Source of the DNA: a virus
DNA length: 64,000 nucleotides
Direction: 5' to 3' (one strand)
Virus record (IMG/VR): IMGVR_UViG_3300035204_001773
Coordinates: 45,212 to 109,211 of that record
Shown here: positions 1-64,000 of the stretch, one piece after another
Layout: each line of letters opens with the position of its first letter
Position numbering within the stretch: the stretch's first letter is position 1
The notes under the pieces: generated by a model
The model's database searches: none
Seen by the model: only the letters and a program-made list of their open reading frames with translations
What the model was told of the DNA's origin: nothing
Translations under genes and position numbers: made by a program

Positions 1-1665
1 TCTGCATTTGATATGAATTGGGTTTCCCTGTTTAATGTCAAGCTTGATATCCTTGGTTTAAGAAGCGTTTCTGTTGTGCATGATGCGTGTGAATCAGTTG
101 GTATTGATATTAAAGATATTAATTTAAACGATGAAATCATTTATCAAAATTTATACGATTTAAAAACTCCCCACGGATTATTCCAAATAGAAGCTGACAC
201 TAACTTTAGTGTTTGCAAGAAGGTTAAACCAAAGAACCTAGAAGAATTAAGTGGGGTACTAGCTCTAGCTAGACCGGGGGCCTTAGCTTTTGCGGATCAA
301 TACGCCAACTTCACAAACACTGGAACAATTGAAACCATTCACCCGTTCTTCGATGACATCTTATCTTCTACTGGAGGAGTGGCCCTGTATCAAGAACAAT
401 TAATGCAAATGGCGCACAAAGTTGGCTTCACATTAGATGAGGCGGAAATTCTTCGCCGCATCGTGGGGAAAAAGAAAATCACAGAAGTTCGCAAATGGAA
501 GAAGAAAATTAGAGACAAAATCAAAGAGAATAATTTAGATAAAAAGATAGGGGATGTACTGTGGAGTGTGCTAGAAGATTCGGCCAATTATTCTTTTAAC
601 AAGTCTCACTCTATAGCGTATGCCGCTCTAGCAGCTATCACCACATACTTAAAATTTAAATATCCCCAACAATTCTTCTTAAGTCTTTTAAAAATGACAA
701 GACATGAGCCAGACCCTATCGCAGAAATCTCTAAGATTCATCAAGAGTTAGACTTGTTTGGTATAAAATTATTGCCTCCCCATATAACGAAATCAGCATT
801 AGACTTTTCAACAGAGGGGGAAGACATTAGGTTTGGTTTGCTATCCATTAAAGGTATTAGCGATAAGAGCATAGAAAAATTAAATAATTTTAGAAATAAA
901 TACTCAAATAAATTTGAAATTTTTCAAGCAGCCAACGAAGCTAATCTCAATATAGGTACTTTATCCGCCTTAATTCAAGCTGGCGCATTAGAAGGCTTCA
1001 AACAGAGTAGGAGCAAGGTTGTCTTGGAGGCTCAACTTTGGAATATCCTTACTCAAAGAGAAAAGAAATACTGCATGTTATTAGCTGAAGAAAATGACTA
1101 CGATTTAATAAAGGTCATGAAAAAGTTAGCTACCTTCAAAGATGACAAAAGTAAGGTGGTAATCAAAGAGTCTAGGATGGCGACAATAAAGAAGAAATAT
1201 ACTCCTTATGTTAAAATTTACGAACAGAATAGTAGCTCAGAAAGTTTCGCTAATTGGTTTTACGAAAAGAGTCTATTGGGGTACACATATAATAAGACAT
1301 TAAAAAATATTTTTGAAGATAAAAGACCCAATCTTCTCTACATAAGAGATATTCTAAACATAGAAGGAGATAGCAACGTAGCGTTTATAGGGCAAGTGGA
1401 GGATGCGTGGTCAGGAGTTTCCCGCACAGCCAAAAAAACCCCGTATCATAAAATGATAATCTCCGATGAAACAGGGACCACGAAAAGTATGATATTCTCA
1501 TTCAAGAAAGATGAATGCGAGAAAGCAAATGGCTGTCTACCCAAAAAGAAAAGCATCGTAATCGTTACAGGAAAGAAAATGGAAGACGACATGGTATTTG
1601 CTAATAAAGTTGGAGTGCAAGAAAACAAAATTTATACCAAACTCTCAGAAATTAAAAATCTATGA
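1..1665 (+). CDS. dnaE: DNA polymerase III alpha subunit (DnaE-type), C-terminal part, 5' end outside window
   Basis: Replicative DNA polymerase catalytic subunit. The reading frame is open from the first base of the window, so the ATG at 13 is internal and about 554 residues of the protein are visible. Seen: the LDILGLRS segment that follows the catalytic palm in DnaE; YDLKTPHGLFQIE, matching the GVFQLES region; YQEQLMQMAHKVGFTLDEAE and the FNKSHSIAYAALA stretch of the fingers/beta-binding region; a GLLSIKGIS helix-hairpin-helix-type segment; and a C-terminal OB-fold-like segment (VAFIGQVEDAW to about residue 500). The PHP domain and the catalytic Asp triad of the palm would lie upstream. 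The coding frame is intact to a TGA that overlaps the next gene by 4 bp. A phage-encoded DnaE suggests replication largely independent of the host polymerase. Family assignment is firm; subfamily is not determined. Confidence 0.93.
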   Translation, partial: SAFDMNWVSLFNVKLDILGLRSVSVVHDACESVGIDIKDINLNDEIIYQNLYDLKTPHGLFQIEADTNFSVCKKVKPKNLEELSGVLALARPGALAFADQYANFTNTGTIETIHPFFDDILSSTGGVALYQEQLMQMAHKVGFTLDEAEILRRIVGKKKITEVRKWKKKIRDKIKENNLDKKIGDVLWSVLEDSANYSFNKSHSIAYAALAAITTYLKFKYPQQFFLSLLKMTRHEPDPIAEISKIHQELDLFGIKLLPPHITKSALDFSTEGEDIRFGLLSIKGISDKSIEKLNNFRNKYSNKFEIFQAANEANLNIGTLSALIQAGALEGFKQSRSKVVLEAQLWNILTQREKKYCMLLAEENDYDLIKVMKKLATFKDDKSKVVIKESRMATIKKKYTPYVKIYEQNSSSESFANWFYEKSLLGYTYNKTLKNIFEDKRPNLLYIRDILNIEGDSNVAFIGQVEDAWSGVSRTAKKTPYHKMIISDETGTTKSMIFSFKKDECEKANGCLPKKKSIVIVTGKKMEDDMVFANKVGVQENKIYTKLSEIKNL

Positions 1666-2594
1666 AAGCTATAGTTACAGGCGGCTCCGGATTTATCGGG
1701 GGGCACATAGTAGACGAATTAATTAGTAAAAATTACGAAGTGATCGTTATAGATAATGAGTCTTCTCCGTTTCACGATAAATTTTACCATAATGATGCTG
1801 CGCGATATTACAAGCTAAATATCCTCGACGAAAAAATTGAAGAATTATTTCGTGGCGTAGATCACGTCTTTCATTTAGCTGCAGAATCCCGCATCCAACC
1901 CACTATAGAAAACCCATGTCTTGCGGCGGCGACGAACTACTTAGGAACTTGTAAAATATTAAAATTAAGTTATGAAAACGGAATCGAAAGAGTATTATAT
2001 TCATCAACGAGCTCCGCCTATGGGCTCCAGCCTGCTCCCCATACAGAGGATTTAAAAGTGGATTGTTTAAATCCATATTCTTATACCAAAGTTGCTGGGG
2101 AGCAGCTTTGTAAAATGTACCATAAGATGTTTGGCCTAAATACCGTTATCTTTAGGTACTTTAATGTTTATGGCCCTAGAGAACCCGTTAAAGGTCAGTA
2201 CGCCCCCGTTGTAGGCAGATTCCTTAAGCAATATAGGTCACATAACAAAATGACAGTAGTAAAACCCGGCACCCAAAGTAGAGATTACATACATGTCAGC
2301 GATATAGTAAAAGCAAATATATTAGCAGCAGAATGTACGAATAAAGGAGCCTTTGGGCAAGTCTTTAATATAGGCACCGGAAAAACTTGGAGCGTCCTAG
2401 GGTTGGCTGGGATGATAGCGGATCAATCTTTGTTGGACTACGAGTCCATAGAAGAGCATATAGAATGGCTACCCGAAAGACAGGGAGAAGCCGAAGAGAC
2501 TCTTGCTCATACTTATAAAGCGGAAACATATTTAAATTTTAGAGCGGAAAAAAAATTAGAAGATTACATAAAAGAAGAGTTGACAAAACTATAA
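1662..2594 (+). CDS. NAD-dependent sugar-nucleotide epimerase/dehydratase (extended SDR, GalE/WbpP-like)
   Basis: Probably epimerises or otherwise modifies a nucleotide sugar for surface glycan or virion glycosylation. The 310-residue length fits extended short-chain dehydrogenases. The N-terminal Rossmann motif GGSGFIGG (G7, G10, G13) binds NAD; the acidic residue after beta-2 (VIDNESS) fits NAD(H) preference; HLAAES, the catalytic Ser/Thr region YSSTSSAYG and the catalytic pair Y139-x3-K143 (NPYSYTKVAGE) are all present; RYFNVYGPRE is the usual substrate-domain start. It overlaps dnaE by ATGA, so translation is probably coupled. The exact substrate cannot be read from the sequence: UDP-glucose 4-epimerase or a UDP-GlcNAc/GalA epimerase are the closest guesses. 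It belongs functionally with the dehydratase at 5113 and the glycosyltransferases around it. Confidence 0.88.
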   Translation: MKAIVTGGSGFIGGHIVDELISKNYEVIVIDNESSPFHDKFYHNDAARYYKLNILDEKIEELFRGVDHVFHLAAESRIQPTIENPCLAAATNYLGTCKILKLSYENGIERVLYSSTSSAYGLQPAPHTEDLKVDCLNPYSYTKVAGEQLCKMYHKMFGLNTVIFRYFNVYGPREPVKGQYAPVVGRFLKQYRSHNKMTVVKPGTQSRDYIHVSDIVKANILAAECTNKGAFGQVFNIGTGKTWSVLGLAGMIADQSLLDYESIEEHIEWLPERQGEAEETLAHTYKAETYLNFRAEKKLEDYIKEELTKL

Positions 2595-2609
2595 AAACTA
2601 TATTATAAT
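2580..2609 (+). promoter_or_regulatory. Candidate sigma70-type promoter abutting the next start codon
   Basis: TTGACA at 2580-2585, an 18 bp spacer and TATAAT at 2604-2609, both perfect consensus boxes. Only 9 bases separate the -10 box from the ATG at 2619, so a transcript would start almost at the start codon (near-leaderless). The -35 box lies in the last codons of the epimerase gene. The surroundings are very AT-rich, which raises the chance of a coincidental match. Confidence 0.5.
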
Positions 2610-2618
2610 AATTATATC

Positions 2619-3197
2619 ATGTTACAATTTTACAAACCAAACGCTAAATGCTCAGGATCGTCTTGCACATTCTCCTTTAAGCATGAAGATAAAGCTATGT
2701 TCGCCTCCTTAATGAAGCAGCACTCTTGGGACGCTGCGAAGCGCAGGGGGTCTTTCGCGGGTAATAAAAATAATCCTAAAGCCCAAGTATCTATTAAATT
2801 CAGCCTCACTGAGGCAGCTGGCATCTTAGATAGCATCGACACCAATAGGAGTTTATCAGCTTATCACTCTAACGCAAAGCAGGTAACCAAAATCAACTTT
2901 ACTCCTTACGTCCCGAAAGGAAAAGATCAACAACTAGGATTTACCTTATCAGTAAACAAGGAAGCTAAGGAAGACTCAACAGACAAGTCTGTATTTTTGA
3001 TTGGATTTAATTTTCACGAAGCACGCCTCTTAAAAGAATATATTATTCATCACCTTGGGCAATGTTTTCAATTAGATTTTGATAATTATTCTAATCATAA
3101 CACTCGCCAAACTGATCAGATAAAAATTAAAGAACACAATTTAGAAAGCAATAGTTTTGCGCCTCTGAACGAGGAGGAGGAAGACGATATTTGGTAA
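2619..3197 (+). CDS. Probable single-stranded DNA-binding protein (PC4/Whirly-like core, acidic C-terminal tail)
   Basis: A 192-residue protein. Seen: an N-terminal segment with SFAGNKNN, then a pattern VSIKFSLTEAAGILDSID, later a TKINFTPY strand, a GFTLSVN strand and a final hydrophobic strand-helix (FLIGFNFHEARLLKEYII). This beta-sheet-plus-helix pattern resembles PC4/Whirly-type ssDNA-binding folds. The C-terminus is disordered-looking and ends NEEEEDDIW: an acidic stretch closing with an aromatic residue, as in functional SSB tails (bacterial SSB, T7 gp2.5). It sits directly after the polymerase/epimerase pair and has its own candidate promoter. Function is an inference from the tail and the strand pattern; an unrelated acidic protein cannot be excluded. 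The tail codons GAGGAGGAGGAAG (from 3171) are also an SD-like stretch upstream of the next gene. Confidence 0.45.
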   Translation: MLQFYKPNAKCSGSSCTFSFKHEDKAMFASLMKQHSWDAAKRRGSFAGNKNNPKAQVSIKFSLTEAAGILDSIDTNRSLSAYHSNAKQVTKINFTPYVPKGKDQQLGFTLSVNKEAKEDSTDKSVFLIGFNFHEARLLKEYIIHHLGQCFQLDFDNYSNHNTRQTDQIKIKEHNLESNSFAPLNEEEEDDIW

Positions 3198-5123
3198 ATG
3201 AGAAAGAAGAGAGTTTTATTTCAAACTGACGCAGCATTAGCGAAAACGGGCTTTGGCAGAACCGCCAAGGCTTTGATTACGTACCTGCATAGCACGGGCA
3301 AATATGATATAACTCATTACTGCTTAGGTATTAATTATAGTCATCCTTCGAGGTATCGCACCCCTTGGAAAACTATAGGGTGCTTGCCCGATAACCCCGC
3401 CATTCAGAAGCAGATAGAACAAGACCCGGGGTACGCTAGGCAGGTTAATTATGGAGCCTATCACTTGGACAAGGTAATGAATGATGTAAAACCTGACGTA
3501 TATTTTGCCATTCAAGATATATGGGGCGTTGATTATGCGGTAGACAAATCTTGGTTTAAAGAAACGACGTCCGTGATTTGGACCACGTTAGATTCTTTAC
3601 CTATTTTACCCACAGCAATTAACAAAGCCCCCAAGATAGACAACTATTGGATATGGAGCGATTTTGCTACAAAAGCTCTTCACAAGTTGGGGCACAAACA
3701 TGTAAAGACAGTGCACGGACCGGTCGAAAGTAAATATTTTAAGAAACTTCCTGACGAAGATAAGGCGCAGCTTCGCATGAGGTGGGAAGCCTACCTCCCA
3801 ATGGATGCTTTCGTTGTCGGTTTCGTTTTTAGAAATCAACTTAGGAAATCTGTTCCAAATCTTTTAGAGGGATATTCTCTTTTTAAAAAGAAGTTGAAAA
3901 AAGACAAGCCGACCAGACTACTTCTGCACACATCTTGGAGCGAGGGCTGGGATATAGCCTCTTTAGCTAAAGAATATGATATCCCTCAAGAGGAAATCCT
4001 AACTACATATGTTTGTGAAAATTGCAGACAATACGCAATAGTCCCCTTTCATGGAGAAGGCAAACAGTGCCCTTGGTGTCACTCAGAGAAGTCTCTTCGG
4101 ACAACGAATACGGCAGGTGGAGTTTCAGAGCCCCAACTGAACGAGGTGTACAACTTAATGGACGTGTACTGTCACCCATTTACCTCTGGGGGACAAGAGA
4201 TTCCCATCCAAGAAGCTAAGCTCGCAGAGCTAATAACTCTAGTAACAAACTACAGCTGCGGAGAGGAAATGTGCGACCCCAAAGCGGCTTCGCTACCATT
4301 AGAATGGTCAGAATACAGAGAACACAATACTCAATTTATCAAAGCATCAACGTGTCCGAAATCAATAGCGAAACAATTGTACAAAGTTTTCAAAATGAGC
4401 CCGGAGAAAAGAGACAAGATGGGGAGTCAAGCTCGCCAGTTTGCGTTAGATGGGTATTCCGCAGAAAAGATAGGCGCTTTCATTGGTAATTTTATAGATG
4501 AAGCTCCCTATTGTGATTTTGATTTCAGCAAAAAGGAGGAGAAAGAACCATTTGCTACTATTCCAGATGAACCTGATAACGCTAAATGGGTTTTGTCTTT
4601 GTATAATAACATACTTAAGATGAGGCACGTAGACCAAAATGACGAAGGGTTTAAGTATTGGATGTCAGAACTGTCGAAAGGCAAGCCGAGAGACGGAATA
4701 CTCCAGTACTTTAGAAAAACTGCGCATCTTGAATCTGCCAAAGGTGTGGAAGATATCTTTAATGATTTTCTATCTGAAGAAGATGAAGGAAAAAGAATCT
4801 TATATGTTATGCCTGAGGCAATTGGCGACATATTTATGTCTACAAGCCTGTTTCGATCCATTAAAGATACTTATCCCGAGCATAATCTATACGTAGCCAC
4901 GAAAGAAGAACACTTGGAGATACTAGATGGAAACGAATATGTTCACAACACGCTACCTTACATGAAAGAAATGGATAATATATTTTTCTTAGAAGGAAAC
5001 GGCAAGCACAAAGGTTGGTTCGATATAGCGTTCTTACCATTTGTAAACACTCAAAGACATATAACATATACCCACAACGGTAATGACGTTGTAACATATG
5101 ATAATTTAAAATATGAAAACTAA
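3198..5123 (+). CDS. Composite glycosyltransferase: GT4-like, zinc ribbon insert, DUF4214-like, N-terminal half of GT9
   Basis: 641 residues that read as several modules. The N-terminal two thirds look like a GT-B (GT4) transferase: KTGFGRTAKALITYL near residue 16, a VVGFVFRNQLRKSVPNLLE stretch at the start of the second Rossmann domain, and a PFTSGGQEIPIQEAKL stretch in the position of the donor-binding EX7E region. A CxxC-x14-CxxC zinc ribbon (C273, C276, C291, C294) is inserted in the second domain. About residues 463-515 match the DUF4214 pattern (LYNNILKMR, DEGFKYWMSEL). From about 532, RILYVMPEAIGDIFMSTSLF looks like the start of an ADP-heptose:LPS heptosyltransferase (GT9), but it stops after one Rossmann half. 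The start ATG follows the previous TAA directly. The 3' end overlaps the dehydratase by 11 bp. The GT9 C-terminal half appears to be encoded at 6143. Confidence 0.75.
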   Translation: MRKKRVLFQTDAALAKTGFGRTAKALITYLHSTGKYDITHYCLGINYSHPSRYRTPWKTIGCLPDNPAIQKQIEQDPGYARQVNYGAYHLDKVMNDVKPDVYFAIQDIWGVDYAVDKSWFKETTSVIWTTLDSLPILPTAINKAPKIDNYWIWSDFATKALHKLGHKHVKTVHGPVESKYFKKLPDEDKAQLRMRWEAYLPMDAFVVGFVFRNQLRKSVPNLLEGYSLFKKKLKKDKPTRLLLHTSWSEGWDIASLAKEYDIPQEEILTTYVCENCRQYAIVPFHGEGKQCPWCHSEKSLRTTNTAGGVSEPQLNEVYNLMDVYCHPFTSGGQEIPIQEAKLAELITLVTNYSCGEEMCDPKAASLPLEWSEYREHNTQFIKASTCPKSIAKQLYKVFKMSPEKRDKMGSQARQFALDGYSAEKIGAFIGNFIDEAPYCDFDFSKKEEKEPFATIPDEPDNAKWVLSLYNNILKMRHVDQNDEGFKYWMSELSKGKPRDGILQYFRKTAHLESAKGVEDIFNDFLSEEDEGKRILYVMPEAIGDIFMSTSLFRSIKDTYPEHNLYVATKEEHLEILDGNEYVHNTLPYMKEMDNIFFLEGNGKHKGWFDIAFLPFVNTQRHITYTHNGNDVVTYDNLKYEN

Positions 5124-6141
5124 AGTATTAATTACAGGCGGCGCGGGATTCATTGGTTCTCACCTAATCGAACACACGCTCCTCACGACAGACTGGGACA
5201 TAGTAGTTCTTGATGGACTTACTTATGCGGGTGACGTAGCAAGAATGACCGACTCAATTTATTACGAACCAGATAGAGTCAACGTCCATTGGCATGACTT
5301 AAGATCACCAATAGGCAAAGCTTTAAGAGACCGAATTGGTCACATAGATTATATCATCAACATGGCTTCTAATTCTCACGTGGAAAATTCCTTAGTTGAT
5401 CCAGTGCCATTCATTCATAGTAATGTAATGCTCGTTTCTCATATGCTTGAATACGCAAGAGATATTAAAGTTAAAAAATTCATACAAGTTTCAACCGATG
5501 AAGTTTATGGCTGTGCACCAGAGGGGTACTCTCATAAAGAATGGGATGTAATTGCCCCGTCTAACCCTTACGCTGGCTCAAAAGCCGCACAGGAAGCGAT
5601 TGCGTACTCTTACTGGCGTTCCTATGGAGTACCCGTAGCAATCACAAACACCATGAACAACTTCGGGGAGCGGCAAGATTGTGAGAAATTTGTACCAATG
5701 GTTGTAAAAAAATTACTAGCCGGAGAAACGGTTCAAGTTCACGCGGAACCTATCCGTGACAATCTCGGAGCAATTGAAAGCTGGAAATCGGGAAGTAGAG
5801 TGTGGCTCCACGCCCGAAATCATGCAGACGCATTAATATGGATGCTTAAAAATGTAAACTTCAACGATCACCCATATAACGAAAGACTTACTAGATTTAA
5901 CGTGGCTGGAGAAAAGGAAATCGGAAATGATGAAATAGTTAGGATGGTAGCTGAGATATTAGATGTCAAACCTAGATTTGAATATTTAGATTTTCATTCC
6001 TCTAGACCCGGTCACGACTTAAGGTACAGCCTTGACGGAACGAAACTCAAAGAGGCGGGGTGGAGTGCCCCAATCTCAATAGCAGAAAGTTTTGAGAAAG
6101 CCGTTCTATGGACAGTAGAAAATCAACATTGGCTAGAATAA
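5113..6141 (+). CDS. dTDP-glucose 4,6-dehydratase-like enzyme (RmlB family)
   Basis: Converts an NDP-hexose to its 4-keto-6-deoxy form, the first committed step to deoxysugars. The 342-residue length fits RmlB-type enzymes. Seen: NAD-binding GGAGFIGS (G9, G12, G15), the STDEVYG motif at 127-133 with the Thr-Asp-Glu triad that separates dehydratases from epimerases, and the catalytic Y153-x3-K157 (NPYAGSKAAQE). NNFGERQDCEKFVPMVV fits the substrate-binding segment, and the HVED segment of classic RmlB is replaced by a normal HARNHADAL stretch. It overlaps the upstream glycosyltransferase by 11 bp and leaves one base before the next gene, so the three sugar genes are one translational cluster. 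The nucleotide of the donor (dTDP, CDP, UDP or GDP) cannot be decided from these motifs. Confidence 0.87.
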   Translation: MKTKVLITGGAGFIGSHLIEHTLLTTDWDIVVLDGLTYAGDVARMTDSIYYEPDRVNVHWHDLRSPIGKALRDRIGHIDYIINMASNSHVENSLVDPVPFIHSNVMLVSHMLEYARDIKVKKFIQVSTDEVYGCAPEGYSHKEWDVIAPSNPYAGSKAAQEAIAYSYWRSYGVPVAITNTMNNFGERQDCEKFVPMVVKKLLAGETVQVHAEPIRDNLGAIESWKSGSRVWLHARNHADALIWMLKNVNFNDHPYNERLTRFNVAGEKEIGNDEIVRMVAEILDVKPRFEYLDFHSSRPGHDLRYSLDGTKLKEAGWSAPISIAESFEKAVLWTVENQHWLE

Positions 6142-6142
6142 T

Positions 6143-7324
6143 ATGAACTTAGTAGAAACATACGCAACACACACTGGGCTAAGGATAGATAAGCCTTTTA
6201 TCTTGGAAAAGTATTATCCATTAGATATAGAAAAATATGTGACTCTTCACGTACAAACCAAATCTTATAAATCTTATGACCATTGGCAGGCGGTAGTCGA
6301 TCTCATCCTCCCTCTTCTAGAGGAACAAAATATCCACATTGTACAGATAGGTGGGGTTAATGAAAAGAAAATCAAAGGCTGCACGTATCATTTACTAGGG
6401 TCCACAACCATTAATCAATCTGCATATTTAATTAATAACGCGATGATGCACATTGGGTGCGATAGCTACCCAGCGCATATGGCTGGAGCATTTAACAAAA
6501 AATCTGTCATTGCCTACCCCAACTGTAACATAGAAAATGTAAGACCCTACTGGGGAAGCGATATGGATTTAGTGCTGCCGCCCAATAAGGACGGAGTCAA
6601 ACCCCTTTACGCCTTTGAAGAGTTTCCGAAAACAATAAACACTATACCACCAGAAAGGATAGCTAGATCAATTTGTGATAAATTAAATCTTGTTTTCGAT
6701 TTCCCTTATGAGACATTAAAGATCGGGGAGAATTTCCACCTAAAGACCATTGAAGTGGTAACCGACAGGCTTGTTGACCCAGCAGATTTCGATCTGGATA
6801 ATTTAATTGTGAGAAACGATATCTGGCCATATGAACAAGGGTTAGCTAATCAATTAAGTGTTTGTAAATGCTCTATTGTAACAGCAACGCCCATAAGTCC
6901 GTCCATAATTCAACGATACGCGGATAGGATTTTAACAATCGTTTACTATATAGACGAGGATGATGATCCGAAGTTTGCCGAATTCCTAGAGAAGAGCGGC
7001 CTAAATTATTCGCTAAGCTCTAGACTTCCCGAAGAAGAATTAAATAAGAAAAAATTAGATTACATTAATTTAGAAAAGGCTGCAATAATACCTTCCCCCA
7101 TTGTAGATAAAAATGATATAGAAGAAATAAAAGATGTAGATATTGATAAATTATATTATATGTCTGGAAATACCATTCTTTCTAGGTCAAAAGCTTACGC
7201 TAGCAAAGCGGACGTTATTCTTGATGATGAAGTAGAAAATTTCGGTGACGTTAAAAAAGTTAAAGATCATCCAGCGTTTTGGGAGTACGTAGATAATTAT
7301 TTACTACTCAAAATGCTTGACTAG
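6143..7324 (+). CDS. Heptosyltransferase (GT9)-like C-terminal half with an extra C-terminal domain
   Basis: 393 residues. Residues about 30-165 follow the donor-binding half of GT9 heptosyltransferases: VTLHVQTKSYKSYDHW (in place of the usual KrWp segment), IHIVQIGG, the LGSTTINQSAYLINNA stretch and HIGCDSYPAHMAGAFNKK, which corresponds to the GT9 signature with the conserved Asp and the HxA motif. The N-terminal half of the fold is missing here but is present at the 3' end of the gene at 3198. The remaining C-terminal 200 residues are not recognised; they are acidic and could be a partner-binding or second catalytic domain. The ATG lies one base after the dehydratase stop. Alternative: an unrelated GT-B enzyme with an unusual N-terminus. 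Confidence 0.6.
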   Translation: MNLVETYATHTGLRIDKPFILEKYYPLDIEKYVTLHVQTKSYKSYDHWQAVVDLILPLLEEQNIHIVQIGGVNEKKIKGCTYHLLGSTTINQSAYLINNAMMHIGCDSYPAHMAGAFNKKSVIAYPNCNIENVRPYWGSDMDLVLPPNKDGVKPLYAFEEFPKTINTIPPERIARSICDKLNLVFDFPYETLKIGENFHLKTIEVVTDRLVDPADFDLDNLIVRNDIWPYEQGLANQLSVCKCSIVTATPISPSIIQRYADRILTIVYYIDEDDDPKFAEFLEKSGLNYSLSSRLPEEELNKKKLDYINLEKAAIIPSPIVDKNDIEEIKDVDIDKLYYMSGNTILSRSKAYASKADVILDDEVENFGDVKKVKDHPAFWEYVDNYLLLKMLD

Positions 7325-7345
7325 TTTTTAAATCTGTGTTATCAT
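7317..7345 (+). promoter_or_regulatory. Candidate sigma70-type promoter abutting a start codon
   Basis: TTGACT at 7317-7322, a 17 bp spacer and TATCAT at 7340-7345. The ATG chosen for the next gene is at 7351, five bases after the -10 box, so the transcript would be leaderless or nearly so. The -35 overlaps the stop of the upstream gene. Same geometry as the promoter candidate at 2580. Confidence 0.42.
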
Positions 7346-7350
7346 TAGGT

Positions 7351-8088
7351 ATGAGCTTGAAAAGAATCTCCAGAGATGAAGATGGGTTAATCACTGACCT
7401 CGATAATTATATATATACCGACGAAGGTCTTATTGATTGGCGCAAAATGATTGACGCAAAGCACCTCGTCCCGAACAAGCAGAGAACAAAAGAAAAAGAT
7501 GTTACCAAGCTAAAAGATTACGAATTAATAATCCTTCTGGGGGGCATAAAAGAATTAGCTCAAATTCGGGGTTACACAGATGTAAAATACGAGGTTGTTT
7601 CTCCTTCTCCAGATTATGTCGTGGCTACATGCAGCATTACTTGGATTCCCAATTACGAAACAGAAGGGAGAGAGGTAACTTTCTCCGCCATAGGAGACGC
7701 CACACCGCAAAACACACAAAGCTTCGCTAGATTTTTCTTAGGACCCATTGCGGAGAATAGATCTTTTGTGCGATGCGTTAGAAATTTTCTCAAAATCAAC
7801 ATTGTCGCTCAAGACGAAATGGGGGACGTGAAACTTGTTACGGATACCCCTTCGGATCAACAAGAAGAATCCTCAGATAACTTAACAGACCCCAGATTCG
7901 TTTTAGAGAAACTTATGAAAACCAAAGGGATTACCTTTGAGGTTTTAAAAAAGAGATTACAAAAAGAAGTAGAGGACGGAAAGTGGGAATATAAAAAAAT
8001 AGACTCCTTAGACGAGATAACGGATATACCAAAAATCAAAACCTTCGAACTAATAGAACGACTTCAAAAATACAAGGGCAAAAAATAA
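7351..8088 (+). CDS. Possible single-strand annealing / recombination protein; otherwise unknown
   Basis: 245 residues from the ATG at 7351. An in-frame GTG at 7336 exists, but it lies inside the candidate promoter and adds only five residues, so I prefer the ATG. The middle has beta strands (KYEVVSPSPDYVVATCSITW, REVTFSAIGDATPQN) followed by a helix with regularly placed basic and hydrophobic residues (PIAENRSFVRCVRNFLKI). That strand-then-helix order recalls Rad52/Erf-type annealing proteins, where a GDA-like turn precedes a basic ALKRALR helix. The C-terminal 90 residues are charged and may be a separate small domain. It is the last plus-strand gene and ends six bases from the convergent fibre gene. 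The functional guess is weak; the gene itself is well supported by frame and composition. Confidence 0.3.
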   Translation: MSLKRISRDEDGLITDLDNYIYTDEGLIDWRKMIDAKHLVPNKQRTKEKDVTKLKDYELIILLGGIKELAQIRGYTDVKYEVVSPSPDYVVATCSITWIPNYETEGREVTFSAIGDATPQNTQSFARFFLGPIAENRSFVRCVRNFLKINIVAQDEMGDVKLVTDTPSDQQEESSDNLTDPRFVLEKLMKTKGITFEVLKKRLQKEVEDGKWEYKKIDSLDEITDIPKIKTFELIERLQKYKGKK

Positions 8089-8094
8089 ACCGAA

Positions 8095-11000
8095 TCACTT
8101 TCTTTGGACGTGAGAAGTCGCGTGTTCAATATACTGTTGACCAGCGCTAGCTATTCTACAAATTTGAGGTATCACAAAATAAGTAACCACTGGATAAGAA
8201 CCGGTATTTCTTCCCGCCCCTAGCGTTGTATCTTGTATAATTTCTGTTGGGTCCATGCCAGAAGGTTCTTGAAAATACAACCATATATAATCGCTAGTAC
8301 AAGGAGACGGGCCAACACCTCCTTGGGAATCTATTGATACTTTGGTAGACGTAAAGGGAACTCTCAAATATATCTTCTGTGGATCATTTGTTCTACTGCC
8401 CATGTCTTTGCCAACTATAGTAAAAGCAGATTGCCCGTTTCTTCCCCAAGTCGCTCCTATACAGTTTTGGAGGAACGAACCCTCAAAAGCGGGGTGATCT
8501 AACCCCCCCTTTACGCTGTATCCTTTGTGCCACGCGGAAATATCCGCCTTTGCATGTTGTTCCAGCATGCTGGTATCAATAACTTCTCCTAAGGAGATTC
8601 CCCAAGCTTGGTAAGTCGGTTTTGGATTCTTCTCGTCAATTTGATTTAGTTTGTCGAAAGGTCCAGCCGCCCCCCACCGTAAAATTTTTTGATTTTCCTT
8701 GCCCACGTGATTTGACACGCTCGAAAAAGATGTGTTTGTTCTAGTACTGGAGCACATTAATAAACCAGCTACGCCTATAACAGATGAAGCTGGGTGAACC
8801 TTATCTTTGCCAACGAGGCCTAGCGGTAAATCCGCCGACAACCGCCCACCTCTTCCTTGTGGGGTTGGTTTCATACTGCGTTCAGTCAGATGTTTCATGG
8901 TCCACATTCCCTGTCTAGACTTAATATATGACCCATTATTAAATTCTGCATTACCATCTACTATTCTGTTTTCATTTGCCACTGAATTTCCGTAATCTTT
9001 ATATTTTCTTACCAAGCAGGATTGCTTTGGAACAGTTGTGCTAGTTGTAGTGGGATACATTCTTAGTTCTATTATGTCACCGGGAGAAAATTGATAATGC
9101 TCAGGGTCTACAAGCACGGTCCTCTGGTTAGCCATCGTGAAGTTCTCAACTTTGCCTACAATAGTTATTTGGTCGATTCTTTCTGTTATAATTAGCCTCC
9201 CGTTATTGCGCATCTTATTTATTTTATTGAGGTTACCATAATATATATCCATTGCGCTAACATCGTTCTTCGCGAAAGTGGGGATGACTCCTGCGTCCCA
9301 ATATTCATACCCATGCCCCTTAATATCATAACCATCGCCGGGGGCTTCTATCCCCTCGGTTGGGTAAACTTCACTCTTACAATTTCCTCCGGGCTGCCTT
9401 TCGTAAGCGCCTGCCGAAAGCATAATATTTTCTGGAATACCCCCATAATGAGAACCAGCTGTCGCTTTACTTTGGTCATGCCTGTCTACATCTCTTTGTT
9501 TGAAATATCCCCTCAATTCTTCTAGTTGCTTTTCGTTATTCTTATCATAAGGGGTAAAAGACGAAACCCTATTAGGAAAAGCTGTGAAAGCCGTAGTGCT
9601 AGAATGTAAATTTTTACCACCCAACCAAAAACTCGGGTCAGATTTCAACCCTAAAGTCCACCCACCGTATCCCAAGGGGTTATCATTGGACATACAATAT
9701 CTGGCATCTCTCCCCCATGCTGTAGCGCTACAGGACAAACATTTCATATCCTCAGAGTAAATCCTAGAAGAGACGGTTGTTAACTGACCCTTACCTATTG
9801 CAGTTGCCCACCACCACGGCCAAAATAATGTACCCCCGCAACCAAGACCCTCTGATCTAAATAAATCGAAATTAGAATGATCCTTCCACCCCGGCCTTTG
9901 CCTGTATCCACCAGCAACTATTGAGGTAGATTCGTAAGCTATACACCTGAATGGCGGCGGCGACATTAAAGGGGTCATTCCGCCCACGAATCTTTTTTTA
10001 GCCTCTGTATCATTCGGATTGTCGGGATCGGGTCTCTGATGAGGTAGAACCCAATTATTCCCATTGTCGGTAAATGTGTATCTGTTCTTTGGGGTAGAGC
10101 CATCCGCGCATTTCCATTTATCATTACCATCGGCATCCCAACCATCATGAGTTGGATGCTTGTCGTCATCACATATGTTAACAGCCTTTTTATGAACAGC
10201 GGGAGTGCTTGGCATATTATGTTGCCAGTATCCGTCGTAATCAGCCTGTCTACATTCTTGATTCCCTTCTCCCGGCTCGCAAGGCCAACTCGGATGCGTT
10301 TGATTACAAACCATCATAGTCTTCCATTTATCTCCATCCCTATCAACCACGGTAATTTCTTTTCCGCAATTCAATATGTCCGAAGACACATTCATTGCGA
10401 TAGACTCATGGAGTTTATTATGACAGCCAAATCTCATACGGGACCAATCCAAAATCATAGAAGCACTTACTGCTGACCCACGATTTTTAGAGGAGACTAC
10501 CATGTTATGAGTAATGTTTGTTATGGTATCTGCTTGTGTTATGTCCTCGGCACCATCCCCTCTATAATTGCTGCCTCCGATACTAATCCACGTGCTTTCT
10601 CTCCGATGAATTCTAATTACCGAAGAGCCCCCTGAGGCTTTTCCAAGTTCATGCAAAATCATCCCTCCTACGACGCTTAGAGTCCCAACAGCTATGGGGC
10701 CCAAGGTTAATCCTAGGGCGGGGGTCATAGATGACATTTGTAACATGTACTGTATCATCGTTAATGTACTGTTATAATTTGCTGCGTTGGCGAGCATACT
10801 CACCCTAAATCTCATCTCCTTTACAAACGCACACATGTGATGAACGCCTGCTGGCGTAAAACCCATGGGATAATAACTACCCGCTCTCATATATTGACCA
10901 TCCCGGTAGGTCGGTCCGTAATTAAGGCACGAAGCTCCTATTAAAGAGCTATCCCCCTTTTGGGTTAAAGCTGCGTGTGGATTAATCATTGATTCTAGAT

Positions 11001-11826
11001 TACCCTGAACCGGATCGTTATCTGGATTCGATAATCCAAATTGAAAAGCCTCTACACAAACAGGGGAAACGTCTCCGGCCACCATTATAGGAATAGCTAG
11101 GTCCTCCTCTACCCTTTCGTGACCCCCGAAAGTAGGGTTAAGCTTGCCCGTTCTTCTCCCCGCCATTGTGAGCGTCCCCTTCCTCGTTAGTACGGAGAAA
11201 AAGCCAGTTTTAGCACCATATGGCACACGTATGTAAGTTGTATTTATCTCACCGTCATCCATTTTTACAATTACATTATTCAACAGAAATGAATTCCCAC
11301 ATCTATAAGAACCGAATTTTATACAAGTTAACATATGACCAGAACTTGAACCAGTACCTATCCACATACCATATCCAGCGTGAGACTTTTTAGTTTTTAA
11401 TTCTAGCCAATCGCCACGACGCACGGTCATAATTTTACTAGGAGTAAAGACGCCATTACGCATTACGTCAGTCTCGTATTTATAATTGTAATTAAGATTA
11501 TCCCCTACCGAATCCTTATCATCACCAAAAAACGTATTAGGATTTTTTTCTTCTGGCCTAGCCCATATATCCCACTCATAACCGTTGCAAGAATCTAATG
11601 TTCCCGTCCCGCTCACAGAACCACCAGATGAGCTACCGCTCCATATCTCATGCGACGTAGAATCCTCGTCTATACCTTCTACGTTATAATTAGCAAACCA
11701 TGCACCCCCCGCGCCTCTCCTGACTTGGTTTAATGGCGTATTATTAGAGAAGAACCTGTCTGCTCCCGAAAGCTTATCGGAAGCATTTTTTAGACTTACA
11801 AGTTCTATTTGGTTTCTAATCCCCAT
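8095..11826 (-). CDS. Large terminal tail fibre / tip-like protein with an internal hydrophobic segment
   Basis: 1243 residues, last gene of the structural operon. No family is recognised with certainty. Composition is Gly, Ser, Asn and aromatic rich with scattered cysteines (for example the CLSC pair), typical of secreted or virion surface beta proteins. A hydrophobic, Gly-rich stretch at about residues 366-390 (around GPIAVGTLSVVGGMIL) is long enough to cross a membrane and is unusual in an otherwise soluble fibre-like protein. A D/N-rich region around 560-620 (DGWDADGNDKWK) could bind Ca2+. Position after the hub and fibre genes suggests a receptor-binding or membrane-contacting tip. The upstream ribosome site is weak (AAGAAG just before the ATG). 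It converges on the plus-strand gene with a 6 bp gap. Confidence 0.5.
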   Translation of the reverse strand: MGIRNQIELVSLKNASDKLSGADRFFSNNTPLNQVRRGAGGAWFANYNVEGIDEDSTSHEIWSGSSSGGSVSGTGTLDSCNGYEWDIWARPEEKNPNTFFGDDKDSVGDNLNYNYKYETDVMRNGVFTPSKIMTVRRGDWLELKTKKSHAGYGMWIGTGSSSGHMLTCIKFGSYRCGNSFLLNNVIVKMDDGEINTTYIRVPYGAKTGFFSVLTRKGTLTMAGRRTGKLNPTFGGHERVEEDLAIPIMVAGDVSPVCVEAFQFGLSNPDNDPVQGNLESMINPHAALTQKGDSSLIGASCLNYGPTYRDGQYMRAGSYYPMGFTPAGVHHMCAFVKEMRFRVSMLANAANYNSTLTMIQYMLQMSSMTPALGLTLGPIAVGTLSVVGGMILHELGKASGGSSVIRIHRRESTWISIGGSNYRGDGAEDITQADTITNITHNMVVSSKNRGSAVSASMILDWSRMRFGCHNKLHESIAMNVSSDILNCGKEITVVDRDGDKWKTMMVCNQTHPSWPCEPGEGNQECRQADYDGYWQHNMPSTPAVHKKAVNICDDDKHPTHDGWDADGNDKWKCADGSTPKNRYTFTDNGNNWVLPHQRPDPDNPNDTEAKKRFVGGMTPLMSPPPFRCIAYESTSIVAGGYRQRPGWKDHSNFDLFRSEGLGCGGTLFWPWWWATAIGKGQLTTVSSRIYSEDMKCLSCSATAWGRDARYCMSNDNPLGYGGWTLGLKSDPSFWLGGKNLHSSTTAFTAFPNRVSSFTPYDKNNEKQLEELRGYFKQRDVDRHDQSKATAGSHYGGIPENIMLSAGAYERQPGGNCKSEVYPTEGIEAPGDGYDIKGHGYEYWDAGVIPTFAKNDVSAMDIYYGNLNKINKMRNNGRLIITERIDQITIVGKVENFTMANQRTVLVDPEHYQFSPGDIIELRMYPTTTSTTVPKQSCLVRKYKDYGNSVANENRIVDGNAEFNNGSYIKSRQGMWTMKHLTERSMKPTPQGRGGRLSADLPLGLVGKDKVHPASSVIGVAGLLMCSSTRTNTSFSSVSNHVGKENQKILRWGAAGPFDKLNQIDEKNPKPTYQAWGISLGEVIDTSMLEQHAKADISAWHKGYSVKGGLDHPAFEGSFLQNCIGATWGRNGQSAFTIVGKDMGSRTNDPQKIYLRVPFTSTKVSIDSQGGVGPSPCTSDYIWLYFQEPSGMDPTEIIQDTTLGAGRNTGSYPVVTYFVIPQICRIASAGQQYIEHATSHVQRK

Positions 11827-11847
11827 CTTCTTGGTTGTCGGTTGTGT

Positions 11848-13161
11848 TTAAGATAATGGTATTTCTTTTCCGCCTGTTGTTACATAATAAAACTTTTTAG
11901 TATTAGTACCAGACCCGTCATCTTTGTAATTTATTTTAATCATTGGGCTATCTAACATTCCCTCTGCGGTTGCCCAAAAATTAGCCGAACTAAATTCGCT
12001 GAAAGCAACATCCAAGTAAGCGTGCGTGTCTGAGTGTTTTGGCCTAACCTCTGTGCCAGTAAAGTTTCTTGGCCCCCCGTAAAGTTGATAAGCGATTCTG
12101 GCCTTGGAAGAACCAATGGGCCCAGCGGCCTGCTTAGTGACTTGAGCATTTTCCCCGGGTAAAGGAACCCTGACTTTAACATTTGCAGTGCTAAGCCAAG
12201 GTTTATTAACTCCGTGAGACACCTCCTGCCCTTCGTAATCAGCATGATTAACTACAGCCGCAGGCAAGGTTCCCTCTACACCATTAGAGGGTTTAACACT
12301 GATACCCCATTGCTTGCCATCAGCCCCTACATCTACAAAAACTTGTGGGTGTGGGCACGCCTCCATGTATGGAGGAAAAGATGGAACTAATTGAACCGAT
12401 CTGACGCCCGCAGCATTAGCCTCTTGAAGCATAAGATGATCAGTGCACGCTTGCCTATAATACCAACTGATAGTTTTGCCTCCGATTTCCCTGCTTAAGG
12501 GTACGTTGGGATATGGATATTGCGCGTCGGGGGCAACCGAAGTGCAATACCCCAAAAGAGTGTAACTCGCCCATTGCTTAACTTGTATAGGGTCTCCAAC
12601 AAAGTAAGTTAACTCAGAAGCCATAGCCTTCTTAAACACATCCATGGCGTTATTGGCTACTTGACCCCTTGGGTCGTATAAAAAACCCTTTGGAGATAAC
12701 CATTCAACCTCTTTTTCTATTTCGTAATCTAAATATTCTATCTCTGGTCCTCTTATATCGGGTAAAACATACCCCTTTGCGTCAGGAACCCCCACATCTG
12801 TTCCTATATGATCTCTTCTAACGGTTTTGATTGATCTTGGGAACCCACCAATGCTAACCCCACCATACTCATACCACCTTGAAAACTTGGAGCCCTTTTG
12901 TATGCCTGCATGTATAGGTCTAAGGTTAGTATCGAAATATACAGCCAACCATACAAAATCTAATTCATTTAATTCGAATGGAATACCTAATCCACACACT
13001 GGAAATCTAGCCGTAAGATCAAGCCCCGCCATAACGCAAGAAGACGGGGTTATATACAATTGATTTTGCTTAGTGCCCTCTACTACCTTTATACCTCGCC
13101 AAGGCATGTCTTGTTTCGGAGACTCGCTCCCTGTGTCTAATGATGCTTTAATAAATCCCAT
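11848..13161 (-). CDS. Fibre-type virion protein, paralog of the upstream gene
   Basis: 437 residues, beta-rich and without cysteine-rich or enzymatic motifs that I can name. Its N-terminal third is clearly related to that of the preceding gene (14420-13170): both start M-x-F-x-x-ASLD and share the pattern GLG(L/I)PF, a long strand ending in a V(F/Y)D segment, then RP(M/I)HA. The C-terminal two thirds differ. This is the usual signature of duplicated adhesin or fibre genes with a conserved attachment end and a variable outer part. An AGGA ribosome site lies 8 bases upstream (ATAAGGAAAAAAATG). I infer a role at the tail tip or side fibre from position between the hub-like gene and the operon end. 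Confidence 0.5.
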   Translation of the reverse strand: MGFIKASLDTGSESPKQDMPWRGIKVVEGTKQNQLYITPSSCVMAGLDLTARFPVCGLGIPFELNELDFVWLAVYFDTNLRPIHAGIQKGSKFSRWYEYGGVSIGGFPRSIKTVRRDHIGTDVGVPDAKGYVLPDIRGPEIEYLDYEIEKEVEWLSPKGFLYDPRGQVANNAMDVFKKAMASELTYFVGDPIQVKQWASYTLLGYCTSVAPDAQYPYPNVPLSREIGGKTISWYYRQACTDHLMLQEANAAGVRSVQLVPSFPPYMEACPHPQVFVDVGADGKQWGISVKPSNGVEGTLPAAVVNHADYEGQEVSHGVNKPWLSTANVKVRVPLPGENAQVTKQAAGPIGSSKARIAYQLYGGPRNFTGTEVRPKHSDTHAYLDVAFSEFSSANFWATAEGMLDSPMIKINYKDDGSGTNTKKFYYVTTGGKEIPLS

Positions 13162-13169
13162 TTTTTTCC

Positions 13170-14420
13170 TTATAAATCTATTGCGTCAGCTGGTCTTTTG
13201 TTGTATACTGATTGCATATACAGCGGCGGGTAAGGCCACGCAGCAGTATTATACAAATCTGTTCTATCGTACCATGGGTATACTTGACCCCAGTCTAAAA
13301 CATCCAAGGTCCCCCTTCCATCTGATTTTGTCCGCACCACGTTGTCAAAACCTTGGTATGGCAAAAGCATTTTCAATTTTAAATCCCCCTCCAGAACAGT
13401 AACCATTTGTAAATGAGTCTTGCACGCCTGCATTAATTGATATGCCGGTCTTTTTTGAGAGTCATCAGCTGGAATTTTTATCCCTGTAACATGACCCTCT
13501 ACAGGTCTACTATCTCCAGTCGCATAAGCAATAGGGTAGTAACAAGCTACTTGATCATACCGAACTCTCTTAAGTTTAACGGTCTCTTTTAACCAAGATT
13601 GAGTAAGGTATTTATGAAGCTCTGAAAACTCTTTCGATTGATGAATTACTCCCGCTCCTCCATGAGCAACGGGATACCTGCTTCCCCCTACTTCGTAATA
13701 TCCCCTATCTGGATAACCACCAGCAGCAGAGATATACCCCTTTCTTTGTCTTCTTGTATTGTATGGAGGGTTTTGTCTTAAAGTTCTACTAGCATAAGTC
13801 CCGACGTCTTTCTGAGTACAAATGCTTTTTCTCAATTCCCTGTCTATGCCTCTGTATCTATTACCAACCTTATGACTTTTGGTAAATACATTCCAGCTAT
13901 TAGCGGGATCAGCGAAACCGTTATCTCCCCCTCCGCCAAAACTACCCGGCTCCCATACTTGCCCGTCGACTTGTCTCCAATTTACGCCTCGATGCGCAGG
14001 ATTCCAGCTTTGTTTATGATGCATAACTCCTCTAGAATTCTGCTCGTTAGTATTTTCTATTCCATAATACGGGAGAGACTCCATTGGGTCTGATACAGAA
14101 AACATCTTTGGCCATCCTAGCCACCTTTCTCCATGAGCCAACCACGGTAAATGATTTCCTGTGTGACAAATTTCAGCGTGCATGGGTCTGCCCGACATAT
14201 CCAAGAAGACCTGTAAATAAATGTGACTTTTTTCATTGATTTTAAAAGGCAAACCCAGCCCATGAATATCTAAAATCTCTCCGCTTATCTTGGGGTCATA
14301 AAACGCCTCGCCTTTTAAAACCCGAAACCACTCGTCTTGAACTTGTTCTACACGAAAAGGGTGATAAACGGCTGACACATCTGACGTTCCCGGGTCTAAG
14401 CTGGCTCTTCTAAAAGGCAT
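13170..14420 (-). CDS. Fibre-type virion protein, paralog of the downstream gene
   Basis: 416 residues, aromatic and Gly rich, no recognised domain. The N-terminal segment (FRRASLD, GLGLPFKINEKSHIYLQVFLD, RPMHAEICHTG) aligns by eye with the 437-residue protein encoded next, so the pair comes from a duplication. The ATG begins one base after the TAA of the 221-residue gene (TAA-T-ATG), with no clear Shine-Dalgarno sequence, which suggests coupled translation. The outer half is rich in Tyr, Arg and Gly (YNTRRQRKGYISAAGGYPDRG), which may form the exposed part. Role inferred from context only. Confidence 0.5.
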   Translation of the reverse strand: MPFRRASLDPGTSDVSAVYHPFRVEQVQDEWFRVLKGEAFYDPKISGEILDIHGLGLPFKINEKSHIYLQVFLDMSGRPMHAEICHTGNHLPWLAHGERWLGWPKMFSVSDPMESLPYYGIENTNEQNSRGVMHHKQSWNPAHRGVNWRQVDGQVWEPGSFGGGGDNGFADPANSWNVFTKSHKVGNRYRGIDRELRKSICTQKDVGTYASRTLRQNPPYNTRRQRKGYISAAGGYPDRGYYEVGGSRYPVAHGGAGVIHQSKEFSELHKYLTQSWLKETVKLKRVRYDQVACYYPIAYATGDSRPVEGHVTGIKIPADDSQKRPAYQLMQACKTHLQMVTVLEGDLKLKMLLPYQGFDNVVRTKSDGRGTLDVLDWGQVYPWYDRTDLYNTAAWPYPPLYMQSVYNKRPADAIDL

Positions 14421-14421
14421 A

Positions 14422-15087
14422 TTAATCTGTAAGTTTAACTACAAAGTCAGTTTTTATATCTCCGACGGAAGTTTTAAAAGTTAATTCGTCAGAATAATCT
14501 CCCGTAGTAATATTTTCTCTACCCGAGACAATTATGTTCGCGTTGTTCTCTATTTTAATGGGCAGATTTGTGGTTGAAAAATTATCCCCGCCCGAAAAGA
14601 CCCCACTAAAAACGACGAAGGGCAAATTTGCATTATTATTAGCTACATTTATATTAAGCGTACCTGTTTTGGAAAAGGAATCGCCCTTCAATATTGTGTA
14701 GCTTGGCTTGTCCGAAGCAACATAGAAACTAGTAGTAGCTGTACATCCGCTAGTATTTATATAAAAATTGTCAATAACATTCTTTTCTTTTACTCCCACG
14801 TAGCATATAGGTACGCCGTCAATAAAATATTGATAATTTGAATCGTAAATATCTCCAGAAAGAGAAAAAGATTGACTAGGTAAATAAGAATATATATATC
14901 TATTTTCTGGATCTATAATTTTCCCCTTATCAAATGAAAATTCTAACGATCTTCCCGTGCCCTCCCATTCACCAGAAAACCCCAGAGCCCCAGTACCCTC
15001 TATATTGTCAAAAGTAAGGCCTGACGCATAAAAAGATAACCGCTTTGCGCTACCAATTTTTCTATTGTTATTTCCAGAGAATTCCAT
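14422..15087 (-). CDS. Small beta-rich tail-region protein, unknown
   Basis: 221 residues with alternating hydrophobic and Ser/Thr/Asn residues throughout, that is, probably all beta. No signal peptide, transmembrane segment or known motif is visible. The last 90 residues (SYTILKGDSFSKTGTLNINV, then SGVFSGGDNFSTTNLPIKIE) read like an Ig-like or jelly-roll sandwich. It lies between the hub-like 1140-residue gene and the fibre paralogs with almost no spacing, so it is probably a minor tail tip component or an adaptor between hub and fibres. Confidence 0.4.
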   Translation of the reverse strand: MEFSGNNNRKIGSAKRLSFYASGLTFDNIEGTGALGFSGEWEGTGRSLEFSFDKGKIIDPENRYIYSYLPSQSFSLSGDIYDSNYQYFIDGVPICYVGVKEKNVIDNFYINTSGCTATTSFYVASDKPSYTILKGDSFSKTGTLNINVANNNANLPFVVFSGVFSGGDNFSTTNLPIKIENNANIIVSGRENITTGDYSDELTFKTSVGDIKTDFVVKLTD

Positions 15088-15088
15088 A

Positions 15089-18000
15089 TTATCTTATAAC
15101 GTTCATATTCATTGATGGCCCCACCTTTCTCGACCATACATCCGGCTTAGGAAGCTCAGATGGCCTAGTAGAAAAAGACCAATCTATATAAGCTCCATCT
15201 TGATCTAAAACTATATTAAAACCATCTAGTCCTGCAGCGGGATTTAAATATGCACTTAGGGCCGGATCTGCGCCGATTTGCCTAAAAGATAATGTCTCTC
15301 TGGGTAATTGTATCGTAATACTATCAACTGCGTTTCGCATGGAATTATAATAATCATCTATCCCCACTTGAGAAAACCCAAAAGCAGAACTAGAAGCGGA
15401 GCCATTTGGAATTGGCACTTGCACGATAGTATCGCCCTCTGGATTAGATAGAGATTCTAAATCACTTGTTATATCCATGGAGTTTACATCGATAGCTTGA
15501 GAATATCCAGCGTTCATAATTCGTCCTCTTACTTGCTTTTGTCCCCTTTCTGTTTTTGTGTAGCTTGCTTGGGTATGCTTTACTCCTTCGTACCAGTTTT
15601 GGCTTGGATAAATAATATCTACAGTCACTTGCGGCCCCATAAATCCAGACCCAGTTGGATCATAAAAAGATTGGGTTGTATTAGCTCCGACGGGAGCAGT
15701 TGAAAATGGATTAGAATTATTAGGATTTGCGTAAGTGGGCCCACTAAGGCTACGTGTCACCGCCGAATAGCCCGGTGCATAAGATTTTATTCTAAACCCT
15801 GCGGATAAATGTAATTGGTATCTAGATTCCACTGAAGGAGGCTGATAAACACCATTTACCCATCGAGCAGCATCAGACAACGGCCAATCAATGGTTCCGT
15901 ATTGAGATTTTAACTCTTCTTGTCTTTCATTTCTAAGAAATGGCTTCATTAAGTCTGCTTGTGCGTTCGACCAAGCAGTAGTGCCCGCAATACTCCAATT
16001 TCTTGCGCCCCAATCTGCCCAAGGATAAATATGAGGGTTACCCATATACCATCCTCTCGCATTACCCGCTGCTTCGCTTGTGGCCATATGCACCCCCGGT
16101 CTAGGAGCCAATCCTTGACCAAGGGTTACTTCTTCGTCTTGAGTAACTATTGGAACAACTCCATACGGATTACTCGGGGAAACATCTGCGCCTGAAACCG
16201 CCCAACCATATAAAGTGGGACACTTACATCCGTCTTTCTTAATGTCTTTCTCGTAATAAGTTTCCGAACAGGGGGCGAGTTTAGCTCTATCATCTTTATC
16301 TTTATATTCATTAGGATTAACCCACCCCCCATATGTTGATATGGCGGGAGGCACATTTGACGCTGTGGAAATGGTGTCATACAAATGAGGGGGTTTCGAC
16401 CAATTTGAAATAATAAAATTATTACCCAAAAAATTTGCAGGAGGAGCAAGCATCAGCACTACCTGAGCATCTCTTCCAGCAGAACTTACTTTCCCTTCTA
16501 TCCGCGCTGCTTGAACCTGACTAGCTAGAGTGTCTTTTATTCTATCAAAAAAGCGTAATTTACTTTTACCATTTAAAGGTATATATGTAGGCACCAGCTT
16601 TTCTAAAAAGTCTACCCCGCTATGCACAAAAGCGCTTTCAAATTCGCTAGCATCAGTTCCCCATGGAGCATTCCTTTGAAAAACTGTAAACATTCTATCT
16701 GCCTGATTAGTCACATTGAAATAATTATTAGAGAAACTACCGTAAGCTTTACTCAAAATAGATCTTCCCTTAGGGTGACTCCTTATCAAGCTGTTAAAAG
16801 GTAAATCTCCGAAATCATTTCCCTTTATTTTTATTCCTTGTGGTTCATGCTGTGTTTCTAGCTCCCACTTTTCAGTCACCCCACAAAAATTCATGTAATC
16901 ATTTTGTTCCTCGTGAATGTAATATTTTCCATACATATCCGCCACCCGAGCTTCCCACGACTCCCATTTAGATTCTTCTTGTCGACTATATACGGCTACA
17001 TAGCCCTTACACGCAGCAAGAGATACCGCGTCCGTGGCGTATCTATCAAAAATTTGCTCCCATTGTTGACAGCTAAAGTCTTCATTTAACATTTCCTGCA
17101 TCTCTGGCCCACTAATTTCCTCCAAAATCCTTATGCCCAAATGATTTGTGTCTTTATTAGCAACGGCGTTTGTAAAATAAAAATTATATATAGTTCTCGC
17201 GTTTTTATTAAATTTAGCTAAGGCGCAAGATATATCGAACTGTGTTCTGTTTCTTCCGCCGTTAATGCTTGCGGGAAAAATTTCGTACGGATCCATCACT
17301 TGGTAAACTTGCCTATATTGAATCCTTCTTTGAAAGGATTTAGGTCTGGCTGGTTTTTTATAATAAACTTGAAAATTCGTAGTCTTTGTGGCGGACATAT
17401 CTAAAGACTCGTTTACATTATCAAAACCTAACCCATCAACAGGATTAAAGACGATTGCTTTAACAGAGTTCATTGCCACCGTCGCAGAACTAGTAGCTGA
17501 AGTTAAGTATATACATTTTAAGGCAGCGATATCAGAACTAGATTTTAAGAAATCCCAAAAATGCATAAAACCAAAATCAGCAGCCCAAGCATCAAGAACC
17601 TCCCTTAGCGTGCCCGTGTAATCTTTTCTATAGGCTGGATTGATATCCACAAACCCAGCCCAATCTATACCCGCTTCTTTAATCGCCAAAAGAAGTTCTG
17701 AAAAATTATAGTCTACATTAGCTAAATCCCCGTTTGACTCTGTAAATTGTTCTTGTCCTAAGATTATCTTTCCGCCATATCGATGATCTACATCTACAAT
17801 TCTTCCGTAATCAACTACCCGTAATGCGCCATACACCGCTGTCCTGAAAGATGGAAATCTTCCAGCGCCCGCTAACCCATTCAGAGAATTTACAACTTGG
17901 TCGTAACAAGGTTCACAATTTAAAGCTATATCGAAATTAACCAACCTCGAACGAATAGGTATCCCTCTTGATGGGAGAGGATCTGTCGGTCCAGCTGGTG

Positions 18001-18511
18001 CTGCCGCTGTCCACCCTCCAACAGAAAAGTTCGACGAATTTTGCCTTAGCGAAGAATACACAGAAGATAGAAGAGCGTAATTTGTTGGTGTTGTATCAAA
18101 TATCTCTGCATCATTATTGCTGGCGTGTTGATTAATCAATCCGACATAAATTTTATCTAATAATATAGAGGCGTCAACGAAGGTTAATGTAAGGGTTTTC
18201 TGAGATACTGCGGTATTTTTTTCTATTTTCTGCAAGAATAACTGCGGCAATATAGTGCCAGCGATAGAAACTTCATAGTATCTATCAGATACATTCACAG
18301 CCAAGCTGTTTATAGCGGCCGGAAAAGTGGTTTTTGGAATAGTTCCATCCTCCACGCAGCGGACCACTACCTTGGTAATTTCCCCCGGAGTATGATTAAG
18401 GCTAACCCCATATATTTTCATACCAGCGAAGGTATTTTTTGGGTAACTTACCGATCCTCCACTAAATACTATATCATCAAATGAATAAAAATTGTCTCCG
18501 TCGTGTGGCAT
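15089..18511 (-). CDS. Putative tail hub / Tal-like tail tip protein
   Basis: 1140 residues. The first 380 residues have the pattern of phage hub proteins: a strand-rich start, then FLQKIEKNTAVSQKTLTLTF followed by VDASILLDKIYVGL, and a later GTLREVLDAWAADFGFMHFWD stretch. The middle and C-terminal parts are rich in Tyr, Asn and Gly with a CKC pair near residue 760, and contain long loops (PSNPYGVVPIV, NPNNSNPFSTAPVGANT). The final 100 residues are again strand rich. An AGGA ribosome site precedes the ATG (AAAAAGGAATAATG). Position after the distal tail proteins and before the fibres is what is expected of the central hub that closes the tube. Family not proven; the N-terminal resemblance is by eye. 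Confidence 0.42.
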   Translation of the reverse strand: MPHDGDNFYSFDDIVFSGGSVSYPKNTFAGMKIYGVSLNHTPGEITKVVVRCVEDGTIPKTTFPAAINSLAVNVSDRYYEVSIAGTILPQLFLQKIEKNTAVSQKTLTLTFVDASILLDKIYVGLINQHASNNDAEIFDTTPTNYALLSSVYSSLRQNSSNFSVGGWTAAAPAGPTDPLPSRGIPIRSRLVNFDIALNCEPCYDQVVNSLNGLAGAGRFPSFRTAVYGALRVVDYGRIVDVDHRYGGKIILGQEQFTESNGDLANVDYNFSELLLAIKEAGIDWAGFVDINPAYRKDYTGTLREVLDAWAADFGFMHFWDFLKSSSDIAALKCIYLTSATSSATVAMNSVKAIVFNPVDGLGFDNVNESLDMSATKTTNFQVYYKKPARPKSFQRRIQYRQVYQVMDPYEIFPASINGGRNRTQFDISCALAKFNKNARTIYNFYFTNAVANKDTNHLGIRILEEISGPEMQEMLNEDFSCQQWEQIFDRYATDAVSLAACKGYVAVYSRQEESKWESWEARVADMYGKYYIHEEQNDYMNFCGVTEKWELETQHEPQGIKIKGNDFGDLPFNSLIRSHPKGRSILSKAYGSFSNNYFNVTNQADRMFTVFQRNAPWGTDASEFESAFVHSGVDFLEKLVPTYIPLNGKSKLRFFDRIKDTLASQVQAARIEGKVSSAGRDAQVVLMLAPPANFLGNNFIISNWSKPPHLYDTISTASNVPPAISTYGGWVNPNEYKDKDDRAKLAPCSETYYEKDIKKDGCKCPTLYGWAVSGADVSPSNPYGVVPIVTQDEEVTLGQGLAPRPGVHMATSEAAGNARGWYMGNPHIYPWADWGARNWSIAGTTAWSNAQADLMKPFLRNERQEELKSQYGTIDWPLSDAARWVNGVYQPPSVESRYQLHLSAGFRIKSYAPGYSAVTRSLSGPTYANPNNSNPFSTAPVGANTTQSFYDPTGSGFMGPQVTVDIIYPSQNWYEGVKHTQASYTKTERGQKQVRGRIMNAGYSQAIDVNSMDITSDLESLSNPEGDTIVQVPIPNGSASSSAFGFSQVGIDDYYNSMRNAVDSITIQLPRETLSFRQIGADPALSAYLNPAAGLDGFNIVLDQDGAYIDWSFSTRPSELPKPDVWSRKVGPSMNMNVIR

Positions 18512-18533
18512 TATTCCTTTTTCCTAGAGCTCT

Positions 18534-20312
18534 TTAAATCGTTATATTAAAGTAGTTCTCATCATTATTATACATTATATGGCTTTTCTTCTCTAATCTT
18601 AAGTCACTGTTTAATAAGCTTTGCTGGCTTGTTTTTATATAATCTGTATTTTCTATTTGACGCCAACCATTCAGCCATACTTTTTCATTTCTTAAATTAA
18701 AATTCAATCTATCATAAGCATCCACAGAACCGCTATATAAGGTTTCGAATTTACTACTCCTCGACACAAACGAATAAATTCCAGATATACCCTTGTCATC
18801 CCCAGTATTCAAAGGCGTTATTTGGACCCCGGTGGGAGAAGATATTTCTTGATAGTTTTGGTCCACTCCTGAAATTAGTTTTTGGCCGTGGAAATATATA
18901 TCCTTATTAATATATTTTTCCCCAGTTATTTCAAGAACCGGATAATCTTCCCCATCATAATTGTAATACTCTATGTCTGTTTCTAGCACGTCGTACAACA
19001 TAGTATCAAACTTATCGAATTGAAAATCTGTCCCCGAGTAAACGAGAAAATCTTCTGCTGGCAAATTATATCCTGTATTTTTTAATTGGTTGGAGCCGTT
19101 AATGAATACGCCTATTTTTTTTCCTATATCTGCATCTTTTATCATGAAGGCGCTGAAGCCCTCTTCGAAGTTGGCTGTTTTATTCAGATTGGCATCATAC
19201 CCACTATTAGAATGTATTTCATAATGGTCTTTGTAATCTATATCTTTTAAGAATACTACATTTTTCTCTGCATATTTAGAAGTATATAATTCGTTATATA
19301 ATTTCTCTTCAGGAACAATCTCTATTATTTCTTCTTCTATATCCACCTTTGGAAATTCTAGTACTTGCGTATAACCGCTTCCGGTAAGATCTACCTTTTT
19401 GCAAACCGTCACAGATGTATCGCACACAGTTTTAATATTATTTAAAGCCTGCATCTCAAATCCAACGATCGCCGTCGAAGAAGCTTTGCTTACTACAGTG
19501 GGCGCGCCAGAAATAGTACTAACTGTTTGAGTGGTTGTTTTTTCGTAAGAAGGATTGATTCCAGTATAATACAGAGCTTCAGAAATCGTATTTCTTTCCG
19601 TGTCCCCATAGAAAGTATCAAATACTATAAAATCATCTACCCATCCCCTGAACCCCTTGTGTCTTTCATATGTTCCTGTTTGGTAAAAGCCACCCAATGT
19701 CCATATCCAAGAATCTACAAAATCGTCAGCATAGTAGGAGGTTGTATAATTTTTTCTAGTAAATGGATCGTGGTTAGATATCGCTATCTGACTTTTGCTT
19801 TTTGATATTGATACTAAATTGTAAAGCTCTAATTCTCTAGGAAGAACTATGTTTTTAAGTTTTCCATTCGTATTAACATATTCTAAATAAGCCCTATTAG
19901 AACCATTGATTCCAAAATTAAAGCCAGAAAGCGCAGTGGGACTATTCATAGAAGACAAAATTACCTCAGCCTTAGTTCTGTCTCTTTCTACATTGTTATT
20001 GTAATTTATAAAAACTGTCCAATTGTCCGGAGGAATTTGATTACCAACTCGCACCACGGTATTAGAGTCAAAATAAGCCATACTGCAACACGTTTTAAAA
20101 GATTCGAAACCAGTATGATTAACGCAGCTAACTAAAATACCGGGGCTAACACTAGCGTTCAAACAGCCAGCCGAAGGAAAATGATCTGCGTCACTATATA
20201 TTTCATTAAATACCGCCCCTCCTTGAATTTTTTCAAAAGAATAGTTTATTCTCAAATTCCCTGTGTCCAGAGAATTATTACTTAAATAATCATATAAAAT
20301 TCCACTATCCAT
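18534..20312 (-). CDS. Tail tip protein with N-terminal LamG/concanavalin-like domain
   Basis: 592 residues. Residues about 20-235 follow the laminin-G/concanavalin-A lectin pattern: INYSFEK at the start, a WTVFINYNNN strand near 98, SGFNFGINGSNRAYLEYV, a YNLVSISKSKSQIAISN strand pair near 164-180, and GFRGWVDDFIVFD near 220-232, the usual closing 'fxGxIDDvriyd' strand. The rest (240-592) is beta-rich with a TTTQTVSTISGAPTVVSKAS linker at about 257. LamG domains commonly bind glycans, so this is a candidate receptor- or polysaccharide-binding component of the tail tip. It lies between the distal tail proteins and the hub-like protein. Confidence 0.5.
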   Translation of the reverse strand: MDSGILYDYLSNNSLDTGNLRINYSFEKIQGGAVFNEIYSDADHFPSAGCLNASVSPGILVSCVNHTGFESFKTCCSMAYFDSNTVVRVGNQIPPDNWTVFINYNNNVERDRTKAEVILSSMNSPTALSGFNFGINGSNRAYLEYVNTNGKLKNIVLPRELELYNLVSISKSKSQIAISNHDPFTRKNYTTSYYADDFVDSWIWTLGGFYQTGTYERHKGFRGWVDDFIVFDTFYGDTERNTISEALYYTGINPSYEKTTTQTVSTISGAPTVVSKASSTAIVGFEMQALNNIKTVCDTSVTVCKKVDLTGSGYTQVLEFPKVDIEEEIIEIVPEEKLYNELYTSKYAEKNVVFLKDIDYKDHYEIHSNSGYDANLNKTANFEEGFSAFMIKDADIGKKIGVFINGSNQLKNTGYNLPAEDFLVYSGTDFQFDKFDTMLYDVLETDIEYYNYDGEDYPVLEITGEKYINKDIYFHGQKLISGVDQNYQEISSPTGVQITPLNTGDDKGISGIYSFVSRSSKFETLYSGSVDAYDRLNFNLRNEKVWLNGWRQIENTDYIKTSQQSLLNSDLRLEKKSHIMYNNDENYFNITI

Positions 20313-20313
20313 T

Positions 20314-22182
20314 TTACCAACTTATTCCTGCTCCCGCGCTCAAACTAGCTGTTAAGGCTGGTTCTATTTGCTGACTAATGCTCCACCCGCCAATGCTCAA
20401 ATTACCCGTTCCCCCCACAGCTTTAAAAGAAAATCCAATGCTAGAATTCCTAGCGTTGGCGACATTATAAACCTTTGTTGCTGTATCCTCAATTTTGACT
20501 ACATCCGTACCTGAGCCATTCATTGCAACACGAATTCTTTCTTCTAGAGTTTTAAAAACGCTAGCAGAAACAGGAGCGTCTTTAGTACCTTCCATGGTCA
20601 CGTTAGCTCTCCACTCCGCTCTTCTTTTACCATTGGGATTAAATACGATATAATGAGCATCTTTCATTATAGAAGGTTTTGGGGTATAAGGTACCATAGC
20701 GGGCTGTACGTTTATCGAATAATTACTCAGATGTACCCCGTTGGTAAAGTGCTTATCTGTAAAAGTCGCGTTAATAGTAGCTTCACCCTGTGTCTTATTG
20801 AGGTTTATAGACAGGGTTTCTGGTGATGGATTGATTGTGCCCCCAATAGAAAGACTACTGTAATCACTTTGAACCAACCCCTTCAAGTAAGTATGAAGCG
20901 CTGACCCTGCGTATGTTGTATTTATCCAATTTTCTAAATTAGTTATCTTATCATTTATGTCCAAGGTGGGATCCGGAAGTAGAGTTCCGCTTATGCTTAT
21001 GGTCGTTATACCCGTAACATGATCCATCGCTAAATCTACGGTGTAATCTAGTACGCAATCGTTAGTACCAGCGATAGAAACGAATCTGTAATCATTGTCC
21101 CATTGCCAAGAATACGAAAGGATTCCTGCTTCGACTTCCAAATTTGAAGACCGCAAAGGTTTGGAATAATCGTTTAGAACACGAATAGTTTGCGTCCCTG
21201 TTGACGTCTTCATGGGCGCAACCATTTGCATATCTTTAGCTAACTGAAACACGGCGTCATCCATGCTCCCTGCGCCGTCTTTGATTTGATTTTGTATATC
21301 TGTTACAAGTGTCGCACTTGAGTTTCCGACAAGGAAGGTGGGAGAAGCTATCGCTTCAACCTGTACGGCTACGGATTGCGCGTCTGCATCTACAGAATCA
21401 GTTATATCAAAACTATATTTTAGAAGAGCAGCCGGATTTGTTCCTACAAGATCTGGATCGAAACTATATTCTTCAGTGATCTCATAAGTTCCGCTCATTC
21501 TATTTATATTTTCCGTCTCTTTGGTCTTAAAAAAATCAGGAGTAGTATTTATAGTAGAGCTAATGAATTCCCATATGGGCATATTAGTTAGACCCTTACG
21601 TGCTTCAACCCAAGTTTTGGCATTTTTTAGAGCATCAGACTTATTACTACCCGATCCACCTTTTTGCCTATCATCTATCCCTTGAGCGGCTACCCTATGG
21701 GATAATGTACCAAATCCAGACTGACTTTCAGTAAAAGAAAATTCATCAACTACCGATTTTACTGTTTGAGTAGAGTACGTGCTGCTTCCAAGCTTTACTG
21801 GCGCTGGGCCGTCCAAGGTCACCGAGTATTCCAATATACTCGAATAGTTTGAGTCTTCAAACGATATATTTCTAACTCTTGCGGTATCTATGTTTCCTAA
21901 TTCAGTCTCTAACTTTTTATAATTTTGACTAAAAAATTGTATAATTTGATTTCTGCCCTCAATTATCTTCGTGCTCGCTGCGGTTCCATTTGGAACATTT
22001 CCATTAACATCAGGATCTAAATAAAGAGATCCATTAATCACATATCTATCAATATCAACTTGCCATTCGCTAGAATAATCTATCTCACGTTCTCTAGACA
22101 CATATGGAGTAAGAAATGCAATGCCCGCTATCGACGTTCCCGGGAACACCGTGCTATTATATTTTAAAACAGGATTTGCCAT
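20314..22182 (-). CDS. Distal tail protein, paralog of the gene immediately upstream
   Basis: 622 residues, beta-rich, encoded second after the tape measure gene, the position of distal tail (Dit-like) proteins in siphoviruses. Residues about 130-200 (FSFTESQSGFGTLSHRV, then DALKNAKTWVEARKG) match a segment of the 586-residue neighbour (FTFNKNSDGTEDCSHSL, then AISKSIARDIYENQR), which shows a shared ancestor. The strand pattern GEATINATF late in the protein recurs in the neighbour as GTLNISFQG. The C-terminus is Gly/Ser rich (SLSAGAGISW). I see no enzymatic motif. Proposed role: a ring at the tube end between tape measure and hub. Named by position and paralogy rather than by a family match. 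Confidence 0.45.
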   Translation of the reverse strand: MANPVLKYNSTVFPGTSIAGIAFLTPYVSREREIDYSSEWQVDIDRYVINGSLYLDPDVNGNVPNGTAASTKIIEGRNQIIQFFSQNYKKLETELGNIDTARVRNISFEDSNYSSILEYSVTLDGPAPVKLGSSTYSTQTVKSVVDEFSFTESQSGFGTLSHRVAAQGIDDRQKGGSGSNKSDALKNAKTWVEARKGLTNMPIWEFISSTINTTPDFFKTKETENINRMSGTYEITEEYSFDPDLVGTNPAALLKYSFDITDSVDADAQSVAVQVEAIASPTFLVGNSSATLVTDIQNQIKDGAGSMDDAVFQLAKDMQMVAPMKTSTGTQTIRVLNDYSKPLRSSNLEVEAGILSYSWQWDNDYRFVSIAGTNDCVLDYTVDLAMDHVTGITTISISGTLLPDPTLDINDKITNLENWINTTYAGSALHTYLKGLVQSDYSSLSIGGTINPSPETLSINLNKTQGEATINATFTDKHFTNGVHLSNYSINVQPAMVPYTPKPSIMKDAHYIVFNPNGKRRAEWRANVTMEGTKDAPVSASVFKTLEERIRVAMNGSGTDVVKIEDTATKVYNVANARNSSIGFSFKAVGGTGNLSIGGWSISQQIEPALTASLSAGAGISW

Positions 22183-22188
22183 TTGTTT

Positions 22189-23949
22189 CTAAGTTCGTGT
22201 TTCTAAAAGTCTAGTGAGAGATGGTTTCGTATATTGTAATTCTACGTCCAGAGATATATCGCCCCCGGAGGTTATGGAATAATTAGTATCTGTTATAAAT
22301 AATTGTTTTGGGCTCAATACGGTTCCAAAATAAGCCATGCATGTATTAGCAGCTTCATTTATTAGAGCATCCTGATTATAAATCTTTCCATTAGTAAAAG
22401 GGTTATAAGTCTTACTTCTTTTAGCTTGTCCTTGAAAAGATATATTTAATGTACCCACTTCTGATTGAGGGGATACGTGAATTATCTCTCCAAATTGAGA
22501 AATAGTATATGTCTCCGTCATTCTCACTGGCGAAGAATTATCTACATTTATTTCTTTTTTAGCGAAGAAAGAGCTACTATCATCTATATATATAGTTGTA
22601 TCATCTGTATTAATATATTTAATACTATACCTAGAACCATATTTACTTCTATTATGAGATTCTTGAACAGTTTTTAACGTTCCTCCATAATTATAAATTA
22701 TTGAATTATTTACCCCAGCCTCTATACTTGTCTTTACTAGTGCTAAGTCCGCTGAACTCGACAATTTTCCAGTTAATGGTTTGCCTACGTGCTCTGAGGT
22801 TACCGTTATTACCCCAGCGGCATCACGAGACACATCGTATTTTCTATCTATGGTCATTCCGGTTGAAGAAAGTTTTGGGTCAGATGAGAATTTAACTTCG
22901 TATCCTGCTCTGTTATCTATTTTAGACTTATACCTAGTTATCTCCATTGTTACATTAATAAGAGTAGACCCCGCGTATCCCAATTCATCAATTTTGCTCT
23001 GGCAATTAGAATAAGCGTTAGCTAATTGATTTTTTAATCCAATGTCTATAGCTCCGGTACTGTTTGCCCAATCTGCATCCGCATTAAGAACATCGCATTT
23101 TTCAACCACCTCCAAAAAACCAGTGGCTACTTTGTTTAAGGTATAAGATTTTTTAAATCTATTTTTATCCCCAGCAGCGCCTGTCCCGAGAGGGAATCTG
23201 GTGAATGTTCTCGTGAAATTGCATTTACCACTAACTTTATCATATGTTTCAGAAAATACGTCATTGCCTCTTATATCCGTATCAGTGGCATCATCTAGAT
23301 TTATAAGATTTTTTACATAAGGAAAATGCGGTCGTTGATTTTCGTATATATCTCTAGCTATACTTTTTGAAATAGCCATCGGATCTTGTCCTTGCGCTGG
23401 CCTATATTGAATTTGCAACGAATGACTACAATCTTCTGTACCGTCGGAATTTTTATTAAAGGTAAAATTTTCTACAAATTGGTCAAGTCTGTGAGCGTAA
23501 GGTTTTAAAGTGTCTTCTAAATTTTTATATGGATCCCCTACTCCGCCATCGTCTCCTTCGATGGAGAAATTAACACTACTTATCGCCTCCACGAATTCTA
23601 TATCCATTTGGTATCGACCGACATGAACCTTGGCTTCCATTCCGTCTGGGGAAGAAGTAGATGATATAGAGTTAATCCTTCCTTTGCCGTAATTTATATC
23701 ATTAATTATAATATCACCAGCCAATACTCCGGCCATGGCATTATATGATTCACCTTGAGATTCTGAAAGTCTATCTTTTGTTTTGCTTAAAATAGACGAA
23801 GATAAAGAGTCAGTTACGTTTGATAAGTCTTTTATATAACCCTCTACACGCATGCTTACAGCATCGCCCCTAGCGAACACGTCGCCATCAAAGTAATGCC
23901 TCGTTCTATCGAAGCCCAATAGAAGAGCATCTGTTATTTCTATATCCAT
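22189..23949 (-). CDS. Distal tail protein, first gene after the tape measure
   Basis: 586 residues, beta-rich with several Asn/Asp/Gly turns. The N-terminus (MDIEITDALLLGFDRTRHYF) is followed by long alternating strands; GEIIHVSPQSEVGTLNISFQ and the C-terminal ISLDVELQYTKP look like a beta-sandwich. It begins six bases after the tape measure stop codon. Together with its paralog at 20314 it fits the pair of distal tail ring proteins that often follow a tape measure gene. No signal peptide or catalytic motif is visible. Confidence 0.45.
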   Translation of the reverse strand: MDIEITDALLLGFDRTRHYFDGDVFARGDAVSMRVEGYIKDLSNVTDSLSSSILSKTKDRLSESQGESYNAMAGVLAGDIIINDINYGKGRINSISSTSSPDGMEAKVHVGRYQMDIEFVEAISSVNFSIEGDDGGVGDPYKNLEDTLKPYAHRLDQFVENFTFNKNSDGTEDCSHSLQIQYRPAQGQDPMAISKSIARDIYENQRPHFPYVKNLINLDDATDTDIRGNDVFSETYDKVSGKCNFTRTFTRFPLGTGAAGDKNRFKKSYTLNKVATGFLEVVEKCDVLNADADWANSTGAIDIGLKNQLANAYSNCQSKIDELGYAGSTLINVTMEITRYKSKIDNRAGYEVKFSSDPKLSSTGMTIDRKYDVSRDAAGVITVTSEHVGKPLTGKLSSSADLALVKTSIEAGVNNSIIYNYGGTLKTVQESHNRSKYGSRYSIKYINTDDTTIYIDDSSSFFAKKEINVDNSSPVRMTETYTISQFGEIIHVSPQSEVGTLNISFQGQAKRSKTYNPFTNGKIYNQDALINEAANTCMAYFGTVLSPKQLFITDTNYSITSGGDISLDVELQYTKPSLTRLLETRT

Positions 23950-23955
23950 ATGTGA

Positions 23956-26900
23956 TTACGATGTCCTATTTGGCGGAAAATAACCGCCTCCCTTTAAAAT
24001 ATTACCCTTACTCCAGTCTATAACCGCTTGCGCAATTGCATTCGGAATAGCTTGTACCGTACCGTCAATGTTTACATTTATATTAGCTGTTTGATTGCTA
24101 TCTCCTCCAATGTTTCTAATCTGCTCTATCTCGTCCTTCCGACTTCTTCCTTCTAGGTTTGCGGAAAGACTCTCTGCTGCCTTGGATATTTCTTCTCCGA
24201 ATGATGTTGCGGCCATGTTTATTTGTTGTGTCGCAGCTTCAAAATTCGGAACGAAGCCTGCTGCTCTACCACTTGAGAAGTTGGGAACTCCTCCTGTTCT
24301 TGACCCATAAGTATTTACATTTGCGCCTTCTGATCTTGCTCTACTGATTCCTTGATCCGGCCCCTGTGGTTCGTCAATTCTATTAAAGACGCCTACTCCG
24401 AAGTTGGGGACATACCCCTTGGCTGCGATACCTTGGATTCTTAAATTATTACTCTTAATAGCGGGGTGCTCTGCTACGTATACTGAGCCTTCCGCGTCTG
24501 ATTTAGAATACCCTCTACCCATGAGAGCGGTAATCTCTCTATCTTTTGCTTCTTCTAATTGGCTAGAGAAATTTGGTATAAACCCTCTATGTTTTCCAGC
24601 GCTACCAGAGCCACGGGCAAAATTAGGGATAAATCCTTTAGCTAAATTTTGTCCTCCCTTTACTCCCCTTCTTCTTCTCTCTTCATCTAAAACGGTTTTG
24701 GCCATTTTTAGATTTGCCAATTGTTCTAATTCTGCATTAGACATTCTCGCTAGCGCATCATCTAGAACTTGACCCGACTTGCCCGCCGTTGGATCCATTT
24801 GAGCTATCTCACCATAAACCTGACCCTGAAATTCGCTAACTTCTGACGGGTCCACATATCTCCACTGCTTCTCTTCCTTACCCGGAATCGTCAGAAGCTT
24901 CATCCATTCGCCCGTTTCCGGATCTAGCTTCCATTCGGACGCTTGGTCTCCCTTCCCGACCTTTACTGTTCCTCCATCCCTAAAGAAGCTATTCTTTCTT
25001 GTTCCTCCCAATTCGCCTTTGCTATCTCTACCCTTCACGCCCACACCCCTAGACCCAACTCCTTCGCGAACAACGTAACCTTCAATTCTGTCCCTTGCAT
25101 TCCCCACGGCTTTATTAAAACCGCTCTGACTAAATCCCTTGGTGCCCACTCCAGTTGCCGTTTCTTGTCTCTGCCATTCTTCCGCGTAGGCTGAAGAAGT
25201 AGTATTCAACCACTTTCTAAACGCCGGTGTTTGCATATCTTCTTCGGACATACCAGTTTGCTTTGCCATATTAAAAAGGAAATCTTTAGGCGGTATATTA
25301 GCGTCCTTCATCAACTGGAACATCTTCATCGCTGCTAGGTTATCTGGATCGTCTTCGTATCCCACCGAGGTTCCCCCCGCGAGCTTCTCCATCTCCATGC
25401 CTGTTCCGACCATTAGTTGGCCAAATAATTTAGTATCATCAGCCCTCTTCTTCTGTCCAACGGTTTTACCTTGATTACCGAAGGCTTGAGTGTTTTCGTA
25501 TTGATTAAAATAGTCGCCTACCCGTTTTTGGGTAATCTGGTCCCTAATTTCTCCCGCTATTCTTTGCGCTTGAGCTATGCCTTCCGGGCCAGTGTTGAAT
25601 AATGCTCCGGCCGCTTGGGTTTTTTGCTCGGGTGTTAAATCTTTACCAAATCTTGTAACTGCATCTGCTAAAAATGCTTTATCAGGGCCCGCTCCCGGGC
25701 CAACGGTCAAGTCGCTGACCAACGTCTTTTGCCAATATTGTTTAGATGCTTCAAGAGCAGCTTTTAATTTTTGATTTTTTAGCTTAATTTTTTCAAGTTC
25801 TTTTGCGTAACGCTTTTGCATCGCAGGATCATTAGTTGATTTCATAGCTTGCTGTAATTGAGCCGCCTCTTGCCCACCAGCAAGCATTTGCAAAGCAACC
25901 CCTTTGAATCGTTGTCCGTATGGACTAGCCGCCATAAGGGGATCTATACCCGCTGCTTCAAACAAGGTTGAAGGTTTCCCGGGTTGCCCCGTTAGGGGAT
26001 CAACGCTTTGGCCGCCTCCAAGGCCGAATTCGGTCATTAATTGCGGATTTTCTAAAAGCGTGCCTCCAGCAAAACCACCTGCGCCCGCCATAGACAGATC
26101 GGCCAAACTTACATCAACCCCCGAACGATCTATAGAAGCTTTGCCCCCACGAACAGATTCTGCTTGGACCATGTCACTATGACGATTTCTTTCCGCTCGC
26201 AATGCGCTTTTAACCTTGGCCATTGACATTTTTTGGCCAGCATATTGGCTCAATCCCAAGCTTTGTAAAAGAGTATCTGGAACTGCCTGTGAGGAATCAA
26301 GCCCTTGACCTCTAATCTCTAAAGCTCTTAATTTTTGCTGCGCAACCTGTTGACGAGCGAAAGATTTAGCCATATTGTCGCTAGCTCTTTTCTTCTGATC
26401 CTCTAGCATGTCTCTGTATTTTTCTTTTTTCTCTCCTCTAGCGCTTTGATATTTACCCCGCACGTAATCTAATGCGTGACCACTCGCTTTACCATACGTA
26501 AATCCTTGTTGAGATATTCCCAGTGAATGCTCTAAAGCTTCTTCTGTATTAATCCAGTTCTCTGCGGTAATAGCATTTCTGTCTCCACCTCCCCAGTCAT
26601 CAATCATCATTTGCTTCATGTTACCAATTTTGAAGTCTATGCCGAATCTCTGAGCGAAGGCCACCTGATTACCTGCTATTTTTGCGAACCTAGCAGCGGC
26701 TGCCTGTTTTACCCATGGCGGATTATTTGGAGCTTCTTTAAATTCTTGGGCTGCGTTTTGTATGGACCACAACATTTTCTTCCTCATTGTTTTCCTCTGT
26801 GAGTCTTGCAGTTTACGCTTTAATATGGGATCTTTTGTTCTCCGTATCATCTCTGCATTACCTTGGATATCCATAGACAACATTTGCCCCATGTCTTTTG

Positions 26901-29900
26901 TTTGGCCTGCTCTAGAAATTACGCCAAGCCTTTGGTTTCCTTGGGTTCCGTATTTTTTGGCATCCATTTTGCGCTCGATTTCTACTTCTGACAGTTCTTT
27001 CCTTGTTAATCTAGAATCGCCTTTGCCCTCTTTGCCTGTAAAAATATTCTTATGGAGTTGGTCCATTAATTTTGCTCCCGAACCTCTTGCTAATATATTG
27101 CCACGATGATCTCTTACAATAGACTCTCCATCATCGCCTTCTTCTACTTTAATTGCTCCCGTGGCCGACAGGTCTTGCACAAAGCTTCCTCGGGTTATAG
27201 CCTCCACTCTTCTGCCTCCAGACATATAATATGTTTTCCCATCAGCTGCTTTGTATAATTGGGTTTTTTTAATGGTCTTACCAGTATTTTTGTCGACATA
27301 TTGCTGAGATACTAATTGTGTTTCTCTAGCCTCGATTTTCTCTTTCATAGCAGGCATCTTCTTCATCTTCTCTCGCCACGCTTTGATGGCAGCTTCATTT
27401 GCTCCACCCCTTTTAAGCATCTCTTCTGCATCAACGAGGTTACCCTCCTGCATGGCCTTGTGATATTTACCACCCATTCTACCTGCTCTAGATTGTTCTG
27501 CTATCGCTTTTAAATCTCGTTTCCTCCCCGCTACTTCATTTTGAGCATCAATATTTGATTGCATTCGGCCGGGCATCATTGTCTTATCAATACCTTCATA
27601 CCAAGATTGCCCCATTTGTTCTCTTTCTAAATGTTTGAATTGCGCTTTAGTAGCCTCTTCTCTCATGTCTAATTTGTTCATTTCTTCCCCTACTTTAAAC
27701 ATCATCTTTACTTCGTCAGGTAAACCGGGAATATCTTTCATCTCCGACAAAATTTTATTACGCTTGGCTGTAGCTTCAGGAAGCTTTCCAGAGTCAAGTT
27801 CTTCTAAAGAAGCAAACCTCCCGCTCGCTTTTCTCATTTCCGCTTGCTGCGCGAACAATGCGGCTGTTCTTTGCGCAAATCCCTCTGGGTCATCTCCCAT
27901 TCCTAGAGAGGATAGTTTGTCATACCAAGCCAAGTCGGCATTATTTTTAATGTATTCGGCTCGTTCAGATGGTTCCATCGCTGCGAGCTCTTTTCCTGAC
28001 TTGCCAGTATAATGCTCAAGCCTATCGCTCATGTTTCGCATTTCTTCGGGGGATATACGAAGCAACTCTTTCTCCATATCAATCAGTGCGCTACTATCTG
28101 CACTCGCTGTTGTCCCAGTTTGTATTAAGTTGCTCATTAATTTTTGAGTTGATGCAGCTTTCTCTGCGTCGTAAATCAAAGCGGCGTTTTCTCCTTCTCC
28201 AAAGTTTAAAGATAAACCAAATCTATTTTGAGAACCGGGTTGAGTTAGTACTTCATCCCATAGTGCGCTAGCTAATTGTTGTCTTATTCCGTGATCTTTT
28301 TCTCCCGCTCTAGCTATTGCAGCATTTATTTTAGCGCCAGCCTCATCGGCTTTCATGTCTTTTTGACGTCTGAAATGATCAGCTAAAGTGGCCGCTGTCA
28401 TTGCGACCCATATTGCCGCACCAACTGGACCACCAGCCAACAATGCTGGTCCCATAGCTAAAATATCTATACCCAATCGGGTTCCAGTAGCAACGCGATC
28501 TTTTTGTAATTGGAGTTGGTGCATTTCCACAGTAGCATCAGCCCCATCAACCCCGCCTTTTTCCATGCGCCCCTGAAGACCTTCCATTTCTTTTGCGTAA
28601 GCTTTATTTACAAAATGAGAACCAATCATTTGTCCAACTATACCAACTCCAAGACCACGTATTGCTGATGATCCTCCAAATTTCTTTGCCATCCCCTTGG
28701 TCCACTGGCCAGACTTACTTGCTTTCACTGATTTCCATATGCCGCCTTTTTTCGCTACCTTGTCTAATCCCTCTCCCGCTTTTTTGTACGCGGCACCTCT
28801 TAACCCCTTATCGCTCGCATCTGTGAAAAAGTCTGCAGCTTTCTTGACGGCGCTTTTCTTTGACCCGCTCTTTACGCTTTGTTCTATTGCGCCTTCGGCC
28901 AATTCTTTAGCCGCTCTTTGCTGAGCTTCTTTTTCCAAGCCCCGCATAATCATATACGTGCCTACCCCATAACCTCCATACGTAGCTATTCCTTCTCCTA
29001 TTTTAGCTATGGTTTTATTCTCGTTTTGCATAAGGTATTTACCAATCCAACCAGTAGCTAAACCAGCGCCAATACCCACAGCACCGCCCCTAAGATCTCT
29101 ACCTATAGTGCCTCCACCGAATTTTCCTCCTCCAAAGCCCCATTTTTGTTTACCCATCTGCCACATCTGTTTATAATTGTTGCCGAATAACGTGCGGGAC
29201 ATTAGCCCTCCTTGCTCTGGGCGATAAAGACCGATCTTATGGGAAAGTTTTCCTATGGTTTTCATGGCAGTCTTAACCTTGCCATCTCTTCGACCTTCTA
29301 TACCTTTTGCTAAATCCTTGGAAGCTGCATCTAATCGCCGGGCGAGGAGTTCCTGATCTGCTTTCACCTTCATGTTTTGCTCTGTTTTCAACGCATCAGC
29401 TTGCAACCTTCCTAGCTGCGCATTCCGCTGTTTCGTGGCGTCCGCAGACCGCCGCCCCGGATCCTTCTCTATCGCTTGTAATTGCTTTTCTAGCAACCCT
29501 GAGTCCGGCCCCGCCTTTGCCATCATCAAGCGTCCCAGTTTTTGTGCTCCGCTGCGTCCGGATTTGTCAGGCGGTAAAGCGGCCACCTTATCCAGCGGGG
29601 TATTTTTTCCGCCCTCAACGTGTTTGGTCCAAGCCGCTTTAAGCATGTTCTGCCCCTTACTATAAGACATTGAGCCATTACCGACTTTTTTCTCAATCCT
29701 CGCTCTTGTTTTTTCAAACTGTGCTACGGCCTTTCTAATGTTAACATCGTGCGGATTACCAAAACCCATTGCCCCCTTTCCAACGCCCTTAAGGCCCATT
29801 GCGCCTGCTTTATATCCTCTATTAGCTAATGCAAATTTAGCCTTCCCAGCGACCTTAGGATCACTGGATCGGGCATTGGTTTCTAATTTAGCGCGGGCCT

Positions 29901-32900
29901 TACCTCCTTCTTGCTTGAAATCCGGATCTAGTGCCTTCATTCTTTCAACGTTTTGTTGAGACAGTTCAACAACGTTCCCTCTTGCGCTGGGTCCCCCGCC
30001 CGCACGGCTCATGGAACGGTCCGTGAGTATAGCTGCTAACGAACTCACCCGACTGGAAGGCGCTCTCACACTACCAGACCACTTGCCACCAGCCCCATCA
30101 TTTGCTGATCGACCAACAGAGAAATTAGCCGCTTTATTCATTGCTGAAAGCTCTCGAATCCTCAGTCTATTCTTTCCGTGACCTTTTTTCGCACTCTTAG
30201 TTTGCTCAGCCAAACTCGCTATTACTTTGTCGAAACTCCTTGCGGACCCCAGTTTCTTCAGCAGCCCCTTTTTCTGAAGCAACTTTATTTGATCGTCAGT
30301 AAGACCTAATTGATCTTTTAAAACATTTGGATCCTGAAGAGCTCTTCTAGCAAGCCTTCTGTCTTTGGCGGCTTCTTTCCGCTCATGAGCTTTTCTTTCC
30401 TTGGGGGTCATCGCCTGCTCCCTCGCACCCTCAGTAATCCAAGAAGGTACCAAGCTTCGTTTTCCTGTCCAGAAATTTTCTCCCTTTGCAACCAATGGTA
30501 ATTGAGATGCAAATCTGCCCGTCATTCTTCCTAGCGCTCCAAACATTCCCTCTCGCTTACCTCCGGGTAATCCCGTTCTTGCATCTGGGAAAAGACGCCT
30601 CATCTCTTCTCCTCTACCACCTTGTCTGCCTATTTTAAATCCTTCCATGACAGGGCTTTTCTGAAGGTGCTTGTTCATTAATCCGCCGAATCTGGAAGGT
30701 AAATTTTTCAACCATTCCTTGGTAACTCCAGCACCTATTCTAGCGCGCCTTGCGAGCCACTCAGATCTAGACATGTTATTAGCAGCAGGGCCCTTTTTCA
30801 ATTGTTCCATTGGAATAGTGTTTCGCACCAATCGGCCACGGTATCCAGAGCCTTCTTTTGAAAATTTCATGCGCTCGGGCTTATCAAGATTTAATGCTCC
30901 AGCCTTCCACCCCTTCTTAATGTCTGCGAATGATTTACCGCCCGCTTCTTTTAATCTACCCGGAATACTACCCAATTTCTTCTTCAGGTTTTTCATGTAA
31001 TCCATCGCCAAAACACTTTTCATGCCCGCTTTTGTATATGCATCGCGGGTTTTCATTTGGGCTCTTTGATTCTGTCTCTCTTCTGGAGAGATTTTTTGCA
31101 TAAATCTCCGGCCACGTTTAAAATTATCGTATGGTTTTCTTAATCTTTCTGCTAAAGTGGGTTTCTTTTTATCTAATCCACTAGTATCAATCTTAGTGCC
31201 TGATGTAGCTGCTTGTAATTGTGCGGCTTGCTTTGGGGTACCAAATAAGTTCTTCAAGAAGTCCCCGGCCTGAATAGTTTTTATTCCTAATTTAGTAGCA
31301 AGACTTCTAGATTTAAATTCCGGCATAGCCATCAACGAATTTCTCTGGGGGCCGGATAATTTACCGAAAAATCTCCTAGCTCTGCTGAAGTCACCACGGA
31401 ATTTTTTGCCCTTAGAAACCAGTGGGGATCTATTAAAATCAAAGAAAGATGCAGCAGCTTTATGTACGCTACCCACGGCTTTACCAACTGGCGAAGATTT
31501 TACAGTCTCTCCCGCATCAACTAATCCAGTGGCGATTTGATGCTGTAATTTTTTAACTAGATCTTGTCCACCCTTTATGCCTGCTCCGAATTTCCGCATT
31601 CGGGAATGTTCTACTTTACCTTGGAATCCGCCGTGCTGCCTTCCAGTAGGTTGGCCAGCACCAAATCTATATCCCTTCACAAGCTCAGTCTGATTAAACC
31701 TAGCCTTCATAGAATTAAGTTTACTCTTCGACCATGTCTTAAAATTATCCTTACCTCTGCCAATTCCGTCTACTAAACTGGTGCTTAAATTTTTGAAAGT
31801 TGCACCAAGTTTTTGCGCCCCACTAGCTTTAACCTCTGGGGCACCGGGCATGGCAATGTTAAATTTTCTCAAATTCCCGCTCTTGAACCCATGCTTAAAG
31901 TCTCCCAACATCCCCTTAGCGCCCGCATGACCCTCTATAATTTTATTTAAGATGGGGGACTTTTGCATGTTTACTAAGTTCTTGGCAAACTGTTGTCCTT
32001 GACCTAATGCAGATTTAAGATGTTGCACTGAAGCTGCTGCACCCTTACCGAGACCCTCTGTTCTTAAAGCTGAGTCAGTTGCTACAAAGGCTCCCTTTGC
32101 TCCTCCGGTATATCCATGCTTAAAGGCTCCCACTTGATTCCAGAAGTTCGTCTTTACGGAACCGGTAGCTTTACTAACTTGAGACTTTATTGATTTAGCT
32201 AAGGACTCTGCAGATCCCACGCTCGCTCCGATTCTTGTCATTCTATTTCTAGATTTTATTTGTTCCTTTTGATTCTTTATCTCATCGAACTTCATCTTTC
32301 CAGTAAATCTTTTACCTCTTGAAAAGTCTTGCTTGTACCCCCTTAATGCTTTAAGAATTGGGGATCTGCTTAAATTAGTAAACTTTTTACTTAAGTCTGA
32401 TATCTGTCCTCCTGTAAATTTCACGCCTCTATACAATGGAGATTTCCTCAAATCAGCAAGGCCAGTTAACATTCTTCCTGCTCGAGAATTAAAAAATTTC
32501 TCGCTCATTTTTAAAGCCGGTTTGTTTGAATCAGCTTGGATTGTACCCATGTTTTTCTCGCCATGAATACTTAGCGCGGTGGTTTTCGGAACTCTACCAA
32601 ATTTCTCTCTCGCAAAATTCATAAACCTTTCTTTAAGTTGAGAAGGATGTACATTCTTTTCTCTAAGCAGGTGAGGAACGGCGACCTTCAAAAAGTCTTT
32701 CGCCATAACCCAATTACCTTTTGCGCCCATTCTTTCGGCCATTCTTTGAGTACTATATGTTTTATACTCTTCATCAATAGAACCAAGTTGAACCCTGTTT
32801 CCTATTTCTTTTATCATGCGCTGATAACCGGCCTGACCCTTAACCATTTTAAATAGCTTTTGACGACTGAAGCTTCCATCTTTATTTAAGAAGCGCTTAT

Positions 32901-35900
32901 CACCCGGTTTAATTTCTATATCATTCATCTGTTGAGACAACATTTTGGAAAATTGATCAGCCATCTCGGGCGGCAAACCACTAAACGCATTCATTGCGAG
33001 GCGACTTGGGCTAACGGTTACGCTTTTGCCCGTTGCAAGAGCCTTATTGTAAGCCTCTCCCAGACCACCCATAACCTGCCTATGTGTCCGCTTCATCCAT
33101 GCCCTTTTCGAGAATCCGCCCTTCGTTGACGTTTTTGCCTGATCCATCAAGCTTTTGTCAGGAGCAGTATCGCCCAGTCTCTGCCTCATGAATTCATCAG
33201 GAGACATAGTACCCATTCTATGCTCTGCTGCGCCACCCTTTTGGCCGACGCCTGCTTGTTGTTGAGACAACTCCACTTGCGCACCCATGCTTTTCAATAA
33301 GTATTGACTCGCTGCATTCTTTGATGCTTCACCACCCAAGTTTTGCGCTGCCTTGCCACTCTCTAATGCGTGAGTCATTTCATGAACTATTAAACCTCTT
33401 TGCACATTTCGTGCCATTTGACCAGCGCCACCTTTTTGTTTTCCTGCTTTTACAATTTCATCATCAACCACCACCTGATTCTTCGTGGCATCCCACCAGC
33501 CACCCCAGCGTGCTCCACTTGCACCACCGGGTTTGTTAGTCGTATTTTGCTTAGTTATATCCCAATTTTGTTTAACTGCATTAGCGTAATCTTTTTTGAT
33601 ACTTTCCCCAAGAACCCCAGTGGGAGATCCAGTTTTCTTGGCCATATTTTGCTCGTATAGATTACTTAATTTTATTGATTCGAACATGGCGTATCTTTTA
33701 GACATACCACCGACAAGTTTTCCTATCTTACCTTCTGCAAAATAATTAGTAAATAGCTTTCCGTGAAGTTTATTCAAAGCGCCTGCGCCCATACCTTTCA
33801 CCTTGTCTACGATAGGCCCGCCAATTTTTCTAGCACCTTCCGCCATTGACGACTTCCAACTTCTCCACGTATCTTTTATATTAAAGGGCATTTTATACCT
33901 AGAAGCCATGTTCATGGCTTCTTTAATGCTCATGCCAACGCCGCCAAGTCCCGCAGATGTTTTCTTTCCTAAATTAGTAAACCACTTAGCCGTGTTCCTG
34001 ACCCAATTATTTTTAGAATCCTTCTTTACTTGTGCGGCTTTCTTCGGTTTTTTCTGCTTCACCTTTTCTGGTGCGTCTGTTAAAGCGCTCCCCATAAAAT
34101 AAGGAGACAAGCCTGCGTAAAATGCGTTCATAGCTCTCCAACTATGCTCTTCTTCTCCTGCTAGATTAATCGCTTGTCCCCCCATGGGAGTATCCAATAC
34201 CATTTGTTTTCGCGAACCACCAGTGCCAAGGGGTCCACCGCGTGCGCCAAACCATGTACTATGATGACCACTTCTTCTATCTAGAACATTAGCTACGCCG
34301 CCTCGCACGCTTGTGCCACCGGGCAAACTATCAATGAGGCCCCTAGATCTCCCTTTTAATAGATCGTCGTAAAGATCTAGCATGTCAAGTTTTTCTTGGT
34401 TTGTGAATTTGGTACCACCCATTCCAAGCTTGTTCCATATATCCGCTTGGTATACTTGCCCGAAGCTACCCGTGCCCGGAACAAATCCACCCGCTGCGAA
34501 CGACATGGGAACCATTCCCTGCGCGTAAGTTTTTCTTCCGTGGTCTACGCGCAATTTACCTCTATCTTGTAACCATTTTCGTTGATCTTCATGAAGAAAT
34601 CTTCCTGTAGCGGGATCAAACCCAACAGGACGACCTCTTCCAGCGGGCATTAGGCTTGCTCCGCTAAGATTAGAGGGGTCTCCAAGAGTTCCATCAATTT
34701 TAGGGTCACGCCCACCGGTTTGGCCAAACGCCCATATCGCCGTCCTTTCGTCTAGCCCGCCACTGTCACCAAGAGCACCCAACTGGTAGGCAGGTATACC
34801 TGTTTCTAACGAATACAGATAACGATACGCTCTTTTCCAATCCTTGGGGCCATAATATTGTTGTATATATCTTCTAGTTAATTCTCTCTGCGCCCTTGGA
34901 TCTCTTCCTGTTTCTGGATCATTCCTTAAACTTGTAAGATATTCTCTTATTGGGGATAAATTAGCATAAGTATTCCCATCCGAACCCTTGACAGGTTTAT
35001 GAGCACCACCACGACCCATCATTTCTTGCTTTGTCCTAGCTTTAGAAGCGGCGGCTATACCCCCCAATGAGCCAGCGTTGATTCCCCATTTATTTGCTTC
35101 TTCTGACCATTTTTCTTTTGGGTTATTTTTTTGAATGAAAGAGTACATCAAGCGTGTCCACTCTCCGGAGTTTTTAGCTATTCCATTACTCTGTAGCATG
35201 CCATGAAACTCATTAATGGAAGTTCCAGAAGAAACAGATACGCTTGGCTGCGAGGGTGTTCTCAAATGGTATACCTGATTTCCCATTTTTCTAGCTCCTC
35301 GAACAAATTCGCTTCTAGTTCTTCCTCCTTGTTCGGGGATATGCAAAAAGCCGGGGAGATTTTCTTTTGGCTGCCCTAATGTAAAAAATTCGTTTTGCCC
35401 TCGAAACAAACTAAAGTTGCTAAGATTACCTTTTCTGATTTCTTCTTGTTCTGATTTAACTCTGTCAATAAAATCCTTTGTGTTATTCATGCCTACAGCG
35501 CCCATAGGCATGTTCAGAGCGATCTGAGGAGTTAAATTTATACCAGTACTACTTTTGATCCTCTGTTTAACGTTATCATATTTTTGCCAATCGAGGACAT
35601 TGTCTGATGTGAGCTCGGTGTGATTAACAATATCTGGATTTCTAGCAATAGCATCATGCCATTCAGAGTACCACTTTTCTAATTTGTCATATTTTACTTC
35701 TACTTTTCTAAGCCCATCTGTTGAAGGAAGCAAATCAGGAGATGGAGCAAAAACCTCAATTGGAGAGGGGGATCCTCCAGCAGCCAAGCTAGGAACCTTA
35801 TATGTAATTTTTTCTCCGGGGGTATACCCATCAGAAGCTACCGTGTAAGGATTAATTCCCCAAGCCGCTTTTGATCTTTGCTTGTGTGCCTTGCCAGCTT

Positions 35901-38900
35901 TACTAAATTCAGGAGGATTAATAAAAGGTTGACTTATTCCGGGAACACTAACAACGCTTTCAGCTGAGTTATAAGTAACATTCCCAACTCCAGAGATTTT
36001 CATATTTTTTATAGCGCCAGCCCTATATCCCCCCTCTAAAGCTTGCGATCTTTCTATGCTTGCGCTCAGTCCGCCACCACCGGGGACAAATCCATGAGCG
36101 GCTCGCGATTGCTTTTCTCTCAAAGCCTCTATTTCGCTTTCTGTTTGTCTTAGTCTTGCTCTTATTGGCCCCCTGTCTCGTTCATCCGCTGCTTGAAGTT
36201 CATTTTCTATTCGTCTTTTTTGTGCTTGTAATTGACCAAGCTTTTGGTGGGCTTGTAAATTTTCGTCCAATGTTTTAGCGGTTTGAGTGGCAACTCTAGG
36301 TTTTTTAACTCTTTGCCCTATTGAAAATGGAGAATCCTCTCCGTCTCTTTGTTCTCTTGCCGCTTGATCGAATACTCCTTGTAATCCACGAGCATGTGTT
36401 GAGGATATTCCAAATTTTCGCCCCGCGCCGGGTGCTTTAAGCATGTTAGCTATATCTGCTGCACTACCAGCGCCCTCGGTTTCAAAAATATTTTTTAACG
36501 TTCTCTTTCTCTGTTTAGCATCCATTCCTCCCATGGCGGCCATCATCTGTGGATCCATTGCGAGTTGACCTACTTGCATATCTGCATCTCGTTTTGCATC
36601 TTTCAGTTTCTTTTTGTTCGCCTCTCTATCGCCTTCTCTTTCGAATTGATCATACGCATCTTGCGCCCCTTGAACGCCTCTTCTTGCTGCTCCCATATCA
36701 GTAGAAGCGCTCGTTAACGCGGCTTGTGGATCGAAGTTAATTGCAGAAGCTAAATCTTTAGGTAATGACCCTAATCTTCCATCAATAGATTTTAATTGCT
36801 GCAACTGTTGCTTGTCTATAGCACCAGTCATGAATTCTTCATCGAATACATTAGCGACACTTTCTTCTGCTCTCCCAGCTTCACGTCTCATACCAGCGAC
36901 AACTCCGCGTGGAGCCCCTGCGGCTTCCGCTTGATCAGCCATCATGTTAAGCTGATTTGATCTGTCCTTACCCATTTGTTTAATGAAATCTCCTCTAAAT
37001 TTCATCAGATCCGGGAACTCTATCTGTAGTCTTCTTTGTACTTCTTCGGCGGTTTCAACTCCACCCCCTGCTTTCACCTGAGCCTCTTCTCTTCCTCCAA
37101 ACAAACTTCCACCCATCAGTCCCTTCAATCCTCTGAGCATTTCCGCAGTACCTTTTGCTTGTTGCCCTTTAAAATCAGCCCCAGCTTCTTGGGTTTTTTG
37201 CATACGTATTAATCCCTCTAGAAACCCTTCTATATCAGCGGTTTGCTTATCTGGATCTAAAAGTCCATCCATTCCTCCAAGCATCGAAACGTCACGCTTT
37301 CTTTGTCTTTCTTGTTTCTCAAATTCGAAAGCTTGTTTTGCTATATCAATCTGTGCTTGAGTATTTATACTTAATTCTTTAAGTTGTCTTAATACCTTCT
37401 GCCCCTCTTCTCTACTGCTTCTTACTAATCTATTTATTAATTTGGGCCCCAACGCGCTAGTGACGTCAGATCTTTCTGTAAATTTCTTTATAGCATCTGC
37501 GGTTTCTGTTGCGCTTAAATCTTTATTTTTTTCCATCATAGCAGTGAACTCTTGAGAAATTCTTCCTATGTCATCTGCCTGTGATCCCTTTTTCTTTTCT
37601 TGAAGTTTGGTTAGCTCACTTTGAAATTCGGAAAGCTGCTTGCCTCTTGCTCCTCTGGTTGCGTCTTGAGCCTTCGTAAACTGATCATTGCGAATTCCTG
37701 CCGTTTTAACTTGTAAACCAAAAGCGGACGCACCCATGGTGCCCCTTCTCATCATGCCCATGCCGCCCTTTAATCCTTCTATGTCGACCCTTCTTCTCGC
37801 GCCACCTTCAATATCTTTGATTTTTGTAACGAACATTAATGCGTCATTAAAATTTCGTTGAGCTTCCACGAACCCTTGTTTGGCTTGATCAAGAGCTTCT
37901 TTTAATTTTTCTGATTGTTTTCGAGCTTTCTCTCTCGCTGCATTACTTTCGTCATGTTTATCACTATTTTCTTTTTGCGCTTGAATTAATTTATCCATTT
38001 CTTTTGCGAGAATGGTTAACCCGCCCTTGCCTTCTAAATTCTGTATACCTTGCTGCGCGTTCGCATTAAGACTTAGGCCTGCATTTTCCAATATTGATAT
38101 GATTGCACTAGCATCATCGCCAGCGCTTTTAAGGCCCGGGCCTCCGGCTAATTTTGTCATGGCATCTCTATTTGAAAATGCACCTATCGAACTCAATACC
38201 TCCTTTGCATCTTCTTCAGCAGCCTTATTGTCTATCTTTGATCGTTTTGTACCAAAAGTTCCACCAGTTTCATATGGGTTGCCGAAATCCATCATGCCTA
38301 AAGTAAGACCTTCGGCAAGGGTCTTAAGGACTCCCGCATTGCCTTGCTGCTGTCTTTTGGTAAGATTGTCCCCGGCTACTTTCTGATTTCTATCTTCCTC
38401 TAGTCGCTGGCGAGCCTTTTCATAAGCTTCTTTTAATTGGTTTGCGCTTACAGCCATGCCCATGGCCATTCCTGCTTCTTCATCAATAGCGGTAATAGAA
38501 CCCATTAAGTCTAATAATTTCTTATCCAATCTTCGCATCGTTTCGAATGGGGCAGCGCCGTCTTGTTTAGCGGAGTTTAACTGGTCCCACGTAGACATAT
38601 ATTGAGACATGGCGTCATTTATTTCTGTATATTTTTCTTTAGCCGTCTCTGCGTCTTTAGCCATATCTTTCGCGTTCATCGCGATGTCTCGAATCCACGC
38701 GGTTGCTTTGTCTATACCAACGGCTAGAGCAGCCGCTCCGCCGACGACTCTTCCAAAAGTTCCCGGAAGGACAGCAACAATAGCAGAGAAAGAGTTCTGC
38801 ATCCCAACTAATGTATCTGTAACGCCCTTAGCTTCGGGCACAATTTCTCCCAAACTCATTCCTATCTGGGACATCATAAAGGATCTAGATAACTGATCCG

Positions 38901-41900
38901 AAGAAATATCAGAGTCTACCCTTTCTCTTCTAACGTCGGATAAACCCGCCGCTCCTATACCCACTTCTTCTCCAGCACTTCTCATACTTGAGGCGGTCAC
39001 CGTGGTTTTACCAGAAAGATTCGCTTTATCGCCTTCTACTTTTACTAATTCGCTTTCTACCTGCTCTAGTTGTGCCAACGTAACATTATATTCGTCAGAA
39101 CCTTTCTTCATTGTTTTCAAGGTTTTAACTAGAGCCTTCACCTCTTTTTCCATCGTTTTAACAGCTGGTTCTAAACCGCTCAACGGCGAACCGAGAACAC
39201 CTTTAGTTAGGTGTCCTCCGGCACGCACAGCTGCACCCATTTTACCCGACGTAAGAGTGGTTTCTTTTTCTTTTAACCAACGAGCGAATCCACCTTCTTC
39301 GTCATCATCAAGGAAATTTGGAATATAACCAGCCGCAGCTATTCCATAAGTGTTGGGATTTTTGCCTTCTTTTAGAGCTCGACTAACGCCTTGTCCAAGT
39401 CCTTTCTTTTCGTCAATATCGTTACCAACACCAAGGTTCAATGGGTTTGCGGTAATTCTTTTATCTTGCCCCAAGAAAATATGACTCTTCGCTTCTTGTC
39501 TGGAGATGTCTTCTCTAACTGATAAGGCATTTATTTCCCTTTCTTCTGCCTTTGCAACTTGCTCTTTTATACCCGGTGTCCATGCACTTCTTGTAAAATG
39601 TCCATCTGCAAAATTAGGAACATAACCTCGTGCGCCGTGTATTCCTCCAATTCTTTTTACTTCTTGTTCGCTTCTTGGAGAATGATGTTGCCATCCTCCC
39701 GCTGAAATTTTTTGTAATTCTTGGTCCGGACCATTCCAATGTTGTACATCGAAATAGATTGCTTTTTTCATTGCAAGATCTATAAGTCTAGCAACCGCTT
39801 CTTGTCCATTTCTGCCAGCGCCCAACTGCAAGCCAAGCCACCTCCGAGTCTTTTCTCGATTCATTAGGCGTTTCGTGCCATGTTTGGTTTCTCTTAAACC
39901 GCTCGACGCCTCACTTCTACGAGCAAGTTCACCTGCTGTGCCGGGGCTACCATCTGCAGGAGGAATCTCCGGCGCAGAACCGACCTCTTCGTCACCGGGT
40001 GTTAATTCTAACATGGCTCCGCGATGTTCTCCCCATCGTTGTGCGACACCCTCACTTCTACTTAATGAAGCAACTCCGGGTTGAGACTTTGTTCTAACGC
40101 TTTGATCAGCGAGCCACCCCTCAAAAGATCTTAGTGATTCTTCGGGAGTATTTCCTTCTCCGGCTTGTCTAGTTGTTGTTACGGTCTCTTGTTTCCAATC
40201 TGACCAACCCACGTTAGTGTAGGACATATCGGGTCTGCCATCTTCACCATATTGATATTCTCCTTCTTTGTATCCCCGAAAAAGATTTAGGAAGTTTGGT
40301 ATGAATCCTAAGCTCTTCATATTAGCTAAATTTTCTGGCTTAGCTAATTGTAAAATTCTTTCTACATCATTTATATTTGTAATTTTATCAAAGCCCTCAT
40401 CTAAAGTAGGAGCTTCAAAACGATTAAACATACCTTCAATAGCTGCATCTGGTATAGTTTTGCTACCGCCCTTGGCTTTTGTTAGTTCGGCTCTCCTCGC
40501 TGTAATCGCCTTAACAGCTGATATAACTTGCTGTTGTTTTTCGTCTGGTAATTGAGATATATCACTAAAGACTACCGCCTGTTTTTCGTACCCTTTAATA
40601 TCATTCTCATCGAACATATTTAAAGACATTGATCGTTCTCTTGCGGACATGTTTGTCATATCTACAGAAATATCTTTACCTGACTTACCAGCTTCCGCAA
40701 CCCTTTTGTCAAATTTATTTTGAATCTCGCTTCTAACTTGGCCTATTTTATCCCAAATTAATTTAGGTATCCAAGGCTGTTGTTCAGCTTTCTCTTCATC
40801 GTATTCTGGATTTATAACTGCTTTGCCATATTTAGGATGAGTTTGACCTAATCTAGTTCCCGCTGCGGGTGTCTCAAATGAGTCGTCATAAGTCAGTCCC
40901 ATGTCTTTAGTTACTTGATTGACTATGTCATCTCTACTTACGATGAAATCTTTCGGCGCGTTCTCTTTGAGCCAAGTTGATTTACCAACCCCCGGAGCAC
41001 CGACAAGTGTTCTTAATTTTCTCGCAAAGCTCGGGACATGTCCCCTACCAAATCCCATACCGCCCATGTCACCCGCTAATGCGCCCATTAATTCTCTATG
41101 AGCTTCTTGAGAAGACTCGCTTCGCCCATCATTAACGTCTCTCCCGTTAAATTTACTGCCCGGTCCCGCATTTATAAATCCACCTTCCCCAGCATGAGAT
41201 TCTCTTCTTCCTTTCAAATAAGCAGCGGCTTGAAAATGAAATCGCGTCCCGGCCCTTGGATCATAGGTTGCGGTCTTGCCTCCATCAGCACTAAAGGCAA
41301 CCGAATCATTTTTCAAATCTTGTCCTCTTGCCCACTTTTCAAAATTTGGGACAAAACCTCCTGCGCGACCCTTGCCCGTGCCCCCGGCTCGTTTGTCCAC
41401 GCCCCCCATCTGTAAATATTCCGCCTGTTCAGCCTCTGATAGATCACGCATTACTTGCTTCCGAATCGCCGCTTCTTCGTCTTGCTGGCTCATTCCATAA
41501 AGATTCACGCCTTTCCGTCTTAACGTCTGGCGTGCTTTTATCTCAAGTTGGTGAAAATGCTCCCTTCTATTCTTCCTATTTTTCTCGGTTTCTTCTCTTG
41601 TTGGCTGGATATTACCTTGTTCATCTATCGCGCCCAAACTCCTAAACTCAGGTTCATTACCCGTAAAGACAGCCTCTATAAAGCTGTGCCCCTTTGCTCC
41701 TATGCCAAAAATATTATCCCCACTAATTTTTGGACTATATTCATTAAAGAATTCTTTAAGGCTGTTAATAGAATTCTTGATCTCGTCTTCGTTCAACAAG
41801 TTGCCAAGGTTTCTTGCGCTCATCTTTTGGCTTGAGGGACGCTTGTTATCTTGTTTCGGAATAAATGATTTAATGGTTCTTTTAAGTCTTGCCCATAGAG

Positions 41901-44900
41901 TTTCTTCTTTTCTTATGAGATCTTTGTCAACCTCATTGCCCGTTGGCGTTGTGCCTTTAAATCTTTCAAAGAAATTCGGAATATTACCGGCATATTTCGC
42001 TACTAATTTTTTCTTTCCAATCCGCGCGATATGATCTTTATGCAGATTATTCGCTCGCACAAGAGCTTGATCATATGCGGGATCCCCTGATTTACCCGTT
42101 TGTAAAGCACTGATTTCAGACGAATTCAAACCCATTTCATAAAGATAATGAGGCTCTTTCGATTTAAGGTCATCTGAATCAAAATCAGTAGCTTTGATCT
42201 CTAGCCCCTGCATAGGCATCCCCGGGGTAAACATACCTCCAAATTCTTCTTGTATCCTTTCGTTAGATATATCTATTGGTTCTTCGCCAGCTGTATAAGG
42301 TTTTCCCGAGACTGTATCTTGTGGTGGCGTTCTTCCTCCTACCGTCGTCTTTTGCGCGGTAGTCATTCCATGTATCATGCCTTCCCATAATGCTCCAGCA
42401 AGATCCCGTTTTGTCCCAACTGGTAACTTCATGCCGCCTACAGCGAATTTGCTTTGCAACTTGCCAGTTACTTGTGCTAACTGATTCTTAAAGTCTGGAT
42501 CTTGAAGAGCAGCCTCTTCATCACCTCCGTATGATTGCTTAACCGTCATCCCGGGTCCAGCTTCGTCTATAAACCAAGTTCCCATATTTGGTAGGACGGT
42601 CCCAGAAACTTGTTGCTCTACTTTATCATAGAACCTATCTCTTATTCCTGAATCAAATACTTTCGGATCAAGTCCATAACGCTGAACTCTCGATGATTTG
42701 TGTCTAGAAGATATTTCCGAAGGCTCTTCTGCTGATCCACCAGACTGTCCCGGCGCTCTTGTGCCCATCGTGAGAACTGGGGTATAATGAGGCGCGCGTT
42801 CTCCTTTAGATAAATTTATTACCGTGCCATCTGCTAACGTAATTGTTTTGTCAGCAGCAAAATTAGGCACGTTCCCCCACGCGGCCATAGCTTGTTTATC
42901 TCCCATTGCGCCGAGTGCCGAGCCCTGAGCGCCACTCTTGTCAATATGATCTCTAACCCAACTAAGTTTTCTTTTTGGTCCCGTTCCCCTATTATCGCTT
43001 TCGTGAACGTAAGTTCCTAAGCTCGGCGCGTACCTCCATAAGGCGTTTGCGTCGTAATGATCTATTTGGCTTTCCTTCTTCTGCGCAGACCTTAAAGAAG
43101 TCGATAGCCCCTTAGTAGTACGCATTGAGCTAGCGAAACTTGGAACAAATCCTCCAGCAACGCGTTGACCAGTTGTTGTGTCGATCATGTCAGGATCAGT
43201 AACCACATGCCCCTTACCCATCTCTCGAGCTTTCTTTAATAATCTTACGTGCTCTTGGGATACGCTTTTCCCCTCGCGGCTACGATCTATTACTTTCTTA
43301 TCTGGCCCGAGGAGAAGATGATAGTTTCCTTCTGTTCTATCTTCGAAGTTGGGAACAAAACCTCCTGCTACTCTTAAACGAAGCCCTCTGGCGTGACTAA
43401 TAGCATCCTCGGGGCTCTTAAAAGTTTGACCTGTCGGGTTGTATTTCCATCCTCGAGTTGTTAAAGGGCTATCATAAAGAGACTGAACATCATTCATTTC
43501 AGTCATTCCCTCAAATGGCTCCTGTCCTTTAGGCCAATGAGGCTTGGGATGTCCTGCGTCCATCAAATCTCGAACCGTTAGCCTTGACAACCGAGAAACT
43601 TCCTCATCGTACTCGGGGTCGCCGGGATTCGCCGGTAACATAAGATAGCTAGGTCCACCATCGAATCCTCCATCCGGCTTATGATGTTTTTTCCATCCTG
43701 ATGGTCGTGCAAAATTTGGAATAAAACCTGAAGCCCTCTTACTCCTTTCTATTCCGCCGGGATTTGCTCCACGGTTAGCGAAAGGAGTTTCAAAAGTCTG
43801 CACTCCCCGAACCCCAGTCATATTTAATCTTTCAATTTCTTCTATATTAGCCTTGGCGTCATCATACAAAACTAACTCGGGACTTTTTCCTGCTTCTTTG
43901 GCCTTTTTGCTCATTCTAGCCATTAGCAAGGTTTTCTTTTGAGCAGCATTTAAATAACGCCATTGCCTACTTCCTTGCCCCTCTGGCCATCCATCTTCGC
44001 CTAATTTTTCAAACTGGCCATGAAATCTACCGCCTTGAATAAAATCTTTTTTTCTAACAAGGCCTACTTCAAGACCTGTCTCAGGATCAATTGTACTAAA
44101 GTCTGGATTATCCATAACCTTCATGTCGTTGAACATGGATCCGCTAGTTATAACCCTATCAACATTTACCCCTTGACTTTCGAGTTGTCTCCTGATTACC
44201 GCGTTTGTTCCCTCTCCTTGAGTAATGGCTTGACGTGACCCTGCTCCTCTAGCAGTCGCTACAGTGACTGGTGCTTGTGATGCCTTATAATCTTCTCCTC
44301 TACTTGTCAGGGTTGACTTCTTTACCGACCAAGGGAATGCAAAAGATCTACTTGGCATATCGGCGGGATATGTGCCAAGATTTTCATCATAGTCTTCGAG
44401 ATTAACTACTTCACCGTCTTCTAAATCTCTGGGCCTTACATAGTTAGGAACAACACGTCTTCCTCTATTTGAGGAAAGAAAATTAGGTACGTTACCGCGG
44501 AAAACATTATACGTTTTTCCCTTGTGTCTTTTTAAATCCGGTCTTGCTTTTTCTACTTCATCATAGAAAGCGGTATAATCTATGGGCGCATCTAACGTTC
44601 CCGCTAATTGCTCATGGCTTCTTGCGTCATCCCTGTGAGATGTTGATAGTCTAGATTCCCGTTGACCTCGCACTTCTTCTTGAGATTTGTCAAGACCAAT
44701 TAGCCTCTTGCTCATTCCAAGCACGTTACCGAAGAAATCATTATTAAGACTTTCCCCTCCATGAATTATTGCGAACTTATCCATCGCGTCGAATTGACTC
44801 TGGTTAGTTACCAGAACCCCTTTTCCTACGTTGGGTATTTTCTTATCAAGAGCTTTGTTGCCTGATTTCAAACCGGCGAAAGTAGATTTCCCTGAGCCAG

Positions 44901-47900
44901 CTGGCCCCATGACAGTACTCACGGGCTTGCCAGTTTGAAAAGCGTCATAAACCAATTCTTCCCACGAATCTCTGTCCATTTTTGATCTATCGAAATCGAG
45001 AACACCTCTAGCAAAATTTGGAATCATTCCTGAAGCTTTCAACGCCATACTGCTCGAATCAAACGCTGGAACATGCCCCATGTACTTCGGTAGAGCATTT
45101 ATGGAACTAGCTGTTGTCGCTAGTGCTTTTCTAGACTTTCGCTTTTCCTCTTCCTGTCTTCTTGTAAATAAAGCGTGAGAATGCTCCCATTGCTCTTTAA
45201 ATTGCCCCTCGTTAATAAATGAATTTATAGTATCTTTACTTATTTCGCCCCCCTCGTCTCCTGCTGTTCGAGAAAATTCGGAACCATGCAATAAAGCACC
45301 GATAGTTTTATCTACCCTTTCTTTATCCGCTGCCCCCATGTCCCCAGAGAAATACGAGTCTGGATCTAAGCCTTCTAATTCTAACCCAGCGACTTTTGCT
45401 ATTGGATTATTTTTTCTTTTAATATTCTCTTTAGATGATAAACCAAGACCTCCGTGTTTCGGGTCTCCACGCCTTATGCCAAACCAATCTTTAGACCCAG
45501 CGGTTTGAACTGTATTAACTATTCTAGAACCAAACTCGGTTGCTTCAAATAATTTATCAGCCATACTATTCATATTACCCTGACTCGTACTATTTTTGGC
45601 ATCTGCTAAAGGAGTTTTCACACCAAAGGTATCAGGGTGCCTAAGCTTGTGATATCCCCCATCTCGCCCTTCCATATAGTCCCATCTAGTAGAACTAGAT
45701 TTAGCAAAATCAGTATCATCATAAACTAAAGCATCCACAGACCCCTCGAACGCTCTACCAACTGCTTGAGCCATTTGCCCTGTTCCAACAACTTTATTTA
45801 CATATTTTTTGATATCAGCCTCGTCAGCTGGCGGTTTAAAATATTGATTTGCATATCTTGATACTTCTGCTCCAATTTGATTATTGATTGACTCTTGCGC
45901 CTCAGAACTATCCGGTGCTCTTTTCGCTGACAAAGCAGGAAAAGAAGCCTTTAAAGAAACCCCATAAGCTCCGAAGGTCTGTTGTGCTTTATCATTAAAT
46001 TTTACATTATAAACCCCCGGAGTTGGTGTGCGCTTACCCCCACCTTTATCAGGCAAGAGTATGGAAGCCATGTGATGAGCATTGACTACTCCTCCGGGTA
46101 AAATATCTGCTTGACCGCTTGCTCTTTTGAGTTGCTTTTTAATTGGGTCTAATTTTTCATTAGTTAAATCTAAATAAGTTCTTGGAATTTTTAATTTCTC
46201 TTTCTCTGCTGCCATAAAATTAGGCACACTGCCAACTGCTGTAAATTTATTAAACTCACTCTTCTTAACTTTCTCAATTGTTTTTTCTAAAACTTTTTGT
46301 ACCTGCGGTTTATACTTTGGTAAAATAGCTGAATCTCCACCCTTAAGCCCCTTGGGTTTAACGCCGTATCTCTGAAACAGTTCTTTAGCAGTAAACTCCT
46401 GCTCACTAGAATTCATTATTACGCGTTTACCATCGATCGTGCCCCTAGACATATGCGCTCTAGTTCCAGAGGCTGCCCCCATAGCTCTGGCCATCTTTGT
46501 TTCTTCTTTATATGGGTCATAAAAGAAGTTAGGAATATTGCCCGAGGCATTCCCGCCGCCGCCTTTCTTCCCGGGGACATCCCAACCACCGCCCTTCATA
46601 GGGAACATAACTCCTCCGCCAAAACTTCCAGTAGAATGCATTGTCTTAGCTAACATAGCAACAATTTTAGCTTGATTCGTCATTTCTCTATTCTCTGCTC
46701 TTATTTTTTCTAAAAGATCTCTATGAACATCTGCAAGAGATTTTGTACCTCGCATAATTTCTTTTAACATCCTCGGCTCTTCAGCAAGCAGTGAATTCAA
46801 TTGGGTTTGAATCCTCTGTTGGTCCGCCATGTGCTTACCTCCCCCGCTAATCGTTTTAAAAGCGTCTACGGCATAAATCCTAAGTTTATCAAATAATTTA
46901 AACAAAGCCATAATACCCACGGCAAGACCCGGACCTTTTAAAAATTCTCCGAGACCTTTCGACATTCCAGAAGAAAGCTTAGATCCCAGACTCTCTCCCG
47001 AAGCCCCAAGGTCGGTTGATTCTAAAACTGTATTTATGCCCGAAAGAACTCTTTTTATAGCGGGGGCAAGAGCATCTTCTCCCAGCTTAGAACCGGCTTG
47101 TTTTAAATTAGCCATGGTTCTATTAATTAAAGTGCTAAAGCTTTGGTTCAATTTTTCATTTCTCGCAATAGCTTCATCGGTAGCAGAGGTGGCAATACCT
47201 AAAGCGTTTTCATATATTGAAAATTCTTTTGTTAAATCACTCAAAGAAGCTTTTAAAATATTAATTTGGAATACGCCACCAACTAATTCAGCAATCTGAG
47301 CTTGTTGCGATTGCGCTAGGCTATCGTACTGCCTCGCTAAATTTTGCAGCACTTGCATAAGAGGCATCATTTGCCCGCTTTGCTTTTTGGTTTGCACGCC
47401 AATTTCTTCAAGTGCCTCTAAGACTCTAGGCCTTTGTATTCTTGTGAAAATAGTTTTGAACGCGTTACCAATAACATTACCACCACGAGCAGTAACTTGT
47501 TGAGTGGCCGTTATAACTGCAAGTAGTTCTTCAAATTTTACTCCCGCTCCAGCAGCCGTGCTTCCTACTCTTCGGATTGCTTCAGCAAGGTCACCAGAAC
47601 TCACGGCAAAAGCCTGATCAACCTGAGCCATCTTACTAATTATTTCTGTAGAATTTAGAGCCGCCCTTGAATAGCCGTTCATAGCAGCAGTAATCGCGTT
47701 TACAGCAGCGGCGGCATCTAATCCAGAAATTCTTGTTAGTATAAGAGCGTCTTGGGTCCTTTTAAGGGTTTCTTGCATCCCAAGACCTTGTCTTGCGAAT
47801 TCTCCAGCAGCAGTAGCCACTGTTTGGAAACTTTGCGCTGTGTTTCTGGCTACATCAAATAATGAATTTCCAAATTTAGTAAGTTGGTTTTGGCTAGTAT

Positions 47901-48189
47901 TTAAAATTGTATTAATTTCTGTTAAAGATTTTTCAACCTCCACAGCGGAACTTACCATTTGTCTAAACGCATCTTGAACACCCATAATAAGACCAGCGGA
48001 TGCGCCAAAGGCAAGTACACGAGCATTAGAAGCGGCGAGAGATTTTTCAAATTCACCCAGATCCCCCTTGATGCGACCAAGAGGAGCGCCATCGAAATTT
48101 ACAGACACAGGTACGCGACTTAGCTTCTTAAGCCTCTTTTCGAGAGGGCTTAAATCACCATGTACCTTGACTGTTACTGATCCGGGCAT
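23956..48189 (-). CDS. Giant tail tape measure protein (8077 residues) with embedded enzyme-like modules
   Basis: Sets tail length, fills the tube and is normally ejected ahead of the DNA. One uninterrupted frame. Residues about 40-330 are the TP901-type tape measure core (EFARQGLGMQETLKRTQDAL; ISGLDAAAAVNAITAAMNGY). From 553 to 2957 the protein is divided by 14 G-x-x-P-(N/S)-F motifs, and the segments resemble PD-(D/E)XK (E815, D863, K865; E1997, K1999), P-loop (1095-1103 and 2397-2405), HAD (D1266, D1268, D1443, D1444) and ADP-ribosyltransferase (R2638, S2708, S2710) modules. Residues about 3000-4100 are Lys/Glu/Gln-rich and helical. A zincin motif HEMTH is at 4936-4940, and about 80-residue repeats run from 5250 to 5920. 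Hydrophobic segments lie near 6375, 6517 and 6570-6605. A second PNF cluster ends the protein. Ribosome site AGGA before ATG. The tape measure call is firm; module functions are inferred. Confidence 0.9.
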   Translation of the reverse strand: MPGSVTVKVHGDLSPLEKRLKKLSRVPVSVNFDGAPLGRIKGDLGEFEKSLAASNARVLAFGASAGLIMGVQDAFRQMVSSAVEVEKSLTEINTILNTSQNQLTKFGNSLFDVARNTAQSFQTVATAAGEFARQGLGMQETLKRTQDALILTRISGLDAAAAVNAITAAMNGYSRAALNSTEIISKMAQVDQAFAVSSGDLAEAIRRVGSTAAGAGVKFEELLAVITATQQVTARGGNVIGNAFKTIFTRIQRPRVLEALEEIGVQTKKQSGQMMPLMQVLQNLARQYDSLAQSQQAQIAELVGGVFQINILKASLSDLTKEFSIYENALGIATSATDEAIARNEKLNQSFSTLINRTMANLKQAGSKLGEDALAPAIKRVLSGINTVLESTDLGASGESLGSKLSSGMSKGLGEFLKGPGLAVGIMALFKLFDKLRIYAVDAFKTISGGGKHMADQQRIQTQLNSLLAEEPRMLKEIMRGTKSLADVHRDLLEKIRAENREMTNQAKIVAMLAKTMHSTGSFGGGVMFPMKGGGWDVPGKKGGGGNASGNIPNFFYDPYKEETKMARAMGAASGTRAHMSRGTIDGKRVIMNSSEQEFTAKELFQRYGVKPKGLKGGDSAILPKYKPQVQKVLEKTIEKVKKSEFNKFTAVGSVPNFMAAEKEKLKIPRTYLDLTNEKLDPIKKQLKRASGQADILPGGVVNAHHMASILLPDKGGGKRTPTPGVYNVKFNDKAQQTFGAYGVSLKASFPALSAKRAPDSSEAQESINNQIGAEVSRYANQYFKPPADEADIKKYVNKVVGTGQMAQAVGRAFEGSVDALVYDDTDFAKSSSTRWDYMEGRDGGYHKLRHPDTFGVKTPLADAKNSTSQGNMNSMADKLFEATEFGSRIVNTVQTAGSKDWFGIRRGDPKHGGLGLSSKENIKRKNNPIAKVAGLELEGLDPDSYFSGDMGAADKERVDKTIGALLHGSEFSRTAGDEGGEISKDTINSFINEGQFKEQWEHSHALFTRRQEEEKRKSRKALATTASSINALPKYMGHVPAFDSSSMALKASGMIPNFARGVLDFDRSKMDRDSWEELVYDAFQTGKPVSTVMGPAGSGKSTFAGLKSGNKALDKKIPNVGKGVLVTNQSQFDAMDKFAIIHGGESLNNDFFGNVLGMSKRLIGLDKSQEEVRGQRESRLSTSHRDDARSHEQLAGTLDAPIDYTAFYDEVEKARPDLKRHKGKTYNVFRGNVPNFLSSNRGRRVVPNYVRPRDLEDGEVVNLEDYDENLGTYPADMPSRSFAFPWSVKKSTLTSRGEDYKASQAPVTVATARGAGSRQAITQGEGTNAVIRRQLESQGVNVDRVITSGSMFNDMKVMDNPDFSTIDPETGLEVGLVRKKDFIQGGRFHGQFEKLGEDGWPEGQGSRQWRYLNAAQKKTLLMARMSKKAKEAGKSPELVLYDDAKANIEEIERLNMTGVRGVQTFETPFANRGANPGGIERSKRASGFIPNFARPSGWKKHHKPDGGFDGGPSYLMLPANPGDPEYDEEVSRLSRLTVRDLMDAGHPKPHWPKGQEPFEGMTEMNDVQSLYDSPLTTRGWKYNPTGQTFKSPEDAISHARGLRLRVAGGFVPNFEDRTEGNYHLLLGPDKKVIDRSREGKSVSQEHVRLLKKAREMGKGHVVTDPDMIDTTTGQRVAGGFVPSFASSMRTTKGLSTSLRSAQKKESQIDHYDANALWRYAPSLGTYVHESDNRGTGPKRKLSWVRDHIDKSGAQGSALGAMGDKQAMAAWGNVPNFAADKTITLADGTVINLSKGERAPHYTPVLTMGTRAPGQSGGSAEEPSEISSRHKSSRVQRYGLDPKVFDSGIRDRFYDKVEQQVSGTVLPNMGTWFIDEAGPGMTVKQSYGGDEEAALQDPDFKNQLAQVTGKLQSKFAVGGMKLPVGTKRDLAGALWEGMIHGMTTAQKTTVGGRTPPQDTVSGKPYTAGEEPIDISNERIQEEFGGMFTPGMPMQGLEIKATDFDSDDLKSKEPHYLYEMGLNSSEISALQTGKSGDPAYDQALVRANNLHKDHIARIGKKKLVAKYAGNIPNFFERFKGTTPTGNEVDKDLIRKEETLWARLKRTIKSFIPKQDNKRPSSQKMSARNLGNLLNEDEIKNSINSLKEFFNEYSPKISGDNIFGIGAKGHSFIEAVFTGNEPEFRSLGAIDEQGNIQPTREETEKNRKNRREHFHQLEIKARQTLRRKGVNLYGMSQQDEEAAIRKQVMRDLSEAEQAEYLQMGGVDKRAGGTGKGRAGGFVPNFEKWARGQDLKNDSVAFSADGGKTATYDPRAGTRFHFQAAAYLKGRRESHAGEGGFINAGPGSKFNGRDVNDGRSESSQEAHRELMGALAGDMGGMGFGRGHVPSFARKLRTLVGAPGVGKSTWLKENAPKDFIVSRDDIVNQVTKDMGLTYDDSFETPAAGTRLGQTHPKYGKAVINPEYDEEKAEQQPWIPKLIWDKIGQVRSEIQNKFDKRVAEAGKSGKDISVDMTNMSARERSMSLNMFDENDIKGYEKQAVVFSDISQLPDEKQQQVISAVKAITARRAELTKAKGGSKTIPDAAIEGMFNRFEAPTLDEGFDKITNINDVERILQLAKPENLANMKSLGFIPNFLNLFRGYKEGEYQYGEDGRPDMSYTNVGWSDWKQETVTTTRQAGEGNTPEESLRSFEGWLADQSVRTKSQPGVASLSRSEGVAQRWGEHRGAMLELTPGDEEVGSAPEIPPADGSPGTAGELARRSEASSGLRETKHGTKRLMNREKTRRWLGLQLGAGRNGQEAVARLIDLAMKKAIYFDVQHWNGPDQELQKISAGGWQHHSPRSEQEVKRIGGIHGARGYVPNFADGHFTRSAWTPGIKEQVAKAEEREINALSVREDISRQEAKSHIFLGQDKRITANPLNLGVGNDIDEKKGLGQGVSRALKEGKNPNTYGIAAAGYIPNFLDDDEEGGFARWLKEKETTLTSGKMGAAVRAGGHLTKGVLGSPLSGLEPAVKTMEKEVKALVKTLKTMKKGSDEYNVTLAQLEQVESELVKVEGDKANLSGKTTVTASSMRSAGEEVGIGAAGLSDVRRERVDSDISSDQLSRSFMMSQIGMSLGEIVPEAKGVTDTLVGMQNSFSAIVAVLPGTFGRVVGGAAALAVGIDKATAWIRDIAMNAKDMAKDAETAKEKYTEINDAMSQYMSTWDQLNSAKQDGAAPFETMRRLDKKLLDLMGSITAIDEEAGMAMGMAVSANQLKEAYEKARQRLEEDRNQKVAGDNLTKRQQQGNAGVLKTLAEGLTLGMMDFGNPYETGGTFGTKRSKIDNKAAEEDAKEVLSSIGAFSNRDAMTKLAGGPGLKSAGDDASAIISILENAGLSLNANAQQGIQNLEGKGGLTILAKEMDKLIQAQKENSDKHDESNAAREKARKQSEKLKEALDQAKQGFVEAQRNFNDALMFVTKIKDIEGGARRRVDIEGLKGGMGMMRRGTMGASAFGLQVKTAGIRNDQFTKAQDATRGARGKQLSEFQSELTKLQEKKKGSQADDIGRISQEFTAMMEKNKDLSATETADAIKKFTERSDVTSALGPKLINRLVRSSREEGQKVLRQLKELSINTQAQIDIAKQAFEFEKQERQRKRDVSMLGGMDGLLDPDKQTADIEGFLEGLIRMQKTQEAGADFKGQQAKGTAEMLRGLKGLMGGSLFGGREEAQVKAGGGVETAEEVQRRLQIEFPDLMKFRGDFIKQMGKDRSNQLNMMADQAEAAGAPRGVVAGMRREAGRAEESVANVFDEEFMTGAIDKQQLQQLKSIDGRLGSLPKDLASAINFDPQAALTSASTDMGAARRGVQGAQDAYDQFEREGDREANKKKLKDAKRDADMQVGQLAMDPQMMAAMGGMDAKQRKRTLKNIFETEGAGSAADIANMLKAPGAGRKFGISSTHARGLQGVFDQAAREQRDGEDSPFSIGQRVKKPRVATQTAKTLDENLQAHQKLGQLQAQKRRIENELQAADERDRGPIRARLRQTESEIEALREKQSRAAHGFVPGGGGLSASIERSQALEGGYRAGAIKNMKISGVGNVTYNSAESVVSVPGISQPFINPPEFSKAGKAHKQRSKAAWGINPYTVASDGYTPGEKITYKVPSLAAGGSPSPIEVFAPSPDLLPSTDGLRKVEVKYDKLEKWYSEWHDAIARNPDIVNHTELTSDNVLDWQKYDNVKQRIKSSTGINLTPQIALNMPMGAVGMNNTKDFIDRVKSEQEEIRKGNLSNFSLFRGQNEFFTLGQPKENLPGFLHIPEQGGRTRSEFVRGARKMGNQVYHLRTPSQPSVSVSSGTSINEFHGMLQSNGIAKNSGEWTRLMYSFIQKNNPKEKWSEEANKWGINAGSLGGIAAASKARTKQEMMGRGGAHKPVKGSDGNTYANLSPIREYLTSLRNDPETGRDPRAQRELTRRYIQQYYGPKDWKRAYRYLYSLETGIPAYQLGALGDSGGLDERTAIWAFGQTGGRDPKIDGTLGDPSNLSGASLMPAGRGRPVGFDPATGRFLHEDQRKWLQDRGKLRVDHGRKTYAQGMVPMSFAAGGFVPGTGSFGQVYQADIWNKLGMGGTKFTNQEKLDMLDLYDDLLKGRSRGLIDSLPGGTSVRGGVANVLDRRSGHHSTWFGARGGPLGTGGSRKQMVLDTPMGGQAINLAGEEEHSWRAMNAFYAGLSPYFMGSALTDAPEKVKQKKPKKAAQVKKDSKNNWVRNTAKWFTNLGKKTSAGLGGVGMSIKEAMNMASRYKMPFNIKDTWRSWKSSMAEGARKIGGPIVDKVKGMGAGALNKLHGKLFTNYFAEGKIGKLVGGMSKRYAMFESIKLSNLYEQNMAKKTGSPTGVLGESIKKDYANAVKQNWDITKQNTTNKPGGASGARWGGWWDATKNQVVVDDEIVKAGKQKGGAGQMARNVQRGLIVHEMTHALESGKAAQNLGGEASKNAASQYLLKSMGAQVELSQQQAGVGQKGGAAEHRMGTMSPDEFMRQRLGDTAPDKSLMDQAKTSTKGGFSKRAWMKRTHRQVMGGLGEAYNKALATGKSVTVSPSRLAMNAFSGLPPEMADQFSKMLSQQMNDIEIKPGDKRFLNKDGSFSRQKLFKMVKGQAGYQRMIKEIGNRVQLGSIDEEYKTYSTQRMAERMGAKGNWVMAKDFLKVAVPHLLREKNVHPSQLKERFMNFAREKFGRVPKTTALSIHGEKNMGTIQADSNKPALKMSEKFFNSRAGRMLTGLADLRKSPLYRGVKFTGGQISDLSKKFTNLSRSPILKALRGYKQDFSRGKRFTGKMKFDEIKNQKEQIKSRNRMTRIGASVGSAESLAKSIKSQVSKATGSVKTNFWNQVGAFKHGYTGGAKGAFVATDSALRTEGLGKGAAASVQHLKSALGQGQQFAKNLVNMQKSPILNKIIEGHAGAKGMLGDFKHGFKSGNLRKFNIAMPGAPEVKASGAQKLGATFKNLSTSLVDGIGRGKDNFKTWSKSKLNSMKARFNQTELVKGYRFGAGQPTGRQHGGFQGKVEHSRMRKFGAGIKGGQDLVKKLQHQIATGLVDAGETVKSSPVGKAVGSVHKAAASFFDFNRSPLVSKGKKFRGDFSRARRFFGKLSGPQRNSLMAMPEFKSRSLATKLGIKTIQAGDFLKNLFGTPKQAAQLQAATSGTKIDTSGLDKKKPTLAERLRKPYDNFKRGRRFMQKISPEERQNQRAQMKTRDAYTKAGMKSVLAMDYMKNLKKKLGSIPGRLKEAGGKSFADIKKGWKAGALNLDKPERMKFSKEGSGYRGRLVRNTIPMEQLKKGPAANNMSRSEWLARRARIGAGVTKEWLKNLPSRFGGLMNKHLQKSPVMEGFKIGRQGGRGEEMRRLFPDARTGLPGGKREGMFGALGRMTGRFASQLPLVAKGENFWTGKRSLVPSWITEGAREQAMTPKERKAHERKEAAKDRRLARRALQDPNVLKDQLGLTDDQIKLLQKKGLLKKLGSARSFDKVIASLAEQTKSAKKGHGKNRLRIRELSAMNKAANFSVGRSANDGAGGKWSGSVRAPSSRVSSLAAILTDRSMSRAGGGPSARGNVVELSQQNVERMKALDPDFKQEGGKARAKLETNARSSDPKVAGKAKFALANRGYKAGAMGLKGVGKGAMGFGNPHDVNIRKAVAQFEKTRARIEKKVGNGSMSYSKGQNMLKAAWTKHVEGGKNTPLDKVAALPPDKSGRSGAQKLGRLMMAKAGPDSGLLEKQLQAIEKDPGRRSADATKQRNAQLGRLQADALKTEQNMKVKADQELLARRLDAASKDLAKGIEGRRDGKVKTAMKTIGKLSHKIGLYRPEQGGLMSRTLFGNNYKQMWQMGKQKWGFGGGKFGGGTIGRDLRGGAVGIGAGLATGWIGKYLMQNENKTIAKIGEGIATYGGYGVGTYMIMRGLEKEAQQRAAKELAEGAIEQSVKSGSKKSAVKKAADFFTDASDKGLRGAAYKKAGEGLDKVAKKGGIWKSVKASKSGQWTKGMAKKFGGSSAIRGLGVGIVGQMIGSHFVNKAYAKEMEGLQGRMEKGGVDGADATVEMHQLQLQKDRVATGTRLGIDILAMGPALLAGGPVGAAIWVAMTAATLADHFRRQKDMKADEAGAKINAAIARAGEKDHGIRQQLASALWDEVLTQPGSQNRFGLSLNFGEGENAALIYDAEKAASTQKLMSNLIQTGTTASADSSALIDMEKELLRISPEEMRNMSDRLEHYTGKSGKELAAMEPSERAEYIKNNADLAWYDKLSSLGMGDDPEGFAQRTAALFAQQAEMRKASGRFASLEELDSGKLPEATAKRNKILSEMKDIPGLPDEVKMMFKVGEEMNKLDMREEATKAQFKHLEREQMGQSWYEGIDKTMMPGRMQSNIDAQNEVAGRKRDLKAIAEQSRAGRMGGKYHKAMQEGNLVDAEEMLKRGGANEAAIKAWREKMKKMPAMKEKIEARETQLVSQQYVDKNTGKTIKKTQLYKAADGKTYYMSGGRRVEAITRGSFVQDLSATGAIKVEEGDDGESIVRDHRGNILARGSGAKLMDQLHKNIFTGKEGKGDSRLTRKELSEVEIERKMDAKKYGTQGNQRLGVISRAGQTKDMGQMLSMDIQGNAEMIRRTKDPILKRKLQDSQRKTMRKKMLWSIQNAAQEFKEAPNNPPWVKQAAAARFAKIAGNQVAFAQRFGIDFKIGNMKQMMIDDWGGGDRNAITAENWINTEEALEHSLGISQQGFTYGKASGHALDYVRGKYQSARGEKKEKYRDMLEDQKKRASDNMAKSFARQQVAQQKLRALEIRGQGLDSSQAVPDTLLQSLGLSQYAGQKMSMAKVKSALRAERNRHSDMVQAESVRGGKASIDRSGVDVSLADLSMAGAGGFAGGTLLENPQLMTEFGLGGGQSVDPLTGQPGKPSTLFEAAGIDPLMAASPYGQRFKGVALQMLAGGQEAAQLQQAMKSTNDPAMQKRYAKELEKIKLKNQKLKAALEASKQYWQKTLVSDLTVGPGAGPDKAFLADAVTRFGKDLTPEQKTQAAGALFNTGPEGIAQAQRIAGEIRDQITQKRVGDYFNQYENTQAFGNQGKTVGQKKRADDTKLFGQLMVGTGMEMEKLAGGTSVGYEDDPDNLAAMKMFQLMKDANIPPKDFLFNMAKQTGMSEEDMQTPAFRKWLNTTSSAYAEEWQRQETATGVGTKGFSQSGFNKAVGNARDRIEGYVVREGVGSRGVGVKGRDSKGELGGTRKNSFFRDGGTVKVGKGDQASEWKLDPETGEWMKLLTIPGKEEKQWRYVDPSEVSEFQGQVYGEIAQMDPTAGKSGQVLDDALARMSNAELEQLANLKMAKTVLDEERRRRGVKGGQNLAKGFIPNFARGSGSAGKHRGFIPNFSSQLEEAKDREITALMGRGYSKSDAEGSVYVAEHPAIKSNNLRIQGIAAKGYVPNFGVGVFNRIDEPQGPDQGISRARSEGANVNTYGSRTGGVPNFSSGRAAGFVPNFEAATQQINMAATSFGEEISKAAESLSANLEGRSRKDEIEQIRNIGGDSNQTANINVNIDGTVQAIPNAIAQAVIDWSKGNILKGGGYFPPNRTS
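24241..24627 (-). repeat. C-terminal cluster of five G-x-x-P-N-F motifs in the tape measure
   Basis: Protein-level repeats read on the minus strand. The Pro residues are P7855, P7872, P7928, P7969 and P7981, in contexts KGFIPNF, RGFIPNF, KGYVPNF, GGVPNF and AGFVPNF. Spacing is 12 to 56 residues, much tighter than in the N-terminal array. The stretch between P7872 and P7969 repeats the layout of residues 2858-2957 (EREINAL / DREITAL and NTYG in both). Confidence 0.8.
30430..32445 (-). repeat. Degenerate ~80-residue repeats in the ruler part of the tape measure
   Basis: About eight to nine units. Each begins with a (K/R)SP(I/L/V) element followed by a basic-aromatic stretch such as YKQDFSRGKRFTGK, YDNFKRGRRFMQK or KKFRGDFSRARRFFGK, then a helix. 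Clear SP prolines are at residues 5251, 5277, 5412, 5567, 5589 and 5846. Sequence divergence is high, so the duplication is old. The regular spacing fits a ruler built by internal amplification. Confidence 0.6.
39313..46533 (-). repeat. N-terminal array of fourteen G-x-x-P-(N/S)-F motifs separating enzyme-like modules
   Basis: Motif prolines at residues 553, 656, 1057, 1235, 1491, 1613, 1683, 1775, 2071, 2281, 2386, 2631, 2858 and 2957 (two are PSF: 1683 and 2386). A PNY follows at 1248 and a related HVPAF precedes at 1041. Consensus is small-G-(F/Y/N/M)-(I/V)-P-N-F-(A/small). Nearly every recognisable domain begins within 10 to 40 residues after a motif. The motif is absent from 2958 to 7854, where only two weaker GFVPG variants occur (4036 and 4571). 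Confidence 0.85.
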
Positions 48190-48250
48190 TTTTCCTAAAA
48201 ATCCTAATAAAACGTGGGTGTTCTATTGTATAATATTACACACATTTTCT

Positions 48251-49480
48251 TTAAGAAATTGCCTTATTCTTTTCGTGATTTTCGAGAATCTCTGCTTCTT
48301 CTTCGGTAATATCGCCCGATTCTTTGAACTCTTTTAATTTCTTTAAGGATTCATGATCCCCTTCTTTTGCGGATTGTAAAGTAAATTTTCTATTATGCGC
48401 CAGTATTTCTTGGTGTTTCTTTTCTTTTTCGACTGGATCGATATTAGAACAGTCTACGTTATGAATTCTCAATAGATCATAAATGTCAAAGTCGCCCTTT
48501 TCATCTTTGACCTTCTCAAGCTCACTAGCGAGATCTACTATATCTTCTCCGCCCTCACGCCTAGATTCCATTTCTTTCTTATCTAACCCGGGCTGAGAAG
48601 TTCCCCCTACCCATTCATCATTTTCCGCTTTGTCAGCGGTGCTCTTAGCTCCTCCCGGCTGCCCCATTTTCGCTTGGGAATAGTACCAATTTACTAACTT
48701 ATCAGGATCATCGTACCAAGTAGCGGGTGGAGTTATTCCGTCTTTGCTATTCTCTAAAAGATTTTTGTACATTTTTCCTTGACTTAATAATTCTGATTGA
48801 AATATGGTTAGTTCAAGAACTGTCTTGTCGAAGAATATTCTTGGGTCGCCGGTGGACAAAAAATATTTATTTAGAAAATAAGGTTGAGTAGCTATTCTCT
48901 GAATGTTCCTACTATCGAAATTTTGAAAAACCAAATTATACTCTGCAATTAAATTATTTAGATCTACTTGGTCTATGTATTCGAAGGTTTCTTCGGTAAA
49001 GTATTGCTCTTTACATTCTGTGTCTGTATAAAAAGAATGATATATATTTAAATCACTATGTTTTCTTATTAAGTGATCCTCTAAAGTTACGCCTAATATC
49101 GATTTTCTTCTATTTTCAATTTTTGATAACTTCGCATGCGCTTCATCAATATTTTTTTCATAGACGTGTTTTTCTAGATTCCCCACTTTTTCTTTAAGGG
49201 CGCTTTGATTATCTATGAATTTTTTAGTTGATTTGAACTCGGCCTCTTCCTCCGGTGTCCAATTTTTGTTTTTTATACACTCTTGTATTTTTTCAGCTTC
49301 CACAAGGAGCCCGTTCGCTCTAGCTTTTTCTGAGTATTCATCTAGCTCATATTCGACAATAGATATGTCATTATCATTAAAATGTTTAATGTATAGATCG
49401 AACTCTTTAGAGTAAGAATACCCTCTTATTATATCAGAGTAATATACCCTTAGCTTTCTTCTGAGCTCTGCGAGGTCCAC
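48251..49480 (-). CDS. Tail assembly chaperone-region protein, unknown family
   Basis: 409 residues, highly charged and helical (for example LRRKLRVYYSDIIRGYS at the N-terminus and EKEKKHQEILAHNRKF near the C-terminus), with a Gly/Ser/Asp linker around residue 270-300 (AKMGQPGGAKSTADKAE). It starts with GTG at 49480, preceded by a good ribosome site (GAGG, 8 bases upstream). The GTG lies in the same frame as the upstream gene, separated from its TAA by a single TGC codon, so readthrough of one stop would fuse both proteins. Position just before the tape measure gene is that of the T-type tail chaperone in lambda-like phages; no sequence signature proves it. Confidence 0.45.
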   Translation of the reverse strand: MDLAELRRKLRVYYSDIIRGYSYSKEFDLYIKHFNDNDISIVEYELDEYSEKARANGLLVEAEKIQECIKNKNWTPEEEAEFKSTKKFIDNQSALKEKVGNLEKHVYEKNIDEAHAKLSKIENRRKSILGVTLEDHLIRKHSDLNIYHSFYTDTECKEQYFTEETFEYIDQVDLNNLIAEYNLVFQNFDSRNIQRIATQPYFLNKYFLSTGDPRIFFDKTVLELTIFQSELLSQGKMYKNLLENSKDGITPPATWYDDPDKLVNWYYSQAKMGQPGGAKSTADKAENDEWVGGTSQPGLDKKEMESRREGGEDIVDLASELEKVKDEKGDFDIYDLLRIHNVDCSNIDPVEKEKKHQEILAHNRKFTLQSAKEGDHESLKKLKEFKESGDITEEEAEILENHEKNKAIS

Positions 49481-49483
49481 GCA

Positions 49484-50608
49484 TTAACCCTCTTCCTTGT
49501 TTTCGTTAGGCTTGTTATCCGCTTTCGGCTTGCCTTTTCTAGGCTTTCTTTTTTTTGTTGATTTTTTAAGTGGTTCTTTATCGGCAGGCTTCTCTTCAAC
49601 GACTTCTTTTTTTACCACTTCTTCCTCAACCGTTTCTTCTTCAACCGTTTCTTCTTCAACCGCGCCCTTTACAACTGTAGGGGGGTCTTTGCTTAGCTCT
49701 TCCTCAACCGCCTCTTCTAATACTGATTCTGCAGCTTTATCAGCAGCGTCTTGTTCCTCTTGTAGATCTCTAATTTCTCTTTCCTCCTCTTCAACATCTT
49801 CTAATGACTCCATGTCTTCTGTGTCCTCCCCCATAGATGAATCAGATTCTTTATAGATGTCCATGGCTCTATCGAAGTCTTCTTTATCTGTCGCTTGGCC
49901 CGAATACCAAAAACTTATAAAGTAGGCCAGCTTTTTTATAATCTCATCCCAAAAGGGTTCTTCTTTACTTTCAATTTCGTCATAAATGTCAGCCTTTTCA
50001 TCAAACGAATCACCCGGGAAAATAGCTTGTCCATTCATATACCCCAACTGAAGAACCCACCACATAAGAACTTGGTTCCTCGCTCTATTCTCTGCGGTTT
50101 GATTAAACAGAGACGCTTGAGCTTCTTCAATATCTCTTAAATTTTTTCTTAATTCCAGAATATCATACAAAGACTCTACTAGTTTAGATTCTTTTTCTTC
50201 GGGGTCTAAATTATCCAAGTTGAGTTGGACTCTTTGATATTCGTTTTCTTTATCTAAAAGGGCGTAATAAATTTGAAAATATTCCTCCTTCTCTCTTTCG
50301 CTCATTGAGCCGCCGTCATCTTCGTACCTCTTAGCGAGCAAGGCTTTCGTAAGGAGCCCAGCTTTTATACCTTCTGATAATTTTACTCCATAAAATAACT
50401 CCGCGTCATCATACTGTCTTCTGCTTGGTCTTTTAATAGCGACTTTTTCCGAAATGACTTCTGACACCGTTTTTGTAGTAACTACCTTTTCTCCGTCTTC
50501 GTTCTGTGATTCTACTTTCTGCTCTGAATCAATCGATCTCTTAACGTCGAAAGTGTACATGTATTTACTCTTTACCTGCGGCCTTTTTCCCTTACGTTTT
50601 TTGCTCAT
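49484..50608 (-). CDS. Putative tail assembly chaperone with acidic repeat tail
   Basis: 374 residues. Lys/Arg-rich N-terminus, a helical middle (ELRKNLRDIEEAQASLFNQ, then RNQVLMWWVLQLGYMNG), and a long charged C-terminus made of VEEET-type repeats followed by a basic end (KKSTKKRKPRKGKPK). It overlaps the 114-residue gene by 4 bp (ATGA) and is followed by the 409-residue gene in the same frame. Placement between tail tube and tape measure, small helical body and acidic tail fit a tape measure chaperone, which keeps the very long tape measure soluble during tail assembly. The basic/acidic tail may instead be a disordered binding region. Inferred by synteny. Confidence 0.45.
   Translation of the reverse strand: MSKKRKGKRPQVKSKYMYTFDVKRSIDSEQKVESQNEDGEKVVTTKTVSEVISEKVAIKRPSRRQYDDAELFYGVKLSEGIKAGLLTKALLAKRYEDDGGSMSEREKEEYFQIYYALLDKENEYQRVQLNLDNLDPEEKESKLVESLYDILELRKNLRDIEEAQASLFNQTAENRARNQVLMWWVLQLGYMNGQAIFPGDSFDEKADIYDEIESKEEPFWDEIIKKLAYFISFWYSGQATDKEDFDRAMDIYKESDSSMGEDTEDMESLEDVEEEEREIRDLQEEQDAADKAAESVLEEAVEEELSKDPPTVVKGAVEEETVEEETVEEEVVKKEVVEEKPADKEPLKKSTKKRKPRKGKPKADNKPNENKEEG
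49627..49663 (-). repeat. 15 bp tandem repeat coding for an acidic VEEET repeat
   Basis: About 2.5 perfect copies of a 15 bp unit (plus strand CAACCGTTTCTTCTT). They lie in the C-terminal tail of the 374-residue chaperone-like gene and encode the VEEET repeats. Slippage would change the protein in steps of five residues without breaking the frame. Confidence 0.7.
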
Positions 50609-50949
50609 TCTTTTTCCTTGTTCTTTTGTTCTTTGAAATCTACTTCAATCAAATCCATAAATTTCTCTATGTCTCTAATGCCTTCGTTTCCAAGATCTAA
50701 AATCTTTTTCCTTATATAATTATATTTGTCAGGAGTGAAATAATCAATCTTTTCTACGAACTCTTTAGAAGTTTCTTCTTCGACTTTTTTAAGAAATGAA
50801 TTGTGTTCTCTTTGTAAATCTTCTACGAGATTAATGTACCTCTTGTATAAGTTAATTACATTACGATTGACCACGAATTGGAAAGCTCCTTTTACCTGAT
50901 CACTAACTTTTTGCCCTTTATAAATGGGGGGTATAGATCCCTTACTCAT
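50605..50949 (-). CDS. Small helical protein in the tail chaperone position
   Basis: 114 residues, helical and charged (FVVNRNVINLYKRYINLVED, then IRDIEKFMDLIEVDFKEQ), no known motif. First gene after the tail tube terminator. The start is supported by AAGGA a few bases upstream (AAGGAATAAGGATG), and the end overlaps the 374-residue gene by ATGA. In many siphoviruses a small helical G-type chaperone occupies exactly this place between tube and tape measure; I assign it on that basis only. Confidence 0.45.
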   Translation of the reverse strand: MSKGSIPPIYKGQKVSDQVKGAFQFVVNRNVINLYKRYINLVEDLQREHNSFLKKVEEETSKEFVEKIDYFTPDKYNYIRKKILDLGNEGIRDIEKFMDLIEVDFKEQKNKEKE

Positions 50950-50957
50950 CCTTATTC

Positions 50958-50986
50958 CTTATATAATTTTACACGAAAAAGAGCAA
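50958..50986 (-). promoter_or_regulatory. Weak candidate promoter restarting transcription after the tail tube terminator
   Basis: On the minus strand, TTGCTC (50986-50981), a 17 bp spacer and TATAAG (50963-50958), ending 8 bases before the ATG at 50949. It lies directly downstream of the terminator T-run, a sensible place for a promoter serving the chaperone and tape measure genes. Both boxes deviate from consensus and the region is AT-rich. Confidence 0.28.
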
Positions 50987-50992
50987 AAATCC

Positions 50993-51028
50993 AAAAAAAA
51001 AATCCCGCAGGATAAACCTGCAGGATTT
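50993..51028 (-). terminator. Rho-independent terminator after the tail tube gene
   Basis: On the minus strand: a 12 bp stem with one G-T pair (51028-51017 against 51011-51000), a 5-base loop, and a run of ten T (51002-50993, overlapping the base of the stem). It lies 21 bases after the TAG of the tail tube gene. A textbook intrinsic terminator. Confidence 0.9.
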
Positions 51029-51029
51029 G

Positions 51030-51047
51030 AAATTAGCGAACTAATTT
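51030..51047 (-). terminator. UUCG-capped hairpin directly after the tail tube stop codon
   Basis: Minus strand: a 7 bp stem AAATTAG/CTAATTT around the tetraloop TTCG (UUCG in RNA), starting one base after the stop codon and immediately before the main terminator. UUCG loops are extra stable; it may protect the mRNA 3' end or support termination. Confidence 0.6.
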
Positions 51048-51048
51048 T

Positions 51049-51942
51049 CTATTCGTGCCATGAGAAGTTGTGAATCGTATCAGCCAATGAGCCAATAGAC
51101 GCACTATACACAACACTTACGGTATGGTTATCACCGATACCGCCGTTAAAGGTAACACTATCAGCAATCGCTCCTGTAAGACCGTACTTCTTAGTATCAA
51201 TCTTAAAGACAGCGTTGATCCTGCCTGCGTTCGCCTCTGAGAACTTGGTTGCTTCTGTGAAGTCAACGGTGTTCTTAAGGTCCAGACCTTCTTGAGTCAT
51301 TGTTGCAGAACTCGGGAACTGGATCAAACGTTGGTCACTAAAGCGTTTGTGGAATTTCTCCAAAACTTCTCTAGTAACGTTGACAGTCATGTTACAGCTT
51401 TGTGCAACACCTTCAACATCCAAGAATGAGCCGCCACTGAACTGAGTTCCGATGCTTACTCTCTCTTGGGGTGACGCAGTGGCCGCAGCAGGTACACCTA
51501 CGGTGCCACCACTAGCTAAGCCCGTGCCTTCGAATCCAACAGTTTGTAGCGCAAATGCGCCAACACTAGCTTCAGCCGTAGCCGAAGAAACGAAGCAGCC
51601 CTTAGCTTCGATCTTAGTGGACGCGGTTGTAAAGTCCCTGTGATCAGGGTCAGATCCACCATTGTCTAAGCCGATAACGATTGTGGTCATATTTGCAGCC
51701 GCATTCGTCATAATTTTCTGCTTAGTAACAATACCGGTAGATTTCTCTGCCAATCTCTGGACTTCTACAGTAACTGTTGGAGTAGTTGTTAATAGGCGGT
51801 CATGTGCCGCCAGTTTTCCAAATGCCTGAACGTCGGTACGAGCTAACTCAAACCCATAAGTACAACTTTGTACACCGGGTAGGTTAGTACCATCGACATT
51901 AACGGCCTTGGACGCATATAGAATTCTTTGTCTTGATGCCAT
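51049..51942 (-). CDS. Major tail tube protein (putative)
   Basis: 297 residues, Ala/Thr/Gly rich, all-beta pattern typical of tube subunits (TYGFELARTDVQAFGKLA near the N-terminus; TVTVEVQRLAEK; NMTVNVTREVLEKFHKRF; DNHTVSVVYSASIG near the end). It lies between the neck and surface protein genes and the chaperone/tape measure genes, as expected for the tube. It is flanked by its own candidate promoter, a long leader with AGGAG, and tandem downstream hairpins, which fits a high-copy structural protein. Codons and composition look more regular than in neighbouring genes. I assign tube rather than capsid because of the position next to the tape measure; a sequence-family match was not possible. 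Confidence 0.65.
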   Translation of the reverse strand: MASRQRILYASKAVNVDGTNLPGVQSCTYGFELARTDVQAFGKLAAHDRLLTTTPTVTVEVQRLAEKSTGIVTKQKIMTNAAANMTTIVIGLDNGGSDPDHRDFTTASTKIEAKGCFVSSATAEASVGAFALQTVGFEGTGLASGGTVGVPAAATASPQERVSIGTQFSGGSFLDVEGVAQSCNMTVNVTREVLEKFHKRFSDQRLIQFPSSATMTQEGLDLKNTVDFTEATKFSEANAGRINAVFKIDTKKYGLTGAIADSVTFNGGIGDNHTVSVVYSASIGSLADTIHNFSWHE

Positions 51943-51952
51943 AATTAATATA

Positions 51953-51957
51953 CTCCT
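51953..51957 (-). promoter_or_regulatory. Shine-Dalgarno AGGAG of the tail tube gene
   Basis: Minus-strand AGGAG, 10 bases before the ATG at 51942. It is a full five-base match, while many neighbours have only AGGA or nothing. It sits at the end of a leader of about 95 bases if the promoter at 52045 is used. Confidence 0.65.
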
Positions 51958-52044
51958 GTTTCTTTATTTATTTATTGTTATTTAAATAAATGAGAACTCT
52001 CACACAAAACAAACCAAAAGTTTAAACCAAAAAACCTTCATATA

Positions 52045-52073
52045 TATATACACTAAATTTTAATTTTTGCCAA
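52045..52073 (-). promoter_or_regulatory. Candidate promoter of the tail tube gene
   Basis: Minus strand: TTGGCA (52073-52068), exactly 17 bases, then TATATA (52050-52045), inside the only sizeable gap (135 bp) of the minus-strand operon. The gap also holds an AT-rich leader with a near-palindromic GAGAGTTCTC and a GTTTAAAC palindrome. No gene fits in the gap. Confidence 0.5.
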
Positions 52074-52077
52074 ATTA

Positions 52078-55000
52078 TTATGAAGAAACATAAACATTTA
52101 CCCCAGAGCTAATCGTCTCTCCGTACCAATTTGTCATTCTTACATGATAAAATCCAGAGTCTGAGATCTGTATATTGGATAACGCTAATGATCCGCTATT
52201 TGGATGAAAATTTACGTCCAAAGACTGCCCATCTTTAAACCATTTATAAGATATTCCATAAACTACCTCGGGCCCCAACACTATATCTTCCCCCACTTGA
52301 GTTTGAATATCTATCATTTGTCCCGTAATTGTTGGAAGCATCCCATGCGGATGATCTTTACAAGTGGAATACCCACTTGGTAGATATGTGAAATCATAAG
52401 AAAAATCAAGGCATGATGGACATGCCCAAGCCCCTTCGGTGTTGTACTTGGGACCGCTATAAATTGAATCTACGAGTTCTCTAATAATGTCTATTTGATA
52501 ATGACTGTTATAATATCCATTGTCGTGACTATCAATGAACACTCTCTTACCCACGAATACTTTTACCGCGCCATAGTTCTGATCGACAGGATCTTCATTG
52601 CTATTTCTATCTTGTCTAACATTAATCATTTGCAGGTTATTAGATCCAGTTTGTATCAAGGATCCCGGTTCTCCCGATGGAGCACCCGGGTCAAAATAGT
52701 TAAATAAAATTCCTGACTTGGGTTGTCCAGCATTTACACTATTCGGCGGAGTCCCAAATAGTCCAGATATATTAGGACCCACACCCGGAGGAACGTTGTA
52801 TACTGTATTATTGTTATATCCGCCTGTCCATTCGTAATATGGCACACCAAGTTCTCCAGCGCCACCAGCGCCAGTATACGGAGGCAAATACTGCCCCGAC
52901 AAATATGGATCCCCAACCCAAACCGCTCCTCTTCTCAAAATGCCATCCCATTGACTTGTCTGGTCGCTTAAATAAATTGCGCCCCTCCTCGTATTTCCTA
53001 AATTATCAGGGTAAAGATAGTTGTCGGATATATGCTCGTTATTTAGATAGACCTTGAAGTTTTCGTCTTTATAATCATTATTGTTGTAGATCGCAATCAC
53101 AGGAAAACAATCAGGCGGAGATGCTGTAGACTCTTCGATATTAATGTTACCACTCCATCCCCCAAATTCATAATTGCTAGTTGGGATGCAAGCCCCGCCG
53201 CTTGGATTTTCTAATATAAAACCGAACTGCTCTCTTTGGTTGTATCCATATTCCTCATGGGGGTAATTCTCCCCAGAAGAAATAGACTCTTGGGTAATGT
53301 ATACTCTAATAGTTTTGCTCGCCTCCCCTTCTTCAAAAATTAAAGTACCAGAGTTGGGAACATAATCTTGATGAGCCTTAGCAGTGCCATCAATAGTTTT
53401 AAAATCTATAGCGACACGCCCATGACCCCCTAAATAGCGAGTAGAATTTATTACCCTCTCGGTTGATCCATCCTCTTGAGGAACGTAAATCTCTGGAGAC
53501 TTAATGTATCTATATACTGTTATATCAGTATATCTATTTATATTATACCTACTCTCGTTCCCTTCCAATTCCCAAGTATTCCCCTCGTATACCGTTAATA
53601 AGCTGGAATGTAACTCGAAATGACCCGTGTAATAAGGGGTAGATAGCAAGTGCAATTCACCGCTTTGATTGAAGTTCACTAACCATTTATCTTGATTACA
53701 TTGATCGAAGATAGATACGTCATTCTTGTAGCCGCCAGCAGCATTATAAATTTCGAAATGCACTATCTTATCTTCTATAACTCCATCGCAACCAGCAGCG
53801 GGAGTACCCCAGTCTATAACTTCAAGCTCAAAGTTTTTGTACGCTTCTCCATCAGCGAAGCTTAGCGTACCTGTCGTTGGGACATAATGCACATTTGGAG
53901 TTGCAGAACTCAGCGGGTCAACCACGGTTCTATAGCCCACGGTGCAAGCTCCATCTGATCCACCGACTCTTGTAACCGGGATTTTGAGCTTATTATTTAT
54001 ATCTGGTACGGGAATTTTATAATACGTTTTATAATTATCCGCTTCTCTGTCCTTAGTAGAAATAAATATTGACTTGTTATATTTTTCTGCATCCCCAACA
54101 GAAGGATTGCTATAAGAGCTTGTGGCCGCTATGCTCTCCGAAGATCCAGTCCAAAAATAATAATGACTTAATCCAACATCATGTTGATAAGGATTTGCCT
54201 CTCTTCCAGAAGACTCGAAAGACAAGAATTTTTCTCTATCTAAGCCCAAGCCCCATCCCGTATTTATGTCACACTTCGGCCATACTCGGTAAATTGGCTC
54301 TTGCGTATAGGAAGAGCCGCCATAACTATAATTTCTATAGTCTATAATTCTAGCGTTTTCAGATGTCCCATATTGACAACCATACGTATTTATAATTTTG
54401 GCTTCGCCGGGCAAGGTGCCAATTAAACTAGACGGAGCAGGTAGACCGTTATATCCTCCTTCGTAATTCGGTCTGGTCGGTGCCGTGCTGCTCGCATCAT
54501 TTTCGTCTGGTGGTTGATCAGGTAACGTATATGAAGTTGCTGGGTCTACATACTTACCTGCAGACAAAGGGGTATATGACATTTGTTGTCCGCTTGATAT
54601 CCAACCTCCTATAGCTAATGCCCCGGGATTATTATCTCTGATTTTTACTTCTGCTACTGCATTTTTTGCATATACTACTTTCGTATGCCTTGGGGGATGA
54701 CAGCCCGGCCCCATGCCGTAGATATTATAATAACTATAAGGACAACTTGCATTTGGCTCAGGCATTGGTAAACCAACCATGTACCTCAACATTCCCGTAG
54801 GTATTGAGTGAGCCGCCTTTGCTATTCTTTCTCCGGCCTCCCAAACTCTCATGCCGGGGAATATATTGCCGGGAATAAACAGCCTACCAGAAGTATCGAA
54901 CAACTCTACGCCGACAACTTTGACAGCGTATTCTGGCTTGGAGTTTCTTAGTCCCGAAATAGGAATTGTTTTTTCCAATTCTCCATCTTCAAATTTTAAA

Positions 55001-58000
55001 AATCCCGTATGATGTACGTAATTATATTCTCCCACACTTGGTTGCCTATTAGCTTCAGAGCAAGTGCTTCCGGGTATGTTACCAATACAATTACTAATGC
55101 TCGCAGTATAATTACAATGCTCTGTATATCTTAAAAAGCTGCTCGCACCTTGTGGGGTTGCGGGTTTGTAGCTCGCGCCCCAATCTTCGCTTTCAATATA
55201 GCTCCAGTGATGGCTATAAAGCGGGCAACATCCATCCCTAGAACCAAGTCTTGATGTTAGATTAAAAGCTCCCCCAAGGGTAACATCTGCATTACCCATC
55301 GCCCCCCCTTGAATTTTGCCATGAAAATTTCCATATCCTTGACTTACCCAACGCCATCCATCAATCCAACTTCCGTCAGCAGTTCCCGTGGCGACTAAAT
55401 TAGTATATTCTATCGTCGTTCTATAATAAACCCCAGCTTCTCCAGTCGGAGGGTAGTAAACTTCTTGCCAGTAAACTAATGGACAAGCAAGATTGGGTAA
55501 ATTATTGTCTCCGGGAGAAGGGTTATGACCAGCTTCAGAATAATTTTGTAGATATCCAGCCGGATCTGTATCGTATCCCGTTTTATAACAGCTACCTTTA
55601 TGCTCCGGCTCCAAAGTAACCGATTGGTAGCCTAATAATGGATTTGATGTCAAATATTCTGCCGTCGTAGTTCCGGTCCAATAATACGCCCCCGTTCTTC
55701 CTATCTTCAAGTTAGCTATCATATCATCATCGCCATCGCCTTCATCTATCTGATAAGAAATAGAATCACCGGGGTAAGGTGAGTAAGGCGGTATAACCGA
55801 AATCATATTACCCTCATGGTGAATATTTTTTCTATTAGCGTCTTCTTGGTCCCCAGTACTAATAAAATAGAAAGCTGGCCAGTAAGGTAATTCTCTTGGC
55901 GGAAGATCCGGTTCATCTACATAAGGAATTGGGGAAGGTGTTGGAGTTGGGGTGGGTGTTGGAAGGCATGCGACACATCCTACGTGGTGCGCGTCTGTAT
56001 ATAATAAGTCTAAGCTACAATTAACCGTAGTAGGAGCCCAGTCTGTTACGCAATATTGTTTCCAAACTGTCTGCCCCCATTGATTCTCGACATAACCAGT
56101 AACTTCTAAAGCTCCCTGTACGGGAGACGGAGCAATATTTTTGTTATCTAAGAAATAAACCGTGAAATCATCATCCCAATAATCAAGTTCACAATTTTGC
56201 CCACTTAGTACTTGATGCAAGCATGGCGTAGGCGTCGGAGTTGGCGTGGGCGTGATAGGTATAGTTTTATCTTGCACGATCACTGCGCATGTCAATTTAT
56301 CTCCTAGGAAACTTAAATCAGTTTCCCAATCTCCATAAGAATATGTATTTGGATCCCATGTTCTGCTCCAGCCGCTTACGATATCCATTAAAAACATTTC
56401 TGGATTTTCAAAAGTGTTATCTTCTCCAAATTCAACAGTAATATATTTAGTTGTTTCCCCTTCGTCAAAAACAAGAGTTTGGTCTACGGGGGTAAAATCT
56501 ACTCCCGGCGTAGCATGATCACTAATTAACCCAGCATATGGCCTATTTTCAATCGGCCTTGTTCTATAATAATGTGCATCCCAACCCGGAGAAGCTTCAC
56601 GAACATGATTATATATTAAAGGCATGTTCTTCTTATAGGGGTCATCTACATACGGAATCTCTGCTGGGTAAGATATAACCTTAACCATGTGCTGTCTATT
56701 ATGATGGAGATCGGAAGCGTCCTCTCTAACTATGGGTACCTGTATGGTATTGTTTACTCTTATAGCCCAATCCGGATCATATGTATAACTATAATAATTT
56801 GGATCTTTTATCCATTCAACCCCGGATACTGCTGTATATTTAAAATTAACCGGATAATCATGACTATGCGGGGTAGGAGTGGGAGTCGGCGCGGGGGGCG
56901 CGTCTGCATGTTGACAGTCCTCAACTGTTCTAATAAATTCAAATACTATATCTGCTCCGCCACCAGCCATATATTCTGTATCTAGCAACTCTTTCCATAT
57001 ATTTATTGTTTGATCATTAGCGTCCCACTTTGCGGTGAATATTTTAATCGAACCTCTATTTGAATTATAATTGTTCCTTATATTTCTCATGACCAATGAG
57101 TTACCTTCTCCCACTGGCTTTAAGATAGGATCAAAATCTATATAATTATATTCCAAAGAGTCTTTGGGACAAACTAAACTGCTAATATTTGAACCGTATA
57201 TTTCTTGTCCGTATTCATCTATAATATCTGGTTTGAAATTGATTCTTAAATCTGGATGTCCTATATATATGGCCCCCACTGGGCTGTCTACCCCCAGCAA
57301 AAGTTCTTCGTCTAATGTGTTTCCATTTAAAGATATTTTAAAATTATCATCCATCATGGAGTTGTCATTACAAATTGCTATTACATAGAAACAATCTGTA
57401 TCTAAAAGGGGCGGGGTAGCCGTGGGTGGAGGCGTAGGTGTCGGCGTAGGTGTCGGCGTAGGTGTCGGCGTAGGAGTAGGTTCTGATGGTAGTTCTGTCG
57501 GCGTAGGTGTCGGCGTAGGTGTGGCGGTGATAGAAGGCTCAACCCAATATCTAGGTTTCCTAGCTTTTTCAACAACAAAATCAACGAAAGCAGGATACAC
57601 CTCTTCGTTTAAATCTTGAAAATCTCCACGGCCAACAGGTATCCTAGAAACAAAAACTTGATCTATATACGAAGTATCTGTCGTATCAGAAATCTCACTA
57701 GCGTAATTAAATCCCCCTGTATATGCTCCCATGGAATTAAAAGGCATATTTTGCTCCGTTATTAGGGGGACGTCTTTACCTTTTAAATCTCTAAATATGC
57801 TACAAACCGCGTCTAGTTCGTAACTAGAACGAGCTAAAACCACTGCCCTAATCGTAGTTCTAGTTAAATCAACCCCGCCAAAAGCATGTGGTAAATTTTT
57901 CCCACCGATGTCTTTTAGAAAAATAGCTGGATAAGTTTTATGATCTGTTGGTATTCCCGTGGGGGTTTGCTCTGTTCTGGGATTAAGCTCGAAATGAGTT

Positions 58001-58392
58001 TCAAATAGTAAATCTTCTTCCGCTTCATTGGTTAAGTATATGTTAAAATCTTTAACGGAATAATTCCCACTAATAGAACCGGAGATTTCATTATTAAAAT
58101 ATATCTGTCCTTGGTATGGATTAATAGAAACAAAGCCGCTTTCTCCGGGAGAAATATAGTTGTTGTTTAAATAAACCCCAGATAACACATTAGGATTGAT
58201 CGATCCACTTATGGATTCATCACAAACAAATTGTTTAAACGGAGCAGAATAAGTATATATATTTTGATATTGATTACCTATGGGATAAAATCGTGATCCA
58301 TGATTAGCATAAGCTTCACCTTTTGTGGATAGATTATGATCCACAAAGAATATGAAGTTGCTCATCAATAAATTTTCGTATTGAATCCTCAT
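52078..58392 (-). CDS. Giant surface protein (2104 residues): conserved base domain, Pro-Thr linkers, Calx-beta-like and Ig-like domains
   Basis: Residues 1-287 are the base domain shared with the 441-residue neighbour (VDHNLSTKGEAYANHGSRFYP; LLFETHFELNPR; SSYELDAVCSIFRDL). Pro-Thr linkers occur near 288-326, 500-508, 712-723 and 807-825. Between and after them are several Calx-beta-like endings, each with a 'G-x-L-x-F-x-x-G-E' strand pair: LVFDEGETTKYITVEF, LKFEDGELEKTIPI, LSFADGEAYKNFELEV and LIFEEGEASKTIRVYI. A domain beginning DCF-x-VIAI occurs twice, after the first linker and again near the C-terminus. The last 85 residues are an I-set Ig-like domain (YKWFKDGQSL; DSGFYHVRMTNW). The base probably docks on the neck or tail and the outer domains are displayed. 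Role inferred: decoration or host-surface binding. Confidence 0.7.
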   Translation of the reverse strand: MRIQYENLLMSNFIFFVDHNLSTKGEAYANHGSRFYPIGNQYQNIYTYSAPFKQFVCDESISGSINPNVLSGVYLNNNYISPGESGFVSINPYQGQIYFNNEISGSISGNYSVKDFNIYLTNEAEEDLLFETHFELNPRTEQTPTGIPTDHKTYPAIFLKDIGGKNLPHAFGGVDLTRTTIRAVVLARSSYELDAVCSIFRDLKGKDVPLITEQNMPFNSMGAYTGGFNYASEISDTTDTSYIDQVFVSRIPVGRGDFQDLNEEVYPAFVDFVVEKARKPRYWVEPSITATPTPTPTPTELPSEPTPTPTPTPTPTPTPTPPPTATPPLLDTDCFYVIAICNDNSMMDDNFKISLNGNTLDEELLLGVDSPVGAIYIGHPDLRINFKPDIIDEYGQEIYGSNISSLVCPKDSLEYNYIDFDPILKPVGEGNSLVMRNIRNNYNSNRGSIKIFTAKWDANDQTINIWKELLDTEYMAGGGADIVFEFIRTVEDCQHADAPPAPTPTPTPHSHDYPVNFKYTAVSGVEWIKDPNYYSYTYDPDWAIRVNNTIQVPIVREDASDLHHNRQHMVKVISYPAEIPYVDDPYKKNMPLIYNHVREASPGWDAHYYRTRPIENRPYAGLISDHATPGVDFTPVDQTLVFDEGETTKYITVEFGEDNTFENPEMFLMDIVSGWSRTWDPNTYSYGDWETDLSFLGDKLTCAVIVQDKTIPITPTPTPTPTPCLHQVLSGQNCELDYWDDDFTVYFLDNKNIAPSPVQGALEVTGYVENQWGQTVWKQYCVTDWAPTTVNCSLDLLYTDAHHVGCVACLPTPTPTPTPSPIPYVDEPDLPPRELPYWPAFYFISTGDQEDANRKNIHHEGNMISVIPPYSPYPGDSISYQIDEGDGDDDMIANLKIGRTGAYYWTGTTTAEYLTSNPLLGYQSVTLEPEHKGSCYKTGYDTDPAGYLQNYSEAGHNPSPGDNNLPNLACPLVYWQEVYYPPTGEAGVYYRTTIEYTNLVATGTADGSWIDGWRWVSQGYGNFHGKIQGGAMGNADVTLGGAFNLTSRLGSRDGCCPLYSHHWSYIESEDWGASYKPATPQGASSFLRYTEHCNYTASISNCIGNIPGSTCSEANRQPSVGEYNYVHHTGFLKFEDGELEKTIPISGLRNSKPEYAVKVVGVELFDTSGRLFIPGNIFPGMRVWEAGERIAKAAHSIPTGMLRYMVGLPMPEPNASCPYSYYNIYGMGPGCHPPRHTKVVYAKNAVAEVKIRDNNPGALAIGGWISSGQQMSYTPLSAGKYVDPATSYTLPDQPPDENDASSTAPTRPNYEGGYNGLPAPSSLIGTLPGEAKIINTYGCQYGTSENARIIDYRNYSYGGSSYTQEPIYRVWPKCDINTGWGLGLDREKFLSFESSGREANPYQHDVGLSHYYFWTGSSESIAATSSYSNPSVGDAEKYNKSIFISTKDREADNYKTYYKIPVPDINNKLKIPVTRVGGSDGACTVGYRTVVDPLSSATPNVHYVPTTGTLSFADGEAYKNFELEVIDWGTPAAGCDGVIEDKIVHFEIYNAAGGYKNDVSIFDQCNQDKWLVNFNQSGELHLLSTPYYTGHFELHSSLLTVYEGNTWELEGNESRYNINRYTDITVYRYIKSPEIYVPQEDGSTERVINSTRYLGGHGRVAIDFKTIDGTAKAHQDYVPNSGTLIFEEGEASKTIRVYITQESISSGENYPHEEYGYNQREQFGFILENPSGGACIPTSNYEFGGWSGNINIEESTASPPDCFPVIAIYNNNDYKDENFKVYLNNEHISDNYLYPDNLGNTRRGAIYLSDQTSQWDGILRRGAVWVGDPYLSGQYLPPYTGAGGAGELGVPYYEWTGGYNNNTVYNVPPGVGPNISGLFGTPPNSVNAGQPKSGILFNYFDPGAPSGEPGSLIQTGSNNLQMINVRQDRNSNEDPVDQNYGAVKVFVGKRVFIDSHDNGYYNSHYQIDIIRELVDSIYSGPKYNTEGAWACPSCLDFSYDFTYLPSGYSTCKDHPHGMLPTITGQMIDIQTQVGEDIVLGPEVVYGISYKWFKDGQSLDVNFHPNSGSLALSNIQISDSGFYHVRMTNWYGETISSGVNVYVSS
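55920..57530 (-). repeat. Four microsatellite-like Pro-Thr linker tracts
   Basis: Tracts near 57417-57530, 56870-56895, 56225-56255 and 55920-55975 within the 2104-residue gene. The longest contains a tandem 12 bp unit (plus strand GGTGTCGGCGTA, about four copies from 57437) and encodes alternating Pro-Thr. They separate folded domains. Repeat-number change would stay in frame because units are multiples of three or six. Confidence 0.8.
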
Positions 58393-58401
58393 CCCTATAA
58401 T

Positions 58402-58431
58402 ATATTATTAAATATCCCTTAGATTTTTCAA
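58402..58431 (-). promoter_or_regulatory. Weak candidate promoter before the 2104-residue gene
   Basis: Minus strand: TTGAAA (58431-58426), an 18 bp spacer and TAATAT (58407-58402), with the ATG nine bases further on after AGGG. Geometry matches the plus-strand candidates at 2580 and 7317. Low specificity in this AT-rich stretch. Confidence 0.25.
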
Positions 58432-59733
58432 TGTAAAATCTACAAAACCAACGAAAACTTCTGTATTTAATTTATTAAAATCTTGCCTATTTTGACTCCT
58501 TTTAGAGACAGAGACTTCATCTATAGAAAAAGAGTTTTCTTCACTCCACCCGTTTGGCGAAATACTATTGCTAATTGCGGCTTTATAATCATACCCACTA
58601 CCTCCCGCGTCCCCCAAGGGGCCGAATGGCTGATCTTCTGAATCTATAATGGCTACCCGCCTTTTAGCGGTATCCTTAAGTAGCGCGCAGCAGGCATCTA
58701 AATTATACGCAGAATCAGAAAGAACTACTGATCTTATTTCGATTTCTGTATCGTAAGCATTTGGAAATCCTACCCCTACGTTTTTGCTCGTTAAATTTTT
58801 TATATATATGGCTGGATAAGTTCTGCACTCAGGAGGCAATCCGGTTGGAGATTGCTCCACTTTTGGATTTATCTTAAATTGTGTTTCAAATAAAAGAACG
58901 TTTTCCGGTTCATTAGTTAAGTAAACATTAAAATCTTTTACTGCATAGTCACCACTAGGCAACACCCCTAAAGCGCTAGGATAATCCTCAGTAAAATGAA
59001 CTTGCCCCATATTATAATCAATAGAGGCAAGACCACTAACTCCCGGGGTTAAATAATGTCCATCTAAATGAACTCCGCTTATTACATTAGGTTTTCTCGA
59101 TTTTTCTCCCTGAACTATACCGACAGAAGTATCATAAACAAACTGCTTGAATGGAGAACCATAGGTATAATAAGCCATTGTTGTTTCTATTGTTTCTGGA
59201 GTAGTATTATCACAACTTTCCATAGTGCCGAAGGTTGTGGGCCAAGTTGCTAAAGTAGGACATGATTCATCTCCGCTGTTGGCATAAGCACGAGGCCGCG
59301 GATCAGAACTAGAGTGTGAATTTAACTCAGCCGTGATGAGCCACCCTCCGGAGATATTGGGCCCATACCATAAGTATCCTTGGTTCACCCCATAGCCCAT
59401 GAGGCTCCAATTTTCCTCGCTTATCCAATACGGTTTCCCATTCAAAACTCCGGAATAGAAATCGGTTATTTCTGCTTTTCGCCATGTGCCTTGCATGGCG
59501 TCACCCCAACTACTTCCCCAGACGTTGTCATGTGACCCTAACCAACCGGTTGTAAGTATACAATCGGGACAGTCCGTTGGTGGAATCTCCTGTGTGACTG
59601 TTCTACTGAATCTATTTCTTACTGGGTAAAATTGACTTCCGTAATTCGTATAAGCTTTACCCTTTGAACTAAGCTCATTATCAATGAACAATAAAAGGCT
59701 GGATATAATTTTATGTTCATATTGTAATTTCAT
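58408..59733 (-). CDS. Neck or tail surface protein, paralog of the 2104-residue gene's base domain, with an inserted domain
   Basis: 441 residues. Residues 1-43 and about 188-441 align with residues 1-287 of the 2104-residue protein (FIDNELSSKGKAYTNYGSQFYP; FKQFVYD; VLLFETQFKINPKVEQSPTG; TYPAIYIKNL; YNLDACCALL). Residues about 44-187 are an extra domain with cysteines and many Trp/Tyr/Gly (GKPYWISEENWS; GYLWYGPNISGGWLITAEL), absent from the paralog. The gene overlaps the preceding one by one base. The strand-plus-helix end (TYPAI..., SAYNLDACCALL) is somewhat like tail terminator proteins, and the position between tail completion and tube genes allows that, but this is weak. Probably a structural protein at the head-tail junction or the tail surface. 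Confidence 0.55.
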   Translation of the reverse strand: MKLQYEHKIISSLLLFIDNELSSKGKAYTNYGSQFYPVRNRFSRTVTQEIPPTDCPDCILTTGWLGSHDNVWGSSWGDAMQGTWRKAEITDFYSGVLNGKPYWISEENWSLMGYGVNQGYLWYGPNISGGWLITAELNSHSSSDPRPRAYANSGDESCPTLATWPTTFGTMESCDNTTPETIETTMAYYTYGSPFKQFVYDTSVGIVQGEKSRKPNVISGVHLDGHYLTPGVSGLASIDYNMGQVHFTEDYPSALGVLPSGDYAVKDFNVYLTNEPENVLLFETQFKINPKVEQSPTGLPPECRTYPAIYIKNLTSKNVGVGFPNAYDTEIEIRSVVLSDSAYNLDACCALLKDTAKRRVAIIDSEDQPFGPLGDAGGSGYDYKAAISNSISPNGWSEENSFSIDEVSVSKRSQNRQDFNKLNTEVFVGFVDFTLKNLRDI

Positions 59734-60347
59734 TATTTATTTATCCCTAGTCTTTTCAAAAATTTATGAATGATTTGAGAAAGATAAGGAGTAGGACGAA
59801 AATGTCCTTGTCTGATTTTTTTCTTTGTTTGTAATCCGAGTCCAGATCTAGATTCTTCAAATTTTCTATTCATATAATATCCAAATCCACTTATTCCATT
59901 TTCCATTCCCTCTATCCAACTCTTACCGGGTTCCCAAGGTAATTTACTAATTTTTCTTAAAAATCTCAAGTCTGGATAAAACACATTACATGACGCTTCT
60001 ATTTTATTTTTACCGGGGCTCACCCGCGTTCTTACCGCTCCTACTCGCACGCTATCTTTTAAATATGTTTTTACCGCTAGCGTAGGATTTGACCCCGCAT
60101 CGAAACCAATGTATGTAAATAAATTCCCTCCGCTACCTAACCCGCCTAAGGTATTAGATAGATTTACTGCACGTACGCCACCTTCAATCTCAACAGTAAC
60201 TGGGTGGTTGTGGAAGTCATTTAACATTAGGGCTTTTGCCTGCTGGGCGCGTTGATCTAAACTTTTTTTGCAGGCAGCTTTAAAAGCTTTAGTCTTGGCT
60301 ACTTGTGCGCCAATACCCTTCATATTAACTGTGCCTCCTCTAGCCAT
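59733..60347 (-). CDS. Tail completion / neck protein (HK97 gp10-like by position)
   Basis: 204 residues, basic, with an N-terminal helix rich in Lys/Ala (QVAKTKAFKAACKKSLDQRA) followed by strands and a basic C-terminus (YLSQIIHKFLKRLGINK). In HK97-like phages, a basic protein of about this size with a similar helix-then-sandwich layout follows the head closure gene. It lies between the 147-residue stopper-like gene and the 441-residue protein, with one-base gap and overlap, so it is translated as part of a tight cluster. Assignment rests on position and shape. Confidence 0.5.
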   Translation of the reverse strand: MARGGTVNMKGIGAQVAKTKAFKAACKKSLDQRAQQAKALMLNDFHNHPVTVEIEGGVRAVNLSNTLGGLGSGGNLFTYIGFDAGSNPTLAVKTYLKDSVRVGAVRTRVSPGKNKIEASCNVFYPDLRFLRKISKLPWEPGKSWIEGMENGISGFGYYMNRKFEESRSGLGLQTKKKIRQGHFRPTPYLSQIIHKFLKRLGINK

Positions 60348-60348
60348 A

Positions 60349-60792
60349 TTATTTTGTTACCTCTAATTGGAATAAGTAAAACTCAGTAGCATTCAAGAAG
60401 CTTTTTACTGCGTCATCACTTATAACATTGAATACTTTTCCATCAAACTCTATCTTCTCTGTTTTTCCATTCGAAATGAAATCCCTGCAGTCTTTCTTAA
60501 CTTTTATTGAAGCTGTTCCTACAGAGATTTGCGAGTTTATTTCCTCTACAAAATTTGCAGTTTGTTTATCGGTATATTTTACAATAGCAGGGAAAACGCC
60601 CGTCACAGGAACGTAAGAATAATTAACCACATCAGAATAATCTCCGTATCCAAAAATTTGTGCGGTACTTATTTGATTTATAATCTTCTTCGGTTCTTTA
60701 TGAATAACTATATCCCTTTTGAACGTATCAAAGATATCGTTAAACATCGCGCCCAACGCGGCTCGTTCCGTAGTTGATATTAAATCTGCCAT
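60349..60792 (-). CDS. Head closure / stopper-like protein (by position)
   Basis: 147 residues, mainly beta after a short N-terminal helix (FNDIFDTFKRDIVIHKEPKK), ending in a strand (FYLFQLEVTK). Head closure proteins such as SPP1 gp16 begin similarly and have this size. It is the second of three small genes in the adaptor, stopper, completion order that precedes tail genes. No catalytic motifs. It begins four bases after the adaptor-like gene. Confidence 0.45.
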   Translation of the reverse strand: MADLISTTERAALGAMFNDIFDTFKRDIVIHKEPKKIINQISTAQIFGYGDYSDVVNYSYVPVTGVFPAIVKYTDKQTANFVEEINSQISVGTASIKVKKDCRDFISNGKTEKIEFDGKVFNVISDDAVKSFLNATEFYLFQLEVTK

Positions 60793-60796
60793 TAAA

Positions 60797-61339
60797 TTAC
60801 CTTATGTTGTTTTTATTCGTCCCTGTAAAATCAACCGCCTTATCCGGATCGAAGTATCCAGCTATCGTATCATCTCCAGCCACCTGAATAGGCTCTGCTC
60901 CCCTTCGTTGATAAGAGAAGATTAATTTTTTTAACTCATCCATTTCAGTTCTTAATAATTTCAAATAAACTTTACTTACTTCATTTTTATTAACCTTTCT
61001 TACGCTTGACCCATCATCAGAAACAGAAATGACGCTGTCAGTAGTAGAAGCGGCCAAGCTTTCTCTAAGTTTGACCTCGTAGTGATGAACCAAATACATC
61101 TTCTTGAGAACCGCCTTAGCCTCCTCGTTTATCTCTTCAGTGATTTGATTATTCTGGAGATTAATGTAGATGTTTTGTATCTCATAATCAGGCTCTGCGC
61201 CCAATGTGTAGGAGGTATTGATGTGATTGTTCAATATACCGAGGTTAGTCCTCAACCAAAAGGATATGGCCGGTATACTCAACGTGCTTGGAGAACCTAG
61301 TTCCCTATACAATTCGTCTGCTATGTCTACGGATTTCAT
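60797..61339 (-). CDS. Head-tail adaptor-like protein (by position)
   Basis: 180 residues, mostly helical: AISFWLRTNLGILNNHIN near the N-terminus, EEINEEAKAVLKKMYLVHHYEVKLRE in the middle and a C-terminal helix LKLLRTEMDELKKLIFSYQ, followed by a flexible end. Helical proteins of this size that bind the portal (HK97 gp6, SPP1 gp15) come first in the connector cassette, and a comparable layout occurs here. It follows the glycosyltransferase/sulfotransferase gene by 9 bases. Assignment by position and predicted helicity only. Confidence 0.45.
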   Translation of the reverse strand: MKSVDIADELYRELGSPSTLSIPAISFWLRTNLGILNNHINTSYTLGAEPDYEIQNIYINLQNNQITEEINEEAKAVLKKMYLVHHYEVKLRESLAASTTDSVISVSDDGSSVRKVNKNEVSKVYLKLLRTEMDELKKLIFSYQRRGAEPIQVAGDDTIAGYFDPDKAVDFTGTNKNNIR

Positions 61340-61348
61340 TATTTATAT

Positions 61349-63196
61349 TTACACTTGATCCAAATAATTAAAGTATCTTTTGTAATCTGGATCAGATTCT
61401 ATTTTTTCTTTAGTTTTTAGCGATATTTCCCCATTTTTGTAGTGGAAATCAAACCCTTTATTTGCGCTAACATTTTCCTTCTTTTGGCTTAGATACGGAT
61501 GATCATAATATTTCTCTAAAAAATCTGCAAAATTTTTATCATTGAACTCTGCCACATAATCGAGTTCGTCTATGTAATCTGGGAGTTTCCAGAATATATG
61601 TTGATTACTATCAATAACCATCCTTTCAAAAAACTCGTCTAGAGTAAGGTTGTAAACATCTACGGGCTCAAAAGAATTCGATGGAAGATGCCCGGCAAGA
61701 GCTCCCTCTGGCCCAATGGGCGTACTACCGTTTTCTTTAGCTAGTAATTTTTTACCGAAAAAATATAGCGAACATATAAGATCTTTGGGATTACGCAAAA
61801 ACATAAACGTAAACCAATTATTATCTTTAAATATTTGTATACTGCTTTTGTCCCAGCTATTGTGATGATTATGCGCGAATTGGTATTCACGAATGGGTAC
61901 TATATCTGTATGAAACTCTCCTTTAGCTATTTGATTTAATTCTGTTTTAGTCCAATCTCTCCTTAAATCTTTTCCATATATGCCTTGCCAAACAGGGTTA
62001 TTTTCTTCCCAAGTATTATAGTAAAAGGCGTCAGTCAAAACGTTGCGTCTTATGTATTTATTAACGTAAACTCCTGCGCATTTTCCAAAATGAACAAATG
62101 CAGTCTTCTTGATTCTTTTAGTTTTAGAGATGATATAATTATATAACTCATTATGTCCTTTGCTTTTTAGATGCTCCCCAACGAATCTCCGCATCTCTGA
62201 ATTTTTTTTAGCTACGACCTTATTATCTCCGAAATCTATACAGTTCAACATGTGAACATGAAAAGATTTTATTCTTTCAGGACCCCCCTTGTTTATTTTT
62301 AATTTTAACGGAGAGTCTGCAGACTCGGACAAATCTCTCCAGAACCCAACATTATGCCCTTCATGAAAAAAATCAATGTTATAAGCTTCTGCTATATAAT
62401 TCATTCCCTCTTGCTCATAGAAAGTGGAATCGTTTAGATACAAATTTTTCCAAAAATCTGGAAATGTTTTGTCAGCGCAATATATATATCCAGCATTAAA
62501 TACCCCACAAAAGGAAGTCATATGGGATCTATCAGGTATGTGGTAATGAGGAGAAAGAACTATATCTTCGGAAAAATCTTCCTGCAAAGAATCTACCACG
62601 ATTATATCTGCGTCCAGAAACAAAGTGTTCCCGTATTTATTAATGGCGACCTCTAGACACTCCATCTTTTTATATATACAATCTATCCTATGAAATGTTT
62701 TTATATCATCGAAACGGGAGCCAACTTCGGACCTAGCCTTCTCAAGATCGAGTGAGTTTGCTGAACTAACATAATCTATATTTTCAAACTTTTCTGCTTC
62801 TATATAGTTTCTTGTAATTTCGTCACATAAAATCATCACTGGTTCGTCATGAAACAGTCTTAAGCTTTTTATTAAAACCGCTGCTTCTTCCTTTATCTCT
62901 TGAGTGGCTACTAAAGAAAAACTGAGAATTGCTCTTTCCCCTGTGTTGTAATGATTTTTTGGCTGCCCAGTTCTTGGTTTGTATTTTTCTAATATCTTAT
63001 TTATTAGAATTTCTGGATAAGTTCTTTTCTTGTCTTTTTTCTTTTTCTCAGCTAATTCATCAACTTGTTTTTGAGAATAATCTTGAACAATTTGCTCTAA
63101 AAATGGTGTGTTAATCACCTCGTAAGTGTCAGGTCCCGTTTTTTTTAATCCGAGAGTGTGACCTTGAAAATGTAGTAACTTTTGCTTATCATCCAT
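61349..63196 (-). CDS. Bifunctional GT8-like glycosyltransferase / sulfotransferase
   Basis: 615 residues from the ATG at 63196. An upstream in-frame GTG at 63244 has no ribosome site and would overlap the preceding gene by 56 bp, so I reject it. The N-terminal half is a GT-A transferase: [25 protein letters not shown], and the DxD metal site LDADIIVVD (D195, D197), then FNAGYIYC and FHVHMLN, as in GT8. The C-terminal half is a sulfotransferase: 5'-phosphosulfate-binding-like [14 protein letters not shown] (369-382) and 3'-phosphate-binding-like [13 protein letters not shown] (466-478). It would transfer a sugar and then sulfate it using PAPS. It overlaps the collagen-like gene by 8 bp (ATGGATGA). 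The usual P-loop Lys-Thr is replaced by Lys-Cys. Substrate unknown: its own virion proteins or a host glycan. Confidence 0.75.
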
Positions 63197-64000
63197 TTTT
63201 CCAACTATCCCAGAATTTAATATTTTTACTTGCCTCTTCTTCACTGTATTTTCTAAATCTCTGGTCTAGTCTACCGCTTCTTATTGCGCTTATTTTGATT
63301 GTCACAAATTCAGGAACTGCACCTTCGAAGCTAATATAAATTTGGCTATCTTCAGCATATGCTCCAACGATAACCGGACTACTTGGCACGCAACTTATGA
63401 CTTCTATAGTTTCTTCTTCCACAACATGTTTAAACGTGTCAGATATTTCAACTATAGCTTTTCTAAGGGCCATGGGATATACTTTAATTACATCTTCAAA
63501 TCTCGCTTCTGGCATTTCCGTACATACTAAACCCACGTAAACGCCCTCATCCTGACTAGGTACTATAGCGTATTTATCTCCAGAGGGACCAGCGGGACCA
63601 GCTGCACCAGTGGGACCAGCTGCGCCAGCGGGACCAGCAGGACCAGCAGGACCAGCGGGACCGGGAGGACCTGCAGTTCCACCGGAACCAGCAGCACCAT
63701 CTGCACCAGTAGGACCAGCGGGACCAGCGGGACCAGCTGCACCAGCAGGACCAGCGGGACCAGCGGGACCAGCTGCACCAGCAGGACCAGCGGGACCAGC
63801 TGCACCAGCAGGGCCAGTCGCACCAGCAGCACCAGCAGCACCAGTCGCACCAGCAGCACCATCGTCACCATCCGAACCATTCGAACCAGCAGGGCCAGTC
63901 GCGCCAGCAGGACCAGCGGGACCAGCTGCACCAGCAGGACCAGCGGGACCAGCGGGACCAGCTGCACCAGCAGGACCAGCGGGACCAGCGGGACCAGCTG
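63189..64000 (-). CDS. Collagen-like fibre protein, 5' end outside window
   Basis: Reading minus strand in the frame whose codons begin at 63998, 63995 and so on gives an uninterrupted Gly-X-Y series of about 46 triplets (mostly GPA, also [12 protein letters not shown]) down to about 63583. It is followed without a break by [18 protein letters not shown] and a globular C-terminal domain of about 130 residues ending at 63189. No start codon is needed in the window: the gene continues past 64000. The C-terminal domain ([19 protein letters not shown]) may be the trimerisation or anchoring unit. Collagen-like stretches in phages form thin trimeric fibres on heads or tails. The gene overlaps the glycosyltransferase/sulfotransferase by 8 bp. 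No lysine is visible in the Gly-X-Y part, but Thr and Ser are. Confidence 0.88.
63583..64000 (-). repeat. Gly-X-Y coding tandem repeat DNA
   Basis: Nine-base periodicity throughout with larger near-identical blocks of about 36 bp (GCTGCACCAGCAGGACCAGC... pattern on the plus strand, seen at about 63730-63790 and 63910-64000). It extends past the window edge. Such DNA is prone to in-frame length change by recombination. Confidence 0.85.

Follow-up and report, generated by a model that had tools for sequence, protein, structure and literature searches.

An enzyme within a phage tape measure protein (TMP) is already known from Thermus phage P23-45, whose TMP, gp96, contains an active RNA polymerase, is found at full size in virions and is used in the host (PMC10770324). 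The TMP of lambda gets to the inner membrane during injection (PMC13190303), and beads-on-a-string passage through the tail has been proposed for the vRNAP of N4, which has an HExxH domain (PMC12633501); a cysteine-free vRNAP was noted in an N4-like phage (PMC4837373). Polyvalent proteins, in which a zincin metallopeptidase is the commonest (not an obligatory) hub domain, are likewise known (PMC5512222). An exchangeable multi-enzyme array with a fixed tag in TMPs was not found in the literature searched, which covered few subscription papers or bioRxiv preprints, and the motif-delimited multi-enzyme tape measure presented here appears to be undescribed.

The window (the whole stretch of 64,000 nucleotides that was analysed) is the right part of a 109,211-base IMG/VR virus record. 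Its TMP gene (23956..48189, minus strand) starts with ATG and runs for 8077 codons without an internal stop. The product is a TP901-type tape measure protein, as its match to TIGR01760 (residues 69-391, E=4.1e-37, 128 bits) is above the curated cut-off of 28.8 bits; PF10145 also matches the core (E=9e-31, 107.7 bits versus a cut-off of 33.2). The single 24.2 kb frame with a TP901-type core, which the initial annotation had recognized, was therefore confirmed. The gene order fits a place between tail tube/chaperone and distal tail genes; the neighbours of the TMP gene have no PHROG assignment, and a 297-aa protein encoded upstream matches a tail tube model weakly (PF09393, E=0.046). The features of the protein are collected in Table 1.

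Table 1. Features of the window TMP, with their positions in the protein and in the window
Feature	Residues	Window position	Strand	Basis
TP901-type core	1-545	46555..48189	-	TIGR01760, PF10145
First motif array, 15 copies delimiting cassettes	550-2960	39310..46542	-	motif count
Segment 1, short, after core	556-652	46234..46524	-	homologues: first segments of L031, L006, L070
Segment 2, E815/D837/DAK865 signature, PD-(D/E)XK-like	659-1037	45079..46215	-	relatives' alignment
Segment 4, P-loop domain, GPAGSGKST	1060-1231	44497..45012	-	8 relatives, Walker A conserved
Segment 5, HAD-signature phosphatase candidate	1238-1487	43729..44478	-	7 relatives
Segment 6	1494-1609	43363..43710	-	no homologue in sampled TMPs
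Segment 7	1616-1679	43153..43344	-	no homologue in sampled TMPs
Segment 8	1686-1771	42877..43134	-	no homologue in sampled TMPs
Segment 9	1778-2067	41989..42858	-	no homologue in sampled TMPs
Segment 10	2074-2277	41359..41970	-	no homologue in sampled TMPs
Segment 11	2284-2382	41044..41340	-	no homologue in sampled TMPs
Segment 12, polynucleotide-kinase-type P-loop kinase	2389-2627	40309..41025	-	PF13671, tblastn, alignment
Segment 13, ADP-ribosyltransferase candidate of the earlier reading	2634-2854	39628..40290	-	no profile match
Closing module, NPxGLGVxNTRDEP type	2861-2953	39331..39609	-	54 loci, alignments
Helix-rich rod, TM-like stretch at 3137-3155	2960-4030	36100..39312	-	composition
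Opening-type module	4036-4110	35860..36084	-	30 loci
HEMTH, zincin-like pattern	4936-4940	33370..33384	-	pattern only
C-terminal motif array, 5 copies	7852-7984	24238..24636	-	motif count
Second closing module, motif-split	7875-7965	24295..24567	-	7931-7965 match 55 loci

The part of the protein that follows the core is marked by the motif G[FNYH][IV]P[NSA]F. This is present in 20 copies, compared with a mean of 0.07 and a maximum of 1 in shuffled sequences; 15 lie in the first array, which agrees with an earlier claim that a recurring motif cuts about 2400 post-core residues into segments, and five are located near the C-terminus. The motif was found neither in other proteins of the window nor in 545,369 aa of non-TMP frames at the loci of relatives. 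No two of the 20 copies have the same DNA sequence, and their codon usage is that of the background, which indicates that selection acts on the protein and rules out a DNA recombination or coding artefact as the source of the motif.

A search of viral contigs with a DNA pattern for GF[IM]PNFA revealed at least 100 proteins with two or more motifs (the window's included), a lower bound on the number of carriers. Among the matches listed, the motifs usually start right after the TP901 core, at about residue 540-655. To avoid the selection bias of a motif-based search, relatives were re-sampled by the core alone, which gave at least 432, the best 80 of which were taken. Two or more post-core motifs were present in 78 of these 80 TMPs, a figure that holds for the clade nearest to the window core, from which the sample was drawn; in the other two the contig ends just after the core. 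In total, the 80 proteins contain 355 motifs, versus 10 after shuffling. The cores of other motif-bearing TMPs are 33-48% identical to that of the window. Both samplings rule out that such a TMP is unique to the source phage, and the design is a layout common to a large viral TMP family. The closed relatives among the best 80 of at least 432 are smaller (1012-3857 residues) and have fewer motifs (2-9), which makes the window TMP an extreme case.

The usual order in many relatives is the core, an opening module of about 76 aa directly adjoining it, the cassettes, a closing module (about 70 aa, NPxGLGVxNTRDEP type), which terminates the cargo region, and the rod. In the window TMP, the cargo is followed by a closing module, the rod, an opening-type module, a long central stretch that contains HEMTH and, at the C-terminus, a second closing module together with the five remaining motifs. 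This layout hints at a second, degenerate array.

INPHARED phages gave no match to the motif region of one relative (L087) or to the five-motif array at the C-terminus of the window TMP, so no cultured member was found. As to the host, metagenome-assembled genome (MAG) contigs point to bins of Flavobacteriales, Halobacteriovorax and Verrucomicrobiales, which are not conclusive, since phage contigs can be mis-binned. Two contigs of a single Halobacteriovorax MAG (L124, PBIO01000004; L125, PBIO01000001) each encode a closing module; these are possible phage contigs in a Halobacteriovorax bin, a hint of the host.

Comparison of close relatives revealed that the motif delimits exchangeable cassettes. 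Different cassettes were found behind cores that are 94-97% identical (L067/L154, L119/L153 and L017/L104), and the same architecture was shared by 216 of 825 pairs at 60-97% core identity (a few contigs belong to both samples, and some of the loci are incomplete). The switches are located at the motifs: in L030/L095, L017/L104 and L070/L191, the points where the pairwise alignment is lost and regained lie no more than about 10 residues from a motif.

The tag may serve as a recognition element for each cassette. Most likely it would attach the cassette to an assembly chaperone, to the rod of the TMP or to the lumen of the tube, or else permit its release. Docking or recognition is the role that we prefer, because in-cis proteases occur in only about a tenth of the TMPs. 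Alternatively, the tag might be a protease site at which the cassettes are cut out. The cuts might be made once the chain has been ejected or already during assembly, in which case the products would be individual proteins of the virion or the cytoplasm. A short invariant tag at each cassette boundary would suit such processing, and polyvalent proteins have been proposed to be self-processed by their zincins (PMC5512222). HExxH domains are also enriched in the relatives (10 occurrences, all in cargo, versus 0.8 expected). However, they are carried by just 8 of the 80 TMPs, so self-cutting cannot be general; the tag comes with no identified protease partner, and the enzyme of P23-45 remains in the full-size TMP in virions (PMC10770324). 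Cleavage at the tag is therefore unlikely, and we favour docking or recognition.

Among the individual cassettes of the window, segment 12 is the best-supported enzyme, and its kinase homology, as judged from profile and alignment, is real. Residues 2391-2530 match PF13671 (AAA_33; E=2.5e-8, 34.8 bits versus a cut-off of 27), tblastn identified the polynucleotide kinase of Ruegeria phage RpAliso (9e-8), and identity to a phage polynucleotide kinase is 27% over the full kinase length; the match to TIGR01663 is weak (6e-4). The P-loop kinase that had been read from the sequence is borne out here. Relatives of this segment were not found in the viral contigs searched. Another cassette, segment 4, has a profile that matches P-loop proteins in the PDB.

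Segment 2 represents the commonest cargo family (74 non-redundant members). Its E-D-xK residues are highly conserved (E in 50/51, D in 51/51 and K in 49/51 sequences), and G811, F814, E815, D837, K865 and K879 are nearly the sole conserved residues, which makes the family a nuclease-like candidate by residue signature. The model of the window segment is of moderate quality (pLDDT 70, pTM 0.51) and has no fold match in the PDB. For a compact relative (L068:6135-6752), the mixed alpha/beta model is confident (pLDDT 88, pTM 0.79) and has no match in the PDB or BFVD at E<=0.001, and for this reason the family was not assigned to PD-(D/E)XK. The earlier PD-(D/E)XK claim is thus backed by the signature residues and by no fold match. 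A PDB profile match of segment 2 to plant lectins (E=8.5e-5) was judged spurious, as neither structure model matched any fold.

A comparable situation was encountered with segment 5, proposed previously as a HAD domain. The signature (DxD, T/R, K and D, in order) is kept in 7/7 sequences (D1266, D1268, T1312, R1314, K1419 and D1443), with nine invariant columns in the 7-row alignment, and no HAD profile match was obtained in Pfam, NCBIfam or PDB profiles; the segment is a HAD-signature phosphatase candidate. Similarity to a T4 PseT-type phosphatase was looked for and none was found.

Segments 6-11 and 13 have no homologue among the sampled TMPs and belong to no Pfam or NCBIfam family. The assignment of segment 13 as an ADP-ribosyltransferase was not confirmed (no profile, at Pfam E<=1 or NCBIfam E<=0.5), nor was that of a zincin further on, where a single HEMTH pattern at 4936 lacks a zincin profile match. 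An RNA polymerase of the P23-45 type was also rejected: the sole DxDxD, at chance level, is DFDSD at residue 2002, and the segment that holds it has 290 aa, fewer than such an enzyme would need.

The cargo of relatives is more diverse. It includes matches to SNase (1.9e-9), a nucleotidyltransferase-related family (6e-8), PcfJ (2.9e-7), GNAT (7e-5) and HATPase (6e-5), as well as ParB-like and sigma-70 region 4-like segments in other TMPs; some of these matches are below curated cut-offs. The PcfJ match (Pfam) is a TMP cassette at L180:14442-16358. At L173:11519-21457, the cargo of a single chain combines a stretch resembling sigma-70 region 4 (E=7e-4, under the cut-off) with three HExxH domains. 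Protein-kinase-like segments were recognized in TMPs by eye alone. In the window TMP and in its relatives, one polypeptide would thus combine two or more domains with predicted unrelated activities, which is the hallmark of polyvalent proteins.

It could be argued that the segments have no enzymatic role and are decayed domains or structural spacers, which pad or shape the filling of the tail tube. Many of them match no family, the commonest cargo family matched no known fold, and charge-hydropathy analysis flags several window segments as disorder-like. Against this, the E-D-xK family conserves almost nothing but its signature residues, the HAD and Walker signatures survive at sequence identities of about 20-33%, the alignment of the kinase segment covers its full length, recognized enzyme families recur as cassettes, and cassettes are swapped whole. 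Moreover, the segments are not only disordered or coiled coil, since the L068 relative folds confidently. We consider the spacer explanation improbable and retain that of enzyme-like cassettes.

A further property of these proteins is the depletion of cysteine. The 8077 residues of the window TMP contain none, with 53 expected. In 79 TMPs, cysteine is absent from the core (0/39,612) and very rare in the cargo (3/58,918) and rod (8/100,158), whereas other frames at the TMP loci contain 1879 in 285,625 residues (0.66%). The long proteins known or believed to be ejected that were checked (L209-L214, from lambda, SPbeta, Staley, N4, T7 and P23-45) are all Cys-free: lambda gpH (0/853), SPbeta YomI (0/2285), the Staley TMP (0/2249), N4 gp50 (0/3500), T7 gp15 (0/747), T7 gp16 (0/1318) and P23-45 gp96 (0/5002). 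The non-ejected tail proteins lambda J and N4 gp65 have 11 each, and T7 gp17, a comparison protein, has three. The rule is not absolute, as the short ejected proteins gp14 and gp6.7 of T7 have one cysteine each. In being nearly free of cysteine, the cargo resembles ejected proteins and thus has the mark of a chain that travels into the host; a lack of cysteine may more generally be typical of injected proteins. This depletion is the strongest indirect evidence for delivery; it is correlational, and speaks for one route and environment of the chain, not for activity in the host.

Taken together, the family-wide layout, the cassette swaps, the conserved signatures and the Cys-free cargo uphold the original idea of a multi-enzyme cargo inside a tape measure. 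We consider it probable that, in this TMP of an uncultured tailed phage, the region after the TP901 core is a tag-separated array of independent, mostly enzyme-like cassettes intended for ejection into the host. The chain would sit in the tail tube in extended form or as small-domain beads and would be ejected ahead of or with the genome, so that the cassettes would reach the host with the DNA, presumably before early gene expression, refold there and act at once. The polynucleotide-kinase-type domain might repair nucleic-acid ends in the host, and other cassettes might hydrolyse nucleotides or nucleic acids, with takeover or counter-defence as the likely purpose. Against this proposal, folded cassettes would need to pass a narrow tube, seven segments are without a family, the commonest family is without a fold match, and the ADP-ribosyltransferase and the zincin were not confirmed.

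TMPs are late products and are assembled in the cytoplasm. The enzymes might accordingly be used for assembly, maturation or tail completion, at work in the virion or in the cell that makes it, and not in the next host. This has little probability, in our opinion: the cargo shares its near-total loss of cysteine with ejected proteins (the head-packed N4 gp50 and T7 gp15/gp16 among them), while the non-ejected lambda J and N4 gp65 do not show it, the variety of the cargo is ill-suited to one assembly function, and P23-45 provides a precedent for use in the host. We therefore keep to delivery. It is highly improbable that assembly or gene prediction fused several genes into the 24-kb frame: the window TMP has twice the length of the longest closed relative sampled (3857 aa), but its frame has no stop, it is Cys-free all along, rod and C-terminus included, and homologous opening and closing modules lie within the frame in the same layout as in relatives.

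Several other genes of the window deserve mention. A 374-aa protein encoded just upstream of the TMP gene (49484-50608, minus strand) has no cysteine either; it might serve as an assembly chaperone or take the route through the tube as well. A 2104-aa protein (52078-58392, minus strand), upstream of the tail tube candidate, has 32 cysteines and a weak Hoc-like (Ig-type) C-terminal match. Positions 63189-64000 (minus strand) contain a long Gly-x-y repeat frame of a collagen-like protein, of which the Leu/Val-rich ORF at 63563-63967 is a wrong frame. At the opposite end, a 550-aa frame (13-1665, plus strand), 13 bases from the window edge, encodes a DNA polymerase (phrog_405, E=4.8e-84, a partial profile match). 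The starts of two products (1662-2594 and 5113-6141, plus strand) resemble Rossmann-fold nucleotide-sugar epimerases and have a glycosyltransferase-like neighbour, as recognized by eye alone. Terminase families were not found in the contig.

More tentatively, it is quite possible that the TMPs of this large uncultured clade form a general modular injection platform. Any Cys-free enzyme cassette flanked by G[FY][IV]PNF could then be loaded and delivered with the genome, and cassettes would be exchanged like polymorphic effectors, the commonest being nuclease-like with a fold absent from the searched databases. If this is true, many metagenomic phages bring in swappable enzymes together with the tail ruler, ahead of all phage gene expression, and an early layer of takeover or counter-defence lies concealed in a protein that is commonly regarded as no more than a ruler. 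For practical purposes, the short tag would locate cargo boundaries in unannotated giant TMPs, and the loss of cysteine would offer a sequence fingerprint of phage proteins entering the host.

The window TMP shares features with several known systems. Like gp96 of P23-45 (PMC10770324), it is a giant, Cys-free TMP, with predicted enzymes as its cargo, although the role of gp96 in virion and host has been observed, whereas the window protein is known from its sequence. Moreover, gp96 has one N-terminal RNA polymerase, with no motif array or exchangeable multi-cassette region described, while in the window TMP the cassettes follow the TP901 core. The polyvalent proteins of Iyer et al. (2017, PMC5512222) similarly contain several unrelated enzymatic domains per polypeptide, are predicted to enter the host by injection together with the DNA of a phage or plasmid, and overlap in domain types (zincin, GNAT, ParB, NTase); that paper makes no mention of tape measures, whereas the array in the window lies inside the tail ruler and has a fixed short tag with opening and closing modules. 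N4 gp50 is also a giant Cys-free chain with an enzyme. Its ejection is known, while that of the window TMP is inferred, and it is head-packed in a short-tailed phage, is not a tape measure and has no tag array. Enzyme-like motifs occur in mycobacteriophage TMPs as well, but these peptidoglycan-hydrolase motifs, as cited in PMC13277306, are of a cell-wall type serving entry, whereas those of the window appear to be of a cytoplasmic type. Finally, the tape-measure-related effectors of contractile injection systems (PMC13277306) are TMP-like tube cargo with a variable functional part; in contrast to the multi-cassette TMP of the window, they belong to bacterial particles and have a single C-terminal functional domain.
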